NCBI RefSeq assembly: GCF_000010345.1
Contig: NC_009663.1
Coordinates: 868,001-932,000 of the forward strand
Length of the DNA: 64,000 nucleotides
Reading direction: 5' to 3'
DNA from: Sulfurovum sp. NBC37-1
GTDB taxonomy: Bacteria; Campylobacterota; Campylobacteria; Campylobacterales; Sulfurovaceae
Shown: piece by piece, positions 1-64,000 of the stretch
How the letters are laid out: each line of letters begins with the position of its first letter
Position numbering within the stretch: the stretch's first letter is position 1
Made by a program: the position numbers and the translations under genes
The notes under the pieces: generated by a model
Told to the model about the DNA's origin: nothing
Seen by the model: the letters and a program-made list of their open reading frames with translations, nothing else
Databases searched by the model: none

Positions 1-74
1 AAGATCGTGGAGGGGATCTAACCACTAAAACAGAGTGGGGATAGTGCTTTCCCTCTCCCTCCCGGAAAGCCCCT

Positions 75-428
75 CTATGAAAAGAGCCTGCTGAAGAACG
101 ATCCTTTTCCTGCAAGCTTATCTATCAGTTCGAAATAGTATGTTTCATTCTTCAGCCCCAGTTCGGGGTATTTCAGCTTTCCGTCCGGCATCACCGCTAT
201 GGTGAAGGGGACGGACTGTATCTTGAACGCCGAAGCGAGTTTCGGATTTCGGCTGACATCGCACTTCACTACAGGGATACCGTTCTCCTCTCCGTATTTT
301 TCCAATCTTTCGTCTATCAGCTGCATCAGCATCTGGCATGGGCCGCAGGTAGGGGAGTAAAAGTCTATAAAGACAGGCGTGTCATTGTTCTTGATGATCG
401 TTTCGTAGTTTTTATCTGTAAGTTCCAT
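75..428 (-). CDS. Thioredoxin-like protein
   Basis: A 117-residue thioredoxin-fold protein with the redox motif CGPC at residues 28-31 (context YSPTCGPCQ) and the family's cis-proline in SVP near residue 74. The length is that of a classical single-domain thioredoxin, and there is no signal peptide, so it should act in the cytoplasm as a disulfide reductant. The C-terminus (GKGSFFSRLFS) is slightly longer than usual. It is transcribed divergently from adenine deaminase with a gap of about 60 bp. It may be a second, non-housekeeping thioredoxin, because no thioredoxin reductase is adjacent. Family assignment is firm; its partner is unknown. Confidence 0.92.
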   Translation of the reverse strand: MELTDKNYETIIKNNDTPVFIDFYSPTCGPCQMLMQLIDERLEKYGEENGIPVVKCDVSRNPKLASAFKIQSVPFTIAVMPDGKLKYPELGLKNETYYFELIDKLAGKGSFFSRLFS

Positions 429-460
429 GGTAAAAGTATAGCTTTCTTTTCATTACATGC

Positions 461-466
461 TATAAT
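461..466 (+). promoter_or_regulatory. Extended -10 promoter candidate for ade
   Basis: TATAAT preceded by TGC (TGnTATAAT), 24 bp upstream of the adenine deaminase start, in the short divergent gap. This extended -10 form is typical of sigma70 promoters in Campylobacterota. Confidence 0.55.
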
Positions 467-489
467 TTATTAAAAGAGAAGGAGAGAAG

Positions 490-2091
490 ATGGAAATGAA
501 AAGCAATTATGTAGATATTTTCAAACGGGAGATATTCCCTGCAAAGGTCAGAGTTGAAAAAGGAAAGATCGCTTCTATAGAAAGAATTGATACACCTTGT
601 GATACCTACATACTCCCCGGATTTGTTGATGCGCATATCCACATTGAGAGTTCCATGCTCCCGCCCAGTGAGTTCGCCCGTCTCGCCGTCTGCCACGGTA
701 CGGTTGCTACCGTGTCAGACCCGCACGAGATAGCCAATGTTCTGGGAATACCCGGTGTTGGGTATATGCTGGACAACAGTGAAATGACACCGTTCAAATT
801 CTACTTTGGGGCTTCTCCCTGCGTTCCTGCCACTACGTTCGAGACCAGTGGTGCGACACTGGGGCCCGACGAGATAGAAAGCCTGTTGAAAATGCCGCAG
901 ATCAAATACCTTTCTGAAGTGATGAATTTTCCCGGTGTGATCAATGGTGACCCTGACATGCTGGCGAAGATTGCAAAAGCCAAAGCATTACACAAACGTA
1001 TCGATGGGCATGCCCCCGGGCTCAGAGGAGATGAGCTGACAAAATATATCGAGGCGGGTATCGAGACCGACCATGAAGCTTTCACCTACGAAGAGGGGTT
1101 GGAAAAGCTGCAGAAGGGTATGAAAATACTCATACGTGAAGGCTCGGCTGCCAAGAATTTCGAAGCGCTTGCACCGCTCATTCCTGCCTATCCGAACAAA
1201 CTGATGTTCTGTTCGGACGACCGGCATCCCAATGATCTTGCCAGAGAGCACATTGACGGACATGTCAGACGGGCGATCGCCAAAGGGTATGATCTCTTTG
1301 ATGTACTCAGGATCGCCTCGGTCAATCCGGTTGAGCATTATGGGCTTGAAGTTGGGTTGCTGAGGGTAGGGGACCCGGCTGATTTTATTGTAGTAGAAGA
1401 CCTGAAAGATTTTAAAGTCCTTCAAACGGTCATCGATGGAGAGATCGTTGCCAGAGGAAAGAAACCGCTGATCGATTCCGTTACGGTGGAAACCCCCAAC
1501 CATTTTCATACCGGAATAAAAAAAGAGGAAGATTTTATATTGGAGCGCTGTGTCCATACGGAGATCATTCATGCCCTCGACCATTCTTTGATCACGGAAG
1601 AGGAGATCATGGATCTTTCCTCCGGGAAAGCGAAAGATGTGCTGAAGATCACGGTGGTGAACCGTTATGAAGATGTAAAGCCGGCTGTAGCGTACGTGCA
1701 TGGGTTTGGCCTCAAGAAAGGTGCCATTGCTTCGAGTGTCGCGCATGATTCGCATAATATCATTGCGGTAGGGTGCAGTGATGCCTTGATTGCCAAAGCG
1801 GTCAATACGATCATCGGGAACCGGGGCGGGATCTGTGCAGTAACAGAAGAAGAAATCGAAGTCCTGAGTCTTCCGATTGCGGGGTTAATGAGTGACAAAG
1901 ACGGTTTTGAAGTGGCAAATCGTTACGCTGATCTCGACAGGATGGTACGGGAATATTTTACTTCACTACTAAGCGCACCTTTCATGACACTCTCTTTCAT
2001 GGCACTTCTGGTCATTCCTGAACTTAAACTCAGCGACAAAGGGTTGTTTGATGGACGCAGCTTTCATTTTATAGATTCCTGCAGGAGATAG
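490..2091 (+). CDS. ade: Adenine deaminase
   Basis: Adenine deaminase of the amidohydrolase superfamily (533 residues), converting adenine to hypoxanthine and ammonia. The metal-binding HIH is at residues 49-51 (VDAHIHIES), followed by the SDPHEIANV segment, the second-shell SDDRHPNDL motif and the C-terminal adenine deaminase domain (VAHDSHNIIAVG). The length is a little below that of the usual enzyme but all regions are present. The start is set by a good ribosome binding site (AGAAGGAGAG). The gene lies 2 bp upstream of a purine permease, so the pair forms a purine salvage operon: import of the base, then deamination releasing ammonia. Confidence 0.95.
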   Translation: MEMKSNYVDIFKREIFPAKVRVEKGKIASIERIDTPCDTYILPGFVDAHIHIESSMLPPSEFARLAVCHGTVATVSDPHEIANVLGIPGVGYMLDNSEMTPFKFYFGASPCVPATTFETSGATLGPDEIESLLKMPQIKYLSEVMNFPGVINGDPDMLAKIAKAKALHKRIDGHAPGLRGDELTKYIEAGIETDHEAFTYEEGLEKLQKGMKILIREGSAAKNFEALAPLIPAYPNKLMFCSDDRHPNDLAREHIDGHVRRAIAKGYDLFDVLRIASVNPVEHYGLEVGLLRVGDPADFIVVEDLKDFKVLQTVIDGEIVARGKKPLIDSVTVETPNHFHTGIKKEEDFILERCVHTEIIHALDHSLITEEEIMDLSSGKAKDVLKITVVNRYEDVKPAVAYVHGFGLKKGAIASSVAHDSHNIIAVGCSDALIAKAVNTIIGNRGGICAVTEEEIEVLSLPIAGLMSDKDGFEVANRYADLDRMVREYFTSLLSAPFMTLSFMALLVIPELKLSDKGLFDGRSFHFIDSCRR

Positions 2092-2093
2092 AT

Positions 2094-3377
2094 ATGGGAT
2101 TTTTCAAACTCAAAGAGCATGGAACTGATGTTAAAACAGAAGTGATAGCCGGAGTCAGTACGTTTCTTGCCATGCTATACATCATTCCGGTCAATGCAGC
2201 CATCATGAGTGAGGCAGGTATGCCTTATGATGCTTTGGTGACCGCAACGGCAGTAATGACGATTCTTGCCACACTTATTAATGCTTTCTGGTCCAATACC
2301 CCTGTAGCCATGAGTGTCGGGATGGGACTCAATGCCTTCTTCACCTTTGGATTGGTCAAAGGAATGGGGATGACCTGGCAGACGGCACTGGGTGTGGAAG
2401 TGGTTTCCAGTACGCTTTATGTATTGGTCACGATGACACCGCTTCGGCGCTGGCTCATCGAGACGATGCCGATGGATTTCAAACGGGCTGTCAGTGCGGG
2501 TATCGGTGCATTCATTTCATTCATCGGACTGGAGCAGTTGCATATCATCGTTAAGAGTGATGCGACACTGGTCACACTCGGGAAACTCAGTGAAGCACCG
2601 GTACTGATGGGCATACTTTCCCTGCTTCTTGCACTGTTTCTGTTGCTGAAAAAAGTACGCGGTGCCTTCATCGTCTCCATTGCGGCGACGACAGTGCTGG
2701 CATGGCTGTTGGGTATTGCCAAATTGCCTGAAAGTTTTATCTCTATGCCCGCATCGATGTCACCACTTCTGTTTAAGATGGATATAGTTGAGGTGCTGAA
2801 GCTATCGATGGTTCCGGTACTGCTGACTTTCTTGATCACCGATATCTTTGATACGCTGGGAACACTGACGGGGCTTGGTCTGCGTGCCGGTCTGTATGAA
2901 GGGAAGCGTTCTGTTGCACTTGAGAAGAGCATACAGGCGGATGCTGCAGGTACGTTTATGAGCGGTTTTGCAGGGGTGACCAGTACGACACCCTTCATCG
3001 AAAGTGCTGCAGGGGTAGAGGCAGGAGGCCGGACAGGACTTACGGCACTTGTAACGGCGCTGCTTTTCATCCTTCCGCTTTTCGCTTTGCCGTTTTTCAA
3101 AGCCATTCCCTCCTTTGCCATCTACCCGGTCCTGATACTGGTAGGTACGATGATGTTCTCCGAGCTGCGCTCCATCAACTATGATGACCCTGCCATGCAG
3201 TACAGTACGTTCTTCACCGTACTGGGTATGCCTATGACCTATTCGATCACAGACGGGCTGATGCTAGGTGCTTTGGTCTATGTGGTGGTAAAAGTGATGA
3301 AGGGCAAAATAAGGGAAACAAGTAAAGGGATGATAGCCTTGGCGGGAATCGCTGTACTGCTATTCTTCTTTTTGTAG
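2094..3377 (+). CDS. Purine permease, NCS2/AzgA-type (adenine, guanine, hypoxanthine)
   Basis: A 427-residue polytopic inner-membrane protein with about 12 hydrophobic segments. It opens with FFKLKEHGTDVKTE and contains the AzgA/PbuG signature TSTTPFIESAAGVEAGGRTGL-type block around residue 300 and the early GMGLNAFF motif. These are proton symporters for adenine, guanine or hypoxanthine. It begins 2 bp after the ade stop and is surely co-transcribed with it, which points to adenine or hypoxanthine as substrate. Confidence 0.92.
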   Translation: MGFFKLKEHGTDVKTEVIAGVSTFLAMLYIIPVNAAIMSEAGMPYDALVTATAVMTILATLINAFWSNTPVAMSVGMGLNAFFTFGLVKGMGMTWQTALGVEVVSSTLYVLVTMTPLRRWLIETMPMDFKRAVSAGIGAFISFIGLEQLHIIVKSDATLVTLGKLSEAPVLMGILSLLLALFLLLKKVRGAFIVSIAATTVLAWLLGIAKLPESFISMPASMSPLLFKMDIVEVLKLSMVPVLLTFLITDIFDTLGTLTGLGLRAGLYEGKRSVALEKSIQADAAGTFMSGFAGVTSTTPFIESAAGVEAGGRTGLTALVTALLFILPLFALPFFKAIPSFAIYPVLILVGTMMFSELRSINYDDPAMQYSTFFTVLGMPMTYSITDGLMLGALVYVVVKVMKGKIRETSKGMIALAGIAVLLFFFL

Positions 3378-3430
3378 TGTCTATTTGAATGATCGAGATT
3401 TTGGTAAAACTTACTGGTGCAGGTTTCATG

Positions 3431-3436
3431 TATAAT
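3431..3436 (+). promoter_or_regulatory. -10 promoter candidate for the GGDEF sensor gene
   Basis: TATAAT in an AT-rich stretch, 58 bp upstream of the chosen start of the GGDEF protein at 3489. Confidence 0.4.
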
Positions 3437-3488
3437 ATAGGTAGATAATATTATTATTAAAATAAACGGTGTGAAAGGTACTCTTTCA

Positions 3489-5756
3489 ATGAAATGTATA
3501 GGTAGATATATTTTGTTGCTTATGGCAATGTTCAGTTTTGCCTTTTGCGCAAACATCCCCGAGAAGGTTTCCGTACAGCTTCAGTGGAAACATCAGTTTG
3601 AGTTCGCCGGCTTTTATGCGGCCAAAGAGAAAGGGTTTTACAAAGAAGTGGGGCTGGATGTCGATTTGATAGAATTTGACGGTGGATCAAATACTATCGA
3701 TAGGGTACTCAGTGGTGATGTAACATTCGGTGCGACTTATTCTACGTTGATCTACCGTTATCTTAAAGGCGATCCGCTTGTGTTGTTGGCCAACTTTTTC
3801 AAGCAGTCACCCCTTGTGCTTGTCACTCAAAAACAGTTCAAACTGCCAAGCGATCTGAAGGGCAAAAAGGTGATGGTGTCCGATACTACTGTGAACGATG
3901 CCAAACTGCTGATGATGTTTAAAAAATTCGATATGAACGAATCGGATTTCATTGCTGTTCCTCCCTCTTTCGATCTTCAGGACTTCATTGATAAAAAAGT
4001 GGATGCGATGACGGTTTTTGTCACCAATGAAACCTATCAACTGGACAAAAAGGGCGTCGCATATAATGTCCTTGATCCCAGTGCGTATGGGGTTCGCTTC
4101 TATGACCTCAATCTTTTCACTTCCCAAAAAGAGCTGAGGGAGCATCCGCAGCGTGTAGCGGCATTCAGGAATGCTACGATCAAGGGATGGAAATATGCCC
4201 TGAAACACAAAGACGAGATCATCAGGCTGATACTGGATAAATACAATACGCAGTACAAAGACTACGCCTCCCTGAAGTATGAAGCCGATCAGATCAAAAA
4301 TATGATCCTTCCAAAATTCTATCCGATGGGAAGTATCGACCCCAAGAGAGTCAAGGAGATAGCCCACACATTCATTTCGCTTGGGATATTGCCTCCTTCG
4401 ACATCGTTGAATCTCGACAAGTTTATCTACAATACGGTTCCGGATGATATCGGCCTGAGTGCAGAAGAGTCCAACTATCTCAATACAAAAAATGTCATTA
4501 CCTATTGTGCCGATCCGGATTGGCTGCCGCTGAGTGCTATTGTTGACAAGAGGCATATCGGTATGGATGCCGATTATCTTTCAATTATTTCCGGCAGGAT
4601 CGGAAGGCCCTTTCATCTCGTCTTGACCAAAAGTTGGAATGAATCGCTGCGCTTTGCCAGGGAGGGCAAGTGTGATGTTCTTACTTTGGCAATGGTGACA
4701 CCGAAGCGAAAAGAGTATCTTCTATTTACCAACCCGCTTCTAAACATTCCTCTGGTACTTGTCACTGGTATAGATAAAGGGTTTTATACGAACCTGATGG
4801 AGCTTTCGGATAAGAAGATCGGTATCGTGAAAGGCTATGCGTATATTGAGCTTTTTAGAAAGATTTATCCCGATATCAAGCTGACGGAGGTGGAGAGTGT
4901 CACCAAAGGGATGAGAATGGTTGCTGAGGGCAAACTATTCGGTTTTATTGACAATCTTACGACCGCCGGTTATCTTGTGCAAAAAGAGTATGTCGGCACA
5001 CTGAAGATCTCTGCCAAATTCGATGAAAATCTGGTACTGGGATACGGGGTGCAGAAAAGCCAGCCGCAGCTGCGTTCCATACTCGATAAAACGATAGCGA
5101 CGATTGATGAGGAGACAAAACAAGCCATTGCCAGCCGTTGGACAAGTATCAAGATAGAGAATGGAATCAGCCATGCAGTGCTGCTGAAAATTTTACTTGT
5201 TGTATTGCTCGTTGTTTTGATCATCTATTACCGATACAGGAAAATGAGTACCGAAAAGAATGCACTTGAGGCGATTTCTATGATAGACTCCCTGACAGAA
5301 CTTTTCAATAGAAGAAAAATCGACCGCTTGATCGATAGTGAAGTGAAACGAATCAGGACAAAAGGCTGTTTCAGCCTTATATTGATCGATATCGACAATT
5401 TCAAAAACATCAACGACAGCTATGGCCACGATGTAGGCGATATCGTACTCAAACACATTGCACAAATACTGAAAAGCAGTGTCCGAAAAAAGGATAGTGC
5501 CGGACGATGGGGAGGTGAAGAGTTTCTCATCGTCTGCCCGGATACCAGCAAAGAGGAGGCAGCAAAATTTGCAGAACGTATCCGGATAGCTATCGAGAAT
5601 GAGAGTTTCGAAAAGATCCTGAAGGTCACTGCCAGTGTCGGTGTAGCCGAGTACAACAGGGAAAATATTGGCGATACATCTCTTATTAGAAGATTAGACA
5701 AGGCGCTGTACGATTCCAAAAGGGACGGAAAGAATAGGGTAACTGTGGCTCTCTAA
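3489..5756 (+). CDS. Diguanylate cyclase with two periplasmic solute-binding domains (NMT1/THI5 + SBP_bac_3 + GGDEF)
   Basis: A membrane-anchored sensor of about 755 residues. Order: signal peptide (1-21); a THI5/NMT1-like solute-binding domain (about 25-310: VQLQWKHQFEFAGFYAAKEKG, GVTFGATYS-type ligand region); a second binding domain of the SBP_bac_3 type (about 325-560: YCADPDWLPL, GMDADYL, RIGRPF); one transmembrane helix (about 567-586); and a GGDEF domain with an intact GGEEF active site at 675-679. An RxxD product-inhibition site (RKKD) lies exactly five residues before it. It should make cyclic di-GMP in response to a periplasmic ligand, perhaps a thiamin-precursor-like or amino-acid-like compound. 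I chose the ATG at 3489 over the GTG six codons upstream because it fits the signal peptide and an AAAGG site. No cognate transporter genes adjoin, so the binding domains appear to serve sensing only. Confidence 0.88.
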   Translation: MKCIGRYILLLMAMFSFAFCANIPEKVSVQLQWKHQFEFAGFYAAKEKGFYKEVGLDVDLIEFDGGSNTIDRVLSGDVTFGATYSTLIYRYLKGDPLVLLANFFKQSPLVLVTQKQFKLPSDLKGKKVMVSDTTVNDAKLLMMFKKFDMNESDFIAVPPSFDLQDFIDKKVDAMTVFVTNETYQLDKKGVAYNVLDPSAYGVRFYDLNLFTSQKELREHPQRVAAFRNATIKGWKYALKHKDEIIRLILDKYNTQYKDYASLKYEADQIKNMILPKFYPMGSIDPKRVKEIAHTFISLGILPPSTSLNLDKFIYNTVPDDIGLSAEESNYLNTKNVITYCADPDWLPLSAIVDKRHIGMDADYLSIISGRIGRPFHLVLTKSWNESLRFAREGKCDVLTLAMVTPKRKEYLLFTNPLLNIPLVLVTGIDKGFYTNLMELSDKKIGIVKGYAYIELFRKIYPDIKLTEVESVTKGMRMVAEGKLFGFIDNLTTAGYLVQKEYVGTLKISAKFDENLVLGYGVQKSQPQLRSILDKTIATIDEETKQAIASRWTSIKIENGISHAVLLKILLVVLLVVLIIYYRYRKMSTEKNALEAISMIDSLTELFNRRKIDRLIDSEVKRIRTKGCFSLILIDIDNFKNINDSYGHDVGDIVLKHIAQILKSSVRKKDSAGRWGGEEFLIVCPDTSKEEAAKFAERIRIAIENESFEKILKVTASVGVAEYNRENIGDTSLIRRLDKALYDSKRDGKNRVTVAL

Positions 5757-5833
5757 GTTCGTATACATTGTTTTTATCTTTGAACTTCGATGCGCTGCGT
5801 CTTTGACGAGGGTCAAGTGTCAGGTGACCTGGC

Positions 5834-5839
5834 TATAAT
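5834..5839 (+). promoter_or_regulatory. -10 promoter candidate with adjoining AGGTGACCT palindrome
   Basis: TATAAT 47 bp upstream of the beta-barrel gene start at 5886. The palindrome AGGTGACCT sits directly upstream, where an operator could lie. No matching regulator is visible. Confidence 0.4.
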
Positions 5840-5885
5840 ATATGTTGCAAAGAAGTTCAATAAAAATGTCATAAAAGGAAAACCT

Positions 5886-6554
5886 ATGAAAAAAATAACT
5901 TTTTCCCTTATATCGATTCTATCGTTGAGTGGATTGTCTTTTGGAGGCGGAAATGTTGTACCTATAGTGCCGGTAGAAGAACCTATTGTGGAGACACCTG
6001 TTAATAGTGCTTTTTATGTAGGACTGGGGTATAGCTATCTCAGCTCTAACCGTACAGCAAAACTCAATAAGCCAGGTGACCCTCGTCATGGCCAGGTTGT
6101 CAAAGATACGGATTCCAATGCCGATAATATTTTACTGCAGGTGGGGTATCAGTTCAATCCCTATCTTGCGCTGGAGGGCCGATACACTTTTTCAGTGGGT
6201 GATCATTCATTGACCCATAATCATTTGGGTGGAATTAAGGAGGATGTTGATATTGATATTTCCAATATGGCTCTTTATATTAAACCAATGTACCCTATTG
6301 GGGATTTTTCTATCTATGGATTACTGGGGTATGGAAAAGTCGAAAGAGAACGTCATGAAGAACCTTATCGTAGCTGGGATGGCAGCGGTTTCCAATGGGG
6401 TGCAGGTGTACAGTATGCCATAGGAGATGACTTTTCGGTGTTTGTTGATTATACCCGGTGGTATGATGAAGAAGGCGAACCGCATGAGCGTCTGCCGAGA
6501 CTATTGGATACTGATTTTTCTGTTTTGAGTGTCGGAATAAGTTATAGATTTTGA
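5886..6554 (+). CDS. Outer-membrane beta-barrel protein (OmpA-barrel-like)
   Basis: A 222-residue protein with a signal peptide (MKKITFSLISILSLSGLSFGG) and a proline-rich linker (VPIVPVEEPIVETP). Alternating aromatic/hydrophobic strands follow (FYVGLGYSYLSS, LLQVGYQFNPYLALEGRY, ALYIKPMYPIG, YGLLGYG, FSVFVDYTRWYDEE), and it ends in the outer-membrane signature YRF. The start is the ATG after AAAAGGAAAACCT; an earlier in-frame ATG would add a non-signal leader. It is clearly paralogous to the barrel at 44635-45273 (shared FYVGL, FNPY, YLKPMYP/YIKPMYP, WGxG and C-terminal pattern). Function unknown: an eight-stranded barrel, possibly a porin-like or structural OMP. Confidence 0.85.
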   Translation: MKKITFSLISILSLSGLSFGGGNVVPIVPVEEPIVETPVNSAFYVGLGYSYLSSNRTAKLNKPGDPRHGQVVKDTDSNADNILLQVGYQFNPYLALEGRYTFSVGDHSLTHNHLGGIKEDVDIDISNMALYIKPMYPIGDFSIYGLLGYGKVERERHEEPYRSWDGSGFQWGAGVQYAIGDDFSVFVDYTRWYDEEGEPHERLPRLLDTDFSVLSVGISYRF

Positions 6555-6575
6555 TTTGGAAATATGCTGCATCGG

Positions 6576-8105
6576 TTACCTGTGCAGTAAAGAATCCATC
6601 ATCGATTCCATAGAACTGCAGTCAATGATTTTCTGATATTTTAACTCATCTTCAGACAGTTCTTCTGCATTTTTTATCTGCATCTCAAGTATATTCGTAT
6701 CTGCTTCGGAGATATCATTGCCGAGCTTGGTACGTTTCTTTATCCTGTCCCGTATCACTTCTGTATCGCATTGCAGATCGAGTATCCTGAAAGGAATATC
6801 CTGTTCGACGGAGAGTTGCTCAAAAAGCTTTCGCTGCCACTGTTTCAAAAAAGTCGCATCAACAACAACCGGCAATCCGGCACGCAAAACTACCAGTGCA
6901 AGTTTTGCCAATCGTTCATAGGTCTTTCTGTTTGCATCAGGTGAATATTTCTCTTCTATCCCTTTTTCGCCGTTTGGCCCAAAAAGCCTCATTCGTTCTC
7001 TGTCGGACCGGATACGAAGCGCACCGTATGACTCCACTGACATCAGCGCACAGGTACTTTTGCCAGAACCGGAAAAACCATGCGTCAGAGCCAAAAACAG
7101 ATCTGTTTTCTCTGTATATTTTATTGCCAGATCCATATAGCCTTCCACTTCATCCAAAATGGCTTCGTACTCTTTGCCTTTTCCTGTCTGGGCTGCTCTG
7201 AGTGCCGAGACCTTTGCCCGTACCATTGCCCTGTAGGTTTTGTAAAAGTTCAGAACCTCGACCCCTTCATAATCTCCTGTCAATTCCAGATAGCGGTTCA
7301 GCACTCTGCGGCTGTGTCGGAACAGTCCGCGATACTCAAGATCCATCAGCAAAAATGCCAGGTCGCTGATCACATCGATATGGTTGAGATTTGGATTAAA
7401 CTCTATTGCGTCGAAAAGAATCATCTTCCCCTTATAGAGAGCCATATTGTGCAGATGCAGATCCCCATGGCATTCACGGATAAAACCTTCTCTTTTTCTT
7501 TTCTTCAGTACTTTTCTGAGCCTGTTGAATTCACGGTATGTCCACATTTCTACAGCATCTTTCTTTCGGGAAAATCTTTCTGTATCCAGGATCGCGAGCT
7601 GTTCGAAATTCTCTTTCATGGGTGCGTACAGAGCATTCGGATCTCCATAGGCGGATGCAGGATCTACACTTTCCAAGCCTGTATGAATACCTGCGAGCAT
7701 CTCTGCTATCTTTTCTGCCATTTCTATCTCCAGCCTGCCGTCATCCGCGATATGGTCCAGCTGGTTTCTCTGTTCAAAGCGGCGCATCTTGACAGCGTAA
7801 TCCAACACTTTGCCATCGCCCTCAATTTCTGGATTTTCGATGGAACCGGTGATTTTCACAATACCCAGATAGAGTTTCGGGGCATAGCGCTTGTTGATCC
7901 GGAGCTCCTCCATGCAATACAGATGGCGTTTTTTCAGTGTCGAATAATCCAAAAAACCGAAATCGACAGGCTTTTTCAGTTTATAGACTGTATCACCGCA
8001 AAGAATCACTGTAGATATATGTGTCTGCAAAAGCTGTGTATCACATTGCGGCTTTAGATATCTTATGAGATTCCGGATGAGAATATTATGCTTTTCTATG
8101 CTCAT
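6576..8105 (-). CDS. APH-domain / P-loop kinase bifunctional protein
   Basis: A 509-residue two-domain protein. The N-terminal half is aminoglycoside-phosphotransferase-like (catalytic HGDLHLHNM, then FDAIEFNP); the C-terminal third is a zeta-toxin/AAA-like P-loop kinase (Walker A GFSGSGKST, later VVDATFLK). This architecture is widespread in Proteobacteria as an uncharacterised small-molecule kinase family; real aminoglycoside resistance is unlikely. No signal peptide, so cytoplasmic. It is convergent with the beta-barrel gene, and its upstream region holds MITE copy 1. The family is well recognised; the substrate is unknown. Confidence 0.85.
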   Translation of the reverse strand: MSIEKHNILIRNLIRYLKPQCDTQLLQTHISTVILCGDTVYKLKKPVDFGFLDYSTLKKRHLYCMEELRINKRYAPKLYLGIVKITGSIENPEIEGDGKVLDYAVKMRRFEQRNQLDHIADDGRLEIEMAEKIAEMLAGIHTGLESVDPASAYGDPNALYAPMKENFEQLAILDTERFSRKKDAVEMWTYREFNRLRKVLKKRKREGFIRECHGDLHLHNMALYKGKMILFDAIEFNPNLNHIDVISDLAFLLMDLEYRGLFRHSRRVLNRYLELTGDYEGVEVLNFYKTYRAMVRAKVSALRAAQTGKGKEYEAILDEVEGYMDLAIKYTEKTDLFLALTHGFSGSGKSTCALMSVESYGALRIRSDRERMRLFGPNGEKGIEEKYSPDANRKTYERLAKLALVVLRAGLPVVVDATFLKQWQRKLFEQLSVEQDIPFRILDLQCDTEVIRDRIKKRTKLGNDISEADTNILEMQIKNAEELSEDELKYQKIIDCSSMESMMDSLLHR

Positions 8106-8161
8106 TACAGGAAACCTTTTGTCTTTTGCATTTTTCTTCTCCTTATGAACGATATACTATA

Positions 8162-8427
8162 GGGAACCTCTAATAATAGGTGATACCCACAACATCGCTA
8201 GCTTTTGTCTAGGCTAGGCACTCTTTTGAAGACCTAGCCGTAGCTAAGTCGAAAAAGAGTAACAACGTATAGGCGAAAGCTAGAGATGCCCGAAGGGTGG
8301 GCTTTGCAAACGCAATCATGCACAAGATATTTACTTCGTCTTAGCTACGGCTAGGACTTGAAAATTTCTTGCACAATCTCACATTTGCAAAACCAATTGT
8401 GGGTATTACCTATTATTAGAGATTCCC
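8162..8427. mobile_element. MITE copy 1, 266 bp, TSD TATA
   Basis: A non-coding 266-bp element with terminal inverted repeats of about 31 bp (GGGAACCTCTAATAATAGGT at the left; the right end is its complement with two mismatches). It is flanked by TATA on both sides (8158-8161 and 8428-8431). A second copy of the same length lies at 45273-45538, about 92% identical by eye. The interior has further inverted segments (CCTAGCCGTAGCTAAG near the left, CTTAGCTACGGCTAGG near the right), so the RNA would fold strongly. It fills most of the 354-bp gap between the kinase and oxoprolinase genes; nothing else is seen in the gap. Confidence 0.88.
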
Positions 8428-8459
8428 TATAATATAACATATTTTCCAAAAGGCCAACA

Positions 8460-11400
8460 ATGAAATTTTCCATAGACAGAGGTGGTACCTTTACTGATGT
8501 GTATGCCGAACATGATGGTCAAATTTATATAGAAAAGCTTCTATCTGTTGATCCTGCCAATTATGATGATGCCCCAAGGGAGGGGATTCGCAGGCTTCTT
8601 GGCAGGATCTCATCGGATGCAGTCTCTCTTGAGAGTGTTCCCGAAGAGTCGATAGAGTGGATCAGGATGGGAACGACTGTCACTACAAATGCACTGTTGG
8701 AGAAAAAGGGAGCGAGGACGGCACTGCTGATCACAAAAGGGTTTAGAGACCTGCTTGAGATCGGATATCAGAACCGTCCTGAACTGTTTGATCTGAATAT
8801 CAAAAAACCCGAAGTGCTCTACGAAGAGGTAGTCGAGATAGATGAGCGGGTGCTTCCCATAAAGGAGGGTGGCGGTTTCGAGGTCATCAAGCCACTTGAT
8901 ATAGAGTCTGCAAAAGAAACGATGCAGAGACTCAAATCGCAGGGTATAGAGGCATTGGCGATAGTGTTGCTCCATTCGTATCAATTCTTTGAACACGAGG
9001 AGATATTGGGTGAGATTGCCGAAGAGTTGGGCTTCGAGCAGGTGAGTCTCTCGCACAGAGTCATCCCCTCGGTCAAGGCGGTAATCAGAGGAGATACGAC
9101 TGTGGTGGATGCCTATTTGACACCACATATTCGCAGATATATCAACGACTTCTCCCAAGGATTTCGCAACAGGCTCGCGGAGACTGAACTGCTCTTTATG
9201 CAGTCTCACGGCGGACTCAGCCCTACAGGGGAGTTCAGGGGCAGCAACGCCATACTCTCGGGACCGGCCGGCGGGGTGTTGGGGCTTTCGTCGCTGTATG
9301 AAGATAAAGCTTTGATAGGTTTCGATATGGGTGGAACCAGCACCGATGTATCCCGTTATGACGGAAAGTTGGATTTGCGATTTGAGAGTGAGATAGCAGG
9401 AACCGTCATCCGCTCTCCTCAGTTGGACATTATGACAGTCGCGGCAGGGGGTGGCTCCAGACTCTTTTATAAAAACGGGATGTTTGTCGTGGGTCCCGAG
9501 AGTAGTGGGGCAGATCCCGGACCAGTTTGTTATAGGAAGGGAGGGTATCTCAGTATCACCGATGCCAATGCGGTATTGGGGCGCATCGTGCCATCACAGT
9601 TTCCAAAAATTTTCGGTAAGAGTGAAAATGAAGCACTTGATGTCGAAGCATCAAGAGAGGCTTTTGAAGCGTTGGCGGAAGAGATCAACAGGGATGTGAA
9701 AAAGCCTCTTTCAGTAGAAGAGATCGCTTACGGATTTCTCAAAGTAGCCAACGATACAATGTCCAAACCGATCGTGGAGGTTTCGGTTGCGAGAGGGTAC
9801 GATATTAGATCCCACTCTCTCGCATCGTTCGGGGGTGCAGGAGGACAGCACGCCTGTGCCATAGCGGAATACCTCGGCTTAGAGGAGGTGATCGTCCATA
9901 GATTTGCCGGTATCCTCTCCGCTTACGGTATCGGACAGGCGGACATCATACACAATGACCAAGTGAGTATCGAAGATCGATTGAGCGGTAAACTCCTCGA
10001 AAAAATAGAGAAGCAGTTTGAAAAACTCAAATCCAAAAGAGAGGGTGCTATCTTCAAGAGAGCCTTGCTGATACGTTACGAGGGTACCGACTACTCAATG
10101 CTTGTTGAAGAGACTAAAGACTTCTCTTTCGCGGAGAGTTTCGCCAATCTTTACCACAAACAGTTCGGTTTCAGTCTCGATCTTCCGTTGATAGTGGATG
10201 AGATACAGCTTCAGTCGCGTATCGTAACGCAGAAGAGCGAACGGCCGGTTGTCAAAAAGAGCAACTCTGCCAAAAATGCGATAGAGACTGTCAAATTTTA
10301 CGGCGAAAAAGGATGGCAGGATGCCAAACTCTACAGACTTGAGGCATTGGAGTGGGGAGATAAAATAGCGGGATCTGCCATCATCATAGATGATACATCA
10401 ACCATCGTAGTAGAGGATGGCTCCGATGCCAAAATCAACAGATACGGAGATGTCGTCATTTCACTGTCGCAGGGCAAAAAAGGCACCCAAAAGCCTGCTG
10501 AAGCCGTGCAGGGTCCCAATGCCATAGAGTTGAGCATCTTCGCCAACCTCTTCATCTCCATAGCAAAGCAGATGGGTGCCGTACTGCAAAATGCCGCCGT
10601 CTCCACAAATATCAAAGAGAGGCTTGACTTCTCCTGTGCCCTGTTTGATAACAAAGGAAACCTTATAGCCAACGCACCGCATGTGCCGGTGCATCTCGGC
10701 TCTATGAGTTTCGTCGTTAAAGCGATGTTGAAAAAGTTCAGCGGCAATATCCAGGAGGGGGATGTATTTATCTCCAATGCCCCGTTTGAGGGCGGTTCTC
10801 ATCTGCCCGATATCACACTCATCACACCACTGCTGAAAAATGGCGAGATATACGCTATTGCCGCAAGCAGAGGTCATCACGCCGATATAGGAGGAGCGGT
10901 ACCGGGCTCCATGCCCTCATTTTCGACTACGCTCAAGGAAGAGGGAGCCATTTTCACTCTGCAAAAGATTGTAGAAAAACATTATTTTGCACAGGAAAGA
11001 ATAGTCGAAATATTGCGAAGTGCCGGTGCGAGGAGGATAGAAGAGAATATCACGGACATCCAGGCTCAGATAGCGGCGAACAAAAAGGGAATCGATCTTC
11101 TCGAAGATGCCATGCAACAGCACGGTAGCAAAAAGCTCTCCTCCTATATGGAGTATATTCAGGATGTCAGTTTCAGGGCGATAAGCAAAAAGCTTGAAAT
11201 CATTGCCCAGAGAAAAGGCGGAGTCCTCGAAGCGGAGGATTACCTCGACAACGGGAGCAAAATAGCCTTGAAGATAACCATCAAAGGAGACAGAGCTACA
11301 TTTGATTTCACAGGCACCTCCGCAGAACTTAATGGCAATCAAAATACACCCCCGTCAGTACTCTCATCAGCCATCGTCTATGTGCTTCGCTCCATCATAG

Positions 11401-12053
11401 ATGATGATTTGCCGCTCAATGAGGGTTTGATGCGGGCAGTCGATATTGTTCTTCCTTCAGATTCACTCCTGAATCCATCTCCTGATGCTGCCGTGGTTGG
11501 CGGAAATGTTACCACTTCACAGAGGATAGTAGATGTCATCCTCAAAGCCTTCGGCAGTGTCGCCGCGTCGCAGGGATGTATGAACAATATTACCTTCGGC
11601 AATGAAAACTTCGGATACTACGAAACGATAGCAGGCGGAGCCGGTGCGGGGGTGGACTCAGATGGTGCAGGCTTCGACGGTGCCGATGCTGTCCACACCC
11701 ATATGACCAACACCCTCATCACAGACCCCGAAGTGATAGAGAGACGATACCCCGTGATGATAGAAGAGTTCTCTGTCAGAGAAGATTCAGGCGGCAAAGG
11801 TGAGTGGCACGGAGGCAACGGAGTCGTAAGAACCTATCGCTTCTTCGAACCGGTCACGGTAAACCTGCTGACTGAAAGAAGAGTCTATGCCCCCTGGGGA
11901 GCAAACGGCGCTTCCGACGGTGCAAAGGGTATCAACGAGCATTTTCATGACGGCAAATGGCATAGAGTGGAGGGGAAAGCGAGTATCAGAGTTAAAGCCG
12001 GGGAGAAGATACGGATCAGGACACCGGGCGGCGGCGGATACGGCTTGGATTGA
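8460..12053 (+). CDS. 5-oxoprolinase / hydantoinase, fused A+B type
   Basis: A 1197-residue enzyme joining a HyuA-like half (about 1-670) and a HyuB-like half (about 690-1197), the arrangement of ATP-dependent 5-oxoprolinase, which opens 5-oxoproline to glutamate. Visible markers are the phosphate-binding DRGGTFTDV at the very N-terminus, GFDMGGTSTDVSRYDG, SFGGAGGQHACA, and in the B half HVPVHLGSM, PFEGGSHLPDITLITP, SRGHHADIGG, and the terminal RTPGGGGYG. Length matches the fused family. No signal peptide, so cytoplasmic. It is monocistronic. N-methylhydantoinase activity cannot be excluded, but the fused form favours oxoprolinase, which fits the glutamate/glutamine theme elsewhere in the window. 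Confidence 0.9.
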   Translation: MKFSIDRGGTFTDVYAEHDGQIYIEKLLSVDPANYDDAPREGIRRLLGRISSDAVSLESVPEESIEWIRMGTTVTTNALLEKKGARTALLITKGFRDLLEIGYQNRPELFDLNIKKPEVLYEEVVEIDERVLPIKEGGGFEVIKPLDIESAKETMQRLKSQGIEALAIVLLHSYQFFEHEEILGEIAEELGFEQVSLSHRVIPSVKAVIRGDTTVVDAYLTPHIRRYINDFSQGFRNRLAETELLFMQSHGGLSPTGEFRGSNAILSGPAGGVLGLSSLYEDKALIGFDMGGTSTDVSRYDGKLDLRFESEIAGTVIRSPQLDIMTVAAGGGSRLFYKNGMFVVGPESSGADPGPVCYRKGGYLSITDANAVLGRIVPSQFPKIFGKSENEALDVEASREAFEALAEEINRDVKKPLSVEEIAYGFLKVANDTMSKPIVEVSVARGYDIRSHSLASFGGAGGQHACAIAEYLGLEEVIVHRFAGILSAYGIGQADIIHNDQVSIEDRLSGKLLEKIEKQFEKLKSKREGAIFKRALLIRYEGTDYSMLVEETKDFSFAESFANLYHKQFGFSLDLPLIVDEIQLQSRIVTQKSERPVVKKSNSAKNAIETVKFYGEKGWQDAKLYRLEALEWGDKIAGSAIIIDDTSTIVVEDGSDAKINRYGDVVISLSQGKKGTQKPAEAVQGPNAIELSIFANLFISIAKQMGAVLQNAAVSTNIKERLDFSCALFDNKGNLIANAPHVPVHLGSMSFVVKAMLKKFSGNIQEGDVFISNAPFEGGSHLPDITLITPLLKNGEIYAIAASRGHHADIGGAVPGSMPSFSTTLKEEGAIFTLQKIVEKHYFAQERIVEILRSAGARRIEENITDIQAQIAANKKGIDLLEDAMQQHGSKKLSSYMEYIQDVSFRAISKKLEIIAQRKGGVLEAEDYLDNGSKIALKITIKGDRATFDFTGTSAELNGNQNTPPSVLSSAIVYVLRSIIDDDLPLNEGLMRAVDIVLPSDSLLNPSPDAAVVGGNVTTSQRIVDVILKAFGSVAASQGCMNNITFGNENFGYYETIAGGAGAGVDSDGAGFDGADAVHTHMTNTLITDPEVIERRYPVMIEEFSVREDSGGKGEWHGGNGVVRTYRFFEPVTVNLLTERRVYAPWGANGASDGAKGINEHFHDGKWHRVEGKASIRVKAGEKIRIRTPGGGGYGLD

Positions 12054-12200
12054 TTAGGGATGCCCTGTATTGTCCTTAAGAAATAATTTTGCCAAATTTC
12101 TATATCATAAAATAATAATGTATTTTCTAATACATTTAGGAAAAGAGGAGGAGAGATTGGAGTGATCTCTCTTGGCAGTACCTGCCAAAAGGAGGAAAAA

Positions 12201-14609
12201 ATGAAAAAGCTGACAATAACACTGATGCTGTCTGCCGGATTGGCATTTTTGGCAGGATGTGGACATTCCGACAGTACACTAAAAGAGCCGACAGAGCCGA
12301 CATTGGCGGAAGCGATCAAAAGCTCCAAAGCCAATGAACTGGCAGGAGAAGAGGGTGCCTACATCATTTTTGCCCAATCGCGTGACGGTGCCACGATGGT
12401 GAATGATGTAGAGTCTCTCGATACGCTTTATGTTTTGAGTGCGGTAGGAACAGACAAGACGCATGTCTATGAAACAGATAAAAACATCAATGTCCTTGAC
12501 GACAAACTGGTCGATGAGCCCTGGATGGAGACAGAGATATACCATCCCGCCGATCTTCCCAATATCGATTTTGACAAGGCTTACAGTGCTGTCAAGGCTG
12601 TGGCCGGAGACAGGCCTATTGCCAATATTGCTGTTTTTCATACACTGGAACCTGAAAATCCATTGATTGTAAGCTATACGCTCAAAGGCGATACGGCGGA
12701 CTCCTGTGTGCAGTACCAGTACACCGTAGATACAGAAGAAGTGCATCAGACAGGTGCCGAGGTGAAGTGTTTTTTTGATATGAATCCGACTGAGACCGAG
12801 GAGTTGGAAAGCGAAGGATTTACCGGCGCTACTTTCAGCTTCATTCTAAAAGGTCTGGCTAATGGTATGCTGGGTAAAGTAGGTAGGAATGTGATGGGCG
12901 ATTTCCTTTCTCTGCTTGGATGGGGAGACTCCGGTAACAGTGATGAAGAGAAGACCCTTGGCCATATTGATAGCCAGCTTAACCTGATCAGCAGTGAGCT
13001 CAATGCAATAGAGGGTGAACTCCAAACTATCCTGACCGATATCAAAGTGAGTGAAGATTCTATCAAAAACGATGTGGACTGGCCTCGCGATGCGGTGACG
13101 AAAATAGCAACCGCTACACAGGATATGCAGCTGCTTGGAGAGGGGGTCAAGCCTGGAGAAGGGGATCGTACCAAGATAGCGAACCTGGCTGATGATATAC
13201 TCGGAGCACAGTACGATATCCCCAATCAGGTTATGTCGATCTATACAGCGATCGAGGGCAATCCTACACCGCTGTTCAGCAACTATGTGGATAAGGTGAT
13301 GCTGCAGCTTGCATATAATGACGACAGTAACCTGCAAAAAGCCTATCAGGGATTTGAGTACTATACTTCCGAACTCCTGAATAATCAGGTCAAAGGGGTC
13401 AACCTGGCGGTAGAGGCATACAAAGCCAAAGATGACAACGCCAGTGCACAGAAGTATCTCGACTGTTACAGAAGCAATCCTGACAATACCAGTGAATGTA
13501 ATCTGCTCTATACAGAGATAGGAGATATGGACAATAAAAACAGTTTTATTTACAATGCAGTTAGTATGATCCTGAAAGATGCACCTCTCTATGGAAAATT
13601 TTTGCCAAATTCGGCAGAATCCATTTTGAAGCGTGCAGAATTTTATCGTCAGCTAATGACAGGAACGGATCCTGACGATTTTGAGGTTCGTTTTTTTCAT
13701 ATCAGTACGGCTGATGTGCCGAAAACACCTGATGTTATGTATGCACGGTCAGCATTTGATATGCAGCATTACATACCTTGTCCGGCTTCAAGACATACCG
13801 TTACGGGAAGGGCTTATGATTATTGGGATGGCGATAAAGTCAAGTCAAGTACGGACTACAATGTAGTTGAATACAATTGCGGAAAGGCATATAACCCTAA
13901 GGGTGATTCATATGCCATTAGTCCCTGCAATAACGGTTTATGTGAAGATTGGGGAAATATAGAGGTAAAACGATACGACACTGGTTATGATTTAAACAGT
14001 AGTGGTACTATTGCCTATGGATTTCAAGTATTTACAAATGGCGGGCGTGTAGACAACCATTTTACCGAATCTTCTTCTTTGTGGAGTTTGTCCAAGGATG
14101 TATCAAGTCATAGCTCACTTTCGGGGGGAGCAAATAACTGGCCTGTAGAACTGGTTATTGATAACAATGACCTCGTGGATGATACAATAAATTCAAAGGC
14201 GGAAATTAATGGTTATTTTACTTACAATGGAACAGAAGAGAGACAAATTAAAATATGTTATAAAGCCAAATACTGGTTAGACGCTTCAGGTAAAGAGTGT
14301 GAAACTTGCCCAGGATTTACAAATGTAGCTGAGGCTGCATATAAGACTGGCTCTCATAATGTTACTGAAGGTAAAGCTATTATGAATTGGAAATATTCAA
14401 TAAGTGTGGAAGCGGGAGAAAGTAAATCTGGTCATTATTATCCTGAGCACACTATGACTTTTAAAGTTAAACCCGGATATAGGTATTATATCTATTTTGA
14501 ATTTTATGTAACGGCTAACCATAAGGATGATTCTGCTCCATTCTCAAGAGCCAACTTAGATGAAGTTGAATATGTTTATTTCAAATTTTCTGGTGGGGAC
14601 TGTGAATAA
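12201..14609 (+). CDS. Large lipoprotein of unknown function with Gly-rich hydrophobic segment and coiled coil
   Basis: An 802-residue lipoprotein: signal MKKLTITLMLSAGLAFLAGC with lipobox LAGC (Cys20). The start follows a strong AGGAGG site. After an alpha/beta-looking N-terminal part (about 30-210) comes a Gly-rich hydrophobic stretch (FILKGLANGMLGKVGRNV) and LSLLGWG. A heptad coiled coil follows (SQLNLISSELNAIEGELQTI), then a helical middle. The C-terminal part, from about residue 500, is rich in Tyr, Asn and Cys (CETCPGF, NCGKAY). The last ~700 bp are noticeably more AT-rich than the first part, as if of different origin. The hydrophobic-segment-plus-coiled-coil order recalls alpha-helical pore-forming proteins, but that is only a resemblance. 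I do not recognise the family. Confidence 0.75.
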   Translation: MKKLTITLMLSAGLAFLAGCGHSDSTLKEPTEPTLAEAIKSSKANELAGEEGAYIIFAQSRDGATMVNDVESLDTLYVLSAVGTDKTHVYETDKNINVLDDKLVDEPWMETEIYHPADLPNIDFDKAYSAVKAVAGDRPIANIAVFHTLEPENPLIVSYTLKGDTADSCVQYQYTVDTEEVHQTGAEVKCFFDMNPTETEELESEGFTGATFSFILKGLANGMLGKVGRNVMGDFLSLLGWGDSGNSDEEKTLGHIDSQLNLISSELNAIEGELQTILTDIKVSEDSIKNDVDWPRDAVTKIATATQDMQLLGEGVKPGEGDRTKIANLADDILGAQYDIPNQVMSIYTAIEGNPTPLFSNYVDKVMLQLAYNDDSNLQKAYQGFEYYTSELLNNQVKGVNLAVEAYKAKDDNASAQKYLDCYRSNPDNTSECNLLYTEIGDMDNKNSFIYNAVSMILKDAPLYGKFLPNSAESILKRAEFYRQLMTGTDPDDFEVRFFHISTADVPKTPDVMYARSAFDMQHYIPCPASRHTVTGRAYDYWDGDKVKSSTDYNVVEYNCGKAYNPKGDSYAISPCNNGLCEDWGNIEVKRYDTGYDLNSSGTIAYGFQVFTNGGRVDNHFTESSSLWSLSKDVSSHSSLSGGANNWPVELVIDNNDLVDDTINSKAEINGYFTYNGTEERQIKICYKAKYWLDASGKECETCPGFTNVAEAAYKTGSHNVTEGKAIMNWKYSISVEAGESKSGHYYPEHTMTFKVKPGYRYYIYFEFYVTANHKDDSAPFSRANLDEVEYVYFKFSGGDCE

Positions 14610-14628
14610 TACTGTGTCATTTTTCTCG

Positions 14629-14651
14629 CTCCCATCGCTCTTGCGTGGGAG
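14629..14651. terminator. Hairpin after the large lipoprotein gene
   Basis: CTCCCA...TGGGAG with an inner CGC/GCG pair and loop TCTT, 20 bp after the stop at 14609. It could terminate transcription or protect the mRNA end; there is no downstream U-run, so intrinsic termination is doubtful. Confidence 0.35.
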
Positions 14652-14766
14652 TGTATATCGAAGTTTGTTATGTGTAGTAGCTTATTTTTATAATAGACGT
14701 GAAGTATGCTTTACCTCAGGGACGGATAGGAACGAGTAAAAAAGATATTAAAATAAAGGATCATTT

Positions 14767-16425
14767 ATGGATGCTTTCAGACGCAGTTTTATCAGACTTT
14801 CTGTCGTTACGGCGGTAAGCCTGGCGATAGGCGGTTGCAATAACAGTGACAGCAAAGATAGCACAGTAAATGGTTTAAGTGTAATGCTTGATCCTGATAA
14901 CTCTATGGTAAAGCATAATGCTGAACAGATTGTTTTAAAATTTAACGAACCAATAGACCCTGAGACACTGGATGGTAATATATTACTGAAAGACAAAATA
15001 GGAAGTCTCGGCAATGCCTATACGGTAATGCCGGATCCTGCTGATTCGCATAGGCAGCGCGTTCTCATCAAACTGAATGACGGTTTCGGTCTGAAAGAGT
15101 CCTGGAAATATACAATTGCAGTCAGTGACCACATTAGATCAATCTACGGCTACAGTTTGCCTGCTCCGATTTCACTGGAGTTCGTTACTACCGGTAAAAA
15201 TCCTTTTGAATCTACAGAACCGGGAGAATCGAAGCGTACCAAAATCGTAGTGATCAGCGACCTGCATATGAATGAGCAGCGCGGCTATGAGGATGGCTAC
15301 AGTCTCTTTACGGAAAACGGAAAACTGCTGGAAGCGTTTCTTGAAAAAGTCAGAAGCAGTGATCAGATCAAAGAGCTTGTCGTGCTGGGCGATATGATGG
15401 ATATGTGGGTTGTACCGATGGCATACCGTACTTTTCATGATGATGTGGCCGATACGCAAGCTTATTTTCATAGCGTGGCAGAGGCAAATGTGAACAAAGG
15501 GATAATTGACAAACTCAATCAGATCGCTGATGAAGGGCTTATCCGATTCAGTTATGTTCCGGGCAATCACGATATGTTGTTTACCGAAGAGATATTTTAT
15601 TCGATCTTTCCGAACGGACACTGGCATGGCGGTACTGCCGGTACCGGAAGCTATACGCCTGCATATGAAACGAATGTTACTATGGAGCATGGCCATAATT
15701 ATGATCTTTTCAATGCACCGGATTCTGTAACAACAGAAGGAAGCATTCTGCCGCCGGGCTACTTTATTACACGTATCTATGCTACGGGTAATCTTCAATC
15801 AACAGAGAAATTGCCAATAGAGCCGCAGGCAACCGAGAACATAGCTCCCGAACTCATCTATACGACTGCCTGGGATATAGCCGTTGCTTCCATCAATATA
15901 CCAAACTTTGACCCGGATAAACCCCAGATCTATACACAGATAGATGACTACACACAGCTTTATTCATCCAATGATGCAAGAGATATCTATACAGAGACGA
16001 TAGCTCCTGACTGGAAGGAACGCCAGGAGAGAAATGGGGTAATTTTCCCAACTCCTGTCATTGTCGGCATTATGAATGGAAGCGGAAAATTCTTCTGGTT
16101 CGGTACACTTGAGTACTCTGCAATAATGCAGTATTTTGTACCTCAGGAGTCCAAAACCAGGATAGTCGTATTTGGCCATACCCATCACGCACTGCTCAAA
16201 AAAGATCTGGCAACACTTGGCAATATCTATGCCAATTCAGGAACATGGGTTGACAGAAAATACCTCAATGAAGGTGCCTTGACCGGCACAGCAGTTATAC
16301 TCAACACTTCTGCATCCAGCGGTTCAGACATTGACAGTGTCACACTTTATCAGGCGGTTATGGGCGATGATGAAAAATTGAGTTTGAAGCTGATTGACGA
16401 GGAGTACCTGGACAGTACAAATTAA
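14767..16425 (+). CDS. Lipoprotein metallophosphoesterase with N-terminal Ig-like (Big_5) domain
   Basis: A 552-residue lipoprotein (lipobox IGGC at residue 24). Residues 35-140 form a Big_5/SbsA Ig-like domain (VLKFNEPIDPETL, WKYTIAVSDHIRS). From about 155 there is a calcineurin-like phosphoesterase with all metal motifs: ISDLHMNE (DxH), LGDMMDMW (GDxxD), PGNHD, MEHGHNYDLF and FGHTHHALL (GHTH). It should hydrolyse a phosphoester at the cell surface or in the periplasm; the substrate is unknown. The PAP2 phosphatase follows 61 bp downstream, so the two may form a phosphate-releasing pair. Confidence 0.85.
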   Translation: MDAFRRSFIRLSVVTAVSLAIGGCNNSDSKDSTVNGLSVMLDPDNSMVKHNAEQIVLKFNEPIDPETLDGNILLKDKIGSLGNAYTVMPDPADSHRQRVLIKLNDGFGLKESWKYTIAVSDHIRSIYGYSLPAPISLEFVTTGKNPFESTEPGESKRTKIVVISDLHMNEQRGYEDGYSLFTENGKLLEAFLEKVRSSDQIKELVVLGDMMDMWVVPMAYRTFHDDVADTQAYFHSVAEANVNKGIIDKLNQIADEGLIRFSYVPGNHDMLFTEEIFYSIFPNGHWHGGTAGTGSYTPAYETNVTMEHGHNYDLFNAPDSVTTEGSILPPGYFITRIYATGNLQSTEKLPIEPQATENIAPELIYTTAWDIAVASINIPNFDPDKPQIYTQIDDYTQLYSSNDARDIYTETIAPDWKERQERNGVIFPTPVIVGIMNGSGKFFWFGTLEYSAIMQYFVPQESKTRIVVFGHTHHALLKKDLATLGNIYANSGTWVDRKYLNEGALTGTAVILNTSASSGSDIDSVTLYQAVMGDDEKLSLKLIDEEYLDSTN

Positions 16426-16486
16426 CCATTGGTAATAGTACTGTGAAAAAATTCTAATATTTTAAAAATTTATCGTAGAGGAAAGA

Positions 16487-17119
16487 ATGAGCCTGTTGAA
16501 AAGCATAAGAGAAAAAATCATATTCGTCACACTCGCAACGGCTGCACTTTATGTGATCCTGTTTCTGTTTTTCGATAGAAATATCGATCTTTGGATGTAT
16601 CACAATATGCCGGGTACAGCAGCAGAATCGATCGGGAAGCAGATATCGGTACTGGCTTCATCGCTCTATGTCAATATTGCTCTCCTGTGTGCTTTTGGAT
16701 ATATTGTTATATTTGATCCGGGTATAAGGAAAAAAAGTACTAAAAAACTTTTTTATATCATTATTACCGTCACTGTTGCCGTTATGATAGGTGAGGGATT
16801 CAAGTATCTGCTTGGGCGTTACAGGCCCATAATGTTCTTTGAACATGGTGAATACGGGCTGCACTTTTTTACTACAAAATGGGTGCTGAACTCTACACCG
16901 TCCGATCATACTATAAGGGCATTCTCTTTTTTTACCGCTTTGGGATTTTTGTACAAACGCACTATGCTTCTTTTTATGTTTCTTGCATTGATGGTCGGTG
17001 CAAGCCGGGTGGTTGTTACCGCACATTATCCCAGTGATGTGCTGTTTGGCGCCTTTGTCGGCATCATGACCGCTGTATGGATGCATGGCTATTTTTTTGA
17101 CGAGATAAAGGGTGATTGA
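16487..17119 (+). CDS. PAP2-family phosphatase
   Basis: A 210-residue membrane protein with the three PAP2 motifs in order: KYLLGRYRP (KxxxxxxRP), TPSDHT (PSGH-like, with Asp in place of Gly) and SRVVVTAHYPSDV (SRxxxxxHxxxD). About six hydrophobic helices. Family members remove phosphate from lipid pyrophosphates or phosphatidic acid on the outer face of the inner membrane. It follows the metallophosphoesterase and precedes the signalling operon by about 110 bp. Confidence 0.9.
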   Translation: MSLLKSIREKIIFVTLATAALYVILFLFFDRNIDLWMYHNMPGTAAESIGKQISVLASSLYVNIALLCAFGYIVIFDPGIRKKSTKKLFYIIITVTVAVMIGEGFKYLLGRYRPIMFFEHGEYGLHFFTTKWVLNSTPSDHTIRAFSFFTALGFLYKRTMLLFMFLALMVGASRVVVTAHYPSDVLFGAFVGIMTAVWMHGYFFDEIKGD

Positions 17120-17186
17120 GGTTGCTGTCAGGTCAATATTGATATCATAGTATAAGGGCCATAAATGAGAAAAGGGGTAATTCCTT

Positions 17187-17240
17187 ATGAAAAAGATTCT
17201 CTACGGAGCTTATCTGGAAAAAGGTGGTATAGAATGTTAA
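17187..17240 (+). other. Possible 17-codon leader ORF overlapping the next start
   Basis: An ATG-initiated frame encoding MKKILYGAYLEKGGIEC. Its stop (TAA at 17238-17240) overlaps the ATG of the next gene (17234) in a different frame. It could couple translation of the downstream operon, or be chance. No ribosome binding site of note precedes it. Confidence 0.2.
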
Positions 17241-18673
17241 AATTGATCATCCCGAGCTATAAAAAGTTTTTACCCCTGCTGAACAGCTTTGTCAATGTGA
17301 GCAGTGAAGTCTTTGATGTCCGGCAGATTCAGGATAAGATCGAGTTGTGTGCCGAAGAAGCATTTGTCTATATACTCCGGAATTCCTACAGGGATGAAGA
17401 GGGGGATATAGAGATATCCATAGAGATCAGTGAAAGATATTTTATCCTCTCGTTTATAGATAAAGGTTTGCCTATTGAGATATCTTTCCCGCAAAAAACA
17501 GCAGATGGCCTTCAATCTATAGACACCCAAACCTTAGAGCTGCTTCTGATTAAAAAGTTCAGTCATAAGGCTGAGTGGCTTAATCATGGAAAAGAGGGCA
17601 GGGAGTTCAAACTCTATTTTGAACTGCCCCAGCAGGCAATATATACTCTGCCCGAAACAGAAGATGATGAGAATTTTGAAGCCTCCATCGATGACATTGT
17701 GATCAAACAGTTTGAAGAGAGATGGGCAATGGAGATCTCCCAAATCATCTATGAAGCATATGGATACAGTTACCCCAATGAGGATCTCTATTTCCCGGAG
17801 AGGATCATCTCACTCAATGAAAGCGGGCAGTTGGTCTCGGTCGTTGCGTACGATACAAAAAGAGACAGGATCGCCGGGCATTATGCATTGGAAAGAGAAG
17901 ATCTCGGTAGTGTGGCGGAGATCGGTCAGGCAGTTGTAGTGCCAAAGTACAGAGGGCTTGGCTTAATGAAAAAGATACGTGTCAAAACCCAGGAGGTTGG
18001 CAAAGAACTGGGGCTTGAAGGTATTATGTCCAAGCCTGTGACAGTGCATCTTTTTTCCCAAAAAACAAATGAAGCACTCGGTGCCGTGCCTGTAGGAATG
18101 GGTTTTGGTGTTTCTCCCGTAAAGAAATTCAAAAAGATTGAAGCAGATTCTTCCCAAAGAGGCAGCTGCATGTACTACTACCTGCCGCTGAAGAACAGAA
18201 AAAGGGTTTTGTCTGTTCCAGCTAAACATAGAGAGGTGATAGAGGCGATCTATAGAGATCTGAAACTGGACTATTCATTTCAAGAGGAAGAATGTGATCT
18301 TAGAGAAAATGGTATAGTTAAAAGTTCATACGCTCCAAATTTTGAAGTAGGTTCAATTTTTGTCACAGAGACAGGTGAAGATAATATAAGTTATATCAAG
18401 GAAGCATTCTTCAACCTTCTGTTCAGGATGAAAGCGGAAGTGATATTGCTTTATATCGTCATGGAGGATCAGAATGTTGAAACACTGGTCTCACAGGCGG
18501 AAGATGAAAAGTTTTTCTTCTCCGGCATACTGCCCTCTTTCGTAGAGGGTAAAGATGTGCTGGTGTATGAGTTTTTACCTCAGGATATTGATGAGTCAAA
18601 AGTCGAGATCTATGCTGACAGGGCCAAAGTACGGGTAGAGTACATTTCAAATGAAAAAAGGAAAGCAGTATGA
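17234..18673 (+). CDS. HATPase (anti-sigma-like) - GNAT acetyltransferase fusion protein
   Basis: A protein of about 479 residues. The first ~130 residues are an RsbW-type histidine-kinase-like ATPase (ELCAEEAFVYILRNSY N-box; FILSFIDKGLPI). Residues about 180-300 form a GNAT acyltransferase domain with an acetyl-CoA motif (VAEIGQAVVVPKYRGLGLMKKI), and a further ~160-residue domain follows. The ATG at 17234 is preceded by AAGGTGG; an earlier in-frame ATG (17165) lacks a convincing site. Its last bases overlap the STAS gene (ATGA). Together with the following three genes it makes a partner-switching cascade. The acyltransferase is an unusual output for such a module. Confidence 0.78.
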   Translation: MLKLIIPSYKKFLPLLNSFVNVSSEVFDVRQIQDKIELCAEEAFVYILRNSYRDEEGDIEISIEISERYFILSFIDKGLPIEISFPQKTADGLQSIDTQTLELLLIKKFSHKAEWLNHGKEGREFKLYFELPQQAIYTLPETEDDENFEASIDDIVIKQFEERWAMEISQIIYEAYGYSYPNEDLYFPERIISLNESGQLVSVVAYDTKRDRIAGHYALEREDLGSVAEIGQAVVVPKYRGLGLMKKIRVKTQEVGKELGLEGIMSKPVTVHLFSQKTNEALGAVPVGMGFGVSPVKKFKKIEADSSQRGSCMYYYLPLKNRKRVLSVPAKHREVIEAIYRDLKLDYSFQEEECDLRENGIVKSSYAPNFEVGSIFVTETGEDNISYIKEAFFNLLFRMKAEVILLYIVMEDQNVETLVSQAEDEKFFFSGILPSFVEGKDVLVYEFLPQDIDESKVEIYADRAKVRVEYISNEKRKAV

Positions 18674-18969
18674 TAGAGATACGAAAAGATGAGAGCTTTT
18701 TTGTCATTTTGAGTCACAGGCTTGATGCCATGAATGCGGATGAGGCAAAAGAAATTGTAGACAAAAAGCTGGTAGATATCGATCGTGATATTGTGATCGA
18801 TGTCAGTGATTTGGACTATATCAGTTCATCAGGCCTGCAAGTCGTTCTGAAATGTGCAAAACTGGCACAGGAGAACGATAAAGAGTGTTTTTTAAAAGGA
18901 GCGCACGGAACGGTAAAAGAGATTTTTCAAGTCTCGGGCTTTTTGACTTTTTTAAAAGAGATAGAATGA
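18670..18969 (+). CDS. STAS-domain anti-sigma factor antagonist
   Basis: A 99-residue single STAS domain of the SpoIIAA/RsbV type, with the phosphorylatable serine in the loop DVSDLDYISSSGLQ. In known systems the unphosphorylated form binds the HATPase partner, and a PP2C phosphatase removes its phosphate. Here both potential kinases (17234 and 18966) and the phosphatase (19291) are in the same operon. Start and stop codons overlap those of its neighbours by four bases, so translation is coupled. Confidence 0.92.
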   Translation: MIEIRKDESFFVILSHRLDAMNADEAKEIVDKKLVDIDRDIVIDVSDLDYISSSGLQVVLKCAKLAQENDKECFLKGAHGTVKEIFQVSGFLTFLKEIE

Positions 18970-19322
18970 ATTTCACATCGATCGATGCAGTTGATCGTTA
19001 TTTGGAGGAGTTCTGTGCGAAACATAGACTAAGTGATGATCTGTGCTATAAAATCAGGCTGGTTACCGAAGAGTTGGTAACAAATATGTTCAAATATACA
19101 GAGGCAAAGGAATTTTCATTGACTATCAGGCATTCAAAACAGATAGAGATAGATCTGGAGTATCTGTCTGATAGTTTTGACCTTACTGTAAAGAAACCGG
19201 ATCAAAAAGATATTGCAGAGTTAAAAGAGGGAGGGCTGGGACTGTTTTTGGTTGAGTCAATGACTGAAACGTTTAGTTACCGGCATCAAAATGGCAAAAG
19301 TATTTACAAACTCACGATTTAA
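18966..19322 (+). CDS. RsbW-like ATP-binding protein (serine kinase / anti-sigma-like)
   Basis: A 118-residue HATPase_c_2 protein. The N-box is IRLVTEELVTNMFKYT and the G-box GGLGLFLVESM. It should phosphorylate or bind the STAS protein. The chosen ATG overlaps the STAS stop as ATGA; an upstream in-frame start inside the STAS gene is less likely. Its 3' end overlaps the phosphatase gene by about 30 bp. Confidence 0.9.
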   Translation: MNFTSIDAVDRYLEEFCAKHRLSDDLCYKIRLVTEELVTNMFKYTEAKEFSLTIRHSKQIEIDLEYLSDSFDLTVKKPDQKDIAELKEGGLGLFLVESMTETFSYRHQNGKSIYKLTI

Positions 19323-21024
19323 ACTGGACAGGATACAGAAAAAAGTTATTTTCTATATTTTAGTCATTACCATACCACTGTTGCTCTTATCGTTGTATTT
19401 TATTCAAGACGTGGGTGGCAGTAAATTAACAAGGTCTGCGAAGCAGAAGGCCTCCCAGATAAATACTGAAATCATGTCAGAAATAAAACAGTATTTGGAA
19501 GATGCTTCTGCGTTTACCAAGGAAGCTTCCTATATGCTAAAGTTGCATCCCCATGAGTATACAGCTGTTTTACCTTTTTTAAAAAAACATGTCAAAAACA
19601 ATCCGAATGTATTTGGAAGCGCACTGGCGATTGATCCCTCCTCTTCATTAAACAGGCTCTATTGTAAATACTATTATGAAAACAATGCAACAGTCACAGA
19701 AAAGTGGCTGTTGCCTCCGGCATATGACTATCTTCATCAGAACTGGTATACAAAAGTCAGAGAGTCAAAAAAAGGTGAGTGGAGCAAACCCTATTTTGAC
19801 GAAGGAGGTGGAGAAGTTTTTATGAGTACTTTCTCCTATCCCATGTTAGACAAGTATGATCATTTTTCAGGGGTCATAACGGCAGATATAAAGATAGATG
19901 TATTGTCTCTAAAAATTCAAAAAATGACATTTTCCAAAGAACATTTTGTATTTGTATTGGATAAAAACGGATTTTTACTCTCTCACCCCGATGATAAATA
20001 TGCAATGAAGCAAACTGCAATCACCTATGCCAAAAATGTACATTCAGAGACACTTTTAAATGCAATTCCACATATACTTGAAACAGACAGAGGTATCTAT
20101 ACGGTCAATATCGGGGATGAAGAATTTACACTTTACTATGCAACAATGCCTTACAGTGATTTTAAAATTATGACTTTCCTGAACAATGCTGTTTTGTATC
20201 GGTCACTTTTTGAACTTAAACAAAAACTTGTCGTTATAGTTATTATTGATATTCTGCTCATACTGCTGATGATCTTCATCATATTGAAACAATTTAAAAA
20301 AGATATCGTAAAGAAAACCAAGCTCAGGAATGATCTCGAACTGGCCAAAAAAATACAAATGAGTTTTTTGCCGGTACATAAGGATGTTGAAACAGACAGG
20401 TTTGAGATACATTTGTATTTAAAAGCGGCAAAAAAGGTCGGAGGAGATCTTTATGGCTATAAAGAGTTGGATAAGAGTATCATTTTCTATGTTGGAGATG
20501 TCTCCGGAAAAGGCATCCCCGCAGCTTTGTTCATGATGGCGACACAGATACTTTTGAAAAATGCAATCGACACAACAGATGACCCCGCAGAGATCATAAC
20601 CCTGACAAACAGTAAGCTTTTGGAGATGAGCAGCAATGGCATGTTTGTTACACTTTTGGTCATAAAATATGATTTTAAGACACATACATTGACGTACTGT
20701 AATGCAGGACACCCTGGCTTCATTGTAAAAACTGATCGGTTGTTTTCTCCCATCAGTACTATCCATCCACCTGTTAATACTTTTAGTAATACAGTATATG
20801 ATAACAATGTCTTGACAATGAAAGATCCGTTTCAGCTTATCTGTTTTACCGATGGTGTAACGGAAGCGGAGAACAGTAAACATGAGATGTTCGGTATAGA
20901 AAGGGTGGCAAAAAGCCTGGAGAGGGAATTCAGTTTGAAATATTTATTGGAAAATATTAACAGATTTATCAAAAGCAATGTTGCTAATGATGATATTACT
21001 ATGTTGATATGCCGTATATCTTAA
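19291..21024 (+). CDS. PP2C/SpoIIE-type phosphatase with periplasmic dCache sensor
   Basis: A 577-residue membrane protein. A first TM helix (about 17-36) is followed by an extracytoplasmic dCache/PDC domain (about 40-295: FGSALAIDPS, WYTKVRESKKGEWSKPYFDE, FSGVITADIKI). A second TM (about 310-330) and a short coiled coil (NDLELAKKIQMSFLP) lead to a PP2C phosphatase with VGGDLYGY, DVSGKGIPAAL, CNAGHPG and FTDGVTEAEN. Ligand sensing outside should activate dephosphorylation of the STAS antagonist. It is the last gene of the partner-switching operon. Confidence 0.93.
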   Translation: MAKVFTNSRFKLDRIQKKVIFYILVITIPLLLLSLYFIQDVGGSKLTRSAKQKASQINTEIMSEIKQYLEDASAFTKEASYMLKLHPHEYTAVLPFLKKHVKNNPNVFGSALAIDPSSSLNRLYCKYYYENNATVTEKWLLPPAYDYLHQNWYTKVRESKKGEWSKPYFDEGGGEVFMSTFSYPMLDKYDHFSGVITADIKIDVLSLKIQKMTFSKEHFVFVLDKNGFLLSHPDDKYAMKQTAITYAKNVHSETLLNAIPHILETDRGIYTVNIGDEEFTLYYATMPYSDFKIMTFLNNAVLYRSLFELKQKLVVIVIIDILLILLMIFIILKQFKKDIVKKTKLRNDLELAKKIQMSFLPVHKDVETDRFEIHLYLKAAKKVGGDLYGYKELDKSIIFYVGDVSGKGIPAALFMMATQILLKNAIDTTDDPAEIITLTNSKLLEMSSNGMFVTLLVIKYDFKTHTLTYCNAGHPGFIVKTDRLFSPISTIHPPVNTFSNTVYDNNVLTMKDPFQLICFTDGVTEAENSKHEMFGIERVAKSLEREFSLKYLLENINRFIKSNVANDDITMLICRIS

Positions 21025-21129
21025 CCATTTTGTCGATATCTCCAACGAAAATTACATCAATAGGGTAACATATTATAAAGAGAGAATTTGCAAAATCTAA
21101 ATCTTAATAAATAATTTTAAAATAAATAT

Positions 21130-21135
21130 TATAAT
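21130..21135 (+). promoter_or_regulatory. -10 promoter candidate
   Basis: TATAAT within an AT-rich stretch (21080-21150), 30 bp upstream of the lipoprotein gene at 21165. Confidence 0.35.
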
Positions 21136-21164
21136 TAAATATAGTTAATTTTCAAGGAGAGAAA

Positions 21165-21893
21165 ATGAAAAAGTTAATTGTTTTACTGATGCTGGTTATC
21201 GGTTTGGTATTTTTGACAGGATGCGGAAATAACAGTTCCGATAACAATGAGGGCTATACCATAGAAGTAAACGGTCCCGGAGGCAATTTTGCGGGAGCAA
21301 CACAGTTTACCCCTGAAATGCTGGCAGGGCAGATCATCTATACATTCGATGAAAAAAACTCAATATGGAGAGGTGTCACTTTTACTCCCCAGGGAAAGCT
21401 CAGGTATGAAAGTATGTTTGGCATAGAAGACGATGTAGATTACAGCGTTCTCGATGGCAAATTAGTTGTTGCAGACAATGATATGAATCCAATCATAGAG
21501 CTGGATGTAGCCGAGCCTACTAAGTGGGAAGTTACAGGGATGGATGATGATGGTAGAGTATGGCAGGATACATGGTATCTCGAACTGAAATTCACATCGG
21601 AGATGCTTGTGGGGAAACGCTATCTCAGTACATACTCCTACCTTGGCGAATCGATCGAAGAAGAGGTTTTTTTCACACAAACAACTCTCAAAGTGTATGC
21701 AACTGATGGGACGCTCAAACATAGCTATCCTTATCGGCTTGAAAACAATACAATTGTAGTTGCTGGTGACGACGGAGAATATACACTCAATTTGATGTTC
21801 GTCGATGAAGAAAACAGATTTGGTATTTGGTATGTATCTGAGGTGGAAAACTATGCCAACTACAGTATGTGGACCCCGATGGGTGATGAGTGA
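21165..21893 (+). CDS. Lipoprotein of unknown function
   Basis: A 242-residue lipoprotein (MKKLIVLLMLVIGLVFLTGC; lipobox LTGC, Cys20) with a good AAGGAGAG site. The mature part is acidic and predicted to be beta-rich, with two similar blocks: TPEMLAGQIIYTF near residue 46 and TSEMLVGKRYLST near 145. Each leads into strands such as RGVTFTPQGKLRYES and EEVFFTQTTLKVYA, so it looks like an internal duplication. It lies 68 bp before the acetolactate decarboxylase start and may be co-transcribed. I do not recognise the family. Confidence 0.75.
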   Translation: MKKLIVLLMLVIGLVFLTGCGNNSSDNNEGYTIEVNGPGGNFAGATQFTPEMLAGQIIYTFDEKNSIWRGVTFTPQGKLRYESMFGIEDDVDYSVLDGKLVVADNDMNPIIELDVAEPTKWEVTGMDDDGRVWQDTWYLELKFTSEMLVGKRYLSTYSYLGESIEEEVFFTQTTLKVYATDGTLKHSYPYRLENNTIVVAGDDGEYTLNLMFVDEENRFGIWYVSEVENYANYSMWTPMGDE

Positions 21894-21961
21894 TTTATAT
21901 TGCCGGTATCGACAGCAGTATTGCAAAAAGAGTAATTGATATCGGTTTGGGAGAAGGAACA

Positions 21962-22696
21962 ATGAGAAGTACTTTATCAGCTATATTTTTTACAATTGTA
22001 CTTGGCTTTATTATATCCGGATGTCAATCATCACATAAAGTTCTACCGTCAACAAAGCAAAATGTACTATTTCAATACTCCACTCTTGATGCCTTGCTCC
22101 AAGGTGCCTATGATGGTAATATGAGTTGTGGTGAGTTGAAAGATAATGGTGATTTTGGTTTAGGTACATTCAATGCCCTGGATGGTGAAATGATAGTGAT
22201 GGATGGGCAAATATATCAGGTAGCATCAGATGGTGTTGCACGAGTGATGGATGACAGTATAAAAATACCATTTGCCACCGTAGCATACTTTGAAGCAGAT
22301 CAAACGGTAGCGCTAAAGCAATCTATGGATTGCTCAGAATTAAAAACATACATAGATGATGTGCTGCCTGCTAAAAATATCACTTATGGTATCAAAATAA
22401 AAGGGTTATTCAGTTACATTAAGACAAGAAGTGTTCCACGACAAACTAAACCATACCCTTTATTGGTTGATGTGATTAAAACGCAGCCAACTTTTGAATT
22501 TTTTCAGCAAAGAGGTACCATTGTTGGATTTAGGCTACCTGAATATATAGGAGAAGTAAATGTTGCCGGATATCATTTTCATTTTCTGACACAAGACAAA
22601 AAAGCAGGCGGTCATGTATTGGAGTGCCAAGTGAAAGATGTAATCATAGAGATAGATTATATGAGTAATTGGCAGATACTGTTACCTACTACATGA
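21962..22696 (+). CDS. Acetolactate decarboxylase, exported as a lipoprotein
   Basis: A 244-residue alpha-acetolactate decarboxylase (acetolactate to acetoin and CO2). Family marks are LLQGAYDGNMSCGELKDNGDFGLGTFNALDGEM near the N-terminus, the catalytic-Arg region KTRSVPRQTKPYPL, and the zinc-binding HFHFLTQDKKAGGHVLE. Unlike most cytoplasmic or Gram-positive enzymes, it starts with a lipoprotein signal (ISGC, Cys21), so it should be anchored in the periplasm or outer membrane. The ATG follows GGGAGAAGGAACA. No acetolactate synthase or butanediol dehydrogenase adjoins. The assignment is strong; the purpose of external acetoin or CO2 formation is unknown. Confidence 0.88.
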   Translation: MRSTLSAIFFTIVLGFIISGCQSSHKVLPSTKQNVLFQYSTLDALLQGAYDGNMSCGELKDNGDFGLGTFNALDGEMIVMDGQIYQVASDGVARVMDDSIKIPFATVAYFEADQTVALKQSMDCSELKTYIDDVLPAKNITYGIKIKGLFSYIKTRSVPRQTKPYPLLVDVIKTQPTFEFFQQRGTIVGFRLPEYIGEVNVAGYHFHFLTQDKKAGGHVLECQVKDVIIEIDYMSNWQILLPTT

Positions 22697-22813
22697 TAGA
22701 AATATTTAGGGAGAGAAAGAGTTCTGTGTTCTTTTTGCAATTCTGTTGTATTTTTTGATGTTGATATTATCCTTTATGTAGTTACGCTAAAATATATTAT
22801 CAAGAAATGGAAG

Positions 22814-22853
22814 TTTCCATCGCCCCCAAGCTGAAACTTGGGGGCGATGGAAA
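22814..22853. repeat. Perfect 17-bp inverted repeat (hairpin)
   Basis: TTTCCATCGCCCCCAAG, loop CTGAAA, then the exact complement. The stem is GC-rich in an AT-rich gap between the acetolactate decarboxylase and TMEM175 genes. No U-run follows (GGTTTGCG), so it is not a classical terminator; it may be a REP-like palindrome or an mRNA-stability element. Confidence 0.8.
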
Positions 22854-22883
22854 GGTTTGCGACAATAGCAATGAGGAAAATTT

Positions 22884-23450
22884 ATGAAAAAAAATAGACT
22901 TGAGGCTTTTTCAGACGGAGTGCTGGCCATCGTGATCACAATTCTTATTTTGGATCTCAAAACACCCAGGGAGCCGACGCTTGATGCCCTGCTGAGTCTC
23001 TGGCCTGTCTATGTAGCCTATGTCATATCCTTTATTACCGTTTTTATGTCTTGGCTCAATCATCATCACATCTTCAATAATTTCAGTACCGTCAATTACA
23101 AGATATTGTGGGTAAACGGATTTTTCCTCTTTGCAGTTTCACAGATCCCTTTTGCGACTGCATTTGTCGGCGAGACACGCTGGGGATCCGAACTGCCTAT
23201 TATGCTATACGGTATTACGATGATGGTGGTAGTCCTCGCGTCGATCTGGCTCAGACTGTCAGTTTCGATACCCAAGCATAGATCGGACCCTTATATCCAT
23301 ATACATATCAAAATGAGCCTGCTGGTCGCAGCAGCATACCTCATCGCCGCTTTGCTTGCCTGGATTCACCCTAAAATATCACTGCTCATATTCGTACTCA
23401 TTACATTGCTTCGATTATTCTCCAGCCCTGCATATCGGAAATTATACTAG
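22884..23450 (+). CDS. TMEM175-family (DUF1211) potassium channel
   Basis: A 188-residue, six-helix inner-membrane protein with the family signature RLEAFSDGVLAIVIT at residues 5-19, followed by SWLNHHHIFN in the second or third helix. Bacterial members are lysosomal TMEM175 homologues forming tetrameric K+-selective channels. A GAGG site precedes the ATG. It stands alone between the palindrome and the IS remnants. Confidence 0.9.
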   Translation: MKKNRLEAFSDGVLAIVITILILDLKTPREPTLDALLSLWPVYVAYVISFITVFMSWLNHHHIFNNFSTVNYKILWVNGFFLFAVSQIPFATAFVGETRWGSELPIMLYGITMMVVVLASIWLRLSVSIPKHRSDPYIHIHIKMSLLVAAAYLIAALLAWIHPKISLLIFVLITLLRLFSSPAYRKLY

Positions 23451-23463
23451 TACACCATAAACC

Positions 23464-24132
23464 CTAAACCTTCAGATAAAACCTCTTCATCTTTATCCGT
23501 GCATCCTTAGTTTTGAATTGCCAATCAACTTTGGTCTGTTGATTGTTTCTGTCTTCATTCCAGGTTTTTACTTCTTTTTTCATTGTTTCAATATCGGCAA
23601 TCCTTCCAGCCAGACATTGCCGCTTCAATACACTGAGTTCAATCTCTGCAATATTCAACCAGCTTCCGTGTTTGGGGGTGTGGTGTATTTCAAGACGCTC
23701 TGCCAGACTTCTGGCTACCTGAGGAGAAAAAGCAGTATAGAGCGAAGCGATATTGTGTGTGTTTAGATTGTCCATCACCAAAACAACTTTTTGTGCTTTG
23801 AGATAACGCACTTCAAGCATCTCTTTGATAAAGTGTGCCCAATCGACTCGGGTACGGCTCTGTGTAATTTTGACAGCACGCTTCCCTCCAAGTGCTTCGA
23901 CTTCAAGAAAGATACTGGCAACACCGTTTCGTATATACTCGTCATCCACAAGTTTTGGGTGTCCCGGTGCAGCAGGAATAGGATCTTGTGCCTCACCGAT
24001 TAATTGGATACTTGATTCATCCATACAGACAACGGGGAACTCTGGATCGTAAGGTCGTGCATAGACTTCAAGAACATCTTCCATCGCTGAAACAAAGCTT
24101 GCATTCTGCTTGGGTGGTATCACCAACGGCAT
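23464..24132 (-). pseudogene. IS630-family transposase, C-terminal remnant
   Basis: The last ~220 residues of an IS630-type transposase carrying the DDE domain: VVCMDESSIQL (first D), VLVMDNLNTHN (second D) and HHTPKHGSWLNIAEIELSVLKRQCL (E). Full-length members are about 350 residues with an N-terminal helix-turn-helix part, which is missing: homology stops at VIPPKQNASF near 24120, where IS256-like sequence begins. It therefore looks 5'-truncated and inactive. Confidence 0.88.
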
Positions 24133-24451
24133 GGCAGCAGCCTATGAAGTATCACATCCTAAATTGGTTAAGTTCCTCACAGACAACCTGATGGATGTGC
24201 TGACGTTCCTGGCATTTCCTAAAGAACATCATAGGAAAATCCATTCCACGAATGTACTGGAACGGTTTAACAAGGAGGTAAAGAGAAGAACAAAGGTAGT
24301 CGGTGCTTTCCTGAGTGACAACTCGGTACTACGCCTGTTGGTGCCCCTGGCAGTGGACACCAATGCCAAATGGTTGGATAGAAAGTATGTTTCTTGGGAT
24401 AATTTGGTACAATCTGAAGAGGCTAAGGAAAAATTTACAGAAAATTTTTGA
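24110..24451 (+). pseudogene. IS256-family transposase, C-terminal remnant
   Basis: About 105 residues from the C-terminus of an IS256-like transposase (IHSTNVLERFNKEVKRRTKVVG, then FLSDNSVLRLL). The catalytic D residues and the first ~300 residues are missing. It abuts, and at the ends overlaps, the truncated IS630 gene in opposite orientation. One element probably inserted into or recombined with the other and both then decayed. Confidence 0.85.
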
Positions 24452-24559
24452 CGCTACCCAAATAAGTATTTTTTTTGTTTTACTAAGATAGTATATGAGT
24501 AGTTAGCATTGCTATGACATACACACAAGTGAGGATCATATCTAAATGAAGGATTTGAA

Positions 24560-25024
24560 ATGAAAAAAATTACAGCTATTCTGCTGATTGGATTATCAGC
24601 ATTGTTTTTTACAGCTTGCAGCAACGATAATGACACTCTTCCTGTCCAGGTCAATATGATAGGGACTTGGCACTACCATATTTCCACCCAGAACAGTCCG
24701 TGCGATGGATTGGTAGCGCAGGGATTCCAAACCACAGACTCTCTGAACGGCGATATGCAGACAATGGGGGATACCCATATCGTAGGTACCAATCTGATGA
24801 CAGACACTTGCGAGATCGAGCCTATCGACAAGATTTCCACACTGGGTAACGGCTTCCCAAGCATAATGACAAAAGATGAATATCTGGCATATCTGGAGCA
24901 CTTTCACGGCGCTGACAGCTATATACAGTCTATCACAATTGATCTCTACAGTAATGCTGAGATTATTATGGTCTTTGAGCTGGCAGATGGTACCTTAATG
25001 ACGACTCAGCTAACTCGGGTTTGA
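24560..25024 (+). CDS. Small lipoprotein of unknown function
   Basis: A 154-residue lipoprotein (MKKITAILLIGLSALFFTAC; lipobox FTAC, Cys20), start preceded by AAGGATTTGAA. The mature part begins IGTWHYHIS and has Cys residues near 44 and 77 that could pair. The opening resembles lipocalin-like stress lipoproteins (GTW motif) but is not diagnostic. It lies 40 bp upstream of the acyl-CoA synthetase gene and may be co-transcribed with it. Family not recognised. Confidence 0.7.
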   Translation: MKKITAILLIGLSALFFTACSNDNDTLPVQVNMIGTWHYHISTQNSPCDGLVAQGFQTTDSLNGDMQTMGDTHIVGTNLMTDTCEIEPIDKISTLGNGFPSIMTKDEYLAYLEHFHGADSYIQSITIDLYSNAEIIMVFELADGTLMTTQLTRV

Positions 25025-25063
25025 TTGTTTAAATCGGTGTAGGAAACTTGCAAAAAGGATGAG

Positions 25064-26599
25064 ATGCTGCTCTTATATGAAATAATTGACCAGGCCGTCA
25101 AACAAACCCCCGATAAGAAAGCGGTTATATGCGGAGAAAAGAGTTACACCTATGCGCAGCTTTCCGAAAAAATGGATCTTTGGGCAAAAACCTTGATCTC
25201 TCTTGGTATCACGAGAGGAGACAGGGTAGCGCTGTTTATGAAAAACAGTGTCGAACTGGTTGGGCTCTATTTCGCCTGTTTTCGTATCGGCGCGATTGCT
25301 GTCCCCCTGAACACACGCTACCAGACACCTGAAGCAGTTTATGGCATCGAGCAGAGTGGAAGCAGAATCCTTATCACCAGTTCTGAACTCTTTCCTGTTG
25401 TTGAAAACCTGGACAGCACCGTTGCATCACTTGAACATATCTATATCATGGATGGGGACTCAAATCACGCTTCACTCTCCTGGAACAAAATGCTTACCGA
25501 TACTGCCAACAACAGAGTAATCTTTCCGGATCTAAGTATTACGGACCCGGCCCTCATTATCTATACTTCAGGAAGCACAGGTGAGCCAAAAGGCGTCGTT
25601 CATACACACGAAACACTTTATCATCTTATCGAATATAGAAGTGCATACCATGATACTATCCCCAGCGATAGTGTACTCATTGCTACCCAGATCTGCCATA
25701 TGGCAGGATTTACAATGGCACTATTCTTTCTGAAGAACAGTGCGACTGTTGTTATGGTAGAGGAGTTTGAACCAGGAGCGTACATCAAGTTGTTAAATCA
25801 ATACAAACCTATACTTACGGGACTTTTGCCTACACAATTCCTGGAAGTGCTGGAGTGCCCGGGTGCCGAACAGGCAGACTTCTCCCCCGTCAAATACGCA
25901 TTGAGCGCAGGAGACAAAGTTTCACACCATCTCTATGAACTTTTCCGCATTCTGGCAGGTCACGATATTATGGAAGCGTATGGATTGACAGAAGCTGAGG
26001 GGTGCTTTATGCAACCAAAAGAGGGAAAGATAAAGCCGGGTACCATTGGAAAACCGATATGGGGAACGCAGGCGAGATTAATTGACAAAGACGGGCGCGA
26101 TGTTCCTCGGGGCAAAACGGGTGAGATCTTCCTTAAAGGAAAATTAATCACTATAGGCTACTGGAACAAGCCGGAAGAGAACAAAAAGGCTTTTGAAAAC
26201 GGTTGGTTCCATACGGGTGATCTGGCCTACGAGGATGAGGAGGGATATTATCATTTTGTCGGCAGGATCAAGGAGCTGATCATCAGGGGCGGCTCCAACA
26301 TTATGCCCGGTGAAGTAGAAGATGTGTTGGAAGATCATCCCAAAGTTGAATCTTGCGGGATTGTAGGATTTCCCGATAAGCACTATGGCAGTATCGTGGG
26401 GGCGTTTGTCGTACCCAGGCAGGGAGTGCCTGCCCCGACGGCTGATGAGCTGAGGGATTTCGTGTCCCAGAGGCTATCGCACTACAAGGTTCCGCAGAAG
26501 TGGATATTTGTGGATAGCCTTCCAAAAAATCCCGTTGGGAAAATAGATCGAAAAAAGCTTCATAGTATGGCGGAACAATATATTGCTTCAGGGTTTTAG
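25064..26599 (+). CDS. Acyl-CoA synthetase (AMP-binding ligase)
   Basis: A 511-residue ANL-superfamily ligase. It has the adenylate P-loop IIYTSGSTGEPKGVVHTH, the AYGLTEAEG motif, the YWNKPEENKKAFENGWFHTGDLAY block, the hinge GRIKELIIRGGSNIMPGEVE, and the catalytic lysine in PKNPVGKIDRKKL. Such enzymes activate a carboxylic acid (medium- or long-chain fatty or aromatic) to its CoA ester in the cytoplasm. Specificity cannot be read from the sequence. It is the first large gene after the IS remnants and stands convergent to the exported nitrilase. Confidence 0.9.
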   Translation: MLLLYEIIDQAVKQTPDKKAVICGEKSYTYAQLSEKMDLWAKTLISLGITRGDRVALFMKNSVELVGLYFACFRIGAIAVPLNTRYQTPEAVYGIEQSGSRILITSSELFPVVENLDSTVASLEHIYIMDGDSNHASLSWNKMLTDTANNRVIFPDLSITDPALIIYTSGSTGEPKGVVHTHETLYHLIEYRSAYHDTIPSDSVLIATQICHMAGFTMALFFLKNSATVVMVEEFEPGAYIKLLNQYKPILTGLLPTQFLEVLECPGAEQADFSPVKYALSAGDKVSHHLYELFRILAGHDIMEAYGLTEAEGCFMQPKEGKIKPGTIGKPIWGTQARLIDKDGRDVPRGKTGEIFLKGKLITIGYWNKPEENKKAFENGWFHTGDLAYEDEEGYYHFVGRIKELIIRGGSNIMPGEVEDVLEDHPKVESCGIVGFPDKHYGSIVGAFVVPRQGVPAPTADELRDFVSQRLSHYKVPQKWIFVDSLPKNPVGKIDRKKLHSMAEQYIASGF

Positions 26600-26700
26600 A
26601 GGTAGAAATTTTAAGTAAAAATATTACACCGACAGACACTAAATATTCTGGAATGCCGGATCAAGTTGCATAGCATTCCCCAATGTAACTTCAACTATTT

Positions 26701-27834
26701 TTACCGCTTCCGAAAAATCTCCTTCCCATTCCTATACACCGGATAGGTGTACCCTCCTTTGATAAAGTCCACTTTGGGAGCCGTCAGCTCTTTATAGAGT
26801 TCCGGCCTTCGGTCACGCAGGTAGTTGTATTTTGGTGCCGGATGAGTCATCCCGTAGAAACCCGGGATACAGTCAGCTATGAGCATCGTATCCTGTTCGT
26901 GGTTTGCCGCGACGATGATATCTCCGTGTGGGCCGGTAATGATACTGTTGCCGCGGTAGTGCCACTGGTCTTTGCCTCGTCGTTCATAGCCGGCGCGGTT
27001 GGAGTAGGCGAAGAAAATGTTGTTGGCATAGGCATAAGCAGGGATGAGCGTCTTGGAGATGTCAGGGTAGGGGACATTGCTGCGTTTGCCGTCTGGCAGG
27101 GTATAGTAGTTGTCTGCCGCTGTCGGACCTACGATAAGCTTCGCTCCTTTGAGGGCAAGGATCCTTGAAAGTTCGGGGAATTCACACTCATAGCAGTTGA
27201 GCACGCCGACAGGAAAGCCAAAAAAGTGATAAACCTGGTAGTCGCCGTTGCCAAAGGACCAGTTGTCACGTTCTTGCTGGCCGTAGAGGTGGGTCTTGCG
27301 GTAGCTGTTGAGCAGTTTTCCGTGCTCGTCAATGACAGCGATACTGTCGTAATAAGCCAGAGTCCCATCGGAATGTTTGGCCTTTTCGGCATAGGGTAGG
27401 AGAATAGCAATATTGTTTCTACGCGCCAGTTCTCGCGCCTTGGTGACAGCGGGGCCATCCTTGAACTGTGCGACCTTCTTGACCATCGCAGGACTGAGGG
27501 TATAGCCGGGTATATAAAGCTCCGGGAAAGAGAGTAATTGGATGTGTTTCTCCTTTGCCAGTCGAATGGCGTGCTCCATTCGCTTGAGATTCTTTGCCGT
27601 CGCCCCCTCGCCGCTGACAGCCTGTGCCTGATAGATGCCCAGTCGGATTCCTTTGCCCAATTTCGGCGCTTTTTCATAGACCGAAGTCTTGAACTGGAGC
27701 AACCGATAGCTCTGCATTACAGTCTTGTCGTACTGCGGTGTGCCATCGCATGTTGGGTTTGCTTTGTCTCCGGCTGTTGCAGGGGTAGCGATGACTAATA
27801 GCACAATCATCAAAGTTTTCAATACTCTTTTCAT
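26701..27834 (-). CDS. Exported nitrilase-superfamily amidase
   Basis: A 377-residue carbon-nitrogen hydrolase with a Sec signal peptide (MKRVLKTLMIVLLVIATPATA). The catalytic triad is visible as E105 (SFPELYIPGY), K180 (SYRKTHLYG) and C214 (LNCYECEFPE). The C-terminal block YLRDRRPELYKEL is common in amidase and N-carbamoyl-hydrolase branches of the superfamily. It should cleave an amide or carbamoyl group in the periplasm. Together with the exported decarboxylases it could act on amino-acid amides or on carbamoylated amines; the substrate is not deducible. Single gene. Confidence 0.87.
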   Translation of the reverse strand: MKRVLKTLMIVLLVIATPATAGDKANPTCDGTPQYDKTVMQSYRLLQFKTSVYEKAPKLGKGIRLGIYQAQAVSGEGATAKNLKRMEHAIRLAKEKHIQLLSFPELYIPGYTLSPAMVKKVAQFKDGPAVTKARELARRNNIAILLPYAEKAKHSDGTLAYYDSIAVIDEHGKLLNSYRKTHLYGQQERDNWSFGNGDYQVYHFFGFPVGVLNCYECEFPELSRILALKGAKLIVGPTAADNYYTLPDGKRSNVPYPDISKTLIPAYAYANNIFFAYSNRAGYERRGKDQWHYRGNSIITGPHGDIIVAANHEQDTMLIADCIPGFYGMTHPAPKYNYLRDRRPELYKELTAPKVDFIKGGYTYPVYRNGKEIFRKR

Positions 27835-27870
27835 CTCTTTCCTCCTGATGTGATAAGTGTGAATAGTTCT

Positions 27871-27876
27871 ATTATA
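27871..27876 (-). promoter_or_regulatory. -10 promoter candidate for the exported nitrilase
   Basis: TATAAT on the minus strand, about 37 bp upstream of the nitrilase start. Confidence 0.35.
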
Positions 27877-28079
27877 GCGAGGATTGTTTTATGGAAAGTT
27901 ATACCAAATCCGTAAATAGAGATTCAACACTCCGCATTCGCCCTATATTAGTCTGCGTATATTTTAATAAAGCAGGGAGTATACTATTAAGAAGGGAGCT
28001 TGAATAATTTGCTATGAAAATGCAAGAGATCGATAGAGATTTACAGGTTCCAAGAAAAACACAAATGAAAGGAGACGAA

Positions 28080-29825
28080 ATGTCACAGAAGATACACCCA
28101 TTCATTAAAGAGATCGCCAAAGCAACAAAAGAGGGAGTAGTTACCCGCCGTGACTTTTTTCAGTACGCGGCAGCGTTTGGTATGTCGATTTTTACTGCAG
28201 GAAGTCTCATTGGCCTGTCGGCTTCGGAAATCAGTGCCGATACACATATCGACTGGAAAGATCTTGCTTTGGAAAGTCCTTTTGAGGTTAAAAATATTCT
28301 GATCCAAAAAGCTGAAACGGACTGTTCGAAATCCGGTTGCAGTATAGTGAATGCCGGCAGGGGAAATCCCAATTTCCTCAATACGCTGGTGCGTAAATCA
28401 CTGGCACTTTTAACGCTCTTTGCTGCAGATATGGCTGAGAAGAATTCTAAAATTATAGATGTAGGATATCGGCAAAGCAAAGAAGGAATGTACAATGCGT
28501 TAAAGAAATTTCTGGCAAAACACAAATATGATACGGAAGCCGATTTTTTGGGCAGAAGTATAGAATATGCAAAAAATGAGACAGAAATGGATGCCGATGA
28601 ATTGGTTTATGAACTCATGGATGGCGTGCAGGGAGATTTTTATCCGGATCCCCCCCGTATCTTTCCCGCCACTGAAAAAATCGTCCGAAAATATCTTGAC
28701 AGGGTTGTTTTCTCCAATAAGCCCCCTCAGGGCGATTTCCATCTTTTTGTAACAGAGGGGGCAACGGCGGCCATGATCTATATTTTCAACTCTCTGAGAG
28801 AAAATATGGTATTGCTTCCCGGAGACAAGGTGGCTATTGTGACGCCTATTTTCTCTCCATACCTGGAACTGCCAGTACTGAAAGATTATGGTCTGGAATC
28901 GGTCTATATCCGTGGTGATGAAAAAATGGGTTGGCAGATTCCCGATAGTGAAGTGTCCAAGCTGAAGGACCGGAAAGTCAAGGCACTCTATATGGTCAAC
29001 CCGACCAATCCAACCTCGGTTTCACTGAATGCGGATACGGTCAAGCGTATGGCCGATACAATACGGATGCACAATAAGGATATGATCATTATCTCCGATA
29101 CCGTGTATGCCAGTTTTGTCGATGAATTCAATACTTTTGGTAAAGAACTGCCTGAAAATATTCTGGGTGTTTACTCCTATTCAAAATATTTCGGGGTTAC
29201 CGGCTGGCGGCTTGGTGTTGTGATGGTTCACAAAAACAATGTGGTTGACCGGCTCATCAAGAAGCTTCCAAGATCCAAGCAGGCCCGCTTGGACTTCCGA
29301 TATCGTCTGGTCTCTACCAAGCCGAATGAGATCCCATTCTATGAACGTCTGGAAATAGACAGCCGGCAGGTGGCTCTAGCGCATACGGGAGGACTTTCCG
29401 GTCCGCAGCAGGTAGCGATGTCCCTTTTTTCGCTTTATGAGCTCATCGACGAAAATTACAGCTACAAAAAATCTATTATGGGTATTCTCAAAAAACGATG
29501 GTCTGCACTGTTTGAAGCCTTGGATATGCCAGAGCCGGAAGGAAACAACCTGACACGCTACTATGCCCTGATTGATTTGAAAAAAATGGCGGAAAAGAAA
29601 CACGGCAGCGCGTTCGCGGAGCATCTGGTCAAAACGCATCCTCTTGAATTTTTATTCAGACTGGCGGAAGACCACCATACGGTCTGTCTACCCGGTGGAG
29701 GATTTGCCGGACCGAGGTGGTCACTCAGGGTGGCATTGGCCAACATTGACGAAGAAGATTGTCGGCAGATTGGGCATGCGATTGTCTCCGTGATGGACGG
29801 ATACAAAAAATCCATGCCGGTCTAA
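28080..29825 (+). CDS. Aspartate 4-decarboxylase / aspartate aminotransferase-like, Tat-exported
   Basis: A 581-residue fold-type I PLP enzyme of the bifunctional aspartate aminotransferase / L-aspartate beta-decarboxylase family (aspartate to alanine and CO2). Family landmarks include NAGRGNPNFLN, FVTEGATAAMIYIFNSL, VNPTNPTS, the PLP lysine K369 in YSYSKYFGVTGWRLG, and the C-terminal LPGGGFAGPRWSLRVALAN. The unusual part is the N-terminus: a twin-arginine motif TRRDFFQ about 22 residues in, followed by a hydrophobic stretch (YAAAFGMSIFTAGSLIGLSA). It is therefore predicted to be exported folded by Tat. The ATG at 28080 has AAAGGAGACGAA; an in-frame upstream ATG adds only 22 residues. An amidohydrolase gene follows 57 bp downstream. 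Confidence 0.9.
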   Translation: MSQKIHPFIKEIAKATKEGVVTRRDFFQYAAAFGMSIFTAGSLIGLSASEISADTHIDWKDLALESPFEVKNILIQKAETDCSKSGCSIVNAGRGNPNFLNTLVRKSLALLTLFAADMAEKNSKIIDVGYRQSKEGMYNALKKFLAKHKYDTEADFLGRSIEYAKNETEMDADELVYELMDGVQGDFYPDPPRIFPATEKIVRKYLDRVVFSNKPPQGDFHLFVTEGATAAMIYIFNSLRENMVLLPGDKVAIVTPIFSPYLELPVLKDYGLESVYIRGDEKMGWQIPDSEVSKLKDRKVKALYMVNPTNPTSVSLNADTVKRMADTIRMHNKDMIIISDTVYASFVDEFNTFGKELPENILGVYSYSKYFGVTGWRLGVVMVHKNNVVDRLIKKLPRSKQARLDFRYRLVSTKPNEIPFYERLEIDSRQVALAHTGGLSGPQQVAMSLFSLYELIDENYSYKKSIMGILKKRWSALFEALDMPEPEGNNLTRYYALIDLKKMAEKKHGSAFAEHLVKTHPLEFLFRLAEDHHTVCLPGGGFAGPRWSLRVALANIDEEDCRQIGHAIVSVMDGYKKSMPV

Positions 29826-29882
29826 CGTCAGGATTCATTGTGTAATCCTGAATTGTAATAATGACAAAAAGGAGAAAAGGTT

Positions 29883-30950
29883 ATGAAATTGTTTAATGTG
29901 AGATTATCGTGGATATTAGTGGTTTGGATGGTTGTTCTGACCTATGGGGTCAATGCTTCAGAGAAAGGATCACACTTAAACGTTGAATCAGAGAAAAGCA
30001 AATATGAAGTGACAGATGCCCATTTGCATTATGTGGACTTTTTGCAGAAAAGTGACGGAATAAAAGATCTTCTTAAGATGATGGACCGTACCGGAGTCAA
30101 GCATGCGATGCTCAATGGATTGGCGGTTGTGAAAAAATGGAATGCTGTTGATCCCGTTCAGCCAAAATATTATCTTGCCGATGATTCACGAAGCTATTGG
30201 TACAGTGCTACGGATGTTATTGTTGCAAGAGCGCTTGAAACCCTTTCTGCATCAGAGCGCAGAAGATTCCATCCGTTTATCTGCGGGTTTAATCCTACGG
30301 ATAGGAATGCTGTTGACCACCTGAAGCGGATGTTTGCCCTGTATCCGGATACCTGGGAAGGGATCGGCGAGATCCTGACTCGGCATGATGATTTGACAGC
30401 ATTGACATACGGTGAGCAGGCCAGGGCAAATCATATCGCATTGGATGCTGTATATGATTTCGCCGCCGAGCATGACCTGCCTGTAACCATTCACAGTGAT
30501 ATCAGTTCGGTATGGGTACACAAGCCGCTCTATCTGGAAGAGATGGAAGAGGCTGTCAAAAACCATCCAAAAACCCGCATAGTCTGGGCACATGCCGGAG
30601 CCAGCCGGCGCATTGTGGTGCCCAATCTGGCATCCATTATGGGACGAATGCTCAAAACATATCCCAATCTCTGGATAGACCTCTCCTGGGTTGTCTATCC
30701 AAACTATGTCGCTCCACATGGAAAACCCAGCAAAGAGTGGGTAGCCTTGGTCGAAGAGTTTCCTGACAGATTTATGATCGGTACAGATAATATCGGTCAT
30801 TATGACAATTATGAACAGACCATAAAACGCTATTATGTTTTTCTGGATGCATTGTCTCCAAAAACCGCTCGTCTTGTGGCTGAGAAAAACTTTTTGAGCA
30901 TTCTGCCTTTGAGAGTACGCAAGAAGATAGATGCTTCTATTGCGAAGTAA
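29883..30950 (+). CDS. Exported amidohydrolase (amidohydrolase_2-like TIM barrel)
   Basis: A 355-residue metal-dependent hydrolase with an N-terminal signal peptide or anchor (LSWILVVWMVVLTYGVNAS). Metal motifs are DAHLHY (HxH at 47-49), VTIHSDIS, VWAHAGASRR and FMIGTDNIGH (final Asp). The PF04909 group includes hydrolases and also non-oxidative decarboxylases such as ACMSD, so a decarboxylase role is possible given the neighbours. It is probably co-transcribed with the Tat-exported aspartate decarboxylase. Its last 118 bp overlap the end of the convergent asparaginase gene. Confidence 0.82.
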   Translation: MKLFNVRLSWILVVWMVVLTYGVNASEKGSHLNVESEKSKYEVTDAHLHYVDFLQKSDGIKDLLKMMDRTGVKHAMLNGLAVVKKWNAVDPVQPKYYLADDSRSYWYSATDVIVARALETLSASERRRFHPFICGFNPTDRNAVDHLKRMFALYPDTWEGIGEILTRHDDLTALTYGEQARANHIALDAVYDFAAEHDLPVTIHSDISSVWVHKPLYLEEMEEAVKNHPKTRIVWAHAGASRRIVVPNLASIMGRMLKTYPNLWIDLSWVVYPNYVAPHGKPSKEWVALVEEFPDRFMIGTDNIGHYDNYEQTIKRYYVFLDALSPKTARLVAEKNFLSILPLRVRKKIDASIAK

Positions 30951-32020
30951 ATATTTTCTTTAGCCTTTGGGGGGTTCATATTGGGCTGTCCAAGTGCTAT
31001 CATCAGGAGAAGCCTGGCTTTGTACGGGCTCAGGTCTCCAGCCAGAAGTGTGCCCGCTTTAAGAAGGGAGGCACCGCCCCCTTCATCACCGTACAGCGGA
31101 TAGACACCTCCGTGCCGAACCCTGCTGGCGATCACCAGAGGTACATTTTTATTTAGAGCATATTTGCAGGCTTTGAATACAGACTGATTTACATTGCCTG
31201 CACCGACGCCAGCCACTACCAATCCTTTGGCACCATGATCGACAGCATATCGGATCAATGATCCGTCATCTCCCGCGTAAGAGTAGATCAACGGAATATC
31301 CGGCAATGTTTTTGGTGCGGACAGCTTTTTTTTGGCAGGTGCCGCATTGTAACCAATGATCCGATTGCCGACAATATAGCCGAGATACCCATGTCCTCCG
31401 GAATCAAATGTCTGCACATTGGTCGTATTGTCTTTACAGACATACCTGGCACTGTTGATGTATTGGTTCATGGTGACGGTCACTCCCCATTTTTCAGCTT
31501 TGGATGAAGCTGCCTGAAATACTGCATTGTAAAGATTGGCAGGGCCGTCAGGGCTCAGGTCGGAGTTGCTGCGCATCGAACCGACGAAAACAACCGGTTT
31601 TTGGGAATGGAGCGTTGTTTCGAGAAAATAAGCTCCCTCGGCCATCGTATCGGTACCGTGGGTTACCACAACGCCTGCTACTTCCGGGCGTCGTAACACA
31701 GCATCAACTTTCAGACTCAAGTTTCTCCATATTTTGGGTGTCATCTGTGAGCTGTCAATATTGCAGAACTCCACTGTTTCAATTTTGGCTATTTTACCAA
31801 GACCCGGTACAGCTTCCAGCAAGTCTTTTCCTGATACAGCCGGAACGACACCACCCGACACAGGGTCATATTTCATAGCAATGGTTCCTCCGGTAGTGAC
31901 CACTACGACTACGGGCAGGATATCTTTTGTGTCCGGTTTTAAATTTTTTTGTGCATGCAGTTGTGTCCACAAAGCGAGCAATGGCAAAATCAATTTTAGC
32001 AGTGAATGGAATTGTCTCAT
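30833..32020 (-). CDS. Type II L-asparaginase, exported
   Basis: A 395-residue periplasmic asparaginase (asparagine to aspartate and ammonia). Signal MRQFHSLLKLILPLLALWTQLHAQ; the two catalytic threonine regions are VVTTGGTIAMKYD and VVTHGTDTMAEGAYFLE; also FVGSMRS and the conserved IALGQPN end. Start follows a perfect AAAGGAGGTAACG. About 39 C-terminal residues beyond the family's usual end are antisense to the amidohydrolase gene, as if the original stop was lost. Its product is the substrate of the exported aspartate decarboxylase. Last gene of the eight-gene minus-strand run 41636-30833. Confidence 0.92.
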   Translation of the reverse strand: MRQFHSLLKLILPLLALWTQLHAQKNLKPDTKDILPVVVVVTTGGTIAMKYDPVSGGVVPAVSGKDLLEAVPGLGKIAKIETVEFCNIDSSQMTPKIWRNLSLKVDAVLRRPEVAGVVVTHGTDTMAEGAYFLETTLHSQKPVVFVGSMRSNSDLSPDGPANLYNAVFQAASSKAEKWGVTVTMNQYINSARYVCKDNTTNVQTFDSGGHGYLGYIVGNRIIGYNAAPAKKKLSAPKTLPDIPLIYSYAGDDGSLIRYAVDHGAKGLVVAGVGAGNVNQSVFKACKYALNKNVPLVIASRVRHGGVYPLYGDEGGGASLLKAGTLLAGDLSPYKARLLLMIALGQPNMNPPKAKENIYFAIEASIFLRTLKGRMLKKFFSATRRAVFGDNASRKT

Positions 32021-32057
32021 CGTTACCTCCTTTTATGCGGCTGTCTTACACGATGGA

Positions 32058-32993
32058 TTATTTAAAACCGATAGATTTTTCCCACTCTTTCAAATTCATT
32101 TTCTTTAGTTGCCCAAAGCCCTCTTTGGGGATCGCATCTTTCGCCAGTACGACATAAGGGGCAACGGTCAATGCTGTGCCTACCTCACCGGGCTTCATGA
32201 TGACATAGGCATAGCTGATATACGATCGTTCGTACAAAACACTTTGGTCTTTACCGCAGGCAGCAACACTCCAGAGAACAGATTTTCGGTGTTTTTGGAG
32301 AAATGCATCCAAGTCCTTATCATTGGCATTTTTTGTCCAGACTCCGGCATCTTCGATAAACAGAGAGGCATCTTTGGTGCGGTCTTTTGCAATATTGATA
32401 ACAATGTAAGACCAGACACCATATGATTCATTTTTGGCAGCGTCGGGTTCCCCTTTTTTTGGCCGGTACGATGTGACGCTTTTGTTGGCGCAAATGGTAT
32501 GGGCACCGGGAACCAGAGGAAAACGGCGTTTTCTCTCGGTACCAAAGAGCGCTTTACCCGCCTCAATCAAAGGGGCACCGTCATAAACCTTCAGGTCGGA
32601 GCCATCATACTGTTTGACGGTAAAAAGAGGTTTTTCTTTTTTCTCTTTTATCGTTTCGGAAACAGCAAGGTCATACCCCCATATCTGTCCTGCCAGGCCG
32701 GAAAAAGATGAAGCTGTCAGCATATTGATCTGACCGACATAGGCATCATTTGCTTCCGCCCGATCATAGGCGACAATGTTGTCGAGAAGCATATCATCCG
32801 TTTTTTTAACGGTACCGGCTGAGACTTTCAGCACGGATACATAACCAAGACCCTCCGCACCTGGATTTCCATATCCGTCACAATACTGTTTGAATGGGCT
32901 TATGGCATCTTTGTTGATACTCTCCTGTGCCTGGATAGAACTGAAAAGAGTTCCTGTCAGTACACAAACGGTTAAAATAGTAGAAAACTTCAT
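32058..32993 (-). CDS. hdcA: Pyruvoyl-dependent histidine decarboxylase, exported
   Basis: A 311-residue proenzyme of the pyruvoyl histidine decarboxylase family (histidine to histamine and CO2). Strong family blocks are AISPFKQYCDGYGNPGA, YVSVLKVSAGTVKKTDD, YVGQINMLTASSFSGLAGQIWG, GAHTICANKS, LFIEDAGVWTKN and YVIMKPGEVG. The self-cleavage Ser-Ser is at 95-96, matching the known Ser81-Ser82 site, so it should split into beta and alpha chains with an N-terminal pyruvoyl group. Unlike the classical cytoplasmic enzymes, it begins with a Sec signal (MKFSTILTVCVLTGTLFSSIQA). The start follows AAAGGATCAAAG. Its first four bases overlap the stop of the Lnt-like gene. No histidine/histamine antiporter adjoins. 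Confidence 0.93.
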   Translation of the reverse strand: MKFSTILTVCVLTGTLFSSIQAQESINKDAISPFKQYCDGYGNPGAEGLGYVSVLKVSAGTVKKTDDMLLDNIVAYDRAEANDAYVGQINMLTASSFSGLAGQIWGYDLAVSETIKEKKEKPLFTVKQYDGSDLKVYDGAPLIEAGKALFGTERKRRFPLVPGAHTICANKSVTSYRPKKGEPDAAKNESYGVWSYIVINIAKDRTKDASLFIEDAGVWTKNANDKDLDAFLQKHRKSVLWSVAACGKDQSVLYERSYISYAYVIMKPGEVGTALTVAPYVVLAKDAIPKEGFGQLKKMNLKEWEKSIGFK

Positions 32994-34498
32994 CTTTGAT
33001 CCTTTTTTTGTTTTTTGAAATGATTCCAAACTGCCAAGAAAAACAGCAGTATAAGTACAAACATAGCAATATATGCAAGCAAATTGCCGATGTGAGTATA
33101 GAGGGTGTCCGTTCTCTTAACAGGCAGAGAAGCGATCAATATACTCTCATCGTCTCCAAATGCAGTCATAGCTGCACGGATCTGACCGAGATTGTCAAAT
33201 CCCATTGAAGTAGCCTCATTTGCCGATCTGAACAGGGAAAACCCTCCCCCTACAGCGTGAATTCGTGCCATCAGAGTATGCCGTATCAGCATACCGCGCC
33301 AGTCAAGACCGGGGAGCAGAACCAGGTCGACTCCGAGCCTTGCCTGTGTTAACGATATTTGCGGGAAATCGTAATCATAACAGATAGCTCCCGCCATTTT
33401 ACCATATTTTGTCCTGATAGCTTTCAGTGGGGCACGACCGGGAACACTTCCTTCCCCCGGGACGGGGTGGTGCTTGAGATATGTTTCGGCGATGGTACCG
33501 TCATCTCTCAGCCAGGTGAATTTGTTCTTCATCTTATACAGTTCGCTCTGTTCTTCTTTCGGGAGCAATAGAGCATAGGCTGCAACGATTGCAATATGAT
33601 GCTTTTTCGCCAGCCTGGAAAGTGTCCCCAGCAATGCCTTTTCCCCCTTGGTTGAAACGATTGTCGATACTTCTCCCCAGACGGCTATGTCGGCTCCCTT
33701 CGCGGCGGCTTTGCGTGTGAGTTCTATCAGTCTTTGTGTATTCTGCAGAACATCGGGATCTTCGGGGTTTGGCAGTGCCTTGCTTACTGTCTGACCATTC
33801 GTGATGCCGGCAACAAGTATATGCTTGCCTTGGGGAACGGTACTGAGGCGTAAGTCACCCCATATATTCAGTCCAATAAAAATGATGACAAAGAGCACAA
33901 CGGATATTTTTATATTTGCGAAATTTCTCCGGAGAATGAAGAAAGCTCCCAAAACGGCAGCCCAGGACATCAGTGCCGATATGCCCAGAAATCCAAAAAG
34001 TGACGCTGTTTGGATAAGGGGGAGATTATATACCTGTGTATTAGCAAGAGATCCCCATACGCCGAACGGTGTATAAAATGCTTGCAGATATTCCAAGCTT
34101 ACTATAATGGCCGGAAAGGCAATGATGCTGGCAGTGTCATCAGTCCATTTCCGGATATAATCCCATATCAAAAAGGCAAGATAGTATCGTAGGCCTGTCA
34201 CTACCCCAAACATAATGGATACCGGCAAAGAGATCATTATGGGGTCTGATACTGACTTCGTGAATGTCAATACAGCTCCTACAACAAGGGTAAGCAGGAG
34301 CCATAGACGGCTTTTAAACTCATGATAGAGCGTGACATAGAGCAAGAATGGTATAAGCATAAACCAGCCGAATACTCCTGCGCCGCCACGCATATCAGAG
34401 CTAATCATCAAAAAAGAACCGATAATCAGCAATGAACTCCCGTGAAAGAACCGGTTATTTTTCAAAGATGTATAATCTGATTGTATATGGCTGTCCAA
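32990..34498 (-). CDS. Membrane nitrilase, apolipoprotein N-acyltransferase (Lnt)-like
   Basis: A 502-residue protein with about six to seven TM helices in residues 20-215, a periplasmic nitrilase domain (about 228-465), and a final TM (about 472-492), the layout of Lnt. The triad is E276 (VWGEVST), K342 (TYLKHHPVPGEG) and C373 (GAICYDYDFP). The KHHPVPGEG block resembles the KRHLVPFGE of Lnt. It starts with TTG behind AAGGTAGGTG. Its place inside the decarboxylase operon suggests a specialised N-acyltransferase or amidase rather than the housekeeping Lnt. It overlaps the histidine decarboxylase gene by four bases. Confidence 0.8.
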   Translation of the reverse strand: MDSHIQSDYTSLKNNRFFHGSSLLIIGSFLMISSDMRGGAGVFGWFMLIPFLLYVTLYHEFKSRLWLLLTLVVGAVLTFTKSVSDPIMISLPVSIMFGVVTGLRYYLAFLIWDYIRKWTDDTASIIAFPAIIVSLEYLQAFYTPFGVWGSLANTQVYNLPLIQTASLFGFLGISALMSWAAVLGAFFILRRNFANIKISVVLFVIIFIGLNIWGDLRLSTVPQGKHILVAGITNGQTVSKALPNPEDPDVLQNTQRLIELTRKAAAKGADIAVWGEVSTIVSTKGEKALLGTLSRLAKKHHIAIVAAYALLLPKEEQSELYKMKNKFTWLRDDGTIAETYLKHHPVPGEGSVPGRAPLKAIRTKYGKMAGAICYDYDFPQISLTQARLGVDLVLLPGLDWRGMLIRHTLMARIHAVGGGFSLFRSANEATSMGFDNLGQIRAAMTAFGDDESILIASLPVKRTDTLYTHIGNLLAYIAMFVLILLFFLAVWNHFKKQKKDQR

Positions 34499-34508
34499 AA
34501 TTATTCAC

Positions 34509-35237
34509 CTACCTTGAGTTATCAGGCTTATTGCCTCGGCATAGATGTCGCTGTACCCAGACGGTACTTGCTATAAGCGGTATCAGCATAAACCAGGTAC
34601 CGAACAGTGCAATGAAATATCCTGCGATCGGTGCAGGGGAGATTGCCCCCGCGACTAGCGTAATAGTCAGTACGCCAAAAGGTGAAAAAAGTACGAACCA
34701 GCGAGGAAATATTGTTTTTCCACTGAGTAAGGCTACAGCGTGCCAGATTGCCCCCAAATTAAAAGCGATCATAGCTGTCAGATCACCCATGACGAAGTGT
34801 TCAGTGATGTAGGTCTGTGCCGTATTAAAAAAAAGAGGATCACTACTGCCGACAGCTTCTTTGGCCTGTTCCAACACACTCAAAAATGCCCATCCGGCAT
34901 GCTGAATTCCACCGATCATCACCAGTGAATAAGCAAGCAGAAGAAGCGGTACGGTGCCCAGCCAAAATCCGGCACGCCGCATTCCGACCCACCAAGGCAG
35001 ATAGGAGAGTGCATAAATCGGATAGAGCCACCCGGCAGTCTGTGCCATCATCACCATCCAGTGCGGACGCCCTCCCGCGGTACTGACAACATCAAGAACG
35101 GCCGGGGAAAAATAGGCTGCCCCGCTAAGCTGAGAGGAGTAACCGTATATATAGTCACAGACACCATTCCAAAGCAGAAGAATCGATACCGATACACCTA
35201 GAATACGAAGTGCCCGGCAGTCCACCATTTTTTCCAT
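34509..35237 (-). CDS. Multi-pass membrane protein of unknown function
   Basis: A 242-residue protein with about six to seven hydrophobic helices and no motif that I recognise with certainty. The second loop has GRPHWMVMMAQTAGWLYPIYALSYLPWW; a His lies in ITEHFVMGDL and another in GAIWHAVALL, which could bind a ligand or metal. It ends 10 bp before the Lnt-like gene and is co-oriented with the decarboxylases, so a transport or accessory role in the same process is plausible but unproven. Confidence 0.7.
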   Translation of the reverse strand: MEKMVDCRALRILGVSVSILLLWNGVCDYIYGYSSQLSGAAYFSPAVLDVVSTAGGRPHWMVMMAQTAGWLYPIYALSYLPWWVGMRRAGFWLGTVPLLLLAYSLVMIGGIQHAGWAFLSVLEQAKEAVGSSDPLFFNTAQTYITEHFVMGDLTAMIAFNLGAIWHAVALLSGKTIFPRWFVLFSPFGVLTITLVAGAISPAPIAGYFIALFGTWFMLIPLIASTVWVQRHLCRGNKPDNSR

Positions 35238-35308
35238 TGCAATTCCTTAATAGATTTTTACCACCTTTTTTTCAAACTCATTTTCTTTAGTTCTCCAAAT
35301 CCTCACGG

Positions 35309-37150
35309 TTACTGATTTCCCTTCATTACCCCATAAGCTTCACCCATCAGCATATGCTTATAGGTATTTGTGTCGTTGGGAGTTTTAGATGCTGTGATTT
35401 CAAATCCTGCTTTGTCTTGAAACAGTATGACAAAATCAGACCCGCCAAAGAGGAAATTTCCAAGCATATCACCCTTTTTATGAACAATACCGGGTCGGAC
35501 ATCCCCTTCGAAATTGACAGAAGAGACCTGAGCCATCCCCATAGGGATCAGTGCTACCAGACCATACTTTCCTGTATCTACCACCACAACCCCTCTGGTT
35601 TGGGTAAACTGCCAGCCTGTGGAGTCTATGGGGGCATATTTGCCTTGCTTTGCATCCCAGACTACTTCCAGTGAGACATTTTTCACAATATTTTTGACCT
35701 CTTTTATCTCTCCTCTCACAGCAAAATGGTAGCGGTGATAGTCGTTGACATCGAGGAAGGTATGTGTCAGAACTCCGTTGGCAAATGCATCTTTGTAGGG
35801 GCTGTCTTCACCAACCAGATCTTTGACACTGTAGTAGGTTGCAAGCTTGACTTTCAATCCGCCTTCTACTTTGATCCTGGAGTCTTTGTCAATAGCCCAG
35901 GTACCCTGAGGGACAGAATCTGCCGGGGCAACGACGATCGATGGATCGGCAGGTGTGGCAATCGGTCTCATTTCGGGAGACTTCAGGTAGCGGCTGAAAA
36001 AGTCGTTGAAAGTTTTCCAGTTGCTTGCGGGTTCATACCATCCGGTATCCAAACCAAATCGTGGGTCCTTATAGAACTCCTCATAGGTTTTTTTACTCCA
36101 AGACTTCTCTGTATCGAGAAACATTCCCCAGTCGTTGGCAAACGCTCTCGTCCAGGTAGAGAAAGGCTCATAGTATTGGAGCGTATTGTTGTAAAGCCCT
36201 TTTCCTTCAAGCTCTGGGAGGGGTTGGTCGATCAGAAAATAGAAGTAACAGAGACTCTGCATAATCTGCTCACGCAGAAGATGCTTGGGGTGCTTGAGAA
36301 CCTCTGACGGAATCAATTCGACAGCTTTGTCAAGATAGGCATAATAGTCATTGAGATTCTGTACAGGATTGGTTTTGGTATCCGGGTTGACGACTTTTGC
36401 CTTTGCGATCGATTTTTCCAAAAGCCTTTTGAGTTCAGGATTCTTTTTTAGCAGAGTGATAAGCTTTTGGGTAATTGGCTTGTGCGCCTGAGCATCTGTT
36501 GATTTTTTGATGGGATCCACATAGATAAAACTAACAAACCCAAGCTGAGATAGCACCATACCGTATTTTTTGGTGATATGCAGAAATTTGATGTTGTATG
36601 TCATATCACCTACCTGTTCCAGATGCCTGATCGACAACTCATGTTTGAGTGATTTTGTCAACTGTGCTTTTGCCTTCTTTCTTACCTCTTCCTGTGCTAC
36701 TCTCTTTTTGTGGTAGACAAATTCATATTCGGCAGCAAAGCCTCCGATTTTTTTGCCGCTTTTAGGATCTTTGGCCCAGACCCGGCCGACACCGGCTACG
36801 ACCGTATCGCCTTTGACGCCGCTGGCTTTTGCCATGATTGATTCCAGTACAGCACCATGGTGAAACTGTTTTTTAGCTTCCTTCAGTGAAATCTCATACG
36901 ATTGGGGAGGAAGCACGGAGGTGTAGTACATCACATTGAAATTTTCTATGCCGGCATCCTGAAGCGCCAGGTCATAAGAGAATGTTTCGTAGGGATCGGG
37001 TGGTATGCCGTCATTGGACTGACCAGCACCGGTTGTGGCAAAATAGGCGGTGGGGATTCTAACCCCCAGCGATGTGTCGGCATATACTACACTCGAACTT
37101 ATCATTCCAATCAGGAAAACGATACCTGTAAACAGTTTTAACTTTTTCAT
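35309..37150 (-). CDS. Exported fusion: pyruvoyl arginine-decarboxylase domain + PSD-like decarboxylase domain
   Basis: A 613-residue exported protein (signal about 1-24, MKKLKLFTGIVFLIGMISSS). Residues about 28-210 match pyruvoyl-dependent arginine decarboxylase: IPTAYFATTGAG, SYDLALQDAGIENFNVM, the pyruvoyl-forming YYTSVLPP (Thr77-Ser78 in place of Ser-Ser), the conserved Glu in AEYEF, and a C-terminal GFVSFIY strand. After a helical linker, residues about 375-585 match the phosphatidylserine decarboxylase family: FNDFFSRYL, VAPADS, DYHRYHFAVRG, DTGKYGLVALIPMGMAQVSSV, and the processing Gly-Ser in FLFGGSDF (570-571). The ATG at 37150 follows AAGGAAAG. Both halves belong to self-processing pyruvoyl families. 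I know of no described fusion of the two. Likely substrates are amino acids rather than lipids. Confidence 0.85.
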   Translation of the reverse strand: MKKLKLFTGIVFLIGMISSSVVYADTSLGVRIPTAYFATTGAGQSNDGIPPDPYETFSYDLALQDAGIENFNVMYYTSVLPPQSYEISLKEAKKQFHHGAVLESIMAKASGVKGDTVVAGVGRVWAKDPKSGKKIGGFAAEYEFVYHKKRVAQEEVRKKAKAQLTKSLKHELSIRHLEQVGDMTYNIKFLHITKKYGMVLSQLGFVSFIYVDPIKKSTDAQAHKPITQKLITLLKKNPELKRLLEKSIAKAKVVNPDTKTNPVQNLNDYYAYLDKAVELIPSEVLKHPKHLLREQIMQSLCYFYFLIDQPLPELEGKGLYNNTLQYYEPFSTWTRAFANDWGMFLDTEKSWSKKTYEEFYKDPRFGLDTGWYEPASNWKTFNDFFSRYLKSPEMRPIATPADPSIVVAPADSVPQGTWAIDKDSRIKVEGGLKVKLATYYSVKDLVGEDSPYKDAFANGVLTHTFLDVNDYHRYHFAVRGEIKEVKNIVKNVSLEVVWDAKQGKYAPIDSTGWQFTQTRGVVVVDTGKYGLVALIPMGMAQVSSVNFEGDVRPGIVHKKGDMLGNFLFGGSDFVILFQDKAGFEITASKTPNDTNTYKHMLMGEAYGVMKGNQ

Positions 37151-37265
37151 TTTCTTTCCTTCTATCAATAGTTTAGGTTTCATTTGAAACTGAAACCAAC
37201 TCTGAACTGCCTCAAAAGGAGTTTTGATCTTGAGTTCCTTTCTATATCATTATAGCCAGAATTTA

Positions 37266-38543
37266 CTAGTTGCTATGCCAATTCTCTTCTATCCAGTTGA
37301 GAATTTTCTCATTGGATATCATGATAGCTCCCATCTGACAATGCTCTTCAGCACCTTCATCTTTTGTAAAGAGCAGATATGTCTTGGGGCATCTCAGGGC
37401 GTCATAAAGCTCTTTTGCTTGTCCGGGAAGATCTTTATCTCCTTCGGAATCAACCACCAGAGTTTTGCATCGTATCTTTGTTGCCCTCTCTTTCATATTG
37501 TAGGGCTTTAATTTTTTAATTAAGTCCGTCGGAGATTTGGCTCCAAAAGTAAACATACCGTTTGCAAAGAACCAGCCTACATCAACATCTTTGTTCATAA
37601 TTTCCATAATTTCCTTATTGAACTTTATAGATGCCTTTTTGTTGTTGAGAATTTTCTTTATGTCTGGTGGGGATTTTTTGATGACATTTGCATAAAAATC
37701 ATATACTCCTCCATTTGCAACACATAGGTTAATGCGATGCTCGAAAGAGACAGCCCGTGGAGCAAGATAGCCTCCGAAACTAATGCCTATGAGCCCGATC
37801 CTCTTTGGGTTGACTTCTGGAAGAGTCAGAGCAAAATCTACCACAGGTGTCACTACACTTTCCCAGTTTGGACGAAACGGTATCTTCTGTACACGAATCA
37901 CTTCACCCTGTCCCGGTCCTTCAAATAAAAGAACATTGAATTCTCTTTCAACCGCAAGATGACCAATTTCAAAATAGAGCTCTTCTGCTGTGCCGTCAAA
38001 TCCACTATGGATGATCAAAAGTGGTCTCTTTTTGCCGGAGTTGTCCACAAGACAGAGGTAACCTGGCAGAGTAGTTCCCTCAAAGGGTATCTTCACAAAC
38101 TTTATAGGTTTTTTGGAGAGTTTTGCAGCTTTGAGGAAAGTATTACGGCTCTTTTTCCAAGTCTTGACAATCCGTGGATCATTGGGATTAGTATGAAGGA
38201 AAAATTCCGCAGTGCGGTAGTAGTTGGAGGAGCGAAAATATGCCTCTTTTGCACTTATCATGTGCCCTTTTGATAGAAACTTGTCCGCTCTCTTTTCAAG
38301 GCGCTTTGCAGTCGCTAACCACTCTTTGTACCAGCTTTCATTATCGCTTTCCTGAATGCGGCGAACTGTACTCAAACACTCTCCGATATCTGCACCCCCT
38401 GTGCTGCTGTAGCCTATAGTTCTGAGCGTCTGAAAGGAATATTGTGGATCCTTAAAGATGCATTCCACTCCCTGAACGAAAACAGTAGAAAAAAGAATGC
38501 TCAAAGCTAAAAAAAGGATCCGTAAATTTAGCATTATAATCAT
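37266..38543 (-). CDS. Exported alpha/beta hydrolase (FrsA / pseudooxynicotine-hydrolase-like), copy 1
   Basis: A 425-residue serine hydrolase with a signal peptide (LRILFLALSILFSTVFVQG). A helical N-terminal cap region (KGHMISAKEAYFRSSNYYRTAEF) precedes the alpha/beta fold. The nucleophile is S255 in GISFGG, the acid probably lies in VVDSEGDKD, and the His is in GAEEHC. Related cytoplasmic enzymes cleave C-C or ester bonds. It overlaps its upstream paralogue by four bases (ATGA). The pair may have different substrates, since the nucleophile elbows differ (GISFGG versus GISNGG). Confidence 0.82.
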   Translation of the reverse strand: MIIMLNLRILFLALSILFSTVFVQGVECIFKDPQYSFQTLRTIGYSSTGGADIGECLSTVRRIQESDNESWYKEWLATAKRLEKRADKFLSKGHMISAKEAYFRSSNYYRTAEFFLHTNPNDPRIVKTWKKSRNTFLKAAKLSKKPIKFVKIPFEGTTLPGYLCLVDNSGKKRPLLIIHSGFDGTAEELYFEIGHLAVEREFNVLLFEGPGQGEVIRVQKIPFRPNWESVVTPVVDFALTLPEVNPKRIGLIGISFGGYLAPRAVSFEHRINLCVANGGVYDFYANVIKKSPPDIKKILNNKKASIKFNKEIMEIMNKDVDVGWFFANGMFTFGAKSPTDLIKKLKPYNMKERATKIRCKTLVVDSEGDKDLPGQAKELYDALRCPKTYLLFTKDEGAEEHCQMGAIMISNEKILNWIEENWHSN

Positions 38544-39856
38544 TCCTTTGATTGATTCCCAAAGAGATCATCAAGCCAGTCAAAGACCACTTCAGCCATC
38601 AGGGTTCTATTCTCGCCGATACAGTGAGAAGAGGCCCCTTCATTTTCCGGAGTGATCACCAGTGTTTTGTTCTTGGTTCCTACTTTGTCCATAAACTCTT
38701 TTTGCTGCCGTTCAGTCTCTTTGTTGGCATACTCTCCCGCCCCGACAAGATCCAGTACCGGACTGGTAACCTTGGCTGGATCAAACTGAAACCCTTTGTT
38801 GGCTTCGATTTGCCCTTTGACATTTTCAGGGTCAAGCCCCCAGCGCCAAGTCACTGCAGAGGTCACCGCCTTCTTGAACGGCGGCCACTGGTCGATCTGT
38901 TTTTGCGTATCTTTGGAAAAAGGCATCTCTTTGAACATACGGTAGTTGTCGACAACGGCACTGCTGACAATAATTGCCTTGATCCGCTTTTCTACTGTCG
39001 CCGCACGCGGAACGAAGTAGCCGCCGTTACTGATACCGAACACGGCCAGTTGTTCAGGATCTACTTCGGGGAACTTCAAAACAACATCCAAAACAGCTTT
39101 CATCTGGGTTTCGGTATCTTTTCTGAAAAACTCTCCCTGGGCGGGGAGCATTCCCTGGCCGGGCAGGTCCACGGTGATAAAATTGTATCCGCGCTTGATC
39201 GTCTGAGGTTCAATGTAAAAGACAAGGTCCTCCATAAAAGTCTCGCCGCCACCTATCATCAAAAGCGTCTTGCGAGGTTTACCGTCTTTTTTGACGGGGT
39301 GGTAATACCCGGGGAGCTTTGTTTTTTCAAAAGGAACTTCAAAGTAGGTCATTGGAGGGTCGTACAGTTTTCCGGCTTCTTTCATGCAGAAGCGGGTCTT
39401 TTTGCCAAGTGTGTTGAACTTGGGATTGTCCGGCAGTATAGAGACCAGTGCCGTTCTGTAATAATTGGAGGCTTTCAGATACGCTTCACGGGCAGTAGCC
39501 TTATGGCCTTTTTCAAGAGCGGCTTTGGCACGGGACTCTTTCCTCTGAGCCATCTTTTCCCATTCGTTTTGCCAGCTTTTCGGATCGCCATCTGTAATAT
39601 TGCCGGCAGCATAAAATGCTTCTCCAAGTTCGGCACCGCCGTTCGATAAGCTGCCAAGGAGCCACTGAAAAGCGAAATCCATCTCTTCATCTTCAAAATG
39701 GTAACTTACATAGGAACGGTGTGCGTCATAGTTCTCTTTCTGTGCCGATATTGCCGATGCGTCTTTGTTCCTCATAGGAGCCTCCTCTTTGGCATACACC
39801 GAACTGTGCAGTGATGCAAAGAACAGGCAGATACCAAGTGCATTTAAAAACTTCAT
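38540..39856 (-). CDS. Exported alpha/beta hydrolase (FrsA / pseudooxynicotine-hydrolase-like), copy 2
   Basis: A 438-residue paralogue of the next gene, with signal peptide MKFLNALGICLFFASLHSSVYA. The shared cap is KGHKATAREAYLKASNYYRTAL, the nucleophile S276 in GISNGG, and the His in SSHCIGEN. The two are alike along their whole length and arose by tandem duplication, but have diverged far (they align mainly at motifs). It sits 37 bp downstream of the C69 dipeptidase. Confidence 0.82.
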   Translation of the reverse strand: MKFLNALGICLFFASLHSSVYAKEEAPMRNKDASAISAQKENYDAHRSYVSYHFEDEEMDFAFQWLLGSLSNGGAELGEAFYAAGNITDGDPKSWQNEWEKMAQRKESRAKAALEKGHKATAREAYLKASNYYRTALVSILPDNPKFNTLGKKTRFCMKEAGKLYDPPMTYFEVPFEKTKLPGYYHPVKKDGKPRKTLLMIGGGETFMEDLVFYIEPQTIKRGYNFITVDLPGQGMLPAQGEFFRKDTETQMKAVLDVVLKFPEVDPEQLAVFGISNGGYFVPRAATVEKRIKAIIVSSAVVDNYRMFKEMPFSKDTQKQIDQWPPFKKAVTSAVTWRWGLDPENVKGQIEANKGFQFDPAKVTSPVLDLVGAGEYANKETERQQKEFMDKVGTKNKTLVITPENEGASSHCIGENRTLMAEVVFDWLDDLFGNQSKE

Positions 39857-39893
39857 TTTTTACTCCTTTTTATGGAAGAAATTCGGGAAATGT

Positions 39894-41636
39894 TTAATCC
39901 CCCGGGTGCATCTTCTTGGGCTTTTCGTAACGGATCGGACCATTCTTCCACTCGGAGCGTTTGTACCAGGCTTTGGGATAGCCAACTTCCTGTGCCATCT
40001 TCCCCGGTTCATTGACATAACCGTCACTGTATTTGGCTACCAGCTTCCAGGCAAGTTTCCACCAGGTACGATAGACATTCATCGCCGTATTGCGTGAAAA
40101 TTCACTGAGCATTGCTTTGGCTTGTTCCGGATCTTTCTTATAGACTTCAAGAGCAGACTTTTCGATTGCTTTGGTCCCTTCTATGGCCGCAAGTTCCAAC
40201 TCGTTCTGCTTCTCTTTGATGTCCTGGATAATGTAGCTGTATTTGATCGCAGCCCAGTTGGCTACGAAGTTAAAAGCCCACCAGACACTTTCTTGATCAA
40301 ACTTGTCACTGAAACCGGTATAGTACGGCTTCGGCACAGGGTCATGTGCACCTACATAAAAGGGTGTGATAACAGAACTCATTGGCTCATCCGGAGCAAA
40401 CCAAAACAGTCCACCGACAGGGTCAGGCAGCCAACTGCGCGCTTGGGCCACATAGGTATATCCCGAACGGTAAATAGAGAGAGGACGCTCCCAGGCACCT
40501 TTACGTCCGGTCAGTTTGCCTGTATCACCGCTGGCATCCATCGGGCCTGTATAACGATAGGGGTTTTCAAAAGGCCCGGCAGTGATACCCTTGCTTTGAT
40601 CAAATTCCGTCCCCTGATAATAATCTCTATAAAGGTTTATGACATCCTGTACACCCAGTTTTTTATCAGGTTTGATGGAGAAGGGGTACTTCCTGGTAAA
40701 ACCGTCTTTGACCCAAGGGGAGAGTTTGAGTGAAGGTGCGATCTTGGATTGTAGCCTCCAGACACGATGGAGTGAGTAGTAGGGGTGGCTGTACTCTCCT
40801 TCGCTGACAGTACGCAGCCAGTCAAGTTTTCCTTTTTTGGGATTCCACCATTGATGCTTTTTTGCGACATCAAAAAGATTTTTGGAATACATCATATCAG
40901 GATCATTCGGATCGACTTCACGGATACGGAACTCGTTGGCCGCGACGAAGATCTCGCCGTCGGGAACTTTTTTGGCTACCCATAGTCCCTTGCTTTTGTC
41001 CGGGCTGGGTGCCATCTCAAAGACCCATCCCTCTTTGGTATCAGCAACAGGCAGCACTTCCCCCGTACCATAATAGCCATAGGTGTCGATCAGCTCCCCC
41101 ATAAGCTTGATGGCGCATCTGGCTGTTTTGCAGCGCTCCATTGCGACACGAGCCAATTCGGCACTGTAAAATATTCTTTTACCAGGCTCGGGCTCCAGCG
41201 TCACCTTGGAACCATTGGTCGCTTCGCCCATCATCAACTGATGCTCATTCATCAATCCATAGCTGCCATCCATATAGGCATAGGTGTGTGCTACTTGGGG
41301 GATGAAGCCCAGAGGGATGCTTTGGGGCATATCATTGTCCACATAGATAGGTCCTCTATGAGTACCAATATATCGCCTCAGGACATTGGCATTGTATTCC
41401 GGTCTGCTACCCAGTGAAGAGGGATCATAATAAACAGGTCGTGTTGAGCCCTCTTTGTGATCTGCGGCCGGGACATAGACCAGACGGTTATCGAACATTT
41501 CGCTGTCATCAGAGTGCGCGACAAAGACGGAACCGTCCTTGCTGGCTCCCTTTGTGATGATCATTGTAGTGCAGGAGAAGAGAGGGATTGAGCTGAGCAG
41601 TGTGAAGAGAGTCAGCTGTCTGATAGATACTTTCAT
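39894..41636 (-). CDS. Exported C69-family dipeptidase
   Basis: A 580-residue Ntn-hydrolase of peptidase family C69 (PepD/U34 type). The catalytic nucleophile Cys22 (SCTTMIITKGASKDGSVFVAHSDD) directly follows the signal sequence (MKVSIRQLTLFTLLSSIPLFS), so signal cleavage could expose the Cys as N-terminus. Other family blocks are YGLMNEHQLMMGEATNGSK and GWVFEMAP. It should hydrolyse dipeptides in the periplasm, supplying free amino acids to the downstream asparaginase and decarboxylases. First gene of the minus-strand run. The FSC context is also a poor lipobox; lipidation would block the nucleophile's amino group. Confidence 0.87.
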   Translation of the reverse strand: MKVSIRQLTLFTLLSSIPLFSCTTMIITKGASKDGSVFVAHSDDSEMFDNRLVYVPAADHKEGSTRPVYYDPSSLGSRPEYNANVLRRYIGTHRGPIYVDNDMPQSIPLGFIPQVAHTYAYMDGSYGLMNEHQLMMGEATNGSKVTLEPEPGKRIFYSAELARVAMERCKTARCAIKLMGELIDTYGYYGTGEVLPVADTKEGWVFEMAPSPDKSKGLWVAKKVPDGEIFVAANEFRIREVDPNDPDMMYSKNLFDVAKKHQWWNPKKGKLDWLRTVSEGEYSHPYYSLHRVWRLQSKIAPSLKLSPWVKDGFTRKYPFSIKPDKKLGVQDVINLYRDYYQGTEFDQSKGITAGPFENPYRYTGPMDASGDTGKLTGRKGAWERPLSIYRSGYTYVAQARSWLPDPVGGLFWFAPDEPMSSVITPFYVGAHDPVPKPYYTGFSDKFDQESVWWAFNFVANWAAIKYSYIIQDIKEKQNELELAAIEGTKAIEKSALEVYKKDPEQAKAMLSEFSRNTAMNVYRTWWKLAWKLVAKYSDGYVNEPGKMAQEVGYPKAWYKRSEWKNGPIRYEKPKKMHPGD

Positions 41637-41736
41637 TTTTTAGCCTTTCAACCATCTCTGGTAAAACATCACGCGTTTGGATGTCATAGCTTATACTGTA
41701 TGATGATATAGTAGTTTCACAAAATTATTTCTTAAA

Positions 41737-41899
41737 CCCGGATTATGTATTAGAATTACTTGAAGTCTGCCAAACGCTTGTGCTGTGGGTATTTGTGGAA
41801 AACTTGAGGTGCACCCGTAGGTGCATTGATGGTTTTCCGTAAGTGTCCACGGTGCAATGGTTTGCGTAGCGTTCTGTAATCTCTAATGCATAATCCGGG
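41737..41899. mobile_element. Second MITE-like palindromic element, 163 bp, TSD TTAAA
   Basis: Non-coding element with ends CCCGGATTATGTATTAGA and its complement (one mismatch and one indel over ~24 bp), flanked by TTAAA on both sides (41732-41736 and 41900-41904). The interior has GGAAAAC / GGTTTTCC arms. It occupies most of the 311-bp gap between the divergent C69 peptidase and PSD-like genes. Unrelated to the 266-bp MITE. Confidence 0.75.
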
Positions 41900-41947
41900 T
41901 TAAACTTCAGCATAATAAATGTACACTAATTGAAGGAGGAATGAATT

Positions 41948-43171
41948 ATGAACAGAATATTGAACCGTTTAATCAAGCTAATAGGTATTGCGCTCTTGGC
42001 AAACACCCTATCGCTCTATGCAGCTCATCTGGATGCAAAGAACCCTTGTTATCAGTCGATTAAAAAAATAGATGAAACATACAAAAAGGATAAAGTATTC
42101 AAATTATTAATGGACCAATCTTTTACGCATATGGTTGAAGCTCCGGAAGGCTATATGCGTGGCGGAAACCCCTGGATAGGCAAAAGCTACAAAGACCTGC
42201 CGCCTTTTCTTGAAGAGTGGTGCGAGTTTCTGCCAAAAGCTATAGGGAGTGGGGATGACGGCTTGAAATATATTCAGGAGATGGATATGTTCAGCTATAA
42301 AAACCCTTTTGCCAAAACATTGTTTCAAAGCAAAACAGGAATGAAGCTTTTTGGTAACTATATGAAAGAGTATGGCCACTTCATGGATACACCGGCCTCC
42401 GGAAGATATATTGCCGAATGGCTTAATGATGACAGGATCGAAAAAGAGGATTATGCCTTGCCTGATCCCAAAGCGGATACTGGCGGGTTCAAAACTTTTA
42501 ATCAATTTTTTTCAAGAAGATTGAAAGATCACAAAGAGAGCCGTCCCCAGACGATGCCAAATCGTGACTATGTTATCACAGCACCTACAGACTGCATTAT
42601 CAATTCTATTCCCCAGGTTTTGATCGATGAAAACACACTGATTGCAACCAAGGGACACCAGAAACTCAATCTCAAACAGATGTTTGATGATTCGAGATAC
42701 TATAAAAAGTTTTTGGGCGGTACGGCAGTATCATGTGTCCTGATGCCAAATACCTATCACCACTACCATTCACCCATAGATGGAAAGATAGTTGAATCCA
42801 AAATTATCAGGGGTGCCCTGTTGGGCATGGACGACTTCCCCTCCTTTGTGCCAAAATACGGCAATGTCGGCTATTACGGTACGGATTTCAATCAGTTCAG
42901 CAGCTATAAACGGGGATACTTTATCGGAGATACCGGTAAATACGGATATGTCGGCATGGTGGCAGTCGGCTTGAGCAATATCGGTTCTATCGTTTTCAAT
43001 AAGAAGTATAAAAATATGACCAGGCCGGTTCCCGTCAAAAGAGGGGATGAATTAGGTTATTTTCTGTATGGAGGATCACTCTTCATAATGTTCTTTGAAA
43101 AAGGGAAGTTCAAATCGGACGCCATCAGAGTCCGGCTCGGAAATCAGATAGGTACTTTTGATACTCCATGA
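41948..43171 (+). CDS. Exported phosphatidylserine-decarboxylase-like pyruvoyl enzyme
   Basis: A 407-residue PSD-family protein with a Sec signal (LIKLIGIALLANTLSLYAA). Family marks are FNQFFSRRLKDHKESRP, VITAPTDC, NTYHHYHSPIDG (270-279), DTGKYGYVGMVAVGLSNIGSI, and the processing Gly-Ser in FLYGGSLF (G376-S377), where cleavage would create the pyruvoyl group. True PSDs face the cytoplasm; this one is predicted periplasmic and has a long extra N-terminal region (30-175). Related PSD-like enzymes, such as PsiD in Psilocybe, decarboxylate amino acids. The stop overlaps the start of the porin gene by four bases, so the two are translationally coupled. Confidence 0.87.
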   Translation: MNRILNRLIKLIGIALLANTLSLYAAHLDAKNPCYQSIKKIDETYKKDKVFKLLMDQSFTHMVEAPEGYMRGGNPWIGKSYKDLPPFLEEWCEFLPKAIGSGDDGLKYIQEMDMFSYKNPFAKTLFQSKTGMKLFGNYMKEYGHFMDTPASGRYIAEWLNDDRIEKEDYALPDPKADTGGFKTFNQFFSRRLKDHKESRPQTMPNRDYVITAPTDCIINSIPQVLIDENTLIATKGHQKLNLKQMFDDSRYYKKFLGGTAVSCVLMPNTYHHYHSPIDGKIVESKIIRGALLGMDDFPSFVPKYGNVGYYGTDFNQFSSYKRGYFIGDTGKYGYVGMVAVGLSNIGSIVFNKKYKNMTRPVPVKRGDELGYFLYGGSLFIMFFEKGKFKSDAIRVRLGNQIGTFDTP

Positions 43172-44541
43172 GATATATGGCAATTGGGGGACTGCTTGCA
43201 GGAGGGGCAATTTTCCTGTCAGCCGGTGATACATTATCATCTGCCTTTGAAGAGACTGTATTCAAAGGGCAGTTACGCTCCTACATGATGAAGAGGGGGT
43301 ATGATGAACTGGTAGAGGACTCCATGGGTATTTTTAAAGTACGACACTCATCTCACAAAGCTTCCAATGCAATAGGTGGATACTTTACGTTTGAGACGGG
43401 TTCTTTCTATCATTTGAGTGCCGGAGCCACTTTTTATACATCACAACCCCTTTTTCATAATCCGCCAAGTGAAGGCGGACTTCAACTGCTAAAAGATGAT
43501 CAGAGTGGTTACAGTGTCCTGGGTGAAGCATTTGTAAAATGGGCATATGGCGAGACAGTACTCAAGGTGGGAAGACAACGATTGAATGAATATCAGTTTT
43601 TGTCAGACAATGATATCCGTATGACACCTTATACGTATGAAGCGGTGATCCTGGAGAACAGGGATTATGAAAATATTACATTGCGTGCAGCTATCGTATC
43701 TGGTGTCAAGACGTTGGTTTCCACAACATATATAGATTTTGTCAACGCATCTAAAGATCTTCTCAAAGAGGAAACTGTTGACAGGAATCCGATACGGGGT
43801 GACTACAATCCGGCTCATTATGACAGCAATGGAAACTACATAGGGCCCCCAAAGAACCTTTATTTAGCTTCGATAGCCTATAAAGAGAAACAAACGGATC
43901 TGGAACTTTGGAACTATTATGTATCGGATTTTGTCAATTTTGTATATGCTGTCGGCTCTTATACTTTTCAAGCAGGTCGTTTTATCAATAGTCTCGGAGT
44001 TCAGTTTGTCAAGCAGGACGATGTCGGAGCGCATGTTGCCGGCAGTATCGATACCTATAGTTACGGTGCCAAACTGACAAGTGTCTATGATACATTTACT
44101 TTTACTTATGCGTTCAATAAAACAAAATATGATGAAAATTCTCTGGACGGCGGCAGCATTATCGATATGTGGGGTGCCAACCAACTTTACAGTGGTTTGA
44201 TGTATAACGGAGCCGACCAGGGAGGCACAATAAGCAATGTCATCACCGTGGAATATGATTTTCCGTTTTACGGCCTGAACTTCTCACTGTATGCCGGTAA
44301 ATTTGATCTGCCAAACAAATTGACAGATATTTTTGCTGATCAGGATAATCATGAATACGATATGATCATAAAATACAGACCCGAATGGAATAAGAAACTA
44401 CAGTTCAAAATAGAAGCCGCCTATATCGATTTTGATACAAATTATGATTTCAGAGCCTATGAAGATCTGCACGGATTTAATTTTCTTCATGTCTATGATG
44501 ATATTACAGACATGAGGTTTATTGTCAATTATTCTTTTTAG
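43168..44541 (+). CDS. Outer-membrane porin (OprD/Opr-like)
   Basis: A 457-residue barrel protein: signal region MRYMAIGGLLAGGAIFLSAG, early FKGQLRSYMMKRG, then many amphipathic strands (ATFYTSQPLF, LKVGRQRLNEYQFLSDNDIRM, TDLELWNYYVSDF) and a C-terminal FIVNYSF. The pattern fits the substrate-specific Opr/OprD porins of Campylobacterota. ATGA overlap with the PSD-like gene suggests that it brings the decarboxylase's substrate through the outer membrane or lets the product out. Confidence 0.82.
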   Translation: MRYMAIGGLLAGGAIFLSAGDTLSSAFEETVFKGQLRSYMMKRGYDELVEDSMGIFKVRHSSHKASNAIGGYFTFETGSFYHLSAGATFYTSQPLFHNPPSEGGLQLLKDDQSGYSVLGEAFVKWAYGETVLKVGRQRLNEYQFLSDNDIRMTPYTYEAVILENRDYENITLRAAIVSGVKTLVSTTYIDFVNASKDLLKEETVDRNPIRGDYNPAHYDSNGNYIGPPKNLYLASIAYKEKQTDLELWNYYVSDFVNFVYAVGSYTFQAGRFINSLGVQFVKQDDVGAHVAGSIDTYSYGAKLTSVYDTFTFTYAFNKTKYDENSLDGGSIIDMWGANQLYSGLMYNGADQGGTISNVITVEYDFPFYGLNFSLYAGKFDLPNKLTDIFADQDNHEYDMIIKYRPEWNKKLQFKIEAAYIDFDTNYDFRAYEDLHGFNFLHVYDDITDMRFIVNYSF

Positions 44542-44634
44542 ATAACTCTCTAAGACTACTTGGTGTACAATAAAAATAAGGGCACATCTTATAACTATAG
44601 ATGCTCGTAATAATAAAAAAGGAGAGGTACAGTG

Positions 44635-45273
44635 ATGAAAAATATTAAATTAACAGTAGCGGTGTTTTGTGCAATGGGTGCATTTGCAATGGCGGGAGGG
44701 GATATTGCCCCCGTTGAACCTGTGGAAGAAATACCTGTGGTTGTCAGTAGTGATGCCGGATTCTATGTAGGTTTGGCTTATGCTGCTGTTCACAATGAAG
44801 TGGCAATATCAAACGGAAGATACGGGGATGTGGATTATCATGGCTATATGCTGCAGGCAGGGTACAAATTTAACCCATATATTGCAGTTGAAGCAAGATA
44901 CTGGGATACCAAAGATGACAAAATCACAACAACCCACCCTACAGGAGGTACGCGCACTTTGGATGCACAGTTTGATGCATGGGGTGTATATCTTAAACCG
45001 ATGTACCCGGTAACAGAAGCACTCGATGTCTATGTACTGCTTGGCTGGGGACATCAGGATTCACAACATGGCCCGTATAATCCGAAAGATTCATCTTTTT
45101 CATGGGGAGGAGGTGCTTCTTACTCATTGACAGAAAATATATCGGTATTTGCAGATTATGTCAGGATCTATGATGATACGGCTATAAAAGGTAATGTGAA
45201 TCCCTTTGGGGAAATCATTGATGTCGATGTGGAATCGTCCTCCTGGAATATTGGATTGTCATATAAATTTTAG
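44635..45273 (+). CDS. Outer-membrane beta-barrel protein, paralogue of 5886-6554
   Basis: A 212-residue barrel with signal MKNIKLTVAVFCAMGAFAMAG, a Pro/Glu/Val linker (IAPVEPVEEIPVVV), strands FYVGLAYAAV, LQAGYKFNPYIAVEARYW, VYLKPMYPVTEAL, FSWGGGASYSL and the end LSYKF. The ATG is preceded by GGAGAGGTACAGTG; an adjacent GTG start is less likely. The last base of its TAG stop is the first base of MITE copy 2, so the element inserted within the stop codon without changing it. Confidence 0.85.
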   Translation: MKNIKLTVAVFCAMGAFAMAGGDIAPVEPVEEIPVVVSSDAGFYVGLAYAAVHNEVAISNGRYGDVDYHGYMLQAGYKFNPYIAVEARYWDTKDDKITTTHPTGGTRTLDAQFDAWGVYLKPMYPVTEALDVYVLLGWGHQDSQHGPYNPKDSSFSWGGGASYSLTENISVFADYVRIYDDTAIKGNVNPFGEIIDVDVESSSWNIGLSYKF

Positions 45274-45538
45274 GGAACCTCTAAAAATAGGTGATACCCA
45301 CAACATCTCTAGCTTTTGTCTAGGCTAGGCACTCTTTGGAAGGCCTAGCTGTAGCTAAGTCAAGGAAGAGTAACGACGTATAGGCGAAAGCTAGTGATGC
45401 CCGTAAGGTGGGTTTTGCAAACGCAATCTTGCACAAGATATTTACTTCGTCTTAGCTATGGCTAGGACTTGAAAATCTCTTGCACAATCTCACATTTGTA
45501 AAACCCATTGTGAGTATTACCTATTATTAGAGATTTCC
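45273..45538. mobile_element. MITE copy 2, 266 bp, TSD TTTA
   Basis: Second copy of the element at 8162-8427, same orientation and same length, about 20 differences by eye. TTTA flanks both ends (45269-45272 and 45539-45542). It begins inside the stop codon of the beta-barrel gene and fills most of the 341-bp gap to the 5'-nucleotidase gene. No coding potential. Confidence 0.88.
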
Positions 45539-45614
45539 TTTAGTTTTCAAGACTGAAGGTGGCAAAAACATCCTTTGTTTTTGCTGCAATGTTAAAAAGG
45601 AGTAGCGGTTCACA

Positions 45615-47225
45615 ATGCACAAAAAACAAAATATCCTGCTCTTCATTCTACTAATTTCTGTAAGCATCGTTTTTTCAGGATGTACTTCTGCAACTTCACA
45701 GAAAGATCAAATTACCATTGTAGGAACAGCTGATATACAGGGTTTGATGGAACCGTTTAAACAAGAATATGAGATCAATGGCTCTAAAGTGGAGATAATG
45801 GGAGGAGGTATCAGCAGGATAGCCTCTGTTCTAAAGCAGGCCAAATCAGAAAACCCTTCCGGTACCTTTGTTCTTTCAAGTGGAGATGACCTGATGGGGC
45901 GGTATTTTCATACATTCAAGGGAGAAGCCATTTATTCGCTAATGAGTGAAAGCGGCTATGGAGTGTATGCCCCCGGTAATCATGAGTTTGACAAGGGAAC
46001 AGAGGTATTTGCCAAGTCTTTAGACTATGCCTCGTTTGATACGATATGTTCAGACCTTATAGTGGAAGGTACTGCATTGGAAGGGAGGTGTGTTTCCTAT
46101 AAGATCGTCAATGCCAATGGTGCCAAAATAGGTTTTTTCTCTCTGATGACTGAAGATCTTCCCCTTATTACAAGCCCGGGAAAAGTCAAGCTCAGTGCTG
46201 ACAATACTGTATCGGCCAGGAAGATGGTTGAAGTACTGAAAGGTGAACAGTGCGATATCATTATAGCTGTAACACATATAGGGTTGGATCAGGACAAATC
46301 AATTGCCCAAAAAGTAGAAGGTATCGATGTGATATTCGGAGGCCACTCCCATGAAGTGACCAAACAGCTGGTTCGGGTAGGTGATACACTGATCGTAAAT
46401 GGCGGAGAAGAGGGCTCCTATGTGCTCAAACTGCTTCTTCATCTTGACAACAATCATCGTATCAAAAAAGAAGAGGCTGAATATTTTTTGATTCCTGTCA
46501 TTGATCCCATAACCGCAGATAAAAAAGTAGAGACAATACTTGAAGCCTATAAAGCACAATTGCCGGCAACAGTTGTTTTGGGAAAAACAACCGTTGAATG
46601 GGACTTGACGACAGATGCATTGAGAAAAGGTGAATCCAGTGTAGCCGACCTGATAAATGACCTGTTGCGCGATAAGTTTTCTGTAGATATAGTCATGAAC
46701 AATGGAGGTGCTTTCAGAGGTAAAAAGGTTTATCCTCCGGGTAACATTACTGATACCATGCTTCATGAGATCGATGAATTTTCAAATAATGCATATATGA
46801 TGAATATCAAGGGAAAATACCTGCAACAGATACTGGAGCACAGTGCGGCTTCCTATGGGCGAGGCGGGTTGATGCAGGTTTCCGGCATACACTATACGAT
46901 AGATCTCAGTAAGCAGCCACAGGTGATCAAACATAATGATGACGGTTCATGGACCATTGAGCAGGCAGGGGAGAGGGTAAGCAATATAGACATTGTCATG
47001 CCGGACGGGTCATTGGCACCTGTGGAAGATGACAAGGTATATAAAGTGTTATCAAACGCTTACCTTGTCACACATTCCGGTGACGGTTACTTCTGGTTTG
47101 AACAGTATGGTACGGACAAAAAGAATACCTATACGACGTTTTATACGGTCATGGCAGGATATCTGGAAAAACATACAGTAATGGATCCCAAACCTGTTGA
47201 TGGACGATTGAAAATCTTGCCTTGA
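45615..47225 (+). CDS. 5'-nucleotidase / UDP-sugar hydrolase family lipoprotein
   Basis: A 536-residue lipoprotein (lipobox FSGC near residue 23). The calcineurin-like domain shows GTADIQGLMEPF (replacing the usual DxHG), LSSGDDLMG, YAPGNHEFD, VTHIGLDQD and FGGHSHE. A 5'-nucleotidase C-terminal domain follows (VADLINDLLRD, IVMNNGGAFRG, NNAYMMNIKGKYL, YKVLSNAYLVTHSGDGYFWF). It would dephosphorylate nucleotides or hydrolyse UDP-sugars outside the inner membrane. The first metal motif has lost its usual His, so metal binding at one site may differ. The 3' end is partly repeated after the ABC operon at 52688. Confidence 0.87.
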   Translation: MHKKQNILLFILLISVSIVFSGCTSATSQKDQITIVGTADIQGLMEPFKQEYEINGSKVEIMGGGISRIASVLKQAKSENPSGTFVLSSGDDLMGRYFHTFKGEAIYSLMSESGYGVYAPGNHEFDKGTEVFAKSLDYASFDTICSDLIVEGTALEGRCVSYKIVNANGAKIGFFSLMTEDLPLITSPGKVKLSADNTVSARKMVEVLKGEQCDIIIAVTHIGLDQDKSIAQKVEGIDVIFGGHSHEVTKQLVRVGDTLIVNGGEEGSYVLKLLLHLDNNHRIKKEEAEYFLIPVIDPITADKKVETILEAYKAQLPATVVLGKTTVEWDLTTDALRKGESSVADLINDLLRDKFSVDIVMNNGGAFRGKKVYPPGNITDTMLHEIDEFSNNAYMMNIKGKYLQQILEHSAASYGRGGLMQVSGIHYTIDLSKQPQVIKHNDDGSWTIEQAGERVSNIDIVMPDGSLAPVEDDKVYKVLSNAYLVTHSGDGYFWFEQYGTDKKNTYTTFYTVMAGYLEKHTVMDPKPVDGRLKILP

Positions 47226-47385
47226 CAGAAATTTAGAGTGTCTTAATATTATTCGTATATTTTTTATGATGGTAATAAATTTGGGGACCAGATTGCAGAA
47301 GTGGAAATATTTAAAGATTGTGCTATTTCTCCAATAACTTATTGGAATTGGAGTAGAAGTAAAATAAGAAGAGGGGGATTAGGGT

Positions 47386-48939
47386 ATGAAAAAAATATTT
47401 ATCTTTCTATTTTTTACCCTGTTTGCAACTTCTGTTACAGATGCAAAAACTCTGAAGATAGGTGTTGCCTCCGATGCGCTCAGTATGGATCCGTATTTCA
47501 AAGATGAAGTAGCGACCTCTTCTATTTTGTCCAACATGTTTGACGGGTTGGTTTCTTTTGACAAAGATTTGAAGATCCATCCAGATCTGGCAACATCGTG
47601 GAGCAATCCACGGCCAACTGAGTGGATACTGAATTTAAGAAAAGGTATCCGTTTTCACAACGGGAATACCTTCAATGCGGACGATGTCGTTTTCTCTTTT
47701 GACCGTATCAAACATTGGGCAAAGTCTGGCTTCCAGGACAAGGTGAATATGATCGTTTCCGCCCAAAAAATAGATGACTATACTGTCAAATTTATTACCA
47801 AACGGCCCTTTCCCGTATTTTTAAAGAAAATGACCTATGTCAAGATACTCGATAAAGAGACATTGAAAGGCAAATCCGATGACTGGATCGCCAATCATCC
47901 TGTAGGCACCGGGCCTTATGCCCTGCTTTCATGGAGCAGGGGCGACCATATAGCCATGAAAGCAAACCCTGCCTATTGGCAGGGGAGAGCTCCTTTTGAC
48001 GAACTGATTTTCAAACCTCTAAGCAATGACCCTACCCGGGTCGCCGCGATCCTGAGCGGAGAGGTTGATCTGATAAACAGAGTTCCAGTCACTGAGGTCA
48101 AGAGAGTCAAGAAAAACAGCGATGTCCGTTTTTTTGAACAGCCCGGATTGAGACTGATCTATCTGCAGATGGACCAGTTTCGCAACCATTCACCTCATAT
48201 GAAAAGTCCAACAGGAAAAAACCCTTTTAAAGAATTAAAAGTAAGACAGGCTATTTATTATGGTATCAATGAAGAGGGTATTGTAAAATATATTATGCAC
48301 GGATTTGCAAAGCCGGCTGCGCAATTCAGTCCAAGTGCCGTATTTGGTTCGGACCCCGCAATAAAAAGAGTCTCCTACAATCCCAAAAAGGCAAAGGAGC
48401 TACTTGCCGAAGCGGGTTATCCTGACGGCTTTGATGTGCAGATAGATTCTCCCAACAACCGCTATGTCCAAGATGCACAGATCACAGAGGCTGTTGCTTC
48501 ATCCCTGGCAAAAATCGGTATCAGAGTCAGCGTTAATGCTATACCAAAATCACGGTTTTTCTCTCAAATAAGCAGTTTGAATACCAGCTTTTTTCTCGTG
48601 GGGTGGGAGAACAGTGACGGTGATCTCAGCTCAATGCTCAACGCATGTATTCACTCCTATAATGAAAAAAAAGGATACGGAAGATATAACTACGGCAGAT
48701 TTTCCAATGCCAAAGTTGATAAGCTCATTGAAGCATCGGCAGATATCATGCAGCCGAAAAAAAGACTCCATTATTTACAGGAGGTACAGAAAACGGCTCT
48801 TTTGCAGGAACAGTGCATCATTCCTCTGCACTTTCAGGTTGATCTCTATGCTGCAAAAAAAACCATTGCTTTTCAGCCGCGGCTGGATGGTAAAATATGG
48901 GCTTATGATATTCAACCAAATATGAAGGAGAAACAATGA
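47386..48939 (+). CDS. Dipeptide/oligopeptide ABC transporter, solute-binding protein
   Basis: A 517-residue SBP_bac_5 protein with signal MKKIFIFLFFTLFATSVTDA. Family features are LKIGVASDALSMDPYFKDE, LATSWSNPRPTEWILNLRKGIRFHNG, VGTGPYALLSW and the late GYGRYNYGRFSNAKVDKLIEAS. It binds peptides (or another DppA/NikA-type ligand) in the periplasm and delivers them to the permeases encoded next. First gene of a tight five-gene operon; the start overlap downstream is ATGA. A GAGGGGGATTAGGGT site precedes the ATG. Confidence 0.92.
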   Translation: MKKIFIFLFFTLFATSVTDAKTLKIGVASDALSMDPYFKDEVATSSILSNMFDGLVSFDKDLKIHPDLATSWSNPRPTEWILNLRKGIRFHNGNTFNADDVVFSFDRIKHWAKSGFQDKVNMIVSAQKIDDYTVKFITKRPFPVFLKKMTYVKILDKETLKGKSDDWIANHPVGTGPYALLSWSRGDHIAMKANPAYWQGRAPFDELIFKPLSNDPTRVAAILSGEVDLINRVPVTEVKRVKKNSDVRFFEQPGLRLIYLQMDQFRNHSPHMKSPTGKNPFKELKVRQAIYYGINEEGIVKYIMHGFAKPAAQFSPSAVFGSDPAIKRVSYNPKKAKELLAEAGYPDGFDVQIDSPNNRYVQDAQITEAVASSLAKIGIRVSVNAIPKSRFFSQISSLNTSFFLVGWENSDGDLSSMLNACIHSYNEKKGYGRYNYGRFSNAKVDKLIEASADIMQPKKRLHYLQEVQKTALLQEQCIIPLHFQVDLYAAKKTIAFQPRLDGKIWAYDIQPNMKEKQ

Positions 48940-49889
48940 TACGATATGTTATAAGTCGGCTGTTCAACTCCTTTCTTGTAATGCTCGCTGTCAGCTTTAT
49001 CGCATTTTTTATTATGTATAAAGCCGGCGACCCTCTGCAGCTCTTGTTGCCACCGGATGCCACGGCACAGGAAGTGGCGCAAATGCGGCATACACTCGGA
49101 CTGGATGGCTCTTTCCTGACACAATATAAAAGTTTTATGATACAGCTTTCACACGGAAATCTAGGGAATTCTTTCATTTACGGTGAACCGGCATTGGACA
49201 TTGTACTTGAGAGACTGCCCGCGACACTGGAGCTTGCCATTCTGGCTATGGGCGTTTCAATTCTTTTGGGAGTCCCTCTGGGTGTCATATCTTCCATGGA
49301 CCCAGATTCATTGAAAAGCAAAGCAATCATGCTTTTTTCGCTTACGGGTATTTCCATACCGGTTTTTTGGATAGGCATGATGCTCGTACTGATTTTTTCC
49401 GTTGTATTTGAAATTCTTCCATCATCGGGCAGAGGAGAGGTCTATCTATTCAGCAGTGTTTTTACCTGGGATGGCATCAAGCATCTCATCATGCCTGTCA
49501 CCACACTTTCACTCTTTCAACTGGCACTGATTATCAGACTGACCCAAAGTGGTATGAGGGAAGTGTTGACAGAGGACTATGTCAAATTTGCTACGGCCAA
49601 AGGTCTGCCGCGAAAAGTTATTGTCTATCGTCATGCCTTCAAGAACACCTTGCTTCCTTTGATCACCGTTATCGGCATACAGTTTGGCCAGCTTATTGCC
49701 TTTACCATTGTCACTGAAACGATATTTGCATGGCCGGGAACTGGTAAGCTGATCATCGATTCGATCCAAAATCTGGACAGACCTGTCGTTATTGCCTATC
49801 TGCTGGTCGTCGCATTGATCTTTATTTTGATCAATTTCATTGTCGATATACTTTATACCTGGGTGGATCCGAGAGTGAGACTATCTTGA
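48936..49889 (+). CDS. Dipeptide-type ABC transporter permease (DppB-like)
   Basis: A 317-residue permease with the typical N-terminus IRYVISRLFNSFLVMLAVSF and six TM helices. It has the ATPase-coupling loop EYVKFATAKGLPRKVIVYRHAFKNTLLPLITVIG-type block (residues about 205-245) and the end FIVDILYTWVDPRVRLS. Overlaps both neighbours by four bases, consistent with coupled translation of the complex. Confidence 0.93.
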   Translation: MIRYVISRLFNSFLVMLAVSFIAFFIMYKAGDPLQLLLPPDATAQEVAQMRHTLGLDGSFLTQYKSFMIQLSHGNLGNSFIYGEPALDIVLERLPATLELAILAMGVSILLGVPLGVISSMDPDSLKSKAIMLFSLTGISIPVFWIGMMLVLIFSVVFEILPSSGRGEVYLFSSVFTWDGIKHLIMPVTTLSLFQLALIIRLTQSGMREVLTEDYVKFATAKGLPRKVIVYRHAFKNTLLPLITVIGIQFGQLIAFTIVTETIFAWPGTGKLIIDSIQNLDRPVVIAYLLVVALIFILINFIVDILYTWVDPRVRLS

Positions 49890-50740
49890 ATTTTAAAAAT
49901 GAATTTATGCTGAATTTTTTCAAAGACAAAACGGCCGCAGCAGGATTGATACTTTTTGCCCTGTTTGTCATCCTTTCGCTTCATCCTTCACTCTTTGCAT
50001 ACCAAAATCCCTATGAACTCACCCAGCTTTATCTGCAAAACAGTTTCAAGCCGCCCAGTCATGCATTTTGGCTGGGAACGGATGAGCAGGGAAGAGACAT
50101 CTATTCTGCCATACTTTATGGCTTGAGAACATCACTTTATGTCGGTGTTGTCAGTACGGTTCTCTCCGTTATTGCAGGGGTTTTTCTGGGATTGGTTTCA
50201 GGCTATTATGGCGGGTGGATCGATACACTCATTATGCGAATTGCCGATATTCAACTCTCTTTCCCCGCCATACTGATCGCATTGATCATTATGGCCCTTT
50301 GGGGAACGGGTATCAATAAAATTATTTTTGCCATTACCATCGTAAGCTGGGTTTACTATGCAAGAACTGTCCGCAGCAGTATACTGCTGGAAAAAGAAAA
50401 AGAGTATGTCCAGTCGGTCCAGGCACTGGGTATGGGGAGTTTTCCCATCCTCTTTACCGAGATACTGCCAAACGTCGTTTCACCCATCATTGTCCTGGCG
50501 ACTGTCCGGGTCGCCTATGCCATCATCCTAGAAACAACACTGAGTTTTCTAGGTGTCGGTGTTCCTGTTACCGAGCCCTCCCTCGGTACCCTCATCTCCA
50601 ATGGCTATCAAGTTCTTTTTAGCGGATATTGGTGGGGCTCCGTTTTCCCTGGAGTGGTGCTGATGCTCCTGATCATTTCCATCAACCTTATGGGTGACAG
50701 ACTCAGAGAAGTACTGAATCCTAAAGGGGAAAGAGTATGA
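49886..50740 (+). CDS. Dipeptide-type ABC transporter permease (DppC-like)
   Basis: A 284-residue permease: FWLGTDEQGRDIYSAILYGLRTSLYVG near residues 55-85 is a DppC/OppC hallmark, followed by the coupling loop EKEYVQSVQALGMGSFPILFTEILPNVVSPI and the end LREVLNPKGERV. It starts at TTG overlapping the previous stop (TTGA); an ATG seven codons on is an alternative. Confidence 0.92.
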   Translation: MNFKNEFMLNFFKDKTAAAGLILFALFVILSLHPSLFAYQNPYELTQLYLQNSFKPPSHAFWLGTDEQGRDIYSAILYGLRTSLYVGVVSTVLSVIAGVFLGLVSGYYGGWIDTLIMRIADIQLSFPAILIALIIMALWGTGINKIIFAITIVSWVYYARTVRSSILLEKEKEYVQSVQALGMGSFPILFTEILPNVVSPIIVLATVRVAYAIILETTLSFLGVGVPVTEPSLGTLISNGYQVLFSGYWWGSVFPGVVLMLLIISINLMGDRLREVLNPKGERV

Positions 50741-51690
50741 TACTTTTGAAAGTAAAAAATCTGAAAACCTACTTTGATACTCCCAGAGGGCTTGCCAAAG
50801 CGGTTGACGGTAACAGTTTCTCCCTTCAAAAAGGTGAGATCCTTGGTATCGTAGGAGAATCGGGAGCTGGAAAATCGATGACCGGATTTTCCATACTGAA
50901 TCTGATAGACAAACCTGGAAAGATTGTTGAAGGGGAGGTGCTTTTTGACGGGAAAGATTTGACTAAACTGGATGAGGCTGCACTGCAGAATATACGGGGC
51001 AACGAGATAGCCATGATCTTTCAGGATGCCCAGACCTCTCTCAATCCAGTACTGACTATAGGAGAGCAGCTCACGGAGACACTTCGATACCATCAACCTT
51101 CATTGACACACAAAAAGGCTTACGCTGTGAGTATGGCTATGCTTCAACGGGTGGGACTTCCTTCTGCCCGGCAGAGAATGCAGAGCTATCCCCACCAGCT
51201 CTCGGGCGGTATGAAGCAGAGAATCGTCATCGCCATTGCCATGTTGAACAATCCACAGATACTCATTGCCGATGAACCCACTACAGCCCTCGATGTGACG
51301 ATACAGGCACAAATCCTTTATATAATGAAGCAGCTGTGCAGTGATTTTGGATCTTCCATGATCTTTATCAGTCATGACATTGCGGTGATTTCACAGCTTT
51401 GTGACTCGATAGCCGTCATGTATGCAGGCAGGATCGTGGAGTACGGCAGCAGGCAGGAGATTTTATCCGACCCGAAACATCCCTATACACAGGGGTTGAT
51501 TGCCTGTCTGCCTTCGCTGGACAAAGAACAGGAGAGGCTCTATCAGATCCCCGGAGATATGCCTTCGCTGTTTGATCTGCCACAGGGTTGTTACTTCAAG
51601 GAGAGATGTCCGATTGCTGATAGCCAGTGTGATGTTTATCCGCAAAAACATGTTTTGGGAGAAAGGATCGTCTATTGCCACAAAATTTAG
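50737..51690 (+). CDS. Dipeptide-type ABC transporter ATPase (DppD-like)
   Basis: A 317-residue ATPase. Walker A is GESGAGKS, Q-loop MIFQDAQTSLNP, signature LSGGMKQR, Walker B ILIADEPTTALD and switch His in FISHDIAV. The OppD/DppD C-terminal extension with GCYFKERCPIADSQCDVYP supplies Cys residues typical of an iron-sulfur-like or zinc motif. It works as a heterodimer with the next gene's product. Confidence 0.93.
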   Translation: MILLKVKNLKTYFDTPRGLAKAVDGNSFSLQKGEILGIVGESGAGKSMTGFSILNLIDKPGKIVEGEVLFDGKDLTKLDEAALQNIRGNEIAMIFQDAQTSLNPVLTIGEQLTETLRYHQPSLTHKKAYAVSMAMLQRVGLPSARQRMQSYPHQLSGGMKQRIVIAIAMLNNPQILIADEPTTALDVTIQAQILYIMKQLCSDFGSSMIFISHDIAVISQLCDSIAVMYAGRIVEYGSRQEILSDPKHPYTQGLIACLPSLDKEQERLYQIPGDMPSLFDLPQGCYFKERCPIADSQCDVYPQKHVLGERIVYCHKI

Positions 51691-52649
51691 ATACGCTACT
51701 CGAAGTTAAAGAAGTAGAAAAGGTTTTTGATGTCAATGCAAGTACCTTCAGTAAAAAAGAGCTCCATGCCCTCAATAAAATTAGTTTCGATATCTCCAGG
51801 GGCAAAACACTCTCTCTTATAGGAGAAAGCGGTTGCGGAAAAACGACCATCGGCAAGGTTATACTTGGGCTTTACCGAGCGACACAAGGCTCTGTCTGTT
51901 TTCATGAAAAAGATATCGCAATGCGCTCACCTCTGCAAAGAGGTTCCCTGCAAAAAGAGATCCAAATGATCTTCCAGGATCCCTACGCTTCACTTAACCC
52001 GAAGAAAAAAATCAAAACCATTCTGGAGCAGCCACTGAAGGTACATACCGATATGGATAAAGATGAAAGAAGGGAAGTGATCCATTCCCTATGCGAAGAG
52101 GTAGGTATCAATACAGATTACCTTGAACGTTATCCCCATCAGTTTTCCGGCGGACAAAGGCAAAGGATCGCCATTGCCAGAGCCATCATACTGAAACCGG
52201 AACTTATTCTGGCGGATGAGCCTGTGGCATCACTCGATGCTTCCATACAGGCACAGATACTCAACCTGCTCTCCGATCTGCAAAAAAAGTACAATCTGAC
52301 GCTGCTGTTCATCACCCATGATCTCAGTGTGGTCAAACATATCAGCGACCATGTTGCGGTCATGTATCTTGGTGAGATCGTGGAGTACGCATCCAAAGAG
52401 GCACTTTTTGACAACCCTAAACACCCCTACACAAAAATGCTTTTCTCTGTCATACCGACACTGCACAACTCTGTCATTGCCGAAAGTGTTTTGCAGGCAG
52501 GCGAGATACAGACACCGATCGACCTCCCCAAAGGATGTTTTTTTGCCAGCAGGTGTGCACTGAAAGATGAAAGCTGTGAAGCACTTCATCCGGAACTGAC
52601 AGACAACGGTAGTGGACACATGGTACGATGCCCAAAAGTACAGGACTAA
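51675..52649 (+). CDS. Dipeptide-type ABC transporter ATPase (DppF-like)
   Basis: A 324-residue ATPase with Walker A GESGCGKTT, MIFQDPYASLNPKKKI, FSGGQRQR, ILADEPVASLD, FITHDLSVV and the C-terminal Cys motif GCFFASRCALKDESC. TTG start with AAAGGA upstream, overlapping the previous gene by 16 bp. Last gene of the importer operon; its stop is followed by the remnant at 52688-52732. Confidence 0.93.
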   Translation: MPQNLDTLLEVKEVEKVFDVNASTFSKKELHALNKISFDISRGKTLSLIGESGCGKTTIGKVILGLYRATQGSVCFHEKDIAMRSPLQRGSLQKEIQMIFQDPYASLNPKKKIKTILEQPLKVHTDMDKDERREVIHSLCEEVGINTDYLERYPHQFSGGQRQRIAIARAIILKPELILADEPVASLDASIQAQILNLLSDLQKKYNLTLLFITHDLSVVKHISDHVAVMYLGEIVEYASKEALFDNPKHPYTKMLFSVIPTLHNSVIAESVLQAGEIQTPIDLPKGCFFASRCALKDESCEALHPELTDNGSGHMVRCPKVQD

Positions 52650-52687
52650 GGTTCCTCTCTGGCAACCGTATGGAAAGTCAAAAAATA

Positions 52688-52732
52688 CAGGATCCCAAAT
52701 CTGTTGATGGACGATTAAAAGTTTTGCATTGA
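52688..52732 (+). pseudogene. Fragment of a second 5'-nucleotidase gene, 3' end
   Basis: Reads QDPKSVDGRLKVLH followed by a stop; the end of the intact gene at 47181-47225 reads MDPKPVDGRLKILP and a stop. About 37 of the 45 bases agree. The importer operon thus lies between two copies of the same 3' end, as after a tandem duplication and deletion or an insertion event. Confidence 0.65.
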
Positions 52733-52757
52733 ATTTTCTAATTCAAAATTTTGGACT

Positions 52758-53702
52758 TTATAGCCCTATCATAAAAGAAACTGTGAATAAACTGCCTGTA
52801 AGTGTAATGAAAACCAGTTTGGCTGCCAGTTTGGCATCGCAACCGTAACGTTTGGCGAGTACGACACTGAGCATTGCCGAGGGCATGGCAGCTTCCAGCA
52901 GCAGAACCTGAAGCTGCCATGGCTCCAAAGACATCATACTTGCAGGCAGATAGACCAGCAGGGGGCTGATAATGAGCTTGATGACTATAGTGACGAGTGC
53001 AAGCCACATGATACTGTGCAGGGAAGAAAAACTCAAAAGAACCCCTACGGTCAGGGCTACCAGAAAAGTATTGGCTTTGGCTATGATGTGGAGTGCTTCA
53101 AAAAGTGGTGTGAGAAAAATACCTGTTGTACCAAGCGGGGAAAAAGACCAGAGTAAGCCGGTAACAATGGCAATAAAAATAGGAGATTTGAAAAAAAGAA
53201 AGGCGCTGCTGAATAAAGCACGTTTTGTCTGCTGTTCCTGTCCGTAATGTATGGCGACCATCACTCCCACAGTAAAAAGCGGCAATCCCACACCAAACTC
53301 TGAAACAAAAGTTCCCTCTGTAAGGGCGGTCACATTGCCTGGGAAAAGCTCCATAATAAGCGGATAGCCCAATAGGGCTGAACTGCCGAAAGCTGATGCC
53401 AGTAGAAAAGAACCCATTTGGCTCCGTTCCAGTTGCAATATTTTTCCAAAGATCCAAGCAATGACAAGCAGTATCATTTCAGAGATGAACATATAGAGGA
53501 AAAGAAGAATATACTGCCATTCGAATGTAGACCTTGAGAGTGCATCAAAAATGAGAGCCGGCAGTGTGACCTGTATGACAAGCTGAGAAAAAAGGATACC
53601 GTTTTCCTGATGCAGCACCCCTCTTTTTCGCAACATCACAACCAGTAAAATGACACAGGCTATGACAAGAATGGATGTGAGGGTATGTAAATAGGCATTC
53701 AT
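52758..53702 (-). CDS. AEC-family (auxin efflux carrier-like) transporter
   Basis: A 314-residue, about ten-helix inner-membrane protein. It starts TLTSILVIACVILLVVMLRKRGVL, has FGSSALLGYPLIMELFPG in the middle, and ends with LLEAAMPSAMLSVVLAKRYGCDAKLAAKLVFITL, the AEC family's conserved C-terminal block. Members carry organic acids (malate, malonate) or unknown solutes. Divergent from moxR; convergent with the importer operon. Confidence 0.88.
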   Translation of the reverse strand: MNAYLHTLTSILVIACVILLVVMLRKRGVLHQENGILFSQLVIQVTLPALIFDALSRSTFEWQYILLFLYMFISEMILLVIAWIFGKILQLERSQMGSFLLASAFGSSALLGYPLIMELFPGNVTALTEGTFVSEFGVGLPLFTVGVMVAIHYGQEQQTKRALFSSAFLFFKSPIFIAIVTGLLWSFSPLGTTGIFLTPLFEALHIIAKANTFLVALTVGVLLSFSSLHSIMWLALVTIVIKLIISPLLVYLPASMMSLEPWQLQVLLLEAAMPSAMLSVVLAKRYGCDAKLAAKLVFITLTGSLFTVSFMIGL

Positions 53703-53756
53703 AATCTATATTATAGCTTTCTAAGCTTTAGAGGTGACCTTTTCACCCATTCGTGG

Positions 53757-53762
53757 TATAAT
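53757..53762 (+). promoter_or_regulatory. Extended -10 promoter for the MoxR gene
   Basis: TGGTATAAT (TGn plus TATAAT), 28 bp upstream of the MoxR start. Confidence 0.5.
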
Positions 53763-53789
53763 CTATTTAAATATTCCATAAGGTTTAAG

Positions 53790-54776
53790 ATGACACCAAA
53801 AGAAGCTATAAAGTTACTTTTTGACAGAATGAACAATGAAGTCATAGGTCAAAAACATATTGTTAAACGATTTATTATGAGTATGCTAGCTGATGGTAAT
53901 GTACTTGTTGAGGGACTCCCCGGTCTTGCAAAGACCCGTGCAGTACGTTCCATGGCCAATGCTATTGATGCAAAGTTCTCTCGCATACAGTTTACACCGG
54001 ATCTTGAACCTTCCGATGTCATAGGAGAAGAACATCTCTATGAAGAGAATGGTAAACATATACATGAGTTTCACAAAGGGCCCATCTTTGGAAATATTAT
54101 TCTGGCAGATGAGATTAACAGAGCTCCGGCAAAAGTACAGTCAGCAATGCTTGAAGCGATGGAGGAGAAGCAGGTAACCGTTGCCGGAGTAACGTATGAA
54201 CTGCCTGAACTTTTTGTGGTACTTGCCACGCAAAATCCGTTGGAACAGAAAGGGACTTACCCTCTGCCTGAAGCGCAAAAAGACCGTTTTCTAATGCATG
54301 TTAAGATTGATTATGTCAATATGGATTCGGAATATGAAATGGTCAGAAAAGTCATGAATGAAGGGCATAAAAAAACTGTATATGAAAACAGAATCCCACA
54401 GGAGTTGATCTTTGCTGCCCGTAAAGAGGTAGCAAAAGTAGAGATAAGCGAAGCTATGGGAAAATACATCATTGAATTGGTTTTTGCTACGAGATATCCT
54501 TTGCGTTACAGTAAGCAGCTTGGTGTAATGATTGAAGTAGGGGTAAGTCCAAGAGGCTCACTGGCACTAACAAAGTGTGCACAGGTACATGCCTGGATGC
54601 GTGGGAGAAATGAAGTGACGGTTGATGATGTAAAGTCAGTAGTCCATGATGTTTTCAGACACCGACTCATTAAAAGTGAACACACTAGATTTAGTGGTAT
54701 TGAGAATGATGAAATCATTGATATCGTTATTGCCAATGTACCGGAGCCTAAAGCAGAATTTAAGAGGCCATCTTAA
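53790..54776 (+). CDS. MoxR-family AAA+ ATPase
   Basis: A 328-residue chaperone-like ATPase: Walker A VEGLPGLAKT, Walker B IILADEINRAPAKVQSAMLEAMEE, sensor region LATQNPLEQKGTYPLPEAQKDRF, and a C-terminal lid (TRYPLRYSKQLGVMIEVGVSPRGSLAL). MoxR proteins usually sit with DUF58 and von Willebrand A genes, which are absent here; instead a small RHH-like protein overlaps its stop (TAATG). Confidence 0.93.
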   Translation: MTPKEAIKLLFDRMNNEVIGQKHIVKRFIMSMLADGNVLVEGLPGLAKTRAVRSMANAIDAKFSRIQFTPDLEPSDVIGEEHLYEENGKHIHEFHKGPIFGNIILADEINRAPAKVQSAMLEAMEEKQVTVAGVTYELPELFVVLATQNPLEQKGTYPLPEAQKDRFLMHVKIDYVNMDSEYEMVRKVMNEGHKKTVYENRIPQELIFAARKEVAKVEISEAMGKYIIELVFATRYPLRYSKQLGVMIEVGVSPRGSLALTKCAQVHAWMRGRNEVTVDDVKSVVHDVFRHRLIKSEHTRFSGIENDEIIDIVIANVPEPKAEFKRPS

Positions 54777-54994
54777 TGGAAGCAATAAATATTTCACTTA
54801 AGCAAAGTACCGTCGAATCGCTTCTGGCTTTTTCGGAGATACTGAAAAAAGATGTCAATACCATACTTGAAGAGGCGCTTGAACAGTATTTTGAAGCTGA
54901 ACAGCAGAAGCTGATGGAGAAGAACAGGGAAGATGAGAATGCCATGACCAACCTGGACTATGATGAGTTTTGGGACGGGGTGGATATAGACTGA
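54776..54994 (+). CDS. Small acidic RHH-like protein
   Basis: A 72-residue protein. INISLKQSTVESLLAFSEILKKDVNTILEEALEQYF fits a ribbon-helix-helix pattern (strand, helix, turn, helix), followed by an acidic tail ending DYDEFWDGVDID. Overlaps the MoxR stop as TAATG, so the two are coupled. It resembles CopG-type antitoxins or regulators, but no toxin gene follows. Function unknown. Confidence 0.65.
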   Translation: MEAINISLKQSTVESLLAFSEILKKDVNTILEEALEQYFEAEQQKLMEKNREDENAMTNLDYDEFWDGVDID

Positions 54995-55076
54995 TGCCTA
55001 TGTCCAAGTGAAGGATGAGGAGTGGGGAACGAAGAATGTCGGTATGCTTTGCTCTGCAAAGCTTTTTATTCACAAG

Positions 55077-55094
55077 GGTGCGTAACCACGCACC
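55077..55094. repeat. Short perfect hairpin upstream of the kinase-like gene
   Basis: GGTGCGT, loop AACC, ACGCACC, 18 bp before the GTG start at 55112. It may affect translation; no T-run, so not a terminator. Confidence 0.4.
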
Positions 55095-55111
55095 AATATT
55101 AAAGGAGAGAT

Positions 55112-55966
55112 GTGCAAGTAGACAAGATATATTTCGAAAACCTGCTCAATGAGGAACTTCTCTCCTTAGACTACCTGACAGAGGGACAGATAGGCCCCAT
55201 TTATACACTGAAAATACCGTCGAACAGATACCTCCTGAAAACTTCCAAACCCTCAACGCATCTTCAGACAGAAGTGAGAATGCTGAAAGATATTAAAAAA
55301 TATGATATTGCGGTACCTGCAGTCTATGACAGTTCGGAAAGTCATCTGCTGATAGAATTCATCGAAGAAAGCAGGGTGTCAGGATACGATCAGGAGATCG
55401 AAGCGGCAAAGGTATTGTCTTCTCTGCACAGCGTTACCAATGACAGCAGGATGTACGGATACTGGTACGATACGACCATCGGGCCTTTTGAACAGAAAAA
55501 TGAGCAGACACAGTACAACTGGACACTTTTTCTCGGACAGATGCGCATCATGCCTATGGCAAAGATCTGCTTTGACAAAGGGCATCTTCCAAAAGGGATG
55601 CTTGGGAGAGTAGAGAAACTCTGCAGGGACCTTTACAAGTATATTGATATGAGTCAGATCACACCGTCACTGCTGCACGGAGATCTGTGGAGCGGTAACA
55701 TACTATTTAATATTAAGTCTGTCTTTCTGATCGATCCGGCGATATATTTCGGGGATAGGGAGATGGAGCTCGCCTTCATCTTTCTCTTCGATACTTTCGG
55801 AGAAACTTTCTTTCGACACTATTCGGAGGTACATCCTTTGAGTAAAGAATTCCATGAAACGAAGGTACCGATCTATCAGATCTATCCTCTTTTGGTGCAT
55901 GTGGCTATTTACGGGGAGAGCTATCTGCCGGCACTGGAAAAAAGGCTAAAGCAACTGAAGGTATAA
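55112..55966 (+). CDS. Fructosamine-kinase-family protein
   Basis: A 284-residue protein with the APH/fructosamine kinase core: LLKTSKPSTHLQTEVRMLKDI (ATP lysine and Glu region), HGDLWSGNIL (catalytic loop) and FLIDPAIYFGDREMELAF (metal Asp). Bacterial members repair glycated amines or phosphorylate ketosamines. GTG start behind AAAGGAGAGAT; the ATG two bases earlier is in a frame that stops after three codons. The thioredoxin-like gene follows with a 1-bp gap. Confidence 0.88.
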   Translation: MQVDKIYFENLLNEELLSLDYLTEGQIGPIYTLKIPSNRYLLKTSKPSTHLQTEVRMLKDIKKYDIAVPAVYDSSESHLLIEFIEESRVSGYDQEIEAAKVLSSLHSVTNDSRMYGYWYDTTIGPFEQKNEQTQYNWTLFLGQMRIMPMAKICFDKGHLPKGMLGRVEKLCRDLYKYIDMSQITPSLLHGDLWSGNILFNIKSVFLIDPAIYFGDREMELAFIFLFDTFGETFFRHYSEVHPLSKEFHETKVPIYQIYPLLVHVAIYGESYLPALEKRLKQLKV

Positions 55967-55967
55967 A

Positions 55968-56456
55968 ATGAATGTAAAAAAATGGGTCAAAGAGATCCTT
56001 ATAGGCGCAGCACTCTTATTTATATTATCTAATATTATAAGCTATGTGCGTAAACCGGATCTGGATTCGTTGCAGCTTCCGATAGAGACGGTACAGCTTG
56101 TGGACGGCAGCACCTACAGCCTGAAGCCTGGGAAACCGGTTATTGTCCACTTCTGGGCGACCTGGTGTCCTGCCTGTAAACTGGAGGCGGCAAACATAGA
56201 GCGTGTTTCAAAAAAATATGAGGTACTGACGATCGCTGTCAACTCAGGCAGTGATAAAAAGATCAGACAGTATCTTGAGAAGAGAGGGCTGGATTTTAGG
56301 GTAGTGAATGACAAAGAGGGCTCATGGGCGCGAAAGTTCAAGGTACAGGCTTTTCCCATGACATTCATCTACAATGCCGAAGGCAGGTTGAAGTTTACCG
56401 AAGTAGGGTATACGACAACAGCAGGTTTGCTGGCACGAATGACACTTATCGACTGA
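55968..56456 (+). CDS. Membrane-anchored thioredoxin-like protein (TlpA/ScsD-type)
   Basis: A 162-residue protein with an N-terminal TM anchor (LIGAALLFILSNIISYV) and a periplasmic thioredoxin domain having WATWCPACKLEAANIE (CPAC) and the cis-Pro in QAFPMTFIY. It should be a periplasmic thiol-disulfide oxidoreductase. Directly behind the fructosamine-kinase-like gene. Confidence 0.9.
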   Translation: MNVKKWVKEILIGAALLFILSNIISYVRKPDLDSLQLPIETVQLVDGSTYSLKPGKPVIVHFWATWCPACKLEAANIERVSKKYEVLTIAVNSGSDKKIRQYLEKRGLDFRVVNDKEGSWARKFKVQAFPMTFIYNAEGRLKFTEVGYTTTAGLLARMTLID

Positions 56457-56558
56457 ACCTATCAAAAAGAATGTATTTTTCTTCGTTTTGGTGATAAAAA
56501 TACACTTTTTTTATGCTACTATTGTACATACTAAATTTTATTGCAAAAGGAGTAAGAG

Positions 56559-57635
56559 ATGAAGATAGAGAGCAGACATTTTGTCAAAAAAGGGGTAATG
56601 AGACTTTCTATTGCCTGTGCATCATTTATCATGCTGGGGACAAGTCCGGTACAGGCCAAGGGACCTGTACCGTCAGCAGTCCAGACAGAGGTAAAGAAAA
56701 CTTCTTTGACACAAGAGCGTATCAATGCCGTGCTTAAAGAGGCATATGAAAAGTTCAAGAACGACCAGGGTGGCAAGAATGCCGATTATATCAAAGCACT
56801 TGCCGAGGTCGACTCGAAGATCTTCGGTATCACGCTGGTAACGCCTGACGGGAAAGTGTATGAGATAGGTGATACGAAGGCGGAAGTCTCCATCCAGTCG
56901 GTCTCCAAAGTTTTTACAGCCTGTAAAGTGCTCCAGGAAAAAGGTGACAAGTTCCTTCAGGAGAAGATTGGGGTCAATGCGACAGGACTGGCATTCAACT
57001 CCATCATCGCGATCGAGCTACATGATGGAAGCGCTTCCAATCCCTTTGTGAACGCGGGTGCCATTCAGGCGACTTCATGGGTAGAAGCGAAGGATTCCAA
57101 AGAGAGATGGTTCAAGATTAAGCAGAATATGAATGATTTTGCCGGTAGAAAGCTTCCGTTTAAAGAAGATGTCTACCAGTCGGAAGTCAATGACAACAAA
57201 AGAAATCAGGCGATCTCCAAACTGCTCGATGCGTATGGACGTATGGGGTCCGATCCGCTTGAAGCGACAACGGTTTATACCAAACAGTGTTCGGTTGGTA
57301 TCTCCTCGCATGATCTCGGGGTAATGGCGGCAACTTTGGCAAATCACGGTATTAATCCCAAGACAGGGAAGAGAGTACTTGATAGAGAGCATGTACAGAA
57401 AATTCTTGCGGTCATGGCAACCGCGGGACTCTATGACAATGCAGGCGACTGGCTCTACCTGACAGGGACACCTGCCAAATCCGGTGTTGGCGGGGGCATT
57501 CTCGCTGTCGTTCCGGGAAAAATGGGTATCGGTGTCGTCTCTCCGCCGCTTGACAAGTACGGTAACTCCGTAAGAGGCCAGAAAGCAGCAGCCTATATCA
57601 TCGACAAGCTGGGTATCAACCCGTTGGCACAGTAA
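56559..57635 (+). CDS. glsA: Glutaminase A, exported
   Basis: A 358-residue glutaminase (glutamine to glutamate and ammonia) of the serine beta-lactamase-like type. It has SIQSVSKVFTAC (catalytic Ser and Lys), NPFVNAGAIQ, a conserved Tyr region (DAYGRMGSDPLEA, QCSVGISSHDLGVMAATLANHG) and SGVGGGILAVVPGKMGIGV. It differs from cytoplasmic GlsA by a Sec signal ending near TSPVQA, so it acts in the periplasm. It heads an operon with a porin (10-bp gap) and an AspT-type antiporter. Confidence 0.94.
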   Translation: MKIESRHFVKKGVMRLSIACASFIMLGTSPVQAKGPVPSAVQTEVKKTSLTQERINAVLKEAYEKFKNDQGGKNADYIKALAEVDSKIFGITLVTPDGKVYEIGDTKAEVSIQSVSKVFTACKVLQEKGDKFLQEKIGVNATGLAFNSIIAIELHDGSASNPFVNAGAIQATSWVEAKDSKERWFKIKQNMNDFAGRKLPFKEDVYQSEVNDNKRNQAISKLLDAYGRMGSDPLEATTVYTKQCSVGISSHDLGVMAATLANHGINPKTGKRVLDREHVQKILAVMATAGLYDNAGDWLYLTGTPAKSGVGGGILAVVPGKMGIGVVSPPLDKYGNSVRGQKAAAYIIDKLGINPLAQ

Positions 57636-57645
57636 GGGGCAGGGG

Positions 57646-59082
57646 ATGCGTATTTCAAGAATCAGACTCTCACTTGTAGCGCTTCTGGCGCTGAGTACCT
57701 CTTCTGTTTATGCGGCAGAGACATTCAATGCGTCCGATACGGTTTCCGTAGACGATGACCATGCCTATGAAACGGTCGTGCATGTCGATGATAAGAAAGA
57801 GGGATATTCGCTTGGTGATTGGAAGATCACCGGAGATATCCGTGCCGGGTATGTCAATTATGATTATGACAACCCGCCTTCCCATATTGATAGTGCAACG
57901 GGAAAGATCATTGCGACAAACCCCAATGTGAATAAAGGGCATGCAGATTCCCATGGTGTCTACCTTGTTCCGAAAGTCTCTCTTGCGTCTCCCAACTACA
58001 AGGGATTCAGCGGAAAGATCACTGTAGCCGGTGCAACGGACTTCGGTATCAACGATGAACTTGATGAGCAGAGAAACTTCGTTTTCGACCCGACTGAGAG
58101 GGAATCCTTCATCATTCTTCAGGAAGCCTATGTAACCTATAAGAGTGAAGACGGGGCGCACCAGTTCCTTGCCGGTGCGAAAGAGGTTGTTACCCCTATG
58201 GTCGATGCAGACGACTGGTATATGCTTGCAGACAGTTTTCAGGGCGCTTATTATATGAACAAAAGCTTCGAGAACATTATGTTCGCGGGCGGATACTTCT
58301 ACAAGATGATCGGTGTATGGGACAGTGGTGCCAACGGTACAGAGTGGCATACGATGTCCGATGCGAGTTTCGTGGATGGCGGCTATAAAGAGCTTGCCGG
58401 AGATGAAGGTGTATGGGCGGGTGTGTTCCAGTACAAGGATGATACCCACAATCTTCAGATCTGGGATTACTATATGAACGATTACTATAACACTTTCTTT
58501 GCGCAGTATGACTACAACGGAAAATGGGATGCTGTTAGCTATGATCTGGGTGCACAGCTGATCGATTTCCAAGGTGTTGGCGGTCTTGAGGATTATTACA
58601 GCAATGTTCTTGGCGGCCGTGCAATTGACTACAGCATCTATTCTCTCAGACTGAATGCCAGCCATGAGAATGGATTCGATGTGGCTTTGGGTGCATCATT
58701 CTATACGGACGGTGACGGTACGGGAGATACACTCGGTGCCTGGGGTGCTTACCCGTACTTCGCCAACGGGATGATCTTCCACTTCTTCGAAGCGGGAAGC
58801 CTGAGAAATGCCAACACCTACAAAGCGCAGCTGGGTTACAACTTCAAGCAGCAGGGCATTGAAGGGTTGTGGTTGGGTGCGAGGTACACACATTTCGATC
58901 TTGACCCGACATATTCCAAAAATGGTTATGGAGACCCTCAGGATGTGATGAACCTGTATGGCGTCCGTTTGAGCTATAATGCGGACAACGGTATCTACTT
59001 TACGGGAACCTATGAGAAGGTCGATCTGGACAATGAGCCAAATACGTATTCATTGAGGCTTATCGGTGGTTATAAGTTCTAA
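57646..59082 (+). CDS. OprD-like outer-membrane porin
   Basis: A 478-residue barrel with signal MRISRIRLSLVALLALSTSSVYA. An N-terminal DGD-like acidic part leads to strands such as ITGDIRAGYVNYDYDNP, FLAGAKEVVTPMVDADDWYML, LQIWDYYMNDYYN, and the end YSLRLIGGYKF. It fits the Campylobacterota Opr family. In the glutaminase operon it probably admits glutamine or peptides to the periplasm. Confidence 0.85.
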   Translation: MRISRIRLSLVALLALSTSSVYAAETFNASDTVSVDDDHAYETVVHVDDKKEGYSLGDWKITGDIRAGYVNYDYDNPPSHIDSATGKIIATNPNVNKGHADSHGVYLVPKVSLASPNYKGFSGKITVAGATDFGINDELDEQRNFVFDPTERESFIILQEAYVTYKSEDGAHQFLAGAKEVVTPMVDADDWYMLADSFQGAYYMNKSFENIMFAGGYFYKMIGVWDSGANGTEWHTMSDASFVDGGYKELAGDEGVWAGVFQYKDDTHNLQIWDYYMNDYYNTFFAQYDYNGKWDAVSYDLGAQLIDFQGVGGLEDYYSNVLGGRAIDYSIYSLRLNASHENGFDVALGASFYTDGDGTGDTLGAWGAYPYFANGMIFHFFEAGSLRNANTYKAQLGYNFKQQGIEGLWLGARYTHFDLDPTYSKNGYGDPQDVMNLYGVRLSYNADNGIYFTGTYEKVDLDNEPNTYSLRLIGGYKF

Positions 59083-59113
59083 TACCTAAACAGAGACAGG
59101 GAGGCGAAATACA

Positions 59114-60784
59114 ATGCGGATAGAAAACATCGATGAATCGATCCTCCCTTTTCTGCATAACCACCTCGATCTCTCCTTTTTCCTAGTGCTCGGCATCGGG
59201 TACCTCATAGGGAAGATCCGTTTTGGTTCGGTCTCCCTGGGTTCCGTTGCAGGGGTGCTTTTTGCTGGTCTGATCTTTGGATACTTCGGTTTCAAGATCT
59301 CAAGTTCAGCCCAGATGATCGGTTTTTCCCTCTTTATCTTTTCTGTAGGCTATCAGGCAGGACCCGGTTTCGTCGCCGTACTCAAGCAGGACGGACTTAA
59401 ATATTTTGCACTTGCCGTGGTTGTGGCAACGACCGGTTTTCTCATCGCTGCGGCATGGGCATATTTCCTTGCCCTGCCGCCGGGTATGTCAGCAGGACTG
59501 CTCTCGGGCGGCCTGACCTCTTCGCCTACACTTGCCGCGGCGCAGGATGCAGTACAGTCCGGTTCTGTCACGATGCAGGAAGGCTGGAGCAATGACCAGC
59601 TCATCAAGAACATGTCCATGGGGTATGCAGTTACTTACATCTTCGGACTTGTGGGGTTGATTATGACGGTCCAGTATCTGCCTAAACTGCTTGGTATCGA
59701 TCTGTCCGAAGAGGCGAAACGTTTCAGTACATCCGGCGAAGAGAGTGTCGGACTGCCGGACAATGTCGTGCTGCGTGCCTACCGCATTACAAATCCCGAA
59801 GTGGAGTCACTCTCTCTGGATGAGTTGAGAGACAAGTATTGGGACCGACGTTCTGTTGTAAAGGTCAAAAGAGATGATGCGTTCTTCCCTGTGGATGAGA
59901 ACGGTCTGAAGGTCGGTGACGTCATTGAAGTGCTTGGGCCGCGAAGGTATTTTGCCGAAAAGGTCTCGAAGATCGCAGAAGAGATCGTACCGGAATGGAC
60001 CAGTGAAGATGTACAGGACAGCGCGCAGATCATCGTGGAGAATGATGCCGTTATCGGACGCCCCCTTCATGAACTTGCCATCGGAAGACGTTTCGGCCTC
60101 ATGCTGATGGAAATACGCAGGAAGGGTAAGCGTATCGGATATGATGACAATACTGTGCTGGGAAAGAATGATGTTATTACGGTGCTTGGAACTCCGCACC
60201 AGATAGAAGCGATGGGTGAGTTCATGGGGAAAGTTGAACGTGACGGGGTGGAGACCGATATGATCACGCTTTCCTTCGGTATCGTCATCGGGCTGCTCAT
60301 CGGTACGCTCAGTGTAACGGTCGGAGGGGTTTCCATCGGGCTGGGGTCTGCGGGAGGGCTTCTGGTCTCCGGTCTTTTTATCGGCTTCAGGCGAAGCATC
60401 AAACCGACCTTTGGTCAGTTGCCTGAGGCAACACGCTGGTTTCTCATGGAGTTCGGCTTGCTGCTCTTCATGGCGGGTGTAGGAATGCGTGCCGGGAGCG
60501 GCATCATCGGTACCCTGCAGCAGAATGGCTTGACACTGGTGATTGCAGGCATCTGCGTGACGATCATACCGATCCTCGTAGGGTACTTTGTCGGAAGAAG
60601 GTTCCTGAAGATCTCACCTGCACTCATCTTCGGTGCCATTACCGGGGCGATGACCAGTGGTGCAGCACTTTCGGTGGTCATCAAGGAGGCCAAAAGCCCT
60701 GTACCTGCACTGGGCTATACCGGTACTTATGCCTTTGCCAATGTCCTGCTGGTCATTGCCGGCAGCCTCATCATGATCTTCTAA
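59114..60784 (+). CDS. AspT/YidE-family antiporter (AAEx family)
   Basis: A 556-residue transporter. Two repeated membrane halves (FSVGYQAGPGFV / FMAGVGMRAGSGII; GGLTSSPTLAAAQ / GAMTSGAALSVV) flank two TrkA-C domains (about 215-380), exactly the AspT layout. AspT of Tetragenococcus exchanges aspartate for alanine; relatives exchange other dicarboxylic amino acids. Third gene of the glutaminase-porin operon, so glutamate is a likely substrate here. The aspartate decarboxylase it would classically pair with is 30 kb away and Tat-exported. Confidence 0.9.
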   Translation: MRIENIDESILPFLHNHLDLSFFLVLGIGYLIGKIRFGSVSLGSVAGVLFAGLIFGYFGFKISSSAQMIGFSLFIFSVGYQAGPGFVAVLKQDGLKYFALAVVVATTGFLIAAAWAYFLALPPGMSAGLLSGGLTSSPTLAAAQDAVQSGSVTMQEGWSNDQLIKNMSMGYAVTYIFGLVGLIMTVQYLPKLLGIDLSEEAKRFSTSGEESVGLPDNVVLRAYRITNPEVESLSLDELRDKYWDRRSVVKVKRDDAFFPVDENGLKVGDVIEVLGPRRYFAEKVSKIAEEIVPEWTSEDVQDSAQIIVENDAVIGRPLHELAIGRRFGLMLMEIRRKGKRIGYDDNTVLGKNDVITVLGTPHQIEAMGEFMGKVERDGVETDMITLSFGIVIGLLIGTLSVTVGGVSIGLGSAGGLLVSGLFIGFRRSIKPTFGQLPEATRWFLMEFGLLLFMAGVGMRAGSGIIGTLQQNGLTLVIAGICVTIIPILVGYFVGRRFLKISPALIFGAITGAMTSGAALSVVIKEAKSPVPALGYTGTYAFANVLLVIAGSLIMIF

Positions 60785-60849
60785 ATCTGATAAACTTAAA
60801 AAAAGAAGAGTAAAATACGCCTCAAGATTCAATTTACAAAGGAAACAAC

Positions 60850-61194
60850 ATGGAAAATATCCCTAGTTGCCCAAAATGCGGCAGTGAATATACCTATGAG
60901 GATGGCAGCCTCTATATCTGTCCCGAGTGTGCACATGAGTGGAGCAAGGATGAAGCGTCAGAGGAGGAAGCAGGACTCGTCGTAAGAGACGCCAATGGCA
61001 ACATCCTTGAAGAGGGTGATACGGTCACGGTCATTAAAGACCTCAAGGTCAAAGGAAGCAGCGGCGGGATCAAAGTCGGTACCAAGATCAAGGGTATCCA
61101 TCTTGTCGAAGGCAGCGACGGTCACAATATCGACTGTAAAGTACCAGGTGTCGGTGCGATAAAACTCAAGCAGGAATTCGTCAAAAAGGCGTAA
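60850..61194 (+). CDS. yjdM: YjdM (PhnA-family) zinc-ribbon protein
   Basis: A 114-residue protein: an N-terminal zinc ribbon with CPKCGS and CPECAHEW, and a C-terminal SH3-like beta domain ([29 protein letters not shown]-type block). Once named PhnA, it is not involved in phosphonate breakdown. AAAGGAAACAAC precedes the start. Convergent with the next gene. Confidence 0.92.
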
Positions 61195-61214
61195 GTTCCT
61201 ATCTTCCCTGGATG

Positions 61215-62084
61215 CTACAGCACACCCTGGTAGACGAGTTTTATAACCCTGTCTATCATCTTCTTCTGTGTCGAGGTATCTCCATCCTCGGCTTCAATGT
61301 TCACGTAACCATTTCTGCTTCTGTGAAGTGCGATATAGTTGGACATGGAATGGTCGTCAGCACGGCTGCCTACAAGTTCATATTTGACGTTCAGCCCTTC
61401 GGCATTGAGTGCAGCGATCTTTTTTGTATCGAGACTTCTCCCTGCAAGGTAGACCAGACTGTCCTCATCATGCAAGCCTTCTTTTTTTCCGACAGCTATG
61501 CTTCCGGCAGGATAGGATTTTGTATGGGTCCCGGCCACTCTCATGGAAACCATTCCCTCTCCGCCGTTGTTCTGATGGCCGTTCCTGTTGCTGTGCAACG
61601 CCAGGTAGGGCATGGAGGGGCTTTTGAACGCGTCGATCACTTTAAAGACGGTTCTTGTATAGGAAGATGCAGGTTTGAAGTTTCGGTTGGGGTCTTTGCC
61701 TGAAGCATATCTGTTCCCGTTTGCTTCTACCGCCAGGAAACCGCCGCCGAATTTTTTGACGGCATAGACGGCTGCATCGAGTGCGGAATTTTCATTGTCG
61801 TGCGGCAGGTACCAGAACGGCCCGGTGGGGTTCTTTATGTTCCGGACCAGGAGCATACGCCATTTTCTGCCATTTTCGTAAAAAGTGATCCTGTCGGCAC
61901 AGAGACCGTCCATACTCCAGGAGTTCCGTTTGACATCGGCTGCGGCCGAAGCGGAGGAGAGAGGCTCCTGTTTTACCGTTTTGTCAAGCTCTACGGGCAG
62001 GGGGCAGTTCAATTTGACACAGCCTGTGGTCGCAAAAAGAATCGCTACATGGATACAGCAGGTAAAAAGCATATGTTTATTCAT
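61215..62084 (-). CDS. Probable lipoprotein with carboxypeptidase-like motifs
   Basis: A 289-residue protein with a hydrophobic signal ending TTGC (an imperfect lipobox, Cys22). Motifs recall M14 zinc carboxypeptidases: HDNENSALDA (HxxE), KDPNRNF (compare DLNRNF) and LALHSNRNG (His), with a late Glu in NIEAEDGD as possible general base. Two HSNRNG/HRSRNG repeats are seen. If the assignment is right, it trims peptides in the envelope. I hold this as tentative. Confidence 0.65.
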   Translation of the reverse strand: MNKHMLFTCCIHVAILFATTGCVKLNCPLPVELDKTVKQEPLSSASAAADVKRNSWSMDGLCADRITFYENGRKWRMLLVRNIKNPTGPFWYLPHDNENSALDAAVYAVKKFGGGFLAVEANGNRYASGKDPNRNFKPASSYTRTVFKVIDAFKSPSMPYLALHSNRNGHQNNGGEGMVSMRVAGTHTKSYPAGSIAVGKKEGLHDEDSLVYLAGRSLDTKKIAALNAEGLNVKYELVGSRADDHSMSNYIALHRSRNGYVNIEAEDGDTSTQKKMIDRVIKLVYQGVL

Positions 62085-62109
62085 GCAGTCATTATACTTT
62101 CATATACTT

Positions 62110-62727
62110 TTAGAGGCCTTTCATGACGACATCAAAGAGATGGTCCACCTCATGGTCTTCGAGGAAGAGGGTTTTTTTTGTCCGGAAGAAGTCCATTATT
62201 TTGTCTGTAGGCAGTGAAGGACTGTAGATGCAGGCAGGATGTGCCGGTTTCAGTGCCTGTATGAGAGCGATCTCCTCTGCGATAGGCTGTTCGCAGATAT
62301 AGCAGTTCTTTTCGGGAGAGAGTCTCCCTTCATACTCAAGCAGTTCGATGTAGCTTTCACAGACGATACGTTTGGGATTCTGCTTCTCCCATTTTCTCGC
62401 GGCACTCAACAGAAGGTCGTAGTAAAAACTGTCGATCTCTTCCGCCTCTTTGAGATGCGGTTCGAAGAGCCTGATAAAATTGTGCCACATCAGCAGTCTG
62501 TTTTTGTCGAAGAGCCAGGGAAAACCGATGTGCGAGAGTGAACGCAGACGTGGTAAGAAGCGGCCGTCTTCCCCCTCGACTTCGAAATCAACAAGGTTTC
62601 CAAGCTGCAAAATGGAGTGTCTTGCCCCGAAAAAACGGTAATAGGTCCTGACATTCTGTGCAGTGAGGACCATGGCAATGGAATCCTCATTCTTCACTTT
62701 GCGAACACTCAGTATGAAACCTTTGAT
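62110..62727 (-). CDS. recO: RecO-like recombination protein, short epsilon type
   Basis: About 206 residues. The C-terminal half has a CYICEQ motif, and the central part reads RFFGARHSILQLGNLVDFEVE, as in the short RecO of Campylobacterota. Translation can be followed upstream of the first GTG (62697): the frame reads IKGFILSVRKV, resembling the MKGFIL start of the family, with ATC where ATG is expected (62725-62727), behind AGAGG. So the true start may be a rare ATC codon, or a nearby weak codon; GTG at 62697 would drop 10 conserved-looking residues. Confidence 0.65.
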   Translation of the reverse strand: MKGFILSVRKVKNEDSIAMVLTAQNVRTYYRFFGARHSILQLGNLVDFEVEGEDGRFLPRLRSLSHIGFPWLFDKNRLLMWHNFIRLFEPHLKEAEEIDSFYYDLLLSAARKWEKQNPKRIVCESYIELLEYEGRLSPEKNCYICEQPIAEEIALIQALKPAHPACIYSPSLPTDKIMDFFRTKKTLFLEDHEVDHLFDVVMKGL

Positions 62728-62834
62728 CTGATACCTCTGTTTTTTTCTTTTATTATAGTAAAAATCAAGTTAATGCAAACCCCTGTGTGAAGGGAGAAAG
62801 CTAGCTTTTAATTTAAATCTAACGTATATTTAAG

Positions 62835-62840
62835 TATAAT
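62835..62840 (+). promoter_or_regulatory. -10 promoter candidate for gltB
   Basis: TATAAT in an AT-rich stretch, 69 bp upstream of gltB. Confidence 0.4.
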
Positions 62841-62908
62841 CATCACCATTTTGAACGCTTATAGTTGCGCTGTGAGCCGTTCTACTACACTATTTTTAAG
62901 GTTGACAT

Positions 62909-64000
62909 ATGAGAGATTTATTTACCTCCTTCAAGGACAATTGTGGATTCGGACTTCTCTGCTCCATCGACAATACGCCTACCCATCAAAACTTGGAAGA
63001 TGCCGTTACATCGTTGTCGCGTATGATGCACAGAGGTGCGATTGCAGCAGATGGTAAAACAGGTGATGGTTCGGGACTTCTTCTCTCTCTGCCAAGATCG
63101 TTCTTCGAGCATGTGGCTGCCAAAGACGGTATAGATCTGCCTGAGCAGTATGCCGTTGCCATGGTCTTTTCCCGTAACGAATCTGACTTCGATGTGATCG
63201 AGAAGATCTGTGCCAACAATGACCTCAAAGTGATCTATACTCGTACTGTACCTGTTGATACCAATGCACTGGGCGAGCAGGCACTTGTTACTCTTCCGGC
63301 GATTAAGCAGGTCTTTGTAGTGCCCAGAAGCGTGGTCGCAACAGAACGTTTTGAAGCGTTGATCTATCTTTCACGCAAAGGGATAGAGCATGCGCTCAAA
63401 GATGACAGGGACTTTTACATTCCTTCCTTCTCGACCAAGGTGGTTTCGTATAAAGGCCTTGTCATGCCTACGCACATCAAAGAGTTCTACAAAGACCTTG
63501 CCGACGAGCATTTCAAAATCTCTTTCTGTCTTTTCCACCAGCGTTTCTCTACCAATACACTGCCCGAGTGGAGACTGGCGCAACCGTTCCGTATGATCGC
63601 CCACAATGGTGAGATCAACTCCGTAACTGCCAACCGTTTCAATGTCAAAGCCAAAATGGCGGCAGTGAAGTCTGATGTCTTTACGGATGAAGAGATGGCA
63701 CGTTTGACAGATGTGATCCAGGACGGTATGAGCGACTCGGCAAGTCTGGACAATTTCATGGAATTCCTCAGGGTCAACGGTGTGGACTTCTTCAAGGCGG
63801 CACGTTCTCTCATTCCTGCACCGTGGCACAATGCGCCGTTGATGGATACAGACCTCAAAGGTTTTTACGAATATGCCAGTACCTGTTTCGAACCTTGGGA
63901 CGGACCGGCGGCAGTCAGTATGACCGACGGACGTTATATCGGCTGTGTACTTGACAGGAATGGACTCAGGCCTGCAAAATATGTTATCACCACAGACAAC
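62909..64000 (+). CDS. gltB: Glutamate synthase large subunit, 5' part (runs off the window)
   Basis: The first 364 codons of GltB. After an 11-residue propeptide the catalytic Cys12 (NCGFGLL) of the Gln amidotransferase domain appears, then MMHRGAIAADGKTGDGSGLLL, FSTNTLPEWRLAQPFRMIAHNGEINSV-type block, SDSASLDNFMEFL and MEFL-following AARSLIPAPWHN, DGPAAVSMTDGRYIGCVLDRNGLRPAKY. It transfers glutamine amide nitrogen to 2-oxoglutarate. The rest lies beyond 64000. Confidence 0.95.
   Translation, partial: MRDLFTSFKDNCGFGLLCSIDNTPTHQNLEDAVTSLSRMMHRGAIAADGKTGDGSGLLLSLPRSFFEHVAAKDGIDLPEQYAVAMVFSRNESDFDVIEKICANNDLKVIYTRTVPVDTNALGEQALVTLPAIKQVFVVPRSVVATERFEALIYLSRKGIEHALKDDRDFYIPSFSTKVVSYKGLVMPTHIKEFYKDLADEHFKISFCLFHQRFSTNTLPEWRLAQPFRMIAHNGEINSVTANRFNVKAKMAAVKSDVFTDEEMARLTDVIQDGMSDSASLDNFMEFLRVNGVDFFKAARSLIPAPWHNAPLMDTDLKGFYEYASTCFEPWDGPAAVSMTDGRYIGCVLDRNGLRPAKYVITTDN

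Follow-up and report, generated by a model that had tools for sequence, protein, structure and literature searches.

Textbooks place amino-acid decarboxylases in the cytoplasm and explain their benefit to the cell by the antiporter to which they are coupled. A cluster of such genes with apparent export signals in Sulfurovum sp. NBC37-1 raises the question of what these enzymes could do beyond the inner membrane, since decarboxylases in the periplasm lose antiporter coupling and must therefore serve another purpose. The window analysed (the whole stretch of 64,000 nucleotides, contig NC_009663.1, positions 868,001 to 932,000) had received a first-pass annotation, in which four exported decarboxylases were described between 26.7 and 44.5 kb: a Tat-dependent aspartate 4-decarboxylase (AspD), and a pyruvoyl histidine decarboxylase (HDC), a fusion of a pyruvoyl arginine decarboxylase (ArgDC) with a phosphatidylserine decarboxylase (PSD) superfamily domain, and a PSD-like protein, all three with Sec signals. 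Profile searches with Pfam and NCBIfam recovered every named gene in its place (Table 1) and, together with the signals, confirmed all four as members of decarboxylase families with export signals. The exported hydrolases described alongside them were borne out for the asparaginase, nitrilase, amidohydrolase, C69 peptidase and two alpha/beta hydrolases, but the Lnt-like nitrilase proved to be an integral membrane protein.

Table 1. Features of the decarboxylase island and of the glutaminase/AspT-like locus (positions in the window)
Feature	Position	Strand	Evidence
Nitrilase-superfamily amidase, exported, Sec signal MKRVLKTLMIVLLVIATPATA	26701..27834	-	CN_hydrolase 1.5e-45
Aspartate 4-decarboxylase AspD, PLP, predicted Tat export	28080..29825	+	TIGR03801, Tat motif TRRDFFQ
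Amidohydro_2-family protein, exported	29883..30950	+	PF04909 4e-12; signal
Type II-like asparaginase, exported	30833..32020	-	PF00710 1.8e-59
Pyruvoyl histidine decarboxylase (HDC), Sec signal MKFSTILTVCVLTGTLFSSIQA	32058..32993	-	PF02329 1.4e-132; TIGR00541
Lnt-like nitrilase, multi-TM membrane protein	32990..34498	-	LNT_N + CN_hydrolase
Small integral membrane protein, 242 aa, within minus-strand gene run	34509..35237	-	4 TM segments
Fusion of pyruvoyl ArgDC and PSD-superfamily domain, Sec signal	35309..37150	-	PF01862 + PF02666
FrsA-like alpha/beta hydrolase 1, exported	37266..38543	-	PF06500; signal
FrsA-like alpha/beta hydrolase 2, exported; overlaps hydrolase 1 gene	38540..39856	-	PF06500 3.7e-13; signal
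C69 peptidase, exported, leads minus-strand run	39894..41636	-	PF03577 6.9e-57
PSD407, PSD-superfamily decarboxylase, Sec signal	41948..43171	+	PF02666 7.4e-40; FLYGGS site
OprD-family porin; 4 bp overlap with PSD407	43168..44541	+	PF03573 2.1e-9
Glutaminase A, exported	56559..57635	+	NF009020 441.6 (cut-off 395); signal
Second OprD-like porin	57646..59082	+	PF03573 2.5e-6
AspT-family antiporter	59114..60784	+	Asp-Al_Ex 1.7e-75

The nearest NCBIfam model to the exported amidase was AguB, at a score far under the cut-off (123.5 against 410); the asparaginase (TIGR00520, 283 bits, cut-off 314), the Lnt-like nitrilase (lnt equivalog, 81 against 133) and the small membrane protein (DUF6796) also scored under the respective cut-offs. 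The Amidohydro_2 gene possibly shares a transcript with AspD (57 bp gap). Rfam and tRNA searches gave no match, and promoter and terminator scans returned matches near chance level.

HDC scored 415.6 bits on TIGR00541, over the curated cut-off of 346.65. Alignment with 1hq6 and homologues showed that it keeps the TASSFS (Ser-Ser) self-cleavage site and the known active-site residues Y62, D63, E66, F83, K155 and E197 (Lactobacillus 30a numbering). Family, catalytic residues and cleavage site are thus those of hdcA-hdcP systems, in which HDC acts with an antiporter, but the Sulfurovum enzyme differs from such cytoplasmic histidine/histamine systems in carrying a Sec signal and in having no antiporter gene in the interval. 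HDC alongside a pyruvoyl ArgDC recalls the three-component systems of HDC, ArgDC and a single antiporter, as in Bacteroides (PMC8465708); that study placed histidine decarboxylation in the cytoplasm, held the antiporter to be necessary and tallied only antiporter-adjacent HDCs. In the fusion, the ArgDC part (about 36536-37057) was over the gathering score of PF01862 (100.3 against 22.7) and under the NCBIfam equivalogs TIGR00286 (49.6 against 106.95) and NF009064 (55.3 against 207); the PSD-superfamily domain lies at about 35336-36010, and the protein carries the processing sites FNVxxYTS and FGGSD. Chlamydial AaxABC (PMC2720952) likewise combines a pyruvoyl ArgDC with an outer-membrane porin, and both have Thr followed by Ser where cleavage is expected; AaxB, however, has the antiporter AaxC, whereas the Sulfurovum ArgDC is predicted to be exported and is fused to a PSD-superfamily domain. 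AspD scored 585.8 on TIGR03801 (cut-off 435.1), 516 residues aligned with a solved AspD structure, and the PLP-lysine segment SKYFGVTGWRLG aligned to 2zy5. It resembles the enzyme of AspD-AspT systems in this full-length match and differs in having a Tat signal and no neighbouring AspT.

No cognate antiporter was found by Pfam among the genes of the 26.7-44.5 kb interval, and the two APC permeases encoded in the genome are distant from the island and score far under antiporter cut-offs. The first-pass statement that no antiporter is present stands for the interval, to which it referred; the window also contains an AspT-family antiporter, in an overlooked glutaminase/AspT-like locus 12 kb from the island. 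This protein lies 29 kb from AspD, is grouped with glutaminase, unlike in AspD-AspT systems, and scored 438.6 on the TIGR03802 equivalog (cut-off 546.95). A contig search with an alignment of five HDCs as query (a single-protein query gave no matches) found exported HDC at 10 further loci in several phyla. An APC antiporter was nearby at none of the 10, against 37 of 72 cytosolic HDCs (P 0.0017, relatedness ignored); the remaining 35 of these 72 likewise had no antiporter nearby. The contrast supports the absence of cognate antiporters that had been claimed for the island.

Periplasmic decarboxylation without an antiporter is the best reading because it accounts for the signals, the exported orthologues and this antiporter contrast, and we put the probability that the locus is such a module, as judged from sequence, at roughly 0.6. 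An exported alpha-carbonic anhydrase encoded in the genome fits this reading but is not peculiar to the island. In the predicted scheme, OprD porins would admit peptides and amino acids, and C69 and the other exported hydrolases may release amino acids. Asparaginase would convert Asn to Asp and ammonia, and Tat-exported AspD would convert Asp to Ala and CO2; histamine would come from HDC and agmatine from the ArgDC part of the fusion, and both enzymes of the PSD superfamily would take further amino acids. The PLP enzyme would leave folded via Tat, and the pyruvoyl enzymes would leave unfolded via Sec and form their own cofactor outside. An antiporter would be unneeded because neither substrate nor product would cross the inner membrane. 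The enzymes themselves are already known; what is new is the predicted compartment and one fusion. A literature search on periplasmic or Tat-exported decarboxylases found nothing on point, with subscription papers mostly outside its coverage. It would follow that lack of an antiporter partner does not by itself mark a decarboxylase gene as broken or incomplete, and the sites of biogenic amine (for example, histamine) production would be widened.

As to purpose, decarboxylation takes up H+ and deamidation gives off ammonia, and Sulfurovum sp. NBC37-1 is a deep-sea vent bacterium that produces acid via sulfur oxidation. Buffering is favoured because all reactions of the set raise pH, and the chemistry tentatively suggests that the module may serve to raise periplasmic pH. 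The CO2 supply also proposed in the first pass appears, on stoichiometry, the least likely of the uses. Periplasmic nutrient salvage is a rather unlikely purpose: peptides and amides would be split for nitrogen and carbon, with peptide entry via a Dpp/Opp-type transporter at 47-53 kb, and Ala, ammonia and amines would then be imported. Asparaginase, glutaminase, nitrilase, C69 and a peptide ABC transporter do occur in one region, but the amines from His and Arg decarboxylation are poorer nutrients, and amine catabolic genes were not seen within the window. It is improbable that histamine, agmatine or other amines are released to neighbours or a host as signals or deterrents. Signal-bearing enzymes would free amines directly beyond the inner membrane, yet exported HDCs occur in genomes labelled Thiodictyon, Chlorobiaceae, Lentisphaerae and Nitrospira, which have no host in common, and a literature search gave no link.

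A further alternative concerns the two PSD-like proteins, which might be lipid enzymes that remodel phosphatidylserine on the periplasmic side and have no amino-acid role. Both have the PSD catalytic domain, as first annotated, and its G-S self-cleavage site, and the profile of the fusion gave equally good matches to E. coli PSD and to 9jer. On the other hand, they scored 66.8 and 71.9 on TIGR00163 (phosphatidylserine decarboxylase; cut-off 111.75), they bear a signal peptide and an added N-terminal helical region, and a canonical-length PSD gene is present separately (genome position 1105738). The structure model of PSD407 (mean pLDDT 64.7) gave Z scores of 13.5 with Aspergillus arginine decarboxylase, 13.2 with PsiD and 9.0 with E. 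coli PSD, the amino-acid decarboxylases aligning at Z 13.0-13.5 over 271-288 residues and PSD over 135; in this model the helical region appears to fit amino-acid decarboxylases and not PSD. The arrangement of PsiD and the Aspergillus oryzae PSD-like arginine decarboxylase (PDB 8x4q, 8zia, 9jer, 9jf5) appears to be shared across most of the model, although PSD407 is about 18% identical, exported and bacterial, and the PSDC domain (PF12588), present in the relatives L115, L116 and L013, had no match at E 10 among the window proteins. A model of the fusion was set aside (mean pLDDT 38.8). The two proteins appear to resemble amino-acid decarboxylases as closely as lipid PSD, or more closely, a nearness that the first-pass label had missed, and a purely lipid role is improbable. 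Orthologues were exported wherever found (fusion-type in five of five genomes, PSD407-type in two of two; seven of seven together), and a plasmid region resembling an acid-resistance locus pairs a PsiD-type relative with an antiporter. Among bacteria, exported proteins of the PSD superfamily that carry a lipid-enzyme annotation may be amino-acid decarboxylases.

The decarboxylation module is predicted to be periplasmic from export signals, which were called by a crude rule plus inspection by eye on all 11 soluble or outer-membrane island proteins. The rule alone assigned a signal to 8 of the 13 ORFs in the island, compared with a rate of 18% in a genome sample of 296 ORFs (binomial P 6.6e-4), and missed three signals that are clear by eye, those of AspD (Tat, TRRDFFQ), PSD407 and C69, the last stopping directly ahead of Cys22 (SCTT at 21). 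The preferred starts, each with a Shine-Dalgarno-like sequence, are Met23 of AspD (28080; the longest ORF runs from 28014), the ATG at 32993 of HDC and Met12 of the fusion (37150), and signals of normal length result from them. TatC is encoded in the genome, and export route matches cofactor, the PLP enzyme AspD using Tat and the self-processing pyruvoyl enzymes Sec. Signals, ribosome sites, TatC and orthologue export together support the location well. That the N-terminal extensions are non-functional and the enzymes act in the cytoplasm is very improbable, crude as the calls are, given signals on all soluble genes of the block and on orthologues in other phyla, where the sequences differ yet are equally signal-like, and the lack of any extension in cytosolic relatives.

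The decarboxylase set is very rare in Campylobacterota, where HDC occurred in 1 of 397 genomes. Relatives showed no shared island in searches with the fusion (100 genomes), HDC (397) or AspD (249), so vertical inheritance within Campylobacterota was dropped. Exported PSD-like proteins accompanied exported HDC in two of nine genomes and in none of 18 controls (P about 0.10 for PSD-like alone); a value of 0.029, obtained when an AspD genome was counted too, was set aside because AspD had been searched in three controls only. The proposed check for a conserved neighbourhood succeeded in one distant genome, a Planctomycetota MAG in which exported HDC, Tat-AspD (53% identical) and C69 lie side by side, its ArgDC match being a C-terminal remnant with the intact gene absent; elsewhere, exported decarboxylases occurred together but at separate loci, or singly. 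It is conceivable, though doubtful, that antiporter-free periplasmic decarboxylation, with route matched to cofactor, control of periplasmic pH and exported PSD-superfamily amino-acid decarboxylases, arose in several unrelated Gram-negative lineages. The lineages meant are vent Campylobacterota, purple sulfur bacteria, Planctomycetota, and deltaproteobacterial and Lentisphaerae-type genomes.

Pfam and NCBIfam matches recovered every protein that the first-pass annotation had named in the island (26701-44541), in the families stated there. The genome is a single contig of 2,562,277 bp, with the window at 868001-932000. Genes of the minus-strand run overlap or are separated by short gaps (at most about 80 bp), and the coordinates suggest co-transcription within each of three runs (see table).

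Features in and around the island, in window coordinates
Feature	Coordinates	Strand	Arrangement
Fused hydantoinase/5-oxoprolinase-like protein, 1197 aa (by eye)	8460-12053		Another amide hydrolase, signal absent
IS630-like transposase ORF (by eye)	23464-24132		2.5 kb left of island
Nitrilase			Left end of island, isolated, outside the three runs
Tat-AspD, Amidohydro_2 protein		+	57 bp apart
C69 peptidase, FrsA-like 2, FrsA-like 1, ArgDC/PSD fusion, 242-aa membrane protein, Lnt-like membrane nitrilase, HDC, asparaginase		-	Run, in this order
PSD407, OprD porin	41948..43171 (PSD407)	+	4 bp overlap; divergent from C69
Dpp/Opp-type peptide ABC transporter, complete	47386-52649		Just downstream of island
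Exported glutaminase A, second OprD-like porin, AspT-family antiporter	56559-60784		Consecutive; may form a related unit for amides/amino acids in the periplasm (Gln to Glu)

Translation starts were picked by Shine-Dalgarno-like sequences for the pyruvoyl histidine decarboxylase (HDC; ATG at 32993), the fusion of pyruvoyl arginine decarboxylase (ArgDC) with a PSD-superfamily domain (37150) and the PLP-dependent aspartate 4-decarboxylase (AspD; 28080). They yielded signals of normal length, of Sec type in HDC and the fusion and with the twin-arginine motif TRRDFFQ in AspD; the genome also carries a TatC gene. A crude signal rule flagged 8 of the 13 island ORFs; in a 400-kb sample of this genome it flagged 54 of 296 (P = 6.6e-4). 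The proposed island of exported decarboxylases is real, beyond chance. Three further island proteins missed by the rule have signals plain by eye, so that all 11 island proteins other than the multi-spanning membrane ones carry one. In the C69 peptidase the signal stops immediately ahead of Cys22, which we take, from the family, to be the likely N-terminal nucleophile. Export route appears matched to cofactor: AspD, a PLP enzyme whose folding around its cofactor has to take place in the cytoplasm, would use Tat, and the pyruvoyl enzymes, whose cofactor is made from their own serine, would use Sec, a match difficult to account for if the signals were accidental.

Alignment with known HDCs showed that the TASSFS cleavage site is retained, as are the active-site residues of the Lactobacillus enzyme. 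AspD aligned over 516 residues with a solved aspartate beta-decarboxylase, PLP-lysine segment included, and GGS and YHxxH segments are retained in both PSD-superfamily domains (fusion and the stand-alone PSD407). The ArgDC half of the fusion retains the FNVxxYTS segment common to cytosolic homologues; in AaxB of chlamydiae the cleavage site is Ser53 (PMC2720952). The predicted periplasmic location and chemistry of the island enzymes are well supported by sequence. What is new is the compartment, the lack of an antiporter and the joining of ArgDC to PSD; the enzyme families themselves had been described before.

The fusion domain and PSD407 both scored under the NCBIfam cut-off for phosphatidylserine decarboxylase (PSD). 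A profile of PSD407 and its orthologue matched the tryptophan decarboxylase PsiD at 3.8e-12 versus 1.7e-8 for E. coli PSD, and that of the fusion domain matched a PsiD-like chain and PSD equally well. The predicted PSD407 model (mean pLDDT 64.7) aligned with Aspergillus oryzae arginine decarboxylase and PsiD over 271-288 residues (Z 13.0-13.5), against just 135 residues of E. coli PSD (Z 9.0). PSDC, the extra domain of the PsiD type, had no match in PSD407 or the fusion, and neither is therefore classed as PsiD-type; some PSDC-bearing relatives are exported (L116, Sec-like signal; L115, twin-arginine start MSKNLSRREFNKLL). On Enterobacter plasmid pUPC1 (L013) a PSD-superfamily relative adjoins an amino-acid/polyamine antiporter, within a stretch (6599-41202) that also holds aspT-aspD, cadBA and evgA; the plasmid is conjugative and the stretch resembles an acid-resistance region; this neighbour and setting suggest amino-acid substrates. 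The C-terminal half of the fusion has stand-alone orthologues (42-63% identity), which begin with signals in five of five genomes (L112, L162, L163, L164, L165), and PSD407 orthologues (52-55%) in two of two (L114, L166); export of these enzymes is, as predicted from signals, conserved. Fusion to ArgDC was seen only in the window. In G064, a genome of the same order, homologues of a PSD-superfamily decarboxylase and of protein-arginine deiminase (PAD) are neighbours (L012, 9760-13078).

Conservation of the neighbourhood held in part. Nearest to a conserved island, with no closer case, is a Planctomycetota MAG locus (L063) where an exported HDC is followed by Tat-AspD (MNRRDFGAVSLG; 53% identical, 623 bits), an exported C69 consisting of the N-terminal part alone (broken by frameshift or assembly error) and an exported phospholipase-B-like protein. 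The Planctomycetota genome having HDC and Tat-AspD also carries a pyruvoyl ArgDC C-terminal remnant, 53% identical (L113, 8360-8860). The Tat extension was absent from the other AspDs looked at, including L130, plasmid matches mostly beginning at query residue 68-88. An APC antiporter lay within 4 kb of none of 10 exported HDCs versus 37 of 72 cytosolic ones (P = 0.0017, relatedness ignored); near one exported HDC (L022) is an APC-type permease not scoring as an antiporter. The cytosolic HDC-ArgDC-antiporter arrangement of Bacteroides is the three-component system of PMC8465708, whose authors state that histidine is decarboxylated in the cytoplasm and an antiporter is hence required. Near the Bacteroides HDC locus lies a 1511-aa protein, Cas9-like by eye (L072, 15074-19609).

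Within Campylobacterota, HDC was found in 1 of 397 genomes and AspD in 1 of 249, and the full-length fusion, among 100 relatives, in the window's genome only; the decarboxylase set is nearly private to this genome there, and the island was likely gained by transfer. When 84,980 species were scanned, 106 HDC relatives came up, of which 80 were retained; among these and the plasmid loci, 10 have signals (L016, L019, L021, L022, L023, L063, L071, L078, L085, L097), several called by eye where the rule failed. Mapped onto the tree of HDCs, export costs 3 changes, at least 2 forced by well-supported branches, so the exported state was gained or lost more than once.

Periplasmic decarboxylation could not take protons out of the cytoplasm, nor could an ion gradient be built via an antiporter; it could draw down protons in the periplasm, with amines and CO2 remaining outside. 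Ammonia would come in addition from asparaginase, from glutaminase (56.6 kb) and from amidases of the nitrilase type, and all these decarboxylation and amide-splitting reactions would push the pH up. Sulfur oxidation by Sulfurovum generates acid. Because all the reactions raise pH and the organism makes acid from sulfur, local alkalinisation would be the simplest common purpose, a tentative reading to which we assign a probability of about 0.3. Its main rival is nutrient salvage; CO2 supply for autotrophy, among the uses first proposed, is possible and probably minor. Among the proteins of the window's genome is an alpha-carbonic anhydrase bearing a signal; at L155 (3373-6507) of this genome an exported alpha-carbonic anhydrase lies together with a SulP-type transporter (by eye) and a small exported protein.

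Follow-up and report, generated by a model that had tools for sequence, protein, structure and literature searches.

In textbooks, aspartate 4-decarboxylase (AspD) is paired with AspT in a proton-motive cycle that runs in the cytoplasm. Several PLP enzymes bear a twin-arginine (Tat) signal: the Tat transport of PvdN requires PLP binding in the cytoplasm, PtaA is exported by Tat with PLP on board (PMC6206403), and PA2531 is another Tat aminotransferase (PMC6085387). Amino acids can also be broken down outside the cytoplasm, as by the secreted asparaginase AnsA of Mycobacterium tuberculosis, which buffers pH by ammonia release (PMC3930563). Here we analysed a 64,000-nucleotide stretch of DNA (the window), whose source genome is a single 2,562,277-bp contig (C1), and which holds an aspD gene with a predicted Tat signal (Table 1).

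Table 1. Features of the window that bear on the predicted export of AspD (a slash marks a predicted cleavage site)
Feature	Position	Strand	Evidence
Acetolactate decarboxylase, lipoprotein-type signal (ISGC)	21962..22696	+	TIGR01252 over cut-off; N-terminus; homologue near Tat-aspD in L149
Predicted exported carbon-nitrogen hydrolase, N-carbamoylputrescine-amidase-like	26701..27834	-	PF00795; TIGR03381 123.5 bits, below cut-off 410
Shine-Dalgarno sequence GGAG ahead of aspD (start 28080)	28071..28074	+	Sequence
Tat-type signal peptide of AspD, residues 1-53, predicted cleavage ISA/D	28080..28238	+	Missing from cytoplasmic AspDs and PDB chains; conserved in 17 homologues
Twin-arginine motif TRRDFFQ, residues 22-28	28143..28163	+	Both R invariant in 18 sequences, codons synonymous-variable
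Uncharged hydrophobic core YAAAFGMSIFTAGSLIGL, residues 29-46 (18 residues)	28164..28217	+	Sequence; 15-residue hydropathy peaks at 1.63
Aspartate 4-decarboxylase domain, fold-type I PLP, residues ~58-578	28251..29822	+	NF006755/TIGR03801 over cut-off; PDB 2zy5 alignment; invariant active-site residues
Predicted exported Amidohydro_2 protein, 57 bp downstream of aspD	29883..30950	+	PF04909 E 4e-12; Sec-type N-terminus
Predicted exported type II asparaginase	30833..32020	-	PF00710/PF17763; TIGR00520 283.2 bits, just below cut-off 314.3; N-terminus ...LHA/QK
Predicted exported pyruvoyl histidine decarboxylase (HDC), self-cleavage motif TASSFSG	32058..33029	-	PF02329, TIGR00541 over cut-off; PDB 1hq6 alpha chain; N-terminus ...IQA/QE
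Predicted exported fusion, pyruvoyl arginine decarboxylase (PvlArgDC) + phosphatidylserine decarboxylase (PSD)	35309..37183	-	PF01862, PF02666; N-terminus ...VYA/DT
AspT-family transporter, 29 kb from aspD, possible alternative partner	59114..60784	+	TIGR03802 438.6 bits, below cut-off 546.95

The aspD gene (28080-29825, plus strand) encodes a 581 aa protein that is a full aspartate 4-decarboxylase, matching both NF006755 (E 1.5e-212, 706.7 bits, cut-off 321) and TIGR03801 (E 5.5e-176, 586 bits, cut-off 435.1) at full length. In the alignment with PDB 2zy5, residues 58-573 of the protein pair with residues 4-520 of the chain (E 1.7e-128); because this alignment begins at query residue 58 and chain residue 4, residues 1-57 represent an added extension. 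The original prediction had put such an extension at about 55 residues, and some 57 residues are indeed missing from the solved structures and from the cytoplasmic homologues, where "cytoplasmic" designates an AspD without a signal-like extension and not a measured location. Residues K315, R37, Y134, R375 and R497 of ASD, which we take to be the Schiff-base lysine and the substrate/PLP residues, are kept as K369, R94, Y188, R429 and R550. K71 and N307 are invariant in the 17 Tat and two Sec-like rows of the alignment, together with K369, R94, Y188, D340, Y343, S366, R377, R429 and R550, which are also invariant in the cytoplasmic rows, and this active-site alignment of Tat, Sec-like and cytoplasmic rows gave no sign of decay. 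The glycine that the window AspD has at the position of ASD R487 was dropped as an argument against activity, since family members have G, S, R, K, A or E there. The window protein is predicted from its sequence to be a beta-decarboxylase of aspartate that catalyses the same reaction as cytoplasmic AspD.

The N-terminus reads MSQKIHPFIKEIAKATKEGVV-TRRDFFQ-YAAAFGMSIFTAGSLIGL-SASEISA/DTHIDW, which corresponds to an n-region, a Tat motif, an uncharged core and a cleavage region, with the likeliest cleavage, by inspection, after residue 53. The twin-arginine motif and hydrophobic stretch that had originally been noticed ahead of the enzyme are therefore confirmed, at residues 22-28 and 29-46. A second in-frame ATG is present at 28014, upstream of the start at 28080, which coincides with the start of the Tat-bearing homologues; a wrong start call as the source of the extension was ruled out by the Shine-Dalgarno sequence, the conserved start and the codon pattern. 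When compared to the Pfam/NCBIfam TAT models, the window signal matched only PF10399, below cut-off (E 0.043), while the signals of the homologues match several Tat models and that of L041 passes TIGR01409 (18.7 vs 16.7 bits). A search with the signal alone (the 67-aa N-terminus against 72,556 plasmids) returned weak matches (E 0.003 to 8), of which the annotated ones were mostly ABC substrate-binding proteins, a class of exported proteins. TatA, TatB and TatC, which the original prediction had proposed to look for, are all encoded in the same genome: tatC (C1:457978-458853) is accompanied by a TatA/B-family gene at 459234, and a further TatA/B-family gene is found elsewhere, at C1:2307505.

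An alignment used as query against the genome collection brought up relatives of the window AspD, and whole-genome searches of two classes then added more. In the collection, a signal of the same type was observed in Desulfogranum mediterraneum (72% identity), a Desulfobulbaceae MAG (76%) and an uncultured Desulfovibrio (57%). Extended AspDs occur in 5 of the 257 genomes of the class of Desulfogranum and in 12 of the 297 genomes of the class of Desulfovibrio, alongside further genomes that have the short form. These searches ruled out a Tat signal unique to the window genome; the hydrophobic N-termini of L079 and L107 were dismissed, as they precede the first plausible start. The Tat-type AspD is hosted by a small bacterial group, mostly sulfate reducers, plus the window bacterium. 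The 17 homologues from Desulfobulbia and Desulfovibrionia (55-76% identical) bear the motif [SN]RR[DE]F[FL][KR], and with the window protein included [STN]RR[DE]F[FL][KRQ] is found at the same place in 18/18 extended sequences, as SRRDFFK (8), SRRDFLR (5), SRRDFFR (2), SRREFFK, NRRDFLR and TRRDFFQ. Both arginines are invariant in the 18 sequences despite being written with 4 and 5 different codons, a pattern of purifying selection on these two residues. The earlier claim that export is real and selected is supported by this, the signal being under purifying selection across a clade. Altogether, we consider it very probable (roughly 0.85, a figure that covers export and not role) that the window AspD is an L-aspartate 4-decarboxylase exported to the periplasm via Tat.

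In order to place this enzyme among its relatives, a maximum likelihood tree of 103 AspD sequences was built with a quick method and SH-aLRT support. The 17 Tat rows form one branch (support 99), within which four Desulfobulbia sequences are the sister of the window AspD (support 100). Together with three unextended Chlamydiae rows and two Sec-like rows they make up a deep clade (support 100), separate from the 81 cytoplasmic rows. The AspD family is over cut-off in just 1 of the 398 genomes of the window's order. On the simplest reading, aspD probably reached the window genome from Desulfobulbia by horizontal transfer, a direction that we infer.

In the mechanism that we propose, AspD would first fold and take up its PLP inside the cytoplasm, as has been reported of PvdN and PtaA; TatABC would then translocate it across the inner membrane in the folded state, and the signal would be removed near ISA/D. 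The dodecamers seen in solved AspDs probably exceed what Tat can carry, which would require export in the form of a smaller unit. In the periplasm, aspartate, coming either from outside or from the exported asparaginase encoded next door, would be converted to alanine and CO2 with the uptake of one proton. For this reaction neither aspartate nor alanine has to pass through the inner membrane, which would make AspT dispensable. In contrast to the cycle of AspD and AspT in the cytoplasm, the reaction would not be expected to yield proton-motive force (PMF). The benefit may lie in a proton-consuming catabolism in the periplasm, in the recovery of alanine and ammonium, or in both.

Most genes between 21 and 49 kb of the window carry export signals, judged by inspection of their N-termini. 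Besides the enzymes of Table 1, this island holds two FrsA-like hydrolases, a C69 peptidase, an OprD-like porin, a 5'-nucleotidase and a peptide-binding protein, and a peptide ABC transporter is encoded there as well. A second exported PSD-family protein is encoded at 41948-43171; the acetolactate decarboxylase gene adjoins that of a TMEM175-type channel protein (PF06736, 22884-23450), and fragments of transposases (DDE_3, and a C-terminal part of one from the Mutator family; 23464-24451) lie on the left side of the island. Inspection bore out the Sec-type N-termini that had been proposed for the pyruvoyl enzymes, HDC and the PvlArgDC-PSD fusion, and showed one on the asparaginase, which had been described as exported. 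The nearest PDB entry to the carbon-nitrogen hydrolase is 5h8i. No solved relative of the Amidohydro_2 protein was found at E 0.001 in the PDB search; its gene is a possible operon partner of aspD, perhaps cotranscribed. HDC is present in 1 of the 120 genomes of the window genome's family, namely the window genome itself, and none was detected in six AspD-clade genomes (four exported, two Chlamydiae), a search in which no control match appeared either. The agmatine deiminase gene is elsewhere in the genome, so a complete exported agmatine pathway is not supported.

The island as a whole mostly does not travel with Tat-aspD, as judged from these HDC searches. A glutamate-decarboxylase-family gene (PF00282) is found near Tat-aspD at L148, L149 and L150 of Desulfobulbia, and at L150 (191-3452) it adjoins Tat-aspD on one strand with a gap of about 120 bp. 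Homologues of the carbon-nitrogen hydrolase (at L148 and L149) and of the acetolactate decarboxylase also lie near Tat-aspD in Desulfobulbia, without clear signals; none of these three kinds of neighbour was seen at L040 in the flank present on its contig. Aspartase-like and amino-acid-permease-like genes were recognised by inspection near Tat-aspD in some Desulfovibrio loci. The originally suggested run from Asn through Asp to Ala stays plausible in the window genome, but only there; none of the other loci read has a homologue of the window asparaginase in a cluster with Tat-aspD.

What the exported enzyme would be for can be read in two ways. Export might serve to scavenge nutrients, be it alanine, ammonium or CO2 to supply an autotroph, or to produce amines, and not to control pH, an explanation compatible with Tat export to which we give nearly even odds. 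It agrees with the C69 peptidase, 5'-nucleotidase, OprD-like porin and peptide ABC transporter of the island, and with the aspartase-like and permease-like genes of the Desulfovibrio loci; however, the decarboxylases of aspartate, histidine, arginine and acetolactate, and the glutamate-decarboxylase-family genes near Tat-aspD in Desulfobulbia, speak at least equally for a proton-consuming role. The recurrence of proton-consuming decarboxylations and ammonia-releasing hydrolyses suggests, from gene company, a control of periplasmic pH, although scavenging explains the genes about equally and the failure to detect HDC in the six other AspD-clade genomes counts against an acid role. More tentatively, the island may constitute a periplasmic alkalinising module, in which decarboxylases and deamidases (for Asp by Tat; for His, Arg and Asn by Sec; for acetolactate as a lipoprotein), relocated beyond the inner membrane, would consume protons before these enter the cell. 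Such a module, if true, would be an extracytoplasmic counterpart of the cytoplasmic decarboxylase-antiporter systems of acid resistance, and the exported AspD clade would be its most widespread part.

The original prediction had further argued from a consistent pairing of cofactor and export route. Its general form, that Tat is used because PLP loads before export, with Tat for PLP enzymes and Sec for pyruvoyl enzymes, finds precedent in PvdN and PtaA and agrees with the Sec-type signals of the three pyruvoyl-family proteins of the island; as a rule we nevertheless hold it doubtful. A single PLP enzyme is recognised in the island, so that a consistent pairing has nothing to be measured on and found no support as stated, and two AspDs with a complete PLP site carry other signals. 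That of L140/L161 (G842, 46% identical) has a clean Sec-like signal, MIMKNFAIRALLTVLTLCVGLLVQGAVLAAEVQ, with no RR, and that of L042 (Elusimicrobia, 53%) has the less clearly Sec-like MRSFKEGRRLAAAVLAGMALCAGSTFEAEG, in which RR is present and the Tat consensus is absent. No further Sec-like AspDs were found in the class of L042 or the family of G842, and both remain single genomes. Moreover BsrV, whose export proceeds via Sec, is an active periplasmic PLP racemase. The Tat-for-PLP logic is sound for the window AspD; as a general rule it is unproven, with exceptions likely. The 18 Tat-type proteins and their two Sec-like cousins form a testable set for whether PLP enzymes need Tat. At L161 (7601-10415) a cytidine deaminase with a Sec-like signal lies directly upstream of the Sec-like AspD, after which come a serine-dehydratase-like protein and a probable permease.

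An aspT gene lies near 57 of the 73 cytoplasmic aspD loci (37/44 among those with full flanks), nearly always within 700 bp. It was near none of the 21 exported-clade and sister loci (16 Tat, 2 Sec-like, 3 Chlamydiae), some of which have short flanks; as the loci are related, these counts describe an association on the tree rather than independent trials. The absence of aspT is expected under export, because an enzyme located in the periplasm can do without an exchanger of Asp for Ala, but it may reflect the history of the clade instead, as the unextended Chlamydiae rows are also without aspT. That the RR signal is a membrane tether or a relic, holding AspD on the cytoplasmic face where the AspT-family antiporter of the same window would feed it in a classical PMF-generating cycle, would draw on an established system (PMC9508256) but is very improbable, given that the arginines, core and cleavage region are conserved under purifying selection, that the AspT-like protein is below its equivalog cut-off and far beyond the spacing of real pairs, and that other Tat-aspD genes have no aspT near them.

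Tat export of AspD, which we prefer, would bear on how this enzyme is understood. A monophyletic, Tat-signalled, aspT-less AspD suggests how the bioenergetic significance of an enzyme can shift when it is relocated: the same reaction would take protons out of the periplasm instead of making PMF. It also points to a little-noticed theme, that of exported decarboxylases in sulfur-metabolising bacteria.

Among the known systems, AnsA resembles the predicted exported AspD in breaking down an amino acid outside the cytoplasm, a functional analogy only, as it is a different enzyme with a secretion route that is partly ESX-5. PvdN and PtaA of pseudomonads, and PA2531, share with the window AspD the combination of PLP enzyme and twin-arginine signal, and are different enzymes with other roles (pyoverdine tailoring); for PvdN and PtaA, export takes place in the folded state with the cofactor bound. 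The closest system is the cytoplasmic AspD with AspT (Tetragenococcus, Comamonas and Pseudomonas type; PDB 2zy3-2zy5, 3fdd), which has the same enzyme domain, catalytic residues and predicted reaction. In this proton-motive cycle aspT stands beside aspD, while the exported-clade genes are without aspT in their flanks, carry an added Tat signal and belong to a separate deep clade. Our literature search found no paper joining "aspartate 4-decarboxylase" with "twin-arginine" and no report of an exported AspD; thus, as far as searched, this clade of relocated AspDs without aspT represents a new form of a known enzyme.

Follow-up and report, generated by a model that had tools for sequence, protein, structure and literature searches.

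Histidine decarboxylation has been placed in the cytoplasm, and an antiporter has therefore been deemed necessary for it (PMC8465708). The genome survey in that study counted histidine decarboxylase (HDC) genes only when an antiporter gene was located within three genes, so that an exported HDC without an antiporter lies outside the survey by construction. The same work describes an aaxB/antiporter/hdcA three-component system for Bacteroides (PMC8465708). Other close points of comparison are HdcA of Lactobacillus 30a, the chlamydial aaxABC system (PMC2720952), and the L-aspartate 4-decarboxylase AsdA with AspT. Our literature search for exported or periplasmic HDC, which had most subscription journals outside its scope, found nothing relevant.

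The window analyzed here, a 64,000-nt stretch of the Sulfurovum sp. NBC37-1 chromosome, carries an HDC gene with the following features.

32058..32993, minus strand: hdcA, encoding the 311-aa proenzyme of a pyruvoyl histidine decarboxylase, with a Sec signal at its N-terminus
32928..32993, minus strand: codons for residues 1-22, the Sec signal peptide, with cleavage predicted between IQA and QES (home-made scoring script)
32706..32711, minus strand: S95-S96 codons, predicted self-cleavage site, from alignment to the Lactobacillus 30a beta/alpha chain ends
33000..33005, minus strand: Shine-Dalgarno-like AAAGGA, 6 nt upstream of the hdcA ATG

The decarboxylase and its signal

The preliminary description of this DNA reported near-complete family motifs and a TASSFSG processing site, and both are confirmed by profile matches, fold, and catalytic residues. 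The product matches Pfam PF02329 (HDC) over residues 24-311 with 442 bits (E 1.2e-132) and NCBIfam TIGR00541 over its full length with 415.8 bits, the curated cut-off being 346.65. A PDB sequence search returned the 1hq6/1pya chains (E 3e-54) as the sole solved relatives by sequence, and the AlphaFold2 model has 1PYA as its nearest solved fold (E 8e-23), followed by pyruvoyl arginine decarboxylase. In the alignment, the window HDC keeps the equivalents of Y62, D63, E66, S81, S82, F83, and E197 of Lactobacillus 30a HDC, which include the catalytic residues D63, E66, and E197 of that enzyme. The D53/D198 pair, the pH switch tied to the pH response of the Lactobacillus 30a enzyme, is also conserved. 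The processing motif reads TAS(95)-S(96)FSG, and S96, the predicted source of the pyruvoyl group, is invariant across the 88 aligned rows. Judged by family, fold, and residues, the product is a full, bona fide pyruvoyl histidine decarboxylase. It shares fold, chain-split site, catalytic residues, and mature length with HdcA of Lactobacillus 30a (TIGR00541, 1PYA), but it carries a Sec signal, and its gene lacks the adjacent HdcC antiporter, HdcB, and HisS. No homologue of the maturation protein HdcB was found within the window, and many other HDC loci also lack one.

Signals were called with a home-made scoring script rather than SignalP and, in two cases, by eye. The window HDC begins with MKFSTILTVCVLTGTLFSSIQA, followed by QES after the predicted cleavage, and has a positive n-region, an uncharged h-region, and I/A at positions -3/-1. 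With this simple script, its signal score was reached by 0.7% of 5000 shuffles of its own 60 residues, whereas no window from the interior of soluble proteins scored as high (334 windows). Residues 1-23 are disordered in the AlphaFold2 model (pLDDT <50), and the chain is mostly >90 thereafter. The earlier claim of a clear signal peptide is thus borne out by script score, layout, and disorder.

The signal would have been an artifact if the true start lay downstream of it, for example at the DAISPF block, as the same description had allowed. The first in-frame start codon is the ATG at codon 1 and the next is GTG at codon 54, inside the conserved core, so that a start at DAISPF is ruled out. A TTG 12 codons upstream of the ATG could only extend the n-region. 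As a sequence feature, the Sec-type signal is therefore real, with n-, h-, and c-regions at the only possible start, and its features argue against a cytoplasmic location of the window HDC.

Gene neighborhood

The genes around hdcA that matter for its interpretation are as follows.

39894..41636, minus strand: signal-bearing C69-family dipeptidase, with which the putative operon begins
38540..39856, minus strand: FrsA-like alpha/beta hydrolase with signal (paralogue)
37266..38543, minus strand: FrsA-like alpha/beta hydrolase with signal
35309..37183, minus strand: signal, AaxB-like pyruvoyl arginine decarboxylase domain (YTS/VLPP site), and PSD-type domain (FGGS)
34509..35237, minus strand: membrane protein, 242 aa, without Pfam match
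32990..34498, minus strand: apolipoprotein N-acyltransferase-like (LNT-like) membrane CN-hydrolase, overlapping the hdcA start by 4 nt
30833..32020, minus strand: signal-bearing type II-like L-asparaginase, 37 nt past the end of hdcA
28014..29825, plus strand: aspartate 4-decarboxylase (TIGR03801 family) with Tat motif TRRDFFQ
29883..30950, plus strand: Amidohydro_2 family enzyme with signal
26701..27834, minus strand: N-carbamoylputrescine-amidase-like CN hydrolase with signal
41948..43171, plus strand: second PSD/PsiD-like decarboxylase (YGGS site), with a signal-like N-terminus seen by eye and missed by the script
43168..44541, plus strand: OprD-family outer-membrane porin, overlapping the PSD/PsiD-like gene 41948-43171
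56559..57635, plus strand: glutaminase with signal, followed by an OprD-family porin and an AspT-like transporter

Eight genes on the same strand occupy 41636 to 30833, and hdcA is number seven in this row; the successive gaps are 37, -4, 82, 71, 10, -4, and 37 nt, and from this spacing, we infer that the eight genes form one transcript. According to the scoring script, all eight products carry a signal or membrane segments. Four genes show a pattern in which Sec signals are found on the self-cofactored pyruvoyl enzymes and a Tat signal on the PLP enzyme, and TatC is encoded in the genome. We hypothesize that Sec for pyruvoyl and Tat for PLP enzymes may be a general rule.

Like the Bacteroides aaxB/antiporter/hdcA system (PMC8465708), the locus pairs genes for an AaxB-like arginine decarboxylase and an HDC, and a C69 peptidase gene is located nearby in two Bacteroides loci (L064 and L067), as in the window operon. 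The window differs in that both enzymes bear signals, a PSD domain is joined to the arginine enzyme, and there is no antiporter. Signal-less AaxB-like enzymes encoded beside HDC in Bacteroides and Cetobacterium are the nearest to the arginine decarboxylase domain. At the level of gene content, the operon resembles a Bacteroides three-component system that does without the antiporter and exports its two enzymes. With chlamydial aaxABC (PMC2720952), it has in common a porin gene in the neighborhood and a Ser-derived pyruvoyl arginine enzyme, but the window enzyme is predicted to be exported and the AaxC antiporter is absent. The aspartate 4-decarboxylase belongs to the same family as AsdA (TIGR03801), and an AspT-like gene is present in the window; in contrast to AsdA/AspT, the enzyme has a Tat-type signal and the AspT-like gene is located 30 kb away with the glutaminase.

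The fusion protein is a single 624-aa chain with potentially two self-cleaving pyruvoyl sites in an exported protein, and a search of 298 Campylobacterota genomes returned no full-length relative of it. The second PSD/PsiD-like decarboxylase (41948-43171) is distinct from the likely housekeeping PSD encoded elsewhere in the genome (C1:1105738).

Signals and antiporters among HDC relatives

The HDC family was found in only one of 397 sampled Campylobacterota genomes, that of Sulfurovum sp. NBC37-1, which rules out HDC as a common gene of this phylum. A scan of genomes from 84,980 species yielded 106 relatives, of which 80 were kept, and the final alignment has 88 rows. The preliminary description had assigned the characterized enzymes to Gram-positive bacteria. 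Gram-positive members do exist, but the family is not confined to them, as the scan also places it in Gram-negative phyla, among them Bacteroidota, Fusobacteriota, Pseudomonadota, and Planctomycetota, in agreement with PMC8465708.

Nor is the window HDC unique in having a signal. Signal-like N-termini occur in 11 of the 88 rows, the window included and a Methylocystis plasmid HDC (L004) being judged by eye, which leaves ten other signal-bearing homologues; they are distributed over Bacteroidota, Pseudomonadota, Planctomycetota, Lentisphaerota, Nitrospirota, and others. A phylogeny of HDCs with and without signals, proposed earlier as a check, indicates that the trait changed at least three times: the 65-row tree needs four changes, and supported branches force three. 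The window HDC falls in a clade of five rows (support 97/89) that are all signal-bearing, the other members being labelled Bacteroidota, Pseudomonadota, and Myxococcota/Deltaproteobacteria. Further searches around the Lentisphaerota locus and around the Planctomycetota locus, each covering approximately 390 genomes, yielded almost no extra signal switches.

The probable signal of the Methylocystis HDC (L004, 7881-8864) was missed by the script. This protein forms a long branch grouped with a Nitrospira HDC (L089), and its D198 equivalent is Leu.

An adjacent antiporter was defined as a match to an iterated APC profile within 1.8 kb on the same strand, and only loci with enough flanking sequence were scored. 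The iterated profile replaced a first one that missed a GadC-like gene beside one HDC (L012) and several antiporters of the second HDC clade. An adjacent APC antiporter was present at 46 of 68 signal-less HDC loci and at none of the 10 signal-bearing ones (Fisher p 5e-5 on rows, ignoring shared ancestry). Among diderm rows alone, the counts were 13 of 32 and 0 of 10 (Fisher p 0.018, ignoring shared ancestry). Twenty-two signal-less loci also lacked an adjacent antiporter. In the second HDC clade, signal-less enzymes have a same-strand antiporter in six of seven scorable rows, the seventh (L077) having one on the other strand, and the antiporter is absent in all six signal-bearing rows. Across the three to four independent switches, the antiporter never changed in the same direction as the signal, and on average it changed in the opposite direction in 2.5 of 3; with so few switches, a sign test cannot reach significance (median p 0.25). 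No HdcC-like antiporter was found within the window, where no APC protein matched the iterated profile, and the two APC permeases of the genome are encoded approximately 150 kb from hdc and do not match the antiporter profile either. The earlier proposal that export removes the need for an antiporter thus gains comparative support from these counts and from the alternation in one subclade, but it lacks significance given the few switches. The comparison is consistent with an export signal substituting for the antiporter, repeatedly and in unrelated bacteria.

Exported AaxB-like or AsdA partners are mostly absent from the other genomes with signal-bearing HDCs, and the arginine decarboxylases of those genomes are of the ordinary short type with no evident signals. 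The whole island is therefore not a conserved unit, since the other signal-bearing loci do not share its partners. In one Planctomycetota locus (L055), genes for a signal-bearing HDC and for an aspartate 4-decarboxylase of Tat type (51-53% identical) stand in a row with a C69-like gene; its HDC falls in the other clade, not in that of the window HDC. The aspartate 4-decarboxylase homologue of this locus (10911-12611) has an RR motif and follows the exported HDC.

Proposed function and alternatives

We consider it likely that the locus encodes an exported, antiporter-free HDC within an amino-acid-processing operon, with periplasmic proton consumption as the likeliest benefit. The HDC would be exported by Sec, cleave itself at S95-S96 following export, and decarboxylate histidine beyond the cytoplasmic membrane, yielding histamine and CO2. 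Histidine and histamine would have to cross only the outer membrane, via porins such as the nearby OprD-family ones, so that no histidine/histamine antiporter would be needed. The enzyme would act as part of the exported operon, next to which a PSD-like enzyme and, via Tat, an aspartate 4-decarboxylase would also be exported, and the export route would match cofactor need, with pyruvoyl self-makers using Sec and the PLP enzyme Tat. Together with the exported asparaginase and glutaminase, periplasmic proton consumption and the release of amines and ammonia would lead to local alkalinization, the simplest benefit. Periplasmic decarboxylation builds no proton-motive force, unlike the cytoplasmic cycle, and protons are consumed where the reaction happens. 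The benefit is uncertain, because the proton-motive gain of the cytoplasmic cycle is forgone. We infer location, activity, and benefit of the HDC from sequence, and the system is best read as an antiporter-free, extracytoplasmic counterpart of the known histidine and arginine decarboxylation systems that is probably proton-consuming.

The same genes may instead serve scavenging, in which periplasmic breakdown of peptides and amides would supply nitrogen and carbon, with decarboxylation as one catabolic step. This is possible though rather unlikely: close by are genes for a C69 peptidase, an asparaginase, a glutaminase, amidases, the binding protein of a dipeptide-type ABC transporter, and an AspT-like carrier, but decarboxylation loses carbon, and without further degradation histamine and agmatine make poor carbon sources; no gene for histamine degradation was noticed in the operon. 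It seems improbable that the amines are themselves the products, with periplasmic histamine, agmatine, and aromatic amines being released as signals or N-acylated by the LNT-like enzyme. The gene of this enzyme shares 4 nt with hdcA, its product appears by eye to keep the E, K, and C positions of apolipoprotein N-acyltransferase, and the PSD domains match PsiD-like tryptophan decarboxylases; however, the asparaginase and dipeptidase in the operon suggest degradation, and the structure model of the LNT-like protein, built from a single sequence, is poor. We know of no case of amine N-acylation by LNT. The LNT-like protein is also the only PF20154 match in the genome, which leaves room for it to be either the housekeeping enzyme or a separate one.

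It is very unlikely that the N-terminus is merely signal-like and non-functional, with the HDC staying in the cytoplasm and histidine and histamine using other carriers. The two APC permeases encoded elsewhere in the genome could be named in its favor, but they do not match the antiporter profile. The neighboring products are moreover predicted to be exported, and the supported clade of five has the hydrophobic N-terminus whereas 77 relatives lack it.

If the exported HDC works, the premise that decarboxylation is cytoplasmic and needs an antiporter fails, Gram-negative histamine producers are undercounted, and a proton-consuming amino-acid reaction can sit in the periplasm instead of the cytoplasm. 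Chances are about even that there is a wider diderm class of extracytoplasmic, antiporter-free decarboxylation, in which pyruvoyl enzymes would leave by Sec and PLP enzymes by Tat, the signal would replace the antiporter, and surveys requiring an antiporter would miss the members.

Elsewhere in the window, a plus-strand gene at 3471-5756 encodes NMT1/THI5-like and SBP_bac_3 binding domains fused to GGDEF, and it adjoins genes for an adenine deaminase and a purine-type permease.

Follow-up and report, generated by a model that had tools for sequence, protein, structure and literature searches.

A predicted exported fusion of a PvlArgDC domain and a PSD-like domain within an apparent amino-acid-breakdown island of Sulfurovum sp. 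NBC37-1

The fusion gene and its neighbourhood

We analysed a window of 64,000 nucleotides of the Sulfurovum sp. NBC37-1 genome, to which all positions refer (Table 1). On its minus strand, one ORF matches both PF01862 (100.3 bits, E 1.3e-28; cut-off 22.7) and PF02666 (131.2 bits, E 5e-38; cut-off 22). Its stop codon occupies 35309-35311; the earliest ATG, at 37183, would give 624 aa, and the ATG at 37150 (Met12 of the longer frame), which is preceded by a ribosome-binding-like AGGAAAG, is the likelier start and the one adopted by an earlier, sequence-only reading. That reading had proposed two pyruvoyl-enzyme families in one exported chain and had named a Pfam scan and a structural check as ways to probe this. 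Both families scored above their curated cut-offs, the N-terminal half was modelled with the arginine-decarboxylase fold (M. jannaschii PvlArgDC 2qqd_H, Z 19.6, rmsd 1.8 A, 152/153 residues), and a Sec-type signal peptide is predicted at the N-terminus; neither of the counter-signs it had listed, a missing PF01862 match and a missing arginine-decarboxylase fold, was encountered. Signal peptides of the fusion, its neighbours and its relatives were judged by eye and with a hydrophobicity window. In the open-licence PMC papers searched, we found neither a chain reported to combine two unrelated pyruvoyl families nor a pyruvoyl amino-acid decarboxylase reported from the periplasm.

The neighbourhood of the fusion is apparently an extracytoplasmic amino-acid-breakdown island, with export-type signals on five decarboxylase families within about 22 kb. 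This setting, like the stand-alone exported counterparts of both halves in other genomes, had escaped the sequence-only reading. The histidine decarboxylase, with the signal-like N-terminus MKFSTILTVCVLTGTLFSSIQA, belongs to the same family as HdcA (1pya, 1hq6), to which it adds a signal peptide, and is separate from the fusion; PF02329 was found in 1 of 78 genomes of the genus, and the enzyme was rejected as a member of a conserved module, since none of the 12 relative genomes searched had it. The second PSD-like gene overlaps an OprD porin gene by 4 bp. The NF006755 match of the aspartate 4-decarboxylase begins at residue 17-18 in two relatives, against residue 80 here. One Omnitrophota locus (L125) has the same set (aspD-aspT-ArgDC-C69-PSDlike-asparaginase). 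No AaxABC-like arginine:agmatine antiporter was seen among the window genes scanned (part of the ORFs).

Table 1. Features of the fusion gene and of its neighbourhood in the 64,000-nucleotide window
Feature	Position	Strand	Evidence
Fusion CDS, PvlArgDC + PSD-like (P0001, 613 aa)	35309..37150	-	Single unbroken ORF, two Pfam domains
Sec-type signal peptide, residues 1-24, predicted cut after VVYA	37079..37150	-	Read by eye; hydrophobic 12-mer KD 2.61
PvlArgDC domain, residues 32-205	36536..37057	-	PF01862; fold match 2qqd
Thr77-Ser78, predicted self-cleavage site 1 / pyruvoyl centre 1	36917..36922	-	Aligned to Ser52-Ser53 of M. jannaschii PvlArgDC
Junction, residues 214-222 (IKKSTDAQA)	36485..36511	-	Alignments with stand-alone halves
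PSD-family catalytic domain, residues 381-605	35336..36010	-	PF02666; fold match 7cnz
Gly570-Ser571, predicted self-cleavage site 2 / pyruvoyl centre 2	35438..35443	-	GGS invariant
Alpha-acetolactate decarboxylase, lipoprotein signal MRSTLSAIFFTIVLGFIISGC	21962..22696	+	PF03306 270 bits
Exported carbon-nitrogen hydrolase, N-carbamoylputrescine-amidase-like	26701..27834	-	PF00795; TIGR03381 123.5 bits, under cut-off 410; signal
Aspartate 4-decarboxylase (PLP), twin-arginine (Tat-like) N-terminal extension TRRDFF	28014..29825	+	NF006755 706.5 bits from residue 80
Exported type II-like asparaginase	30833..32020	-	PF00710/PF17763; TIGR00520 283 bits, under cut-off 314; signal
Exported pyruvoyl-type histidine decarboxylase	32058..32993	-	PF02329 441.8 bits; TIGR00541 415.6 bits, above cut-off
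Two exported FrsA-like alpha/beta hydrolases, immediately upstream of fusion	37266..39856	-	PF06500; signals
C69-family dipeptidase, signal-like N-terminus	39894..41636	-	PF03577 193.7 bits; NF033678 172.8 bits, under cut-off 250; weak signal KD 1.81
Second exported PSD-like protein	41948..43171	+	PF02666 137.2 bits; N-terminal signal
OprD-family porin adjoining second PSD-like gene	43168..44541	+	PF03573
Exported glutaminase	56559..57635	+	PF04960; NF009020 above cut-off; signal
OprD-family porin adjoining glutaminase	57646..59082	+	PF03573
AspT-like aspartate:alanine exchanger	59114..60784	+	PF06826; TIGR03802 438.6 bits, under cut-off 547

Active-site residues and likely substrates of the two halves

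In the N-terminal half, D60, L63, N72, S78 and E141 are kept (counterparts in M. jannaschii PvlArgDC: Asp35/Leu38, Asn47, Ser53 and Glu109; alignment to 1n2m/2qqd), and S78, N72 and E141 are invariant across an 11-row alignment of PvlArgDC sequences. The motifs named in the sequence-only reading lie at residues 75-82 (YYTSVLPP, with Ser78) and 139-143 (AAEYE), and those it named for the C-terminal half at 470-475 (DYHRYH) and 568-573 (FGGSDF, with Ser571). It had pointed to Thr instead of Ser before Ser78 (M. jannaschii has Ser-Ser) as a pair that may still process; Thr is nothing unusual at this place, YTS being present in all eight closest relatives and in a Lichenicola homologue. Thr before the cleavage serine characterizes the AaxB-like branch of PvlArgDC, and Chlamydophila AaxB reportedly likewise cleaves at Thr-Ser. 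The M. jannaschii enzyme (1n2m, 2qqd) and chlamydial AaxB share with the fusion the fold, the cleavage serine and the Asn47, Glu109 and Asp35/Leu38 positions, but they are stand-alone proteins of <200 aa acting in the cytoplasm, whereas the fusion domain is predicted to be exported and is joined to a PSD-like half. Self-cleavage of AaxB is placed at Ser53 in PMC2720952. For the N-terminal half, arginine is the most probable substrate, with agmatine as the product.

The C-terminal half shares with E. coli PSD (7cnw, 6l06) the family, the fold and the self-cleavage set described as D90/D142-H144-S254 in PMC7952604, the counterparts being D411, D470, H472 and S571; GGS, D411 and H472 are invariant in a 13-row alignment of C-half sequences. 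Among PSD-family entries E. coli PSD is its best fold match (7cnz, Z 11.9; PsiD, Z 9.8), on a model of the fusion in which the middle of this half is poorly modelled (model residues about 190-370). A separate model of the C-half alone was too poor for a fold search (mean pLDDT 54.7), and confidence is low in the stretch where PSD has its N-terminal amphipathic membrane helices. LytM-like peptidases appear in the VIA-align rows of the model at Z 6-9. A single-sequence search and the fold comparison slightly favour E. coli PSD, and the profile search favours PsiD (8x4q, 134.7 bits; Aspergillus ADC 9jer, 132.6 bits; profile positions 36-383). The separate N-terminal PSDC domain of PsiD-like amino-acid decarboxylases (PF12588) gave no Pfam match in the fusion at E up to 1.

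Tyr137 of E. coli PSD binds phosphate and is reported in PMC7952604 as Tyr in 85% and Arg in 15% of the family, with about 50% of the activity retained in Y137F. The fusion has Phe at this position, as do PsiD, the Aspergillus arginine decarboxylase and, among the matches listed, 9 of the 10 readable C-half relatives with an identity of 45% or more; the tenth (L131, 47% identical) has Tyr, and L130, which spans the C-terminal end only, was left out of this reading. Housekeeping PSDs of the genus have Tyr in all six readable cases, that of NBC37-1 included (10 loci, four unreadable in frame). Four loci with Arg (L109, L113, L114) or Tyr (L115) look like true PSDs, and in other exported PSD-like proteins the position is taken by Phe, Val, Leu or Met. 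With Tyr in L131 and an E. coli Y137F enzyme that stays partly active, this residue is no absolute marker. The C-half also missed the NCBIfam PSD equivalog cut-offs (66.9 of 111.75 bits; 78.6 of 371 bits), has GGSD against MGST in the housekeeping PSD of NBC37-1 and, in contrast to E. coli PSD, is fused and predicted to be exported. It is probably not a phosphatidylserine decarboxylase. Since Phe replaces the phosphate-binding Tyr, as in PsiD (tryptophan) and Aspergillus ADC, the enzyme more probably acts on an amino acid, most likely a free one other than that used by the N-terminal half. The PSD-family amino-acid decarboxylases PsiD (8x4q, 8zia) and A. oryzae ADC (9jer, 9jf5), which match the C-half profile over nearly its full length, are fungal, have one centre and lack a PvlArgDC fusion, whereas the fusion has two candidate centres.

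Junction, relatives and rarity

At the junction the ArgDC domain ends and the PSD-like partner follows from its mature N-terminus, having lost its own signal peptide: neither a second signal peptide nor a relic was found there in any of the three minus-strand frames. We consider the protein a true fusion of halves that occur elsewhere as separate exported proteins. The closest N-half relatives are stand-alone (63-73% identical), and all eight have a signal-like N-terminus, laid out as in the fusion, against one borderline case among the other 54. Separate exported C-half homologues (69-73% identical) occur in four of these eight genomes: in G566 and G569 they lie no more than 3 kb from the ArgDC gene, and in G564 and G565 the two are not adjacent. 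Among the matches listed, 3 of the 394 other genomes of the Desulfobacterota sample have a C-half homologue (56-57%); Fisher tests on the co-occurrence of the halves gave 2e-6 and 7e-8, values that ignore shared ancestry, mix phyla and serve as description only. Genomes of Desulfocapsa and other Desulfobacterota, of WOR-1 and of Omnitrophota carry the halves as two separate genes, both coding for a signal peptide and at about 60-74% identity, whereas NBC37-1 has one fused gene.

A second fusion was found neither among 62 relative loci, of which 60 were able to show one (L040 and L075 run off the 3' end), nor in the genome samples of four phyla. The tree comprised 60 of the 62 loci (short ones were dropped by a length rule), the fusion and two plasmid homologues. 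PF01862 was present in 1 of 298 genomes of the order and 1 of 397 of the phylum, samples that overlap. The GC content around the fusion (0.42-0.47) is close to the 43.8% given for the genome in PMC2628731, so composition gives no sign of recent transfer, despite the rarity of PF01862 and PF02329, and a compositional island was ruled out. A virus origin was likewise rejected (viral contigs held no relative and no phage record spanned both halves), as was a plasmid origin (no plasmid record covered 80% of the fusion protein and no plasmid matched at the DNA level).

Proposed function and rival explanations

We propose, with a probability of roughly 0.7, that the fusion is a bifunctional extracytoplasmic amino-acid decarboxylase, self-cut at both halves, and part of a periplasmic amino-acid-breakdown set. 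As we infer its cleavage, export, substrates and physiology, Sec would export the precursor unfolded, and in the periplasm each half would fold and cut itself, giving two pyruvoyl groups and three chains (about 5.8, 55.8 and 4.8 kDa), of which the middle one would bear the first pyruvoyl at its N-terminus (as the ArgDC alpha chain) and double as the PSD-like enzyme's beta chain. Such an assembly would combine a trimer-forming with a dimer-forming domain. The earlier claim of up to four chains with two centres is thus kept for its two candidate sites and lowered to three predicted mature chains (53, 493 and 43 aa); to reach four pieces, the signal peptide would have to be included. Pyruvoyl enzymes would suit the periplasm because their cofactor comes from their own chain, while PLP would have to be supplied there; the only PLP decarboxylase of the cluster carries a Tat-type signal, which would fit export in a folded state with its cofactor. 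Together with the porins, the fusion and the exported histidine decarboxylase, asparaginase, glutaminase and dipeptidase would form a set that decarboxylates or deamidates, outside the cytoplasm, amino acids that have crossed the outer membrane. Either type of reaction raises pH locally, an effect that would benefit a sulphur oxidiser, and NBC37-1 is described in PMC2628731 as oxidising sulphide, sulphur and thiosulphate. Acid control is perhaps the role of the island, and this is the weakest step. At somewhat less than even odds, we tentatively suggest that a two-site self-processing precursor yields a three-chain, two-centre enzyme at the core of a Sec (pyruvoyl) and Tat (PLP aspartate 4-decarboxylase) island, a periplasmic counterpart of the cytoplasmic acid-resistance decarboxylase systems.

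The same enzyme could belong to a nutrient or polyamine cluster, in which periplasmic breakdown of peptides and amides supplies nitrogen, CO2 or amines, or which makes amines for biofilm, with pH control incidental, a possibility that we rate as the lesser one and yet take seriously: the dipeptidase, porins and N-carbamoylputrescine-amidase-like protein lie nearby, as do an oligopeptide ABC transporter and a 5'-nucleotidase-like protein, and adenine deaminase and oxoprolinase-type proteins are found farther off. However, five export-signal decarboxylase families exceed the needs of plain scavenging, and several of the reactions would give amines of no obvious use to an autotroph. It is unlikely that one centre is dead, leaving an uncut half to scaffold or regulate its partner; PMC5201418 describes regulation of active decarboxylases by dead paralogues, and Thr stands ahead of Ser78 where M. 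jannaschii has Ser, but every mapped processing and catalytic residue is kept in both halves and all eight close relatives share Thr-Ser.

Two further alternatives concern the substrate of the C-half. That both halves decarboxylate arginine, perhaps at different pH optima, seems quite unlikely: the profile match to A. oryzae ADC, whose type PMC12283126 lists as a pyruvoyl ADC form of its own, would agree with it, but tryptophan-specific PsiD is matched equally and other amino acids are equally possible. We regard as very unlikely a true phosphatidylserine decarboxylase acting on lipids at the periplasmic side of the membrane, in line with the PF02666 membership, the self-cleavage set and the best PSD-family fold match, but at odds with Phe for Tyr, the missed equivalog cut-offs, the housekeeping PSD elsewhere in the genome and the neighbour genes that handle amino acids. 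A sequencing error joining two adjacent genes is barely credible, even though the halves are separate genes in other genomes, because the loss of a stop codon would have left the second signal peptide at the junction, and the whole of it is missing; the genome is moreover complete and in a single contig, and a frameshift or assembly artefact was ruled out on these grounds.

A pyruvoyl group made from the enzyme's own chain is used by several families. If the bifunctional decarboxylase works as proposed, decarboxylation outside the cytoplasm would be a use for a supply-free cofactor, the PvlArgDC and PSD families would be functionally linked, many exported proteins annotated as 'phosphatidylserine decarboxylase' would, as is suggested here, be amino-acid decarboxylases, and hydrothermal-vent bacteria would offer a system in which periplasmic pH control could be tested. 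An RNA element was discarded as a candidate, the window being without an Rfam match and without tRNA. Scans counted 37 sigma70-like sites (23.9 expected) and 17 terminator-like sites (13.5 expected).

Domains, predicted export and predicted processing of the fusion

The fusion is encoded by one minus-strand ORF (stop 35309-35311) whose first ATG lies at 37183, and the ATG at 37150, giving a product of 613 aa (P0001), is the better start. Pfam profiles matched far over their cut-offs at residues 32-205 (PF01862, E 1.3e-28) and 381-605 (PF02666, E 5e-38), so that two pyruvoyl-enzyme families stand in a single chain, as the sequence-only reading had proposed. That reading had also described the chain as exported and self-cleaving at Ser78 and Ser571: both positions are exact, and the N-terminus, MKKLKLFTGIVFLIGMISSSVVYA, was judged by eye to be a Sec-like signal peptide, a single predicted signal that would export both halves. 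We infer the cleavage, export, substrates and role of the fusion alike. Cuts at 77/78 and 570/571 would give chains of 53, 493 and 43 aa (5.8, 55.8 and 4.8 kDa), the 493-residue chain carrying the first pyruvoyl and at the same time serving the second enzyme as its beta chain. Of the up to four chains suggested earlier, two cuts account for three mature ones, and a fourth is reached only by counting the signal peptide.

Active sites, fold and probable substrate

We aligned the N-half with the M. jannaschii PvlArgDC by a profile built from the N-half and ten relatives, counting the M. jannaschii residues by hand along the alignment. Asp60 and Leu63 of the fusion fall on Asp35 and Leu38, two residues with a role in that enzyme; Thr77/Ser78 align with Ser52/Ser53, Asn72 with Asn47, and Glu141 with Glu109. 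Glu109 is described in PMC2720952 as helping cleavage. In the C-half, Asp411, Asp470, His472 and Ser571 are the counterparts of the E. coli PSD set D90/D142-H144-S254 (PMC7952604). An AlphaFold2 model, with the fusion and 23 other rows as input, had a confident N-domain, a fair C-domain and a poor middle (model residues about 190-370; mean pLDDT 72.5, pTM 0.45). This structure prediction bore out the arginine-decarboxylase assignment, since VIA-align matched the N-part to M. jannaschii PvlArgDC (2qqd_H; Z 19.6, rmsd 1.8, 152 residues). The C-part matched E. coli PSD (7cnz_C; Z 11.9, rmsd 3.5, 170 residues), and PsiD (8zia) and an Aspergillus arginine decarboxylase (9jf5) each scored Z 9.8.

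We judge an amino acid a more likely substrate of the C-half than phosphatidylserine. Comparing single sequences and folds slightly favours E. coli PSD, but the C-half scores under the NCBIfam PSD cut-offs, and an ordinary PSD is encoded elsewhere in the same genome. Tyr137 of E. coli PSD binds the lipid phosphate, a position held by Tyr in 85% and by Arg in 15% of PSDs (PMC7952604, section 8). The fusion has Phe there, as do PsiD, the Aspergillus enzyme and nine of the ten readable C-half relatives of at least 45% identity (L118-L125 and L129; Tyr in L131); Val occupies the position in the window's second PSD-like protein. All six readable housekeeping PSDs of the genome and genus carry Tyr, with an MGST cleavage site. 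Because a PSD-family arginine decarboxylase exists (9jer; introduction of PMC12283126), even arginine is a possible substrate. Many exported "PSD" annotations may be amino-acid decarboxylases. At L127 (2865-9750), next to aspD and aspT, and at L126 (9865-11067) lie further PSD-family proteins, exported or lipoprotein-like, that carry Met or Phe in place of Tyr137.

Relatives and origin

A genome scan queried with the N-half and one homologue gave 62 PvlArgDC loci. The nearest eight (L017-L024; 63-73% identity to the N-half) are all stand-alone with a signal-like N-terminus, which recurs, borderline, in one of the other 54; no ORF among the 62, two of them end-clipped by the locus boundary, continues into a PSD domain. 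In the tree, the N-half is sister to L017 and L018 (100/97). Four of the eight genomes also hold a separate C-half homologue (69-73% identity) with a signal-like N-terminus, less than 3 kb from the ArgDC gene in G566 and G569, and elsewhere in the genome in G564 and G565. At the junction, alignments place the ArgDC end SFIYVDP, then IKKSTDAQA, then HKPITQ, the mature start of stand-alone PSD-like proteins just past their signal peptides. Among the matches listed, no second fusion was found in Desulfobacterota (395 genomes), Omnitrophota (384), WOR-1 (74), the genus itself (78) or its phylum (397, searched with PF01862 only). In the openly licensed PMC literature, searches on the two families together, on fusions of pyruvoyl-enzyme genes and on pyruvoyl-type decarboxylases of histidine or arginine in the periplasm turned up no description of such a fusion or island, though the genome has long been public and other annotations or notes may exist.

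Gene neighbourhood and proposed role

Amino-acid enzymes surround the fusion over 21.9-60.8 kb of the window.

Predicted amino-acid-enzyme neighbourhood of the fusion
Feature	Position (or the range it lies in)	Strand	Remarks
Alpha-acetolactate decarboxylase	21962-22696	+	predicted lipoprotein (lipoprotein signal); further probably exported decarboxylase
Aspartate 4-decarboxylase (PLP enzyme)	28014-29825	+	N-terminal extension TRRDFF...ISA, reads as Tat signal
Pyruvoyl-type histidine decarboxylase	32058-32993	-	signal peptide
Lnt-like membrane protein	32990-34498	-	carbon-nitrogen hydrolase domain; under Lnt cut-off
N-carbamoylputrescine-amidase-like hydrolase	21.9-60.8 kb		exported
Asparaginase	21.9-60.8 kb
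Two FrsA-like hydrolases	21.9-60.8 kb		exported
C69 dipeptidase	21.9-60.8 kb
Second PSD-like protein	21.9-60.8 kb		gene overlaps OprD porin gene
Oligopeptide transporter	21.9-60.8 kb
Glutaminase, second OprD porin, AspT-like exchanger	21.9-60.8 kb

The aspartate 4-decarboxylase extension, a twin-arginine motif plus hydrophobic stretch, makes the N-terminus 62-63 residues longer than in two relatives, and in the 15 plasmid homologues listed, out of 214, no match begins before query residue 55, which suggests, from sequence, that Tat exports the enzyme cofactor-loaded. The histidine decarboxylase is of a type present in one of 78 genus genomes, and the start of its gene shares 4 bp with the Lnt-like gene.

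The host genome is a single contig of 2,562,277 bases, of which the window takes up 868001-932000, with three 16S copies (94.9% identity to Sulfurovum mangrovi). According to PMC2628731, the strain comes from vent sediment and oxidises hydrogen, sulphide, sulphur and thiosulphate. The gene set would decarboxylate and deamidate amino acids outside the cytoplasm, self-made pyruvoyl cofactors suiting Sec export and the PLP enzyme Tat. It would buffer the periplasm of this sulphur-compound oxidiser, because decarboxylation uses up protons and deamidation frees ammonia; nitrogen or polyamine uses are also possible. Several phyla hold such groupings, which argues for a common task: L125 (Omnitrophota) has aspD, aspT, exported ArgDC, C69, PSD-like and asparaginase genes in one run, L124 (WOR-1) has ArgDC, a PSD paralogue, a glutaminase fragment, asparaginase and a PSD-like gene, and at L127 aspT and aspD are accompanied by a PSD-like protein whose N-terminus is lipoprotein-like. 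In the WOR-1 cluster at L019 (11863-12240), the glutaminase homologue is a C-terminal fragment only (62% identity over 100 aa). A Parabacteroides distasonis plasmid record (L016, 5989-11052) groups PvlArgDC, an NhaD antiporter and a C69 dipeptidase, echoing the C69 link of the Sulfurovum window.
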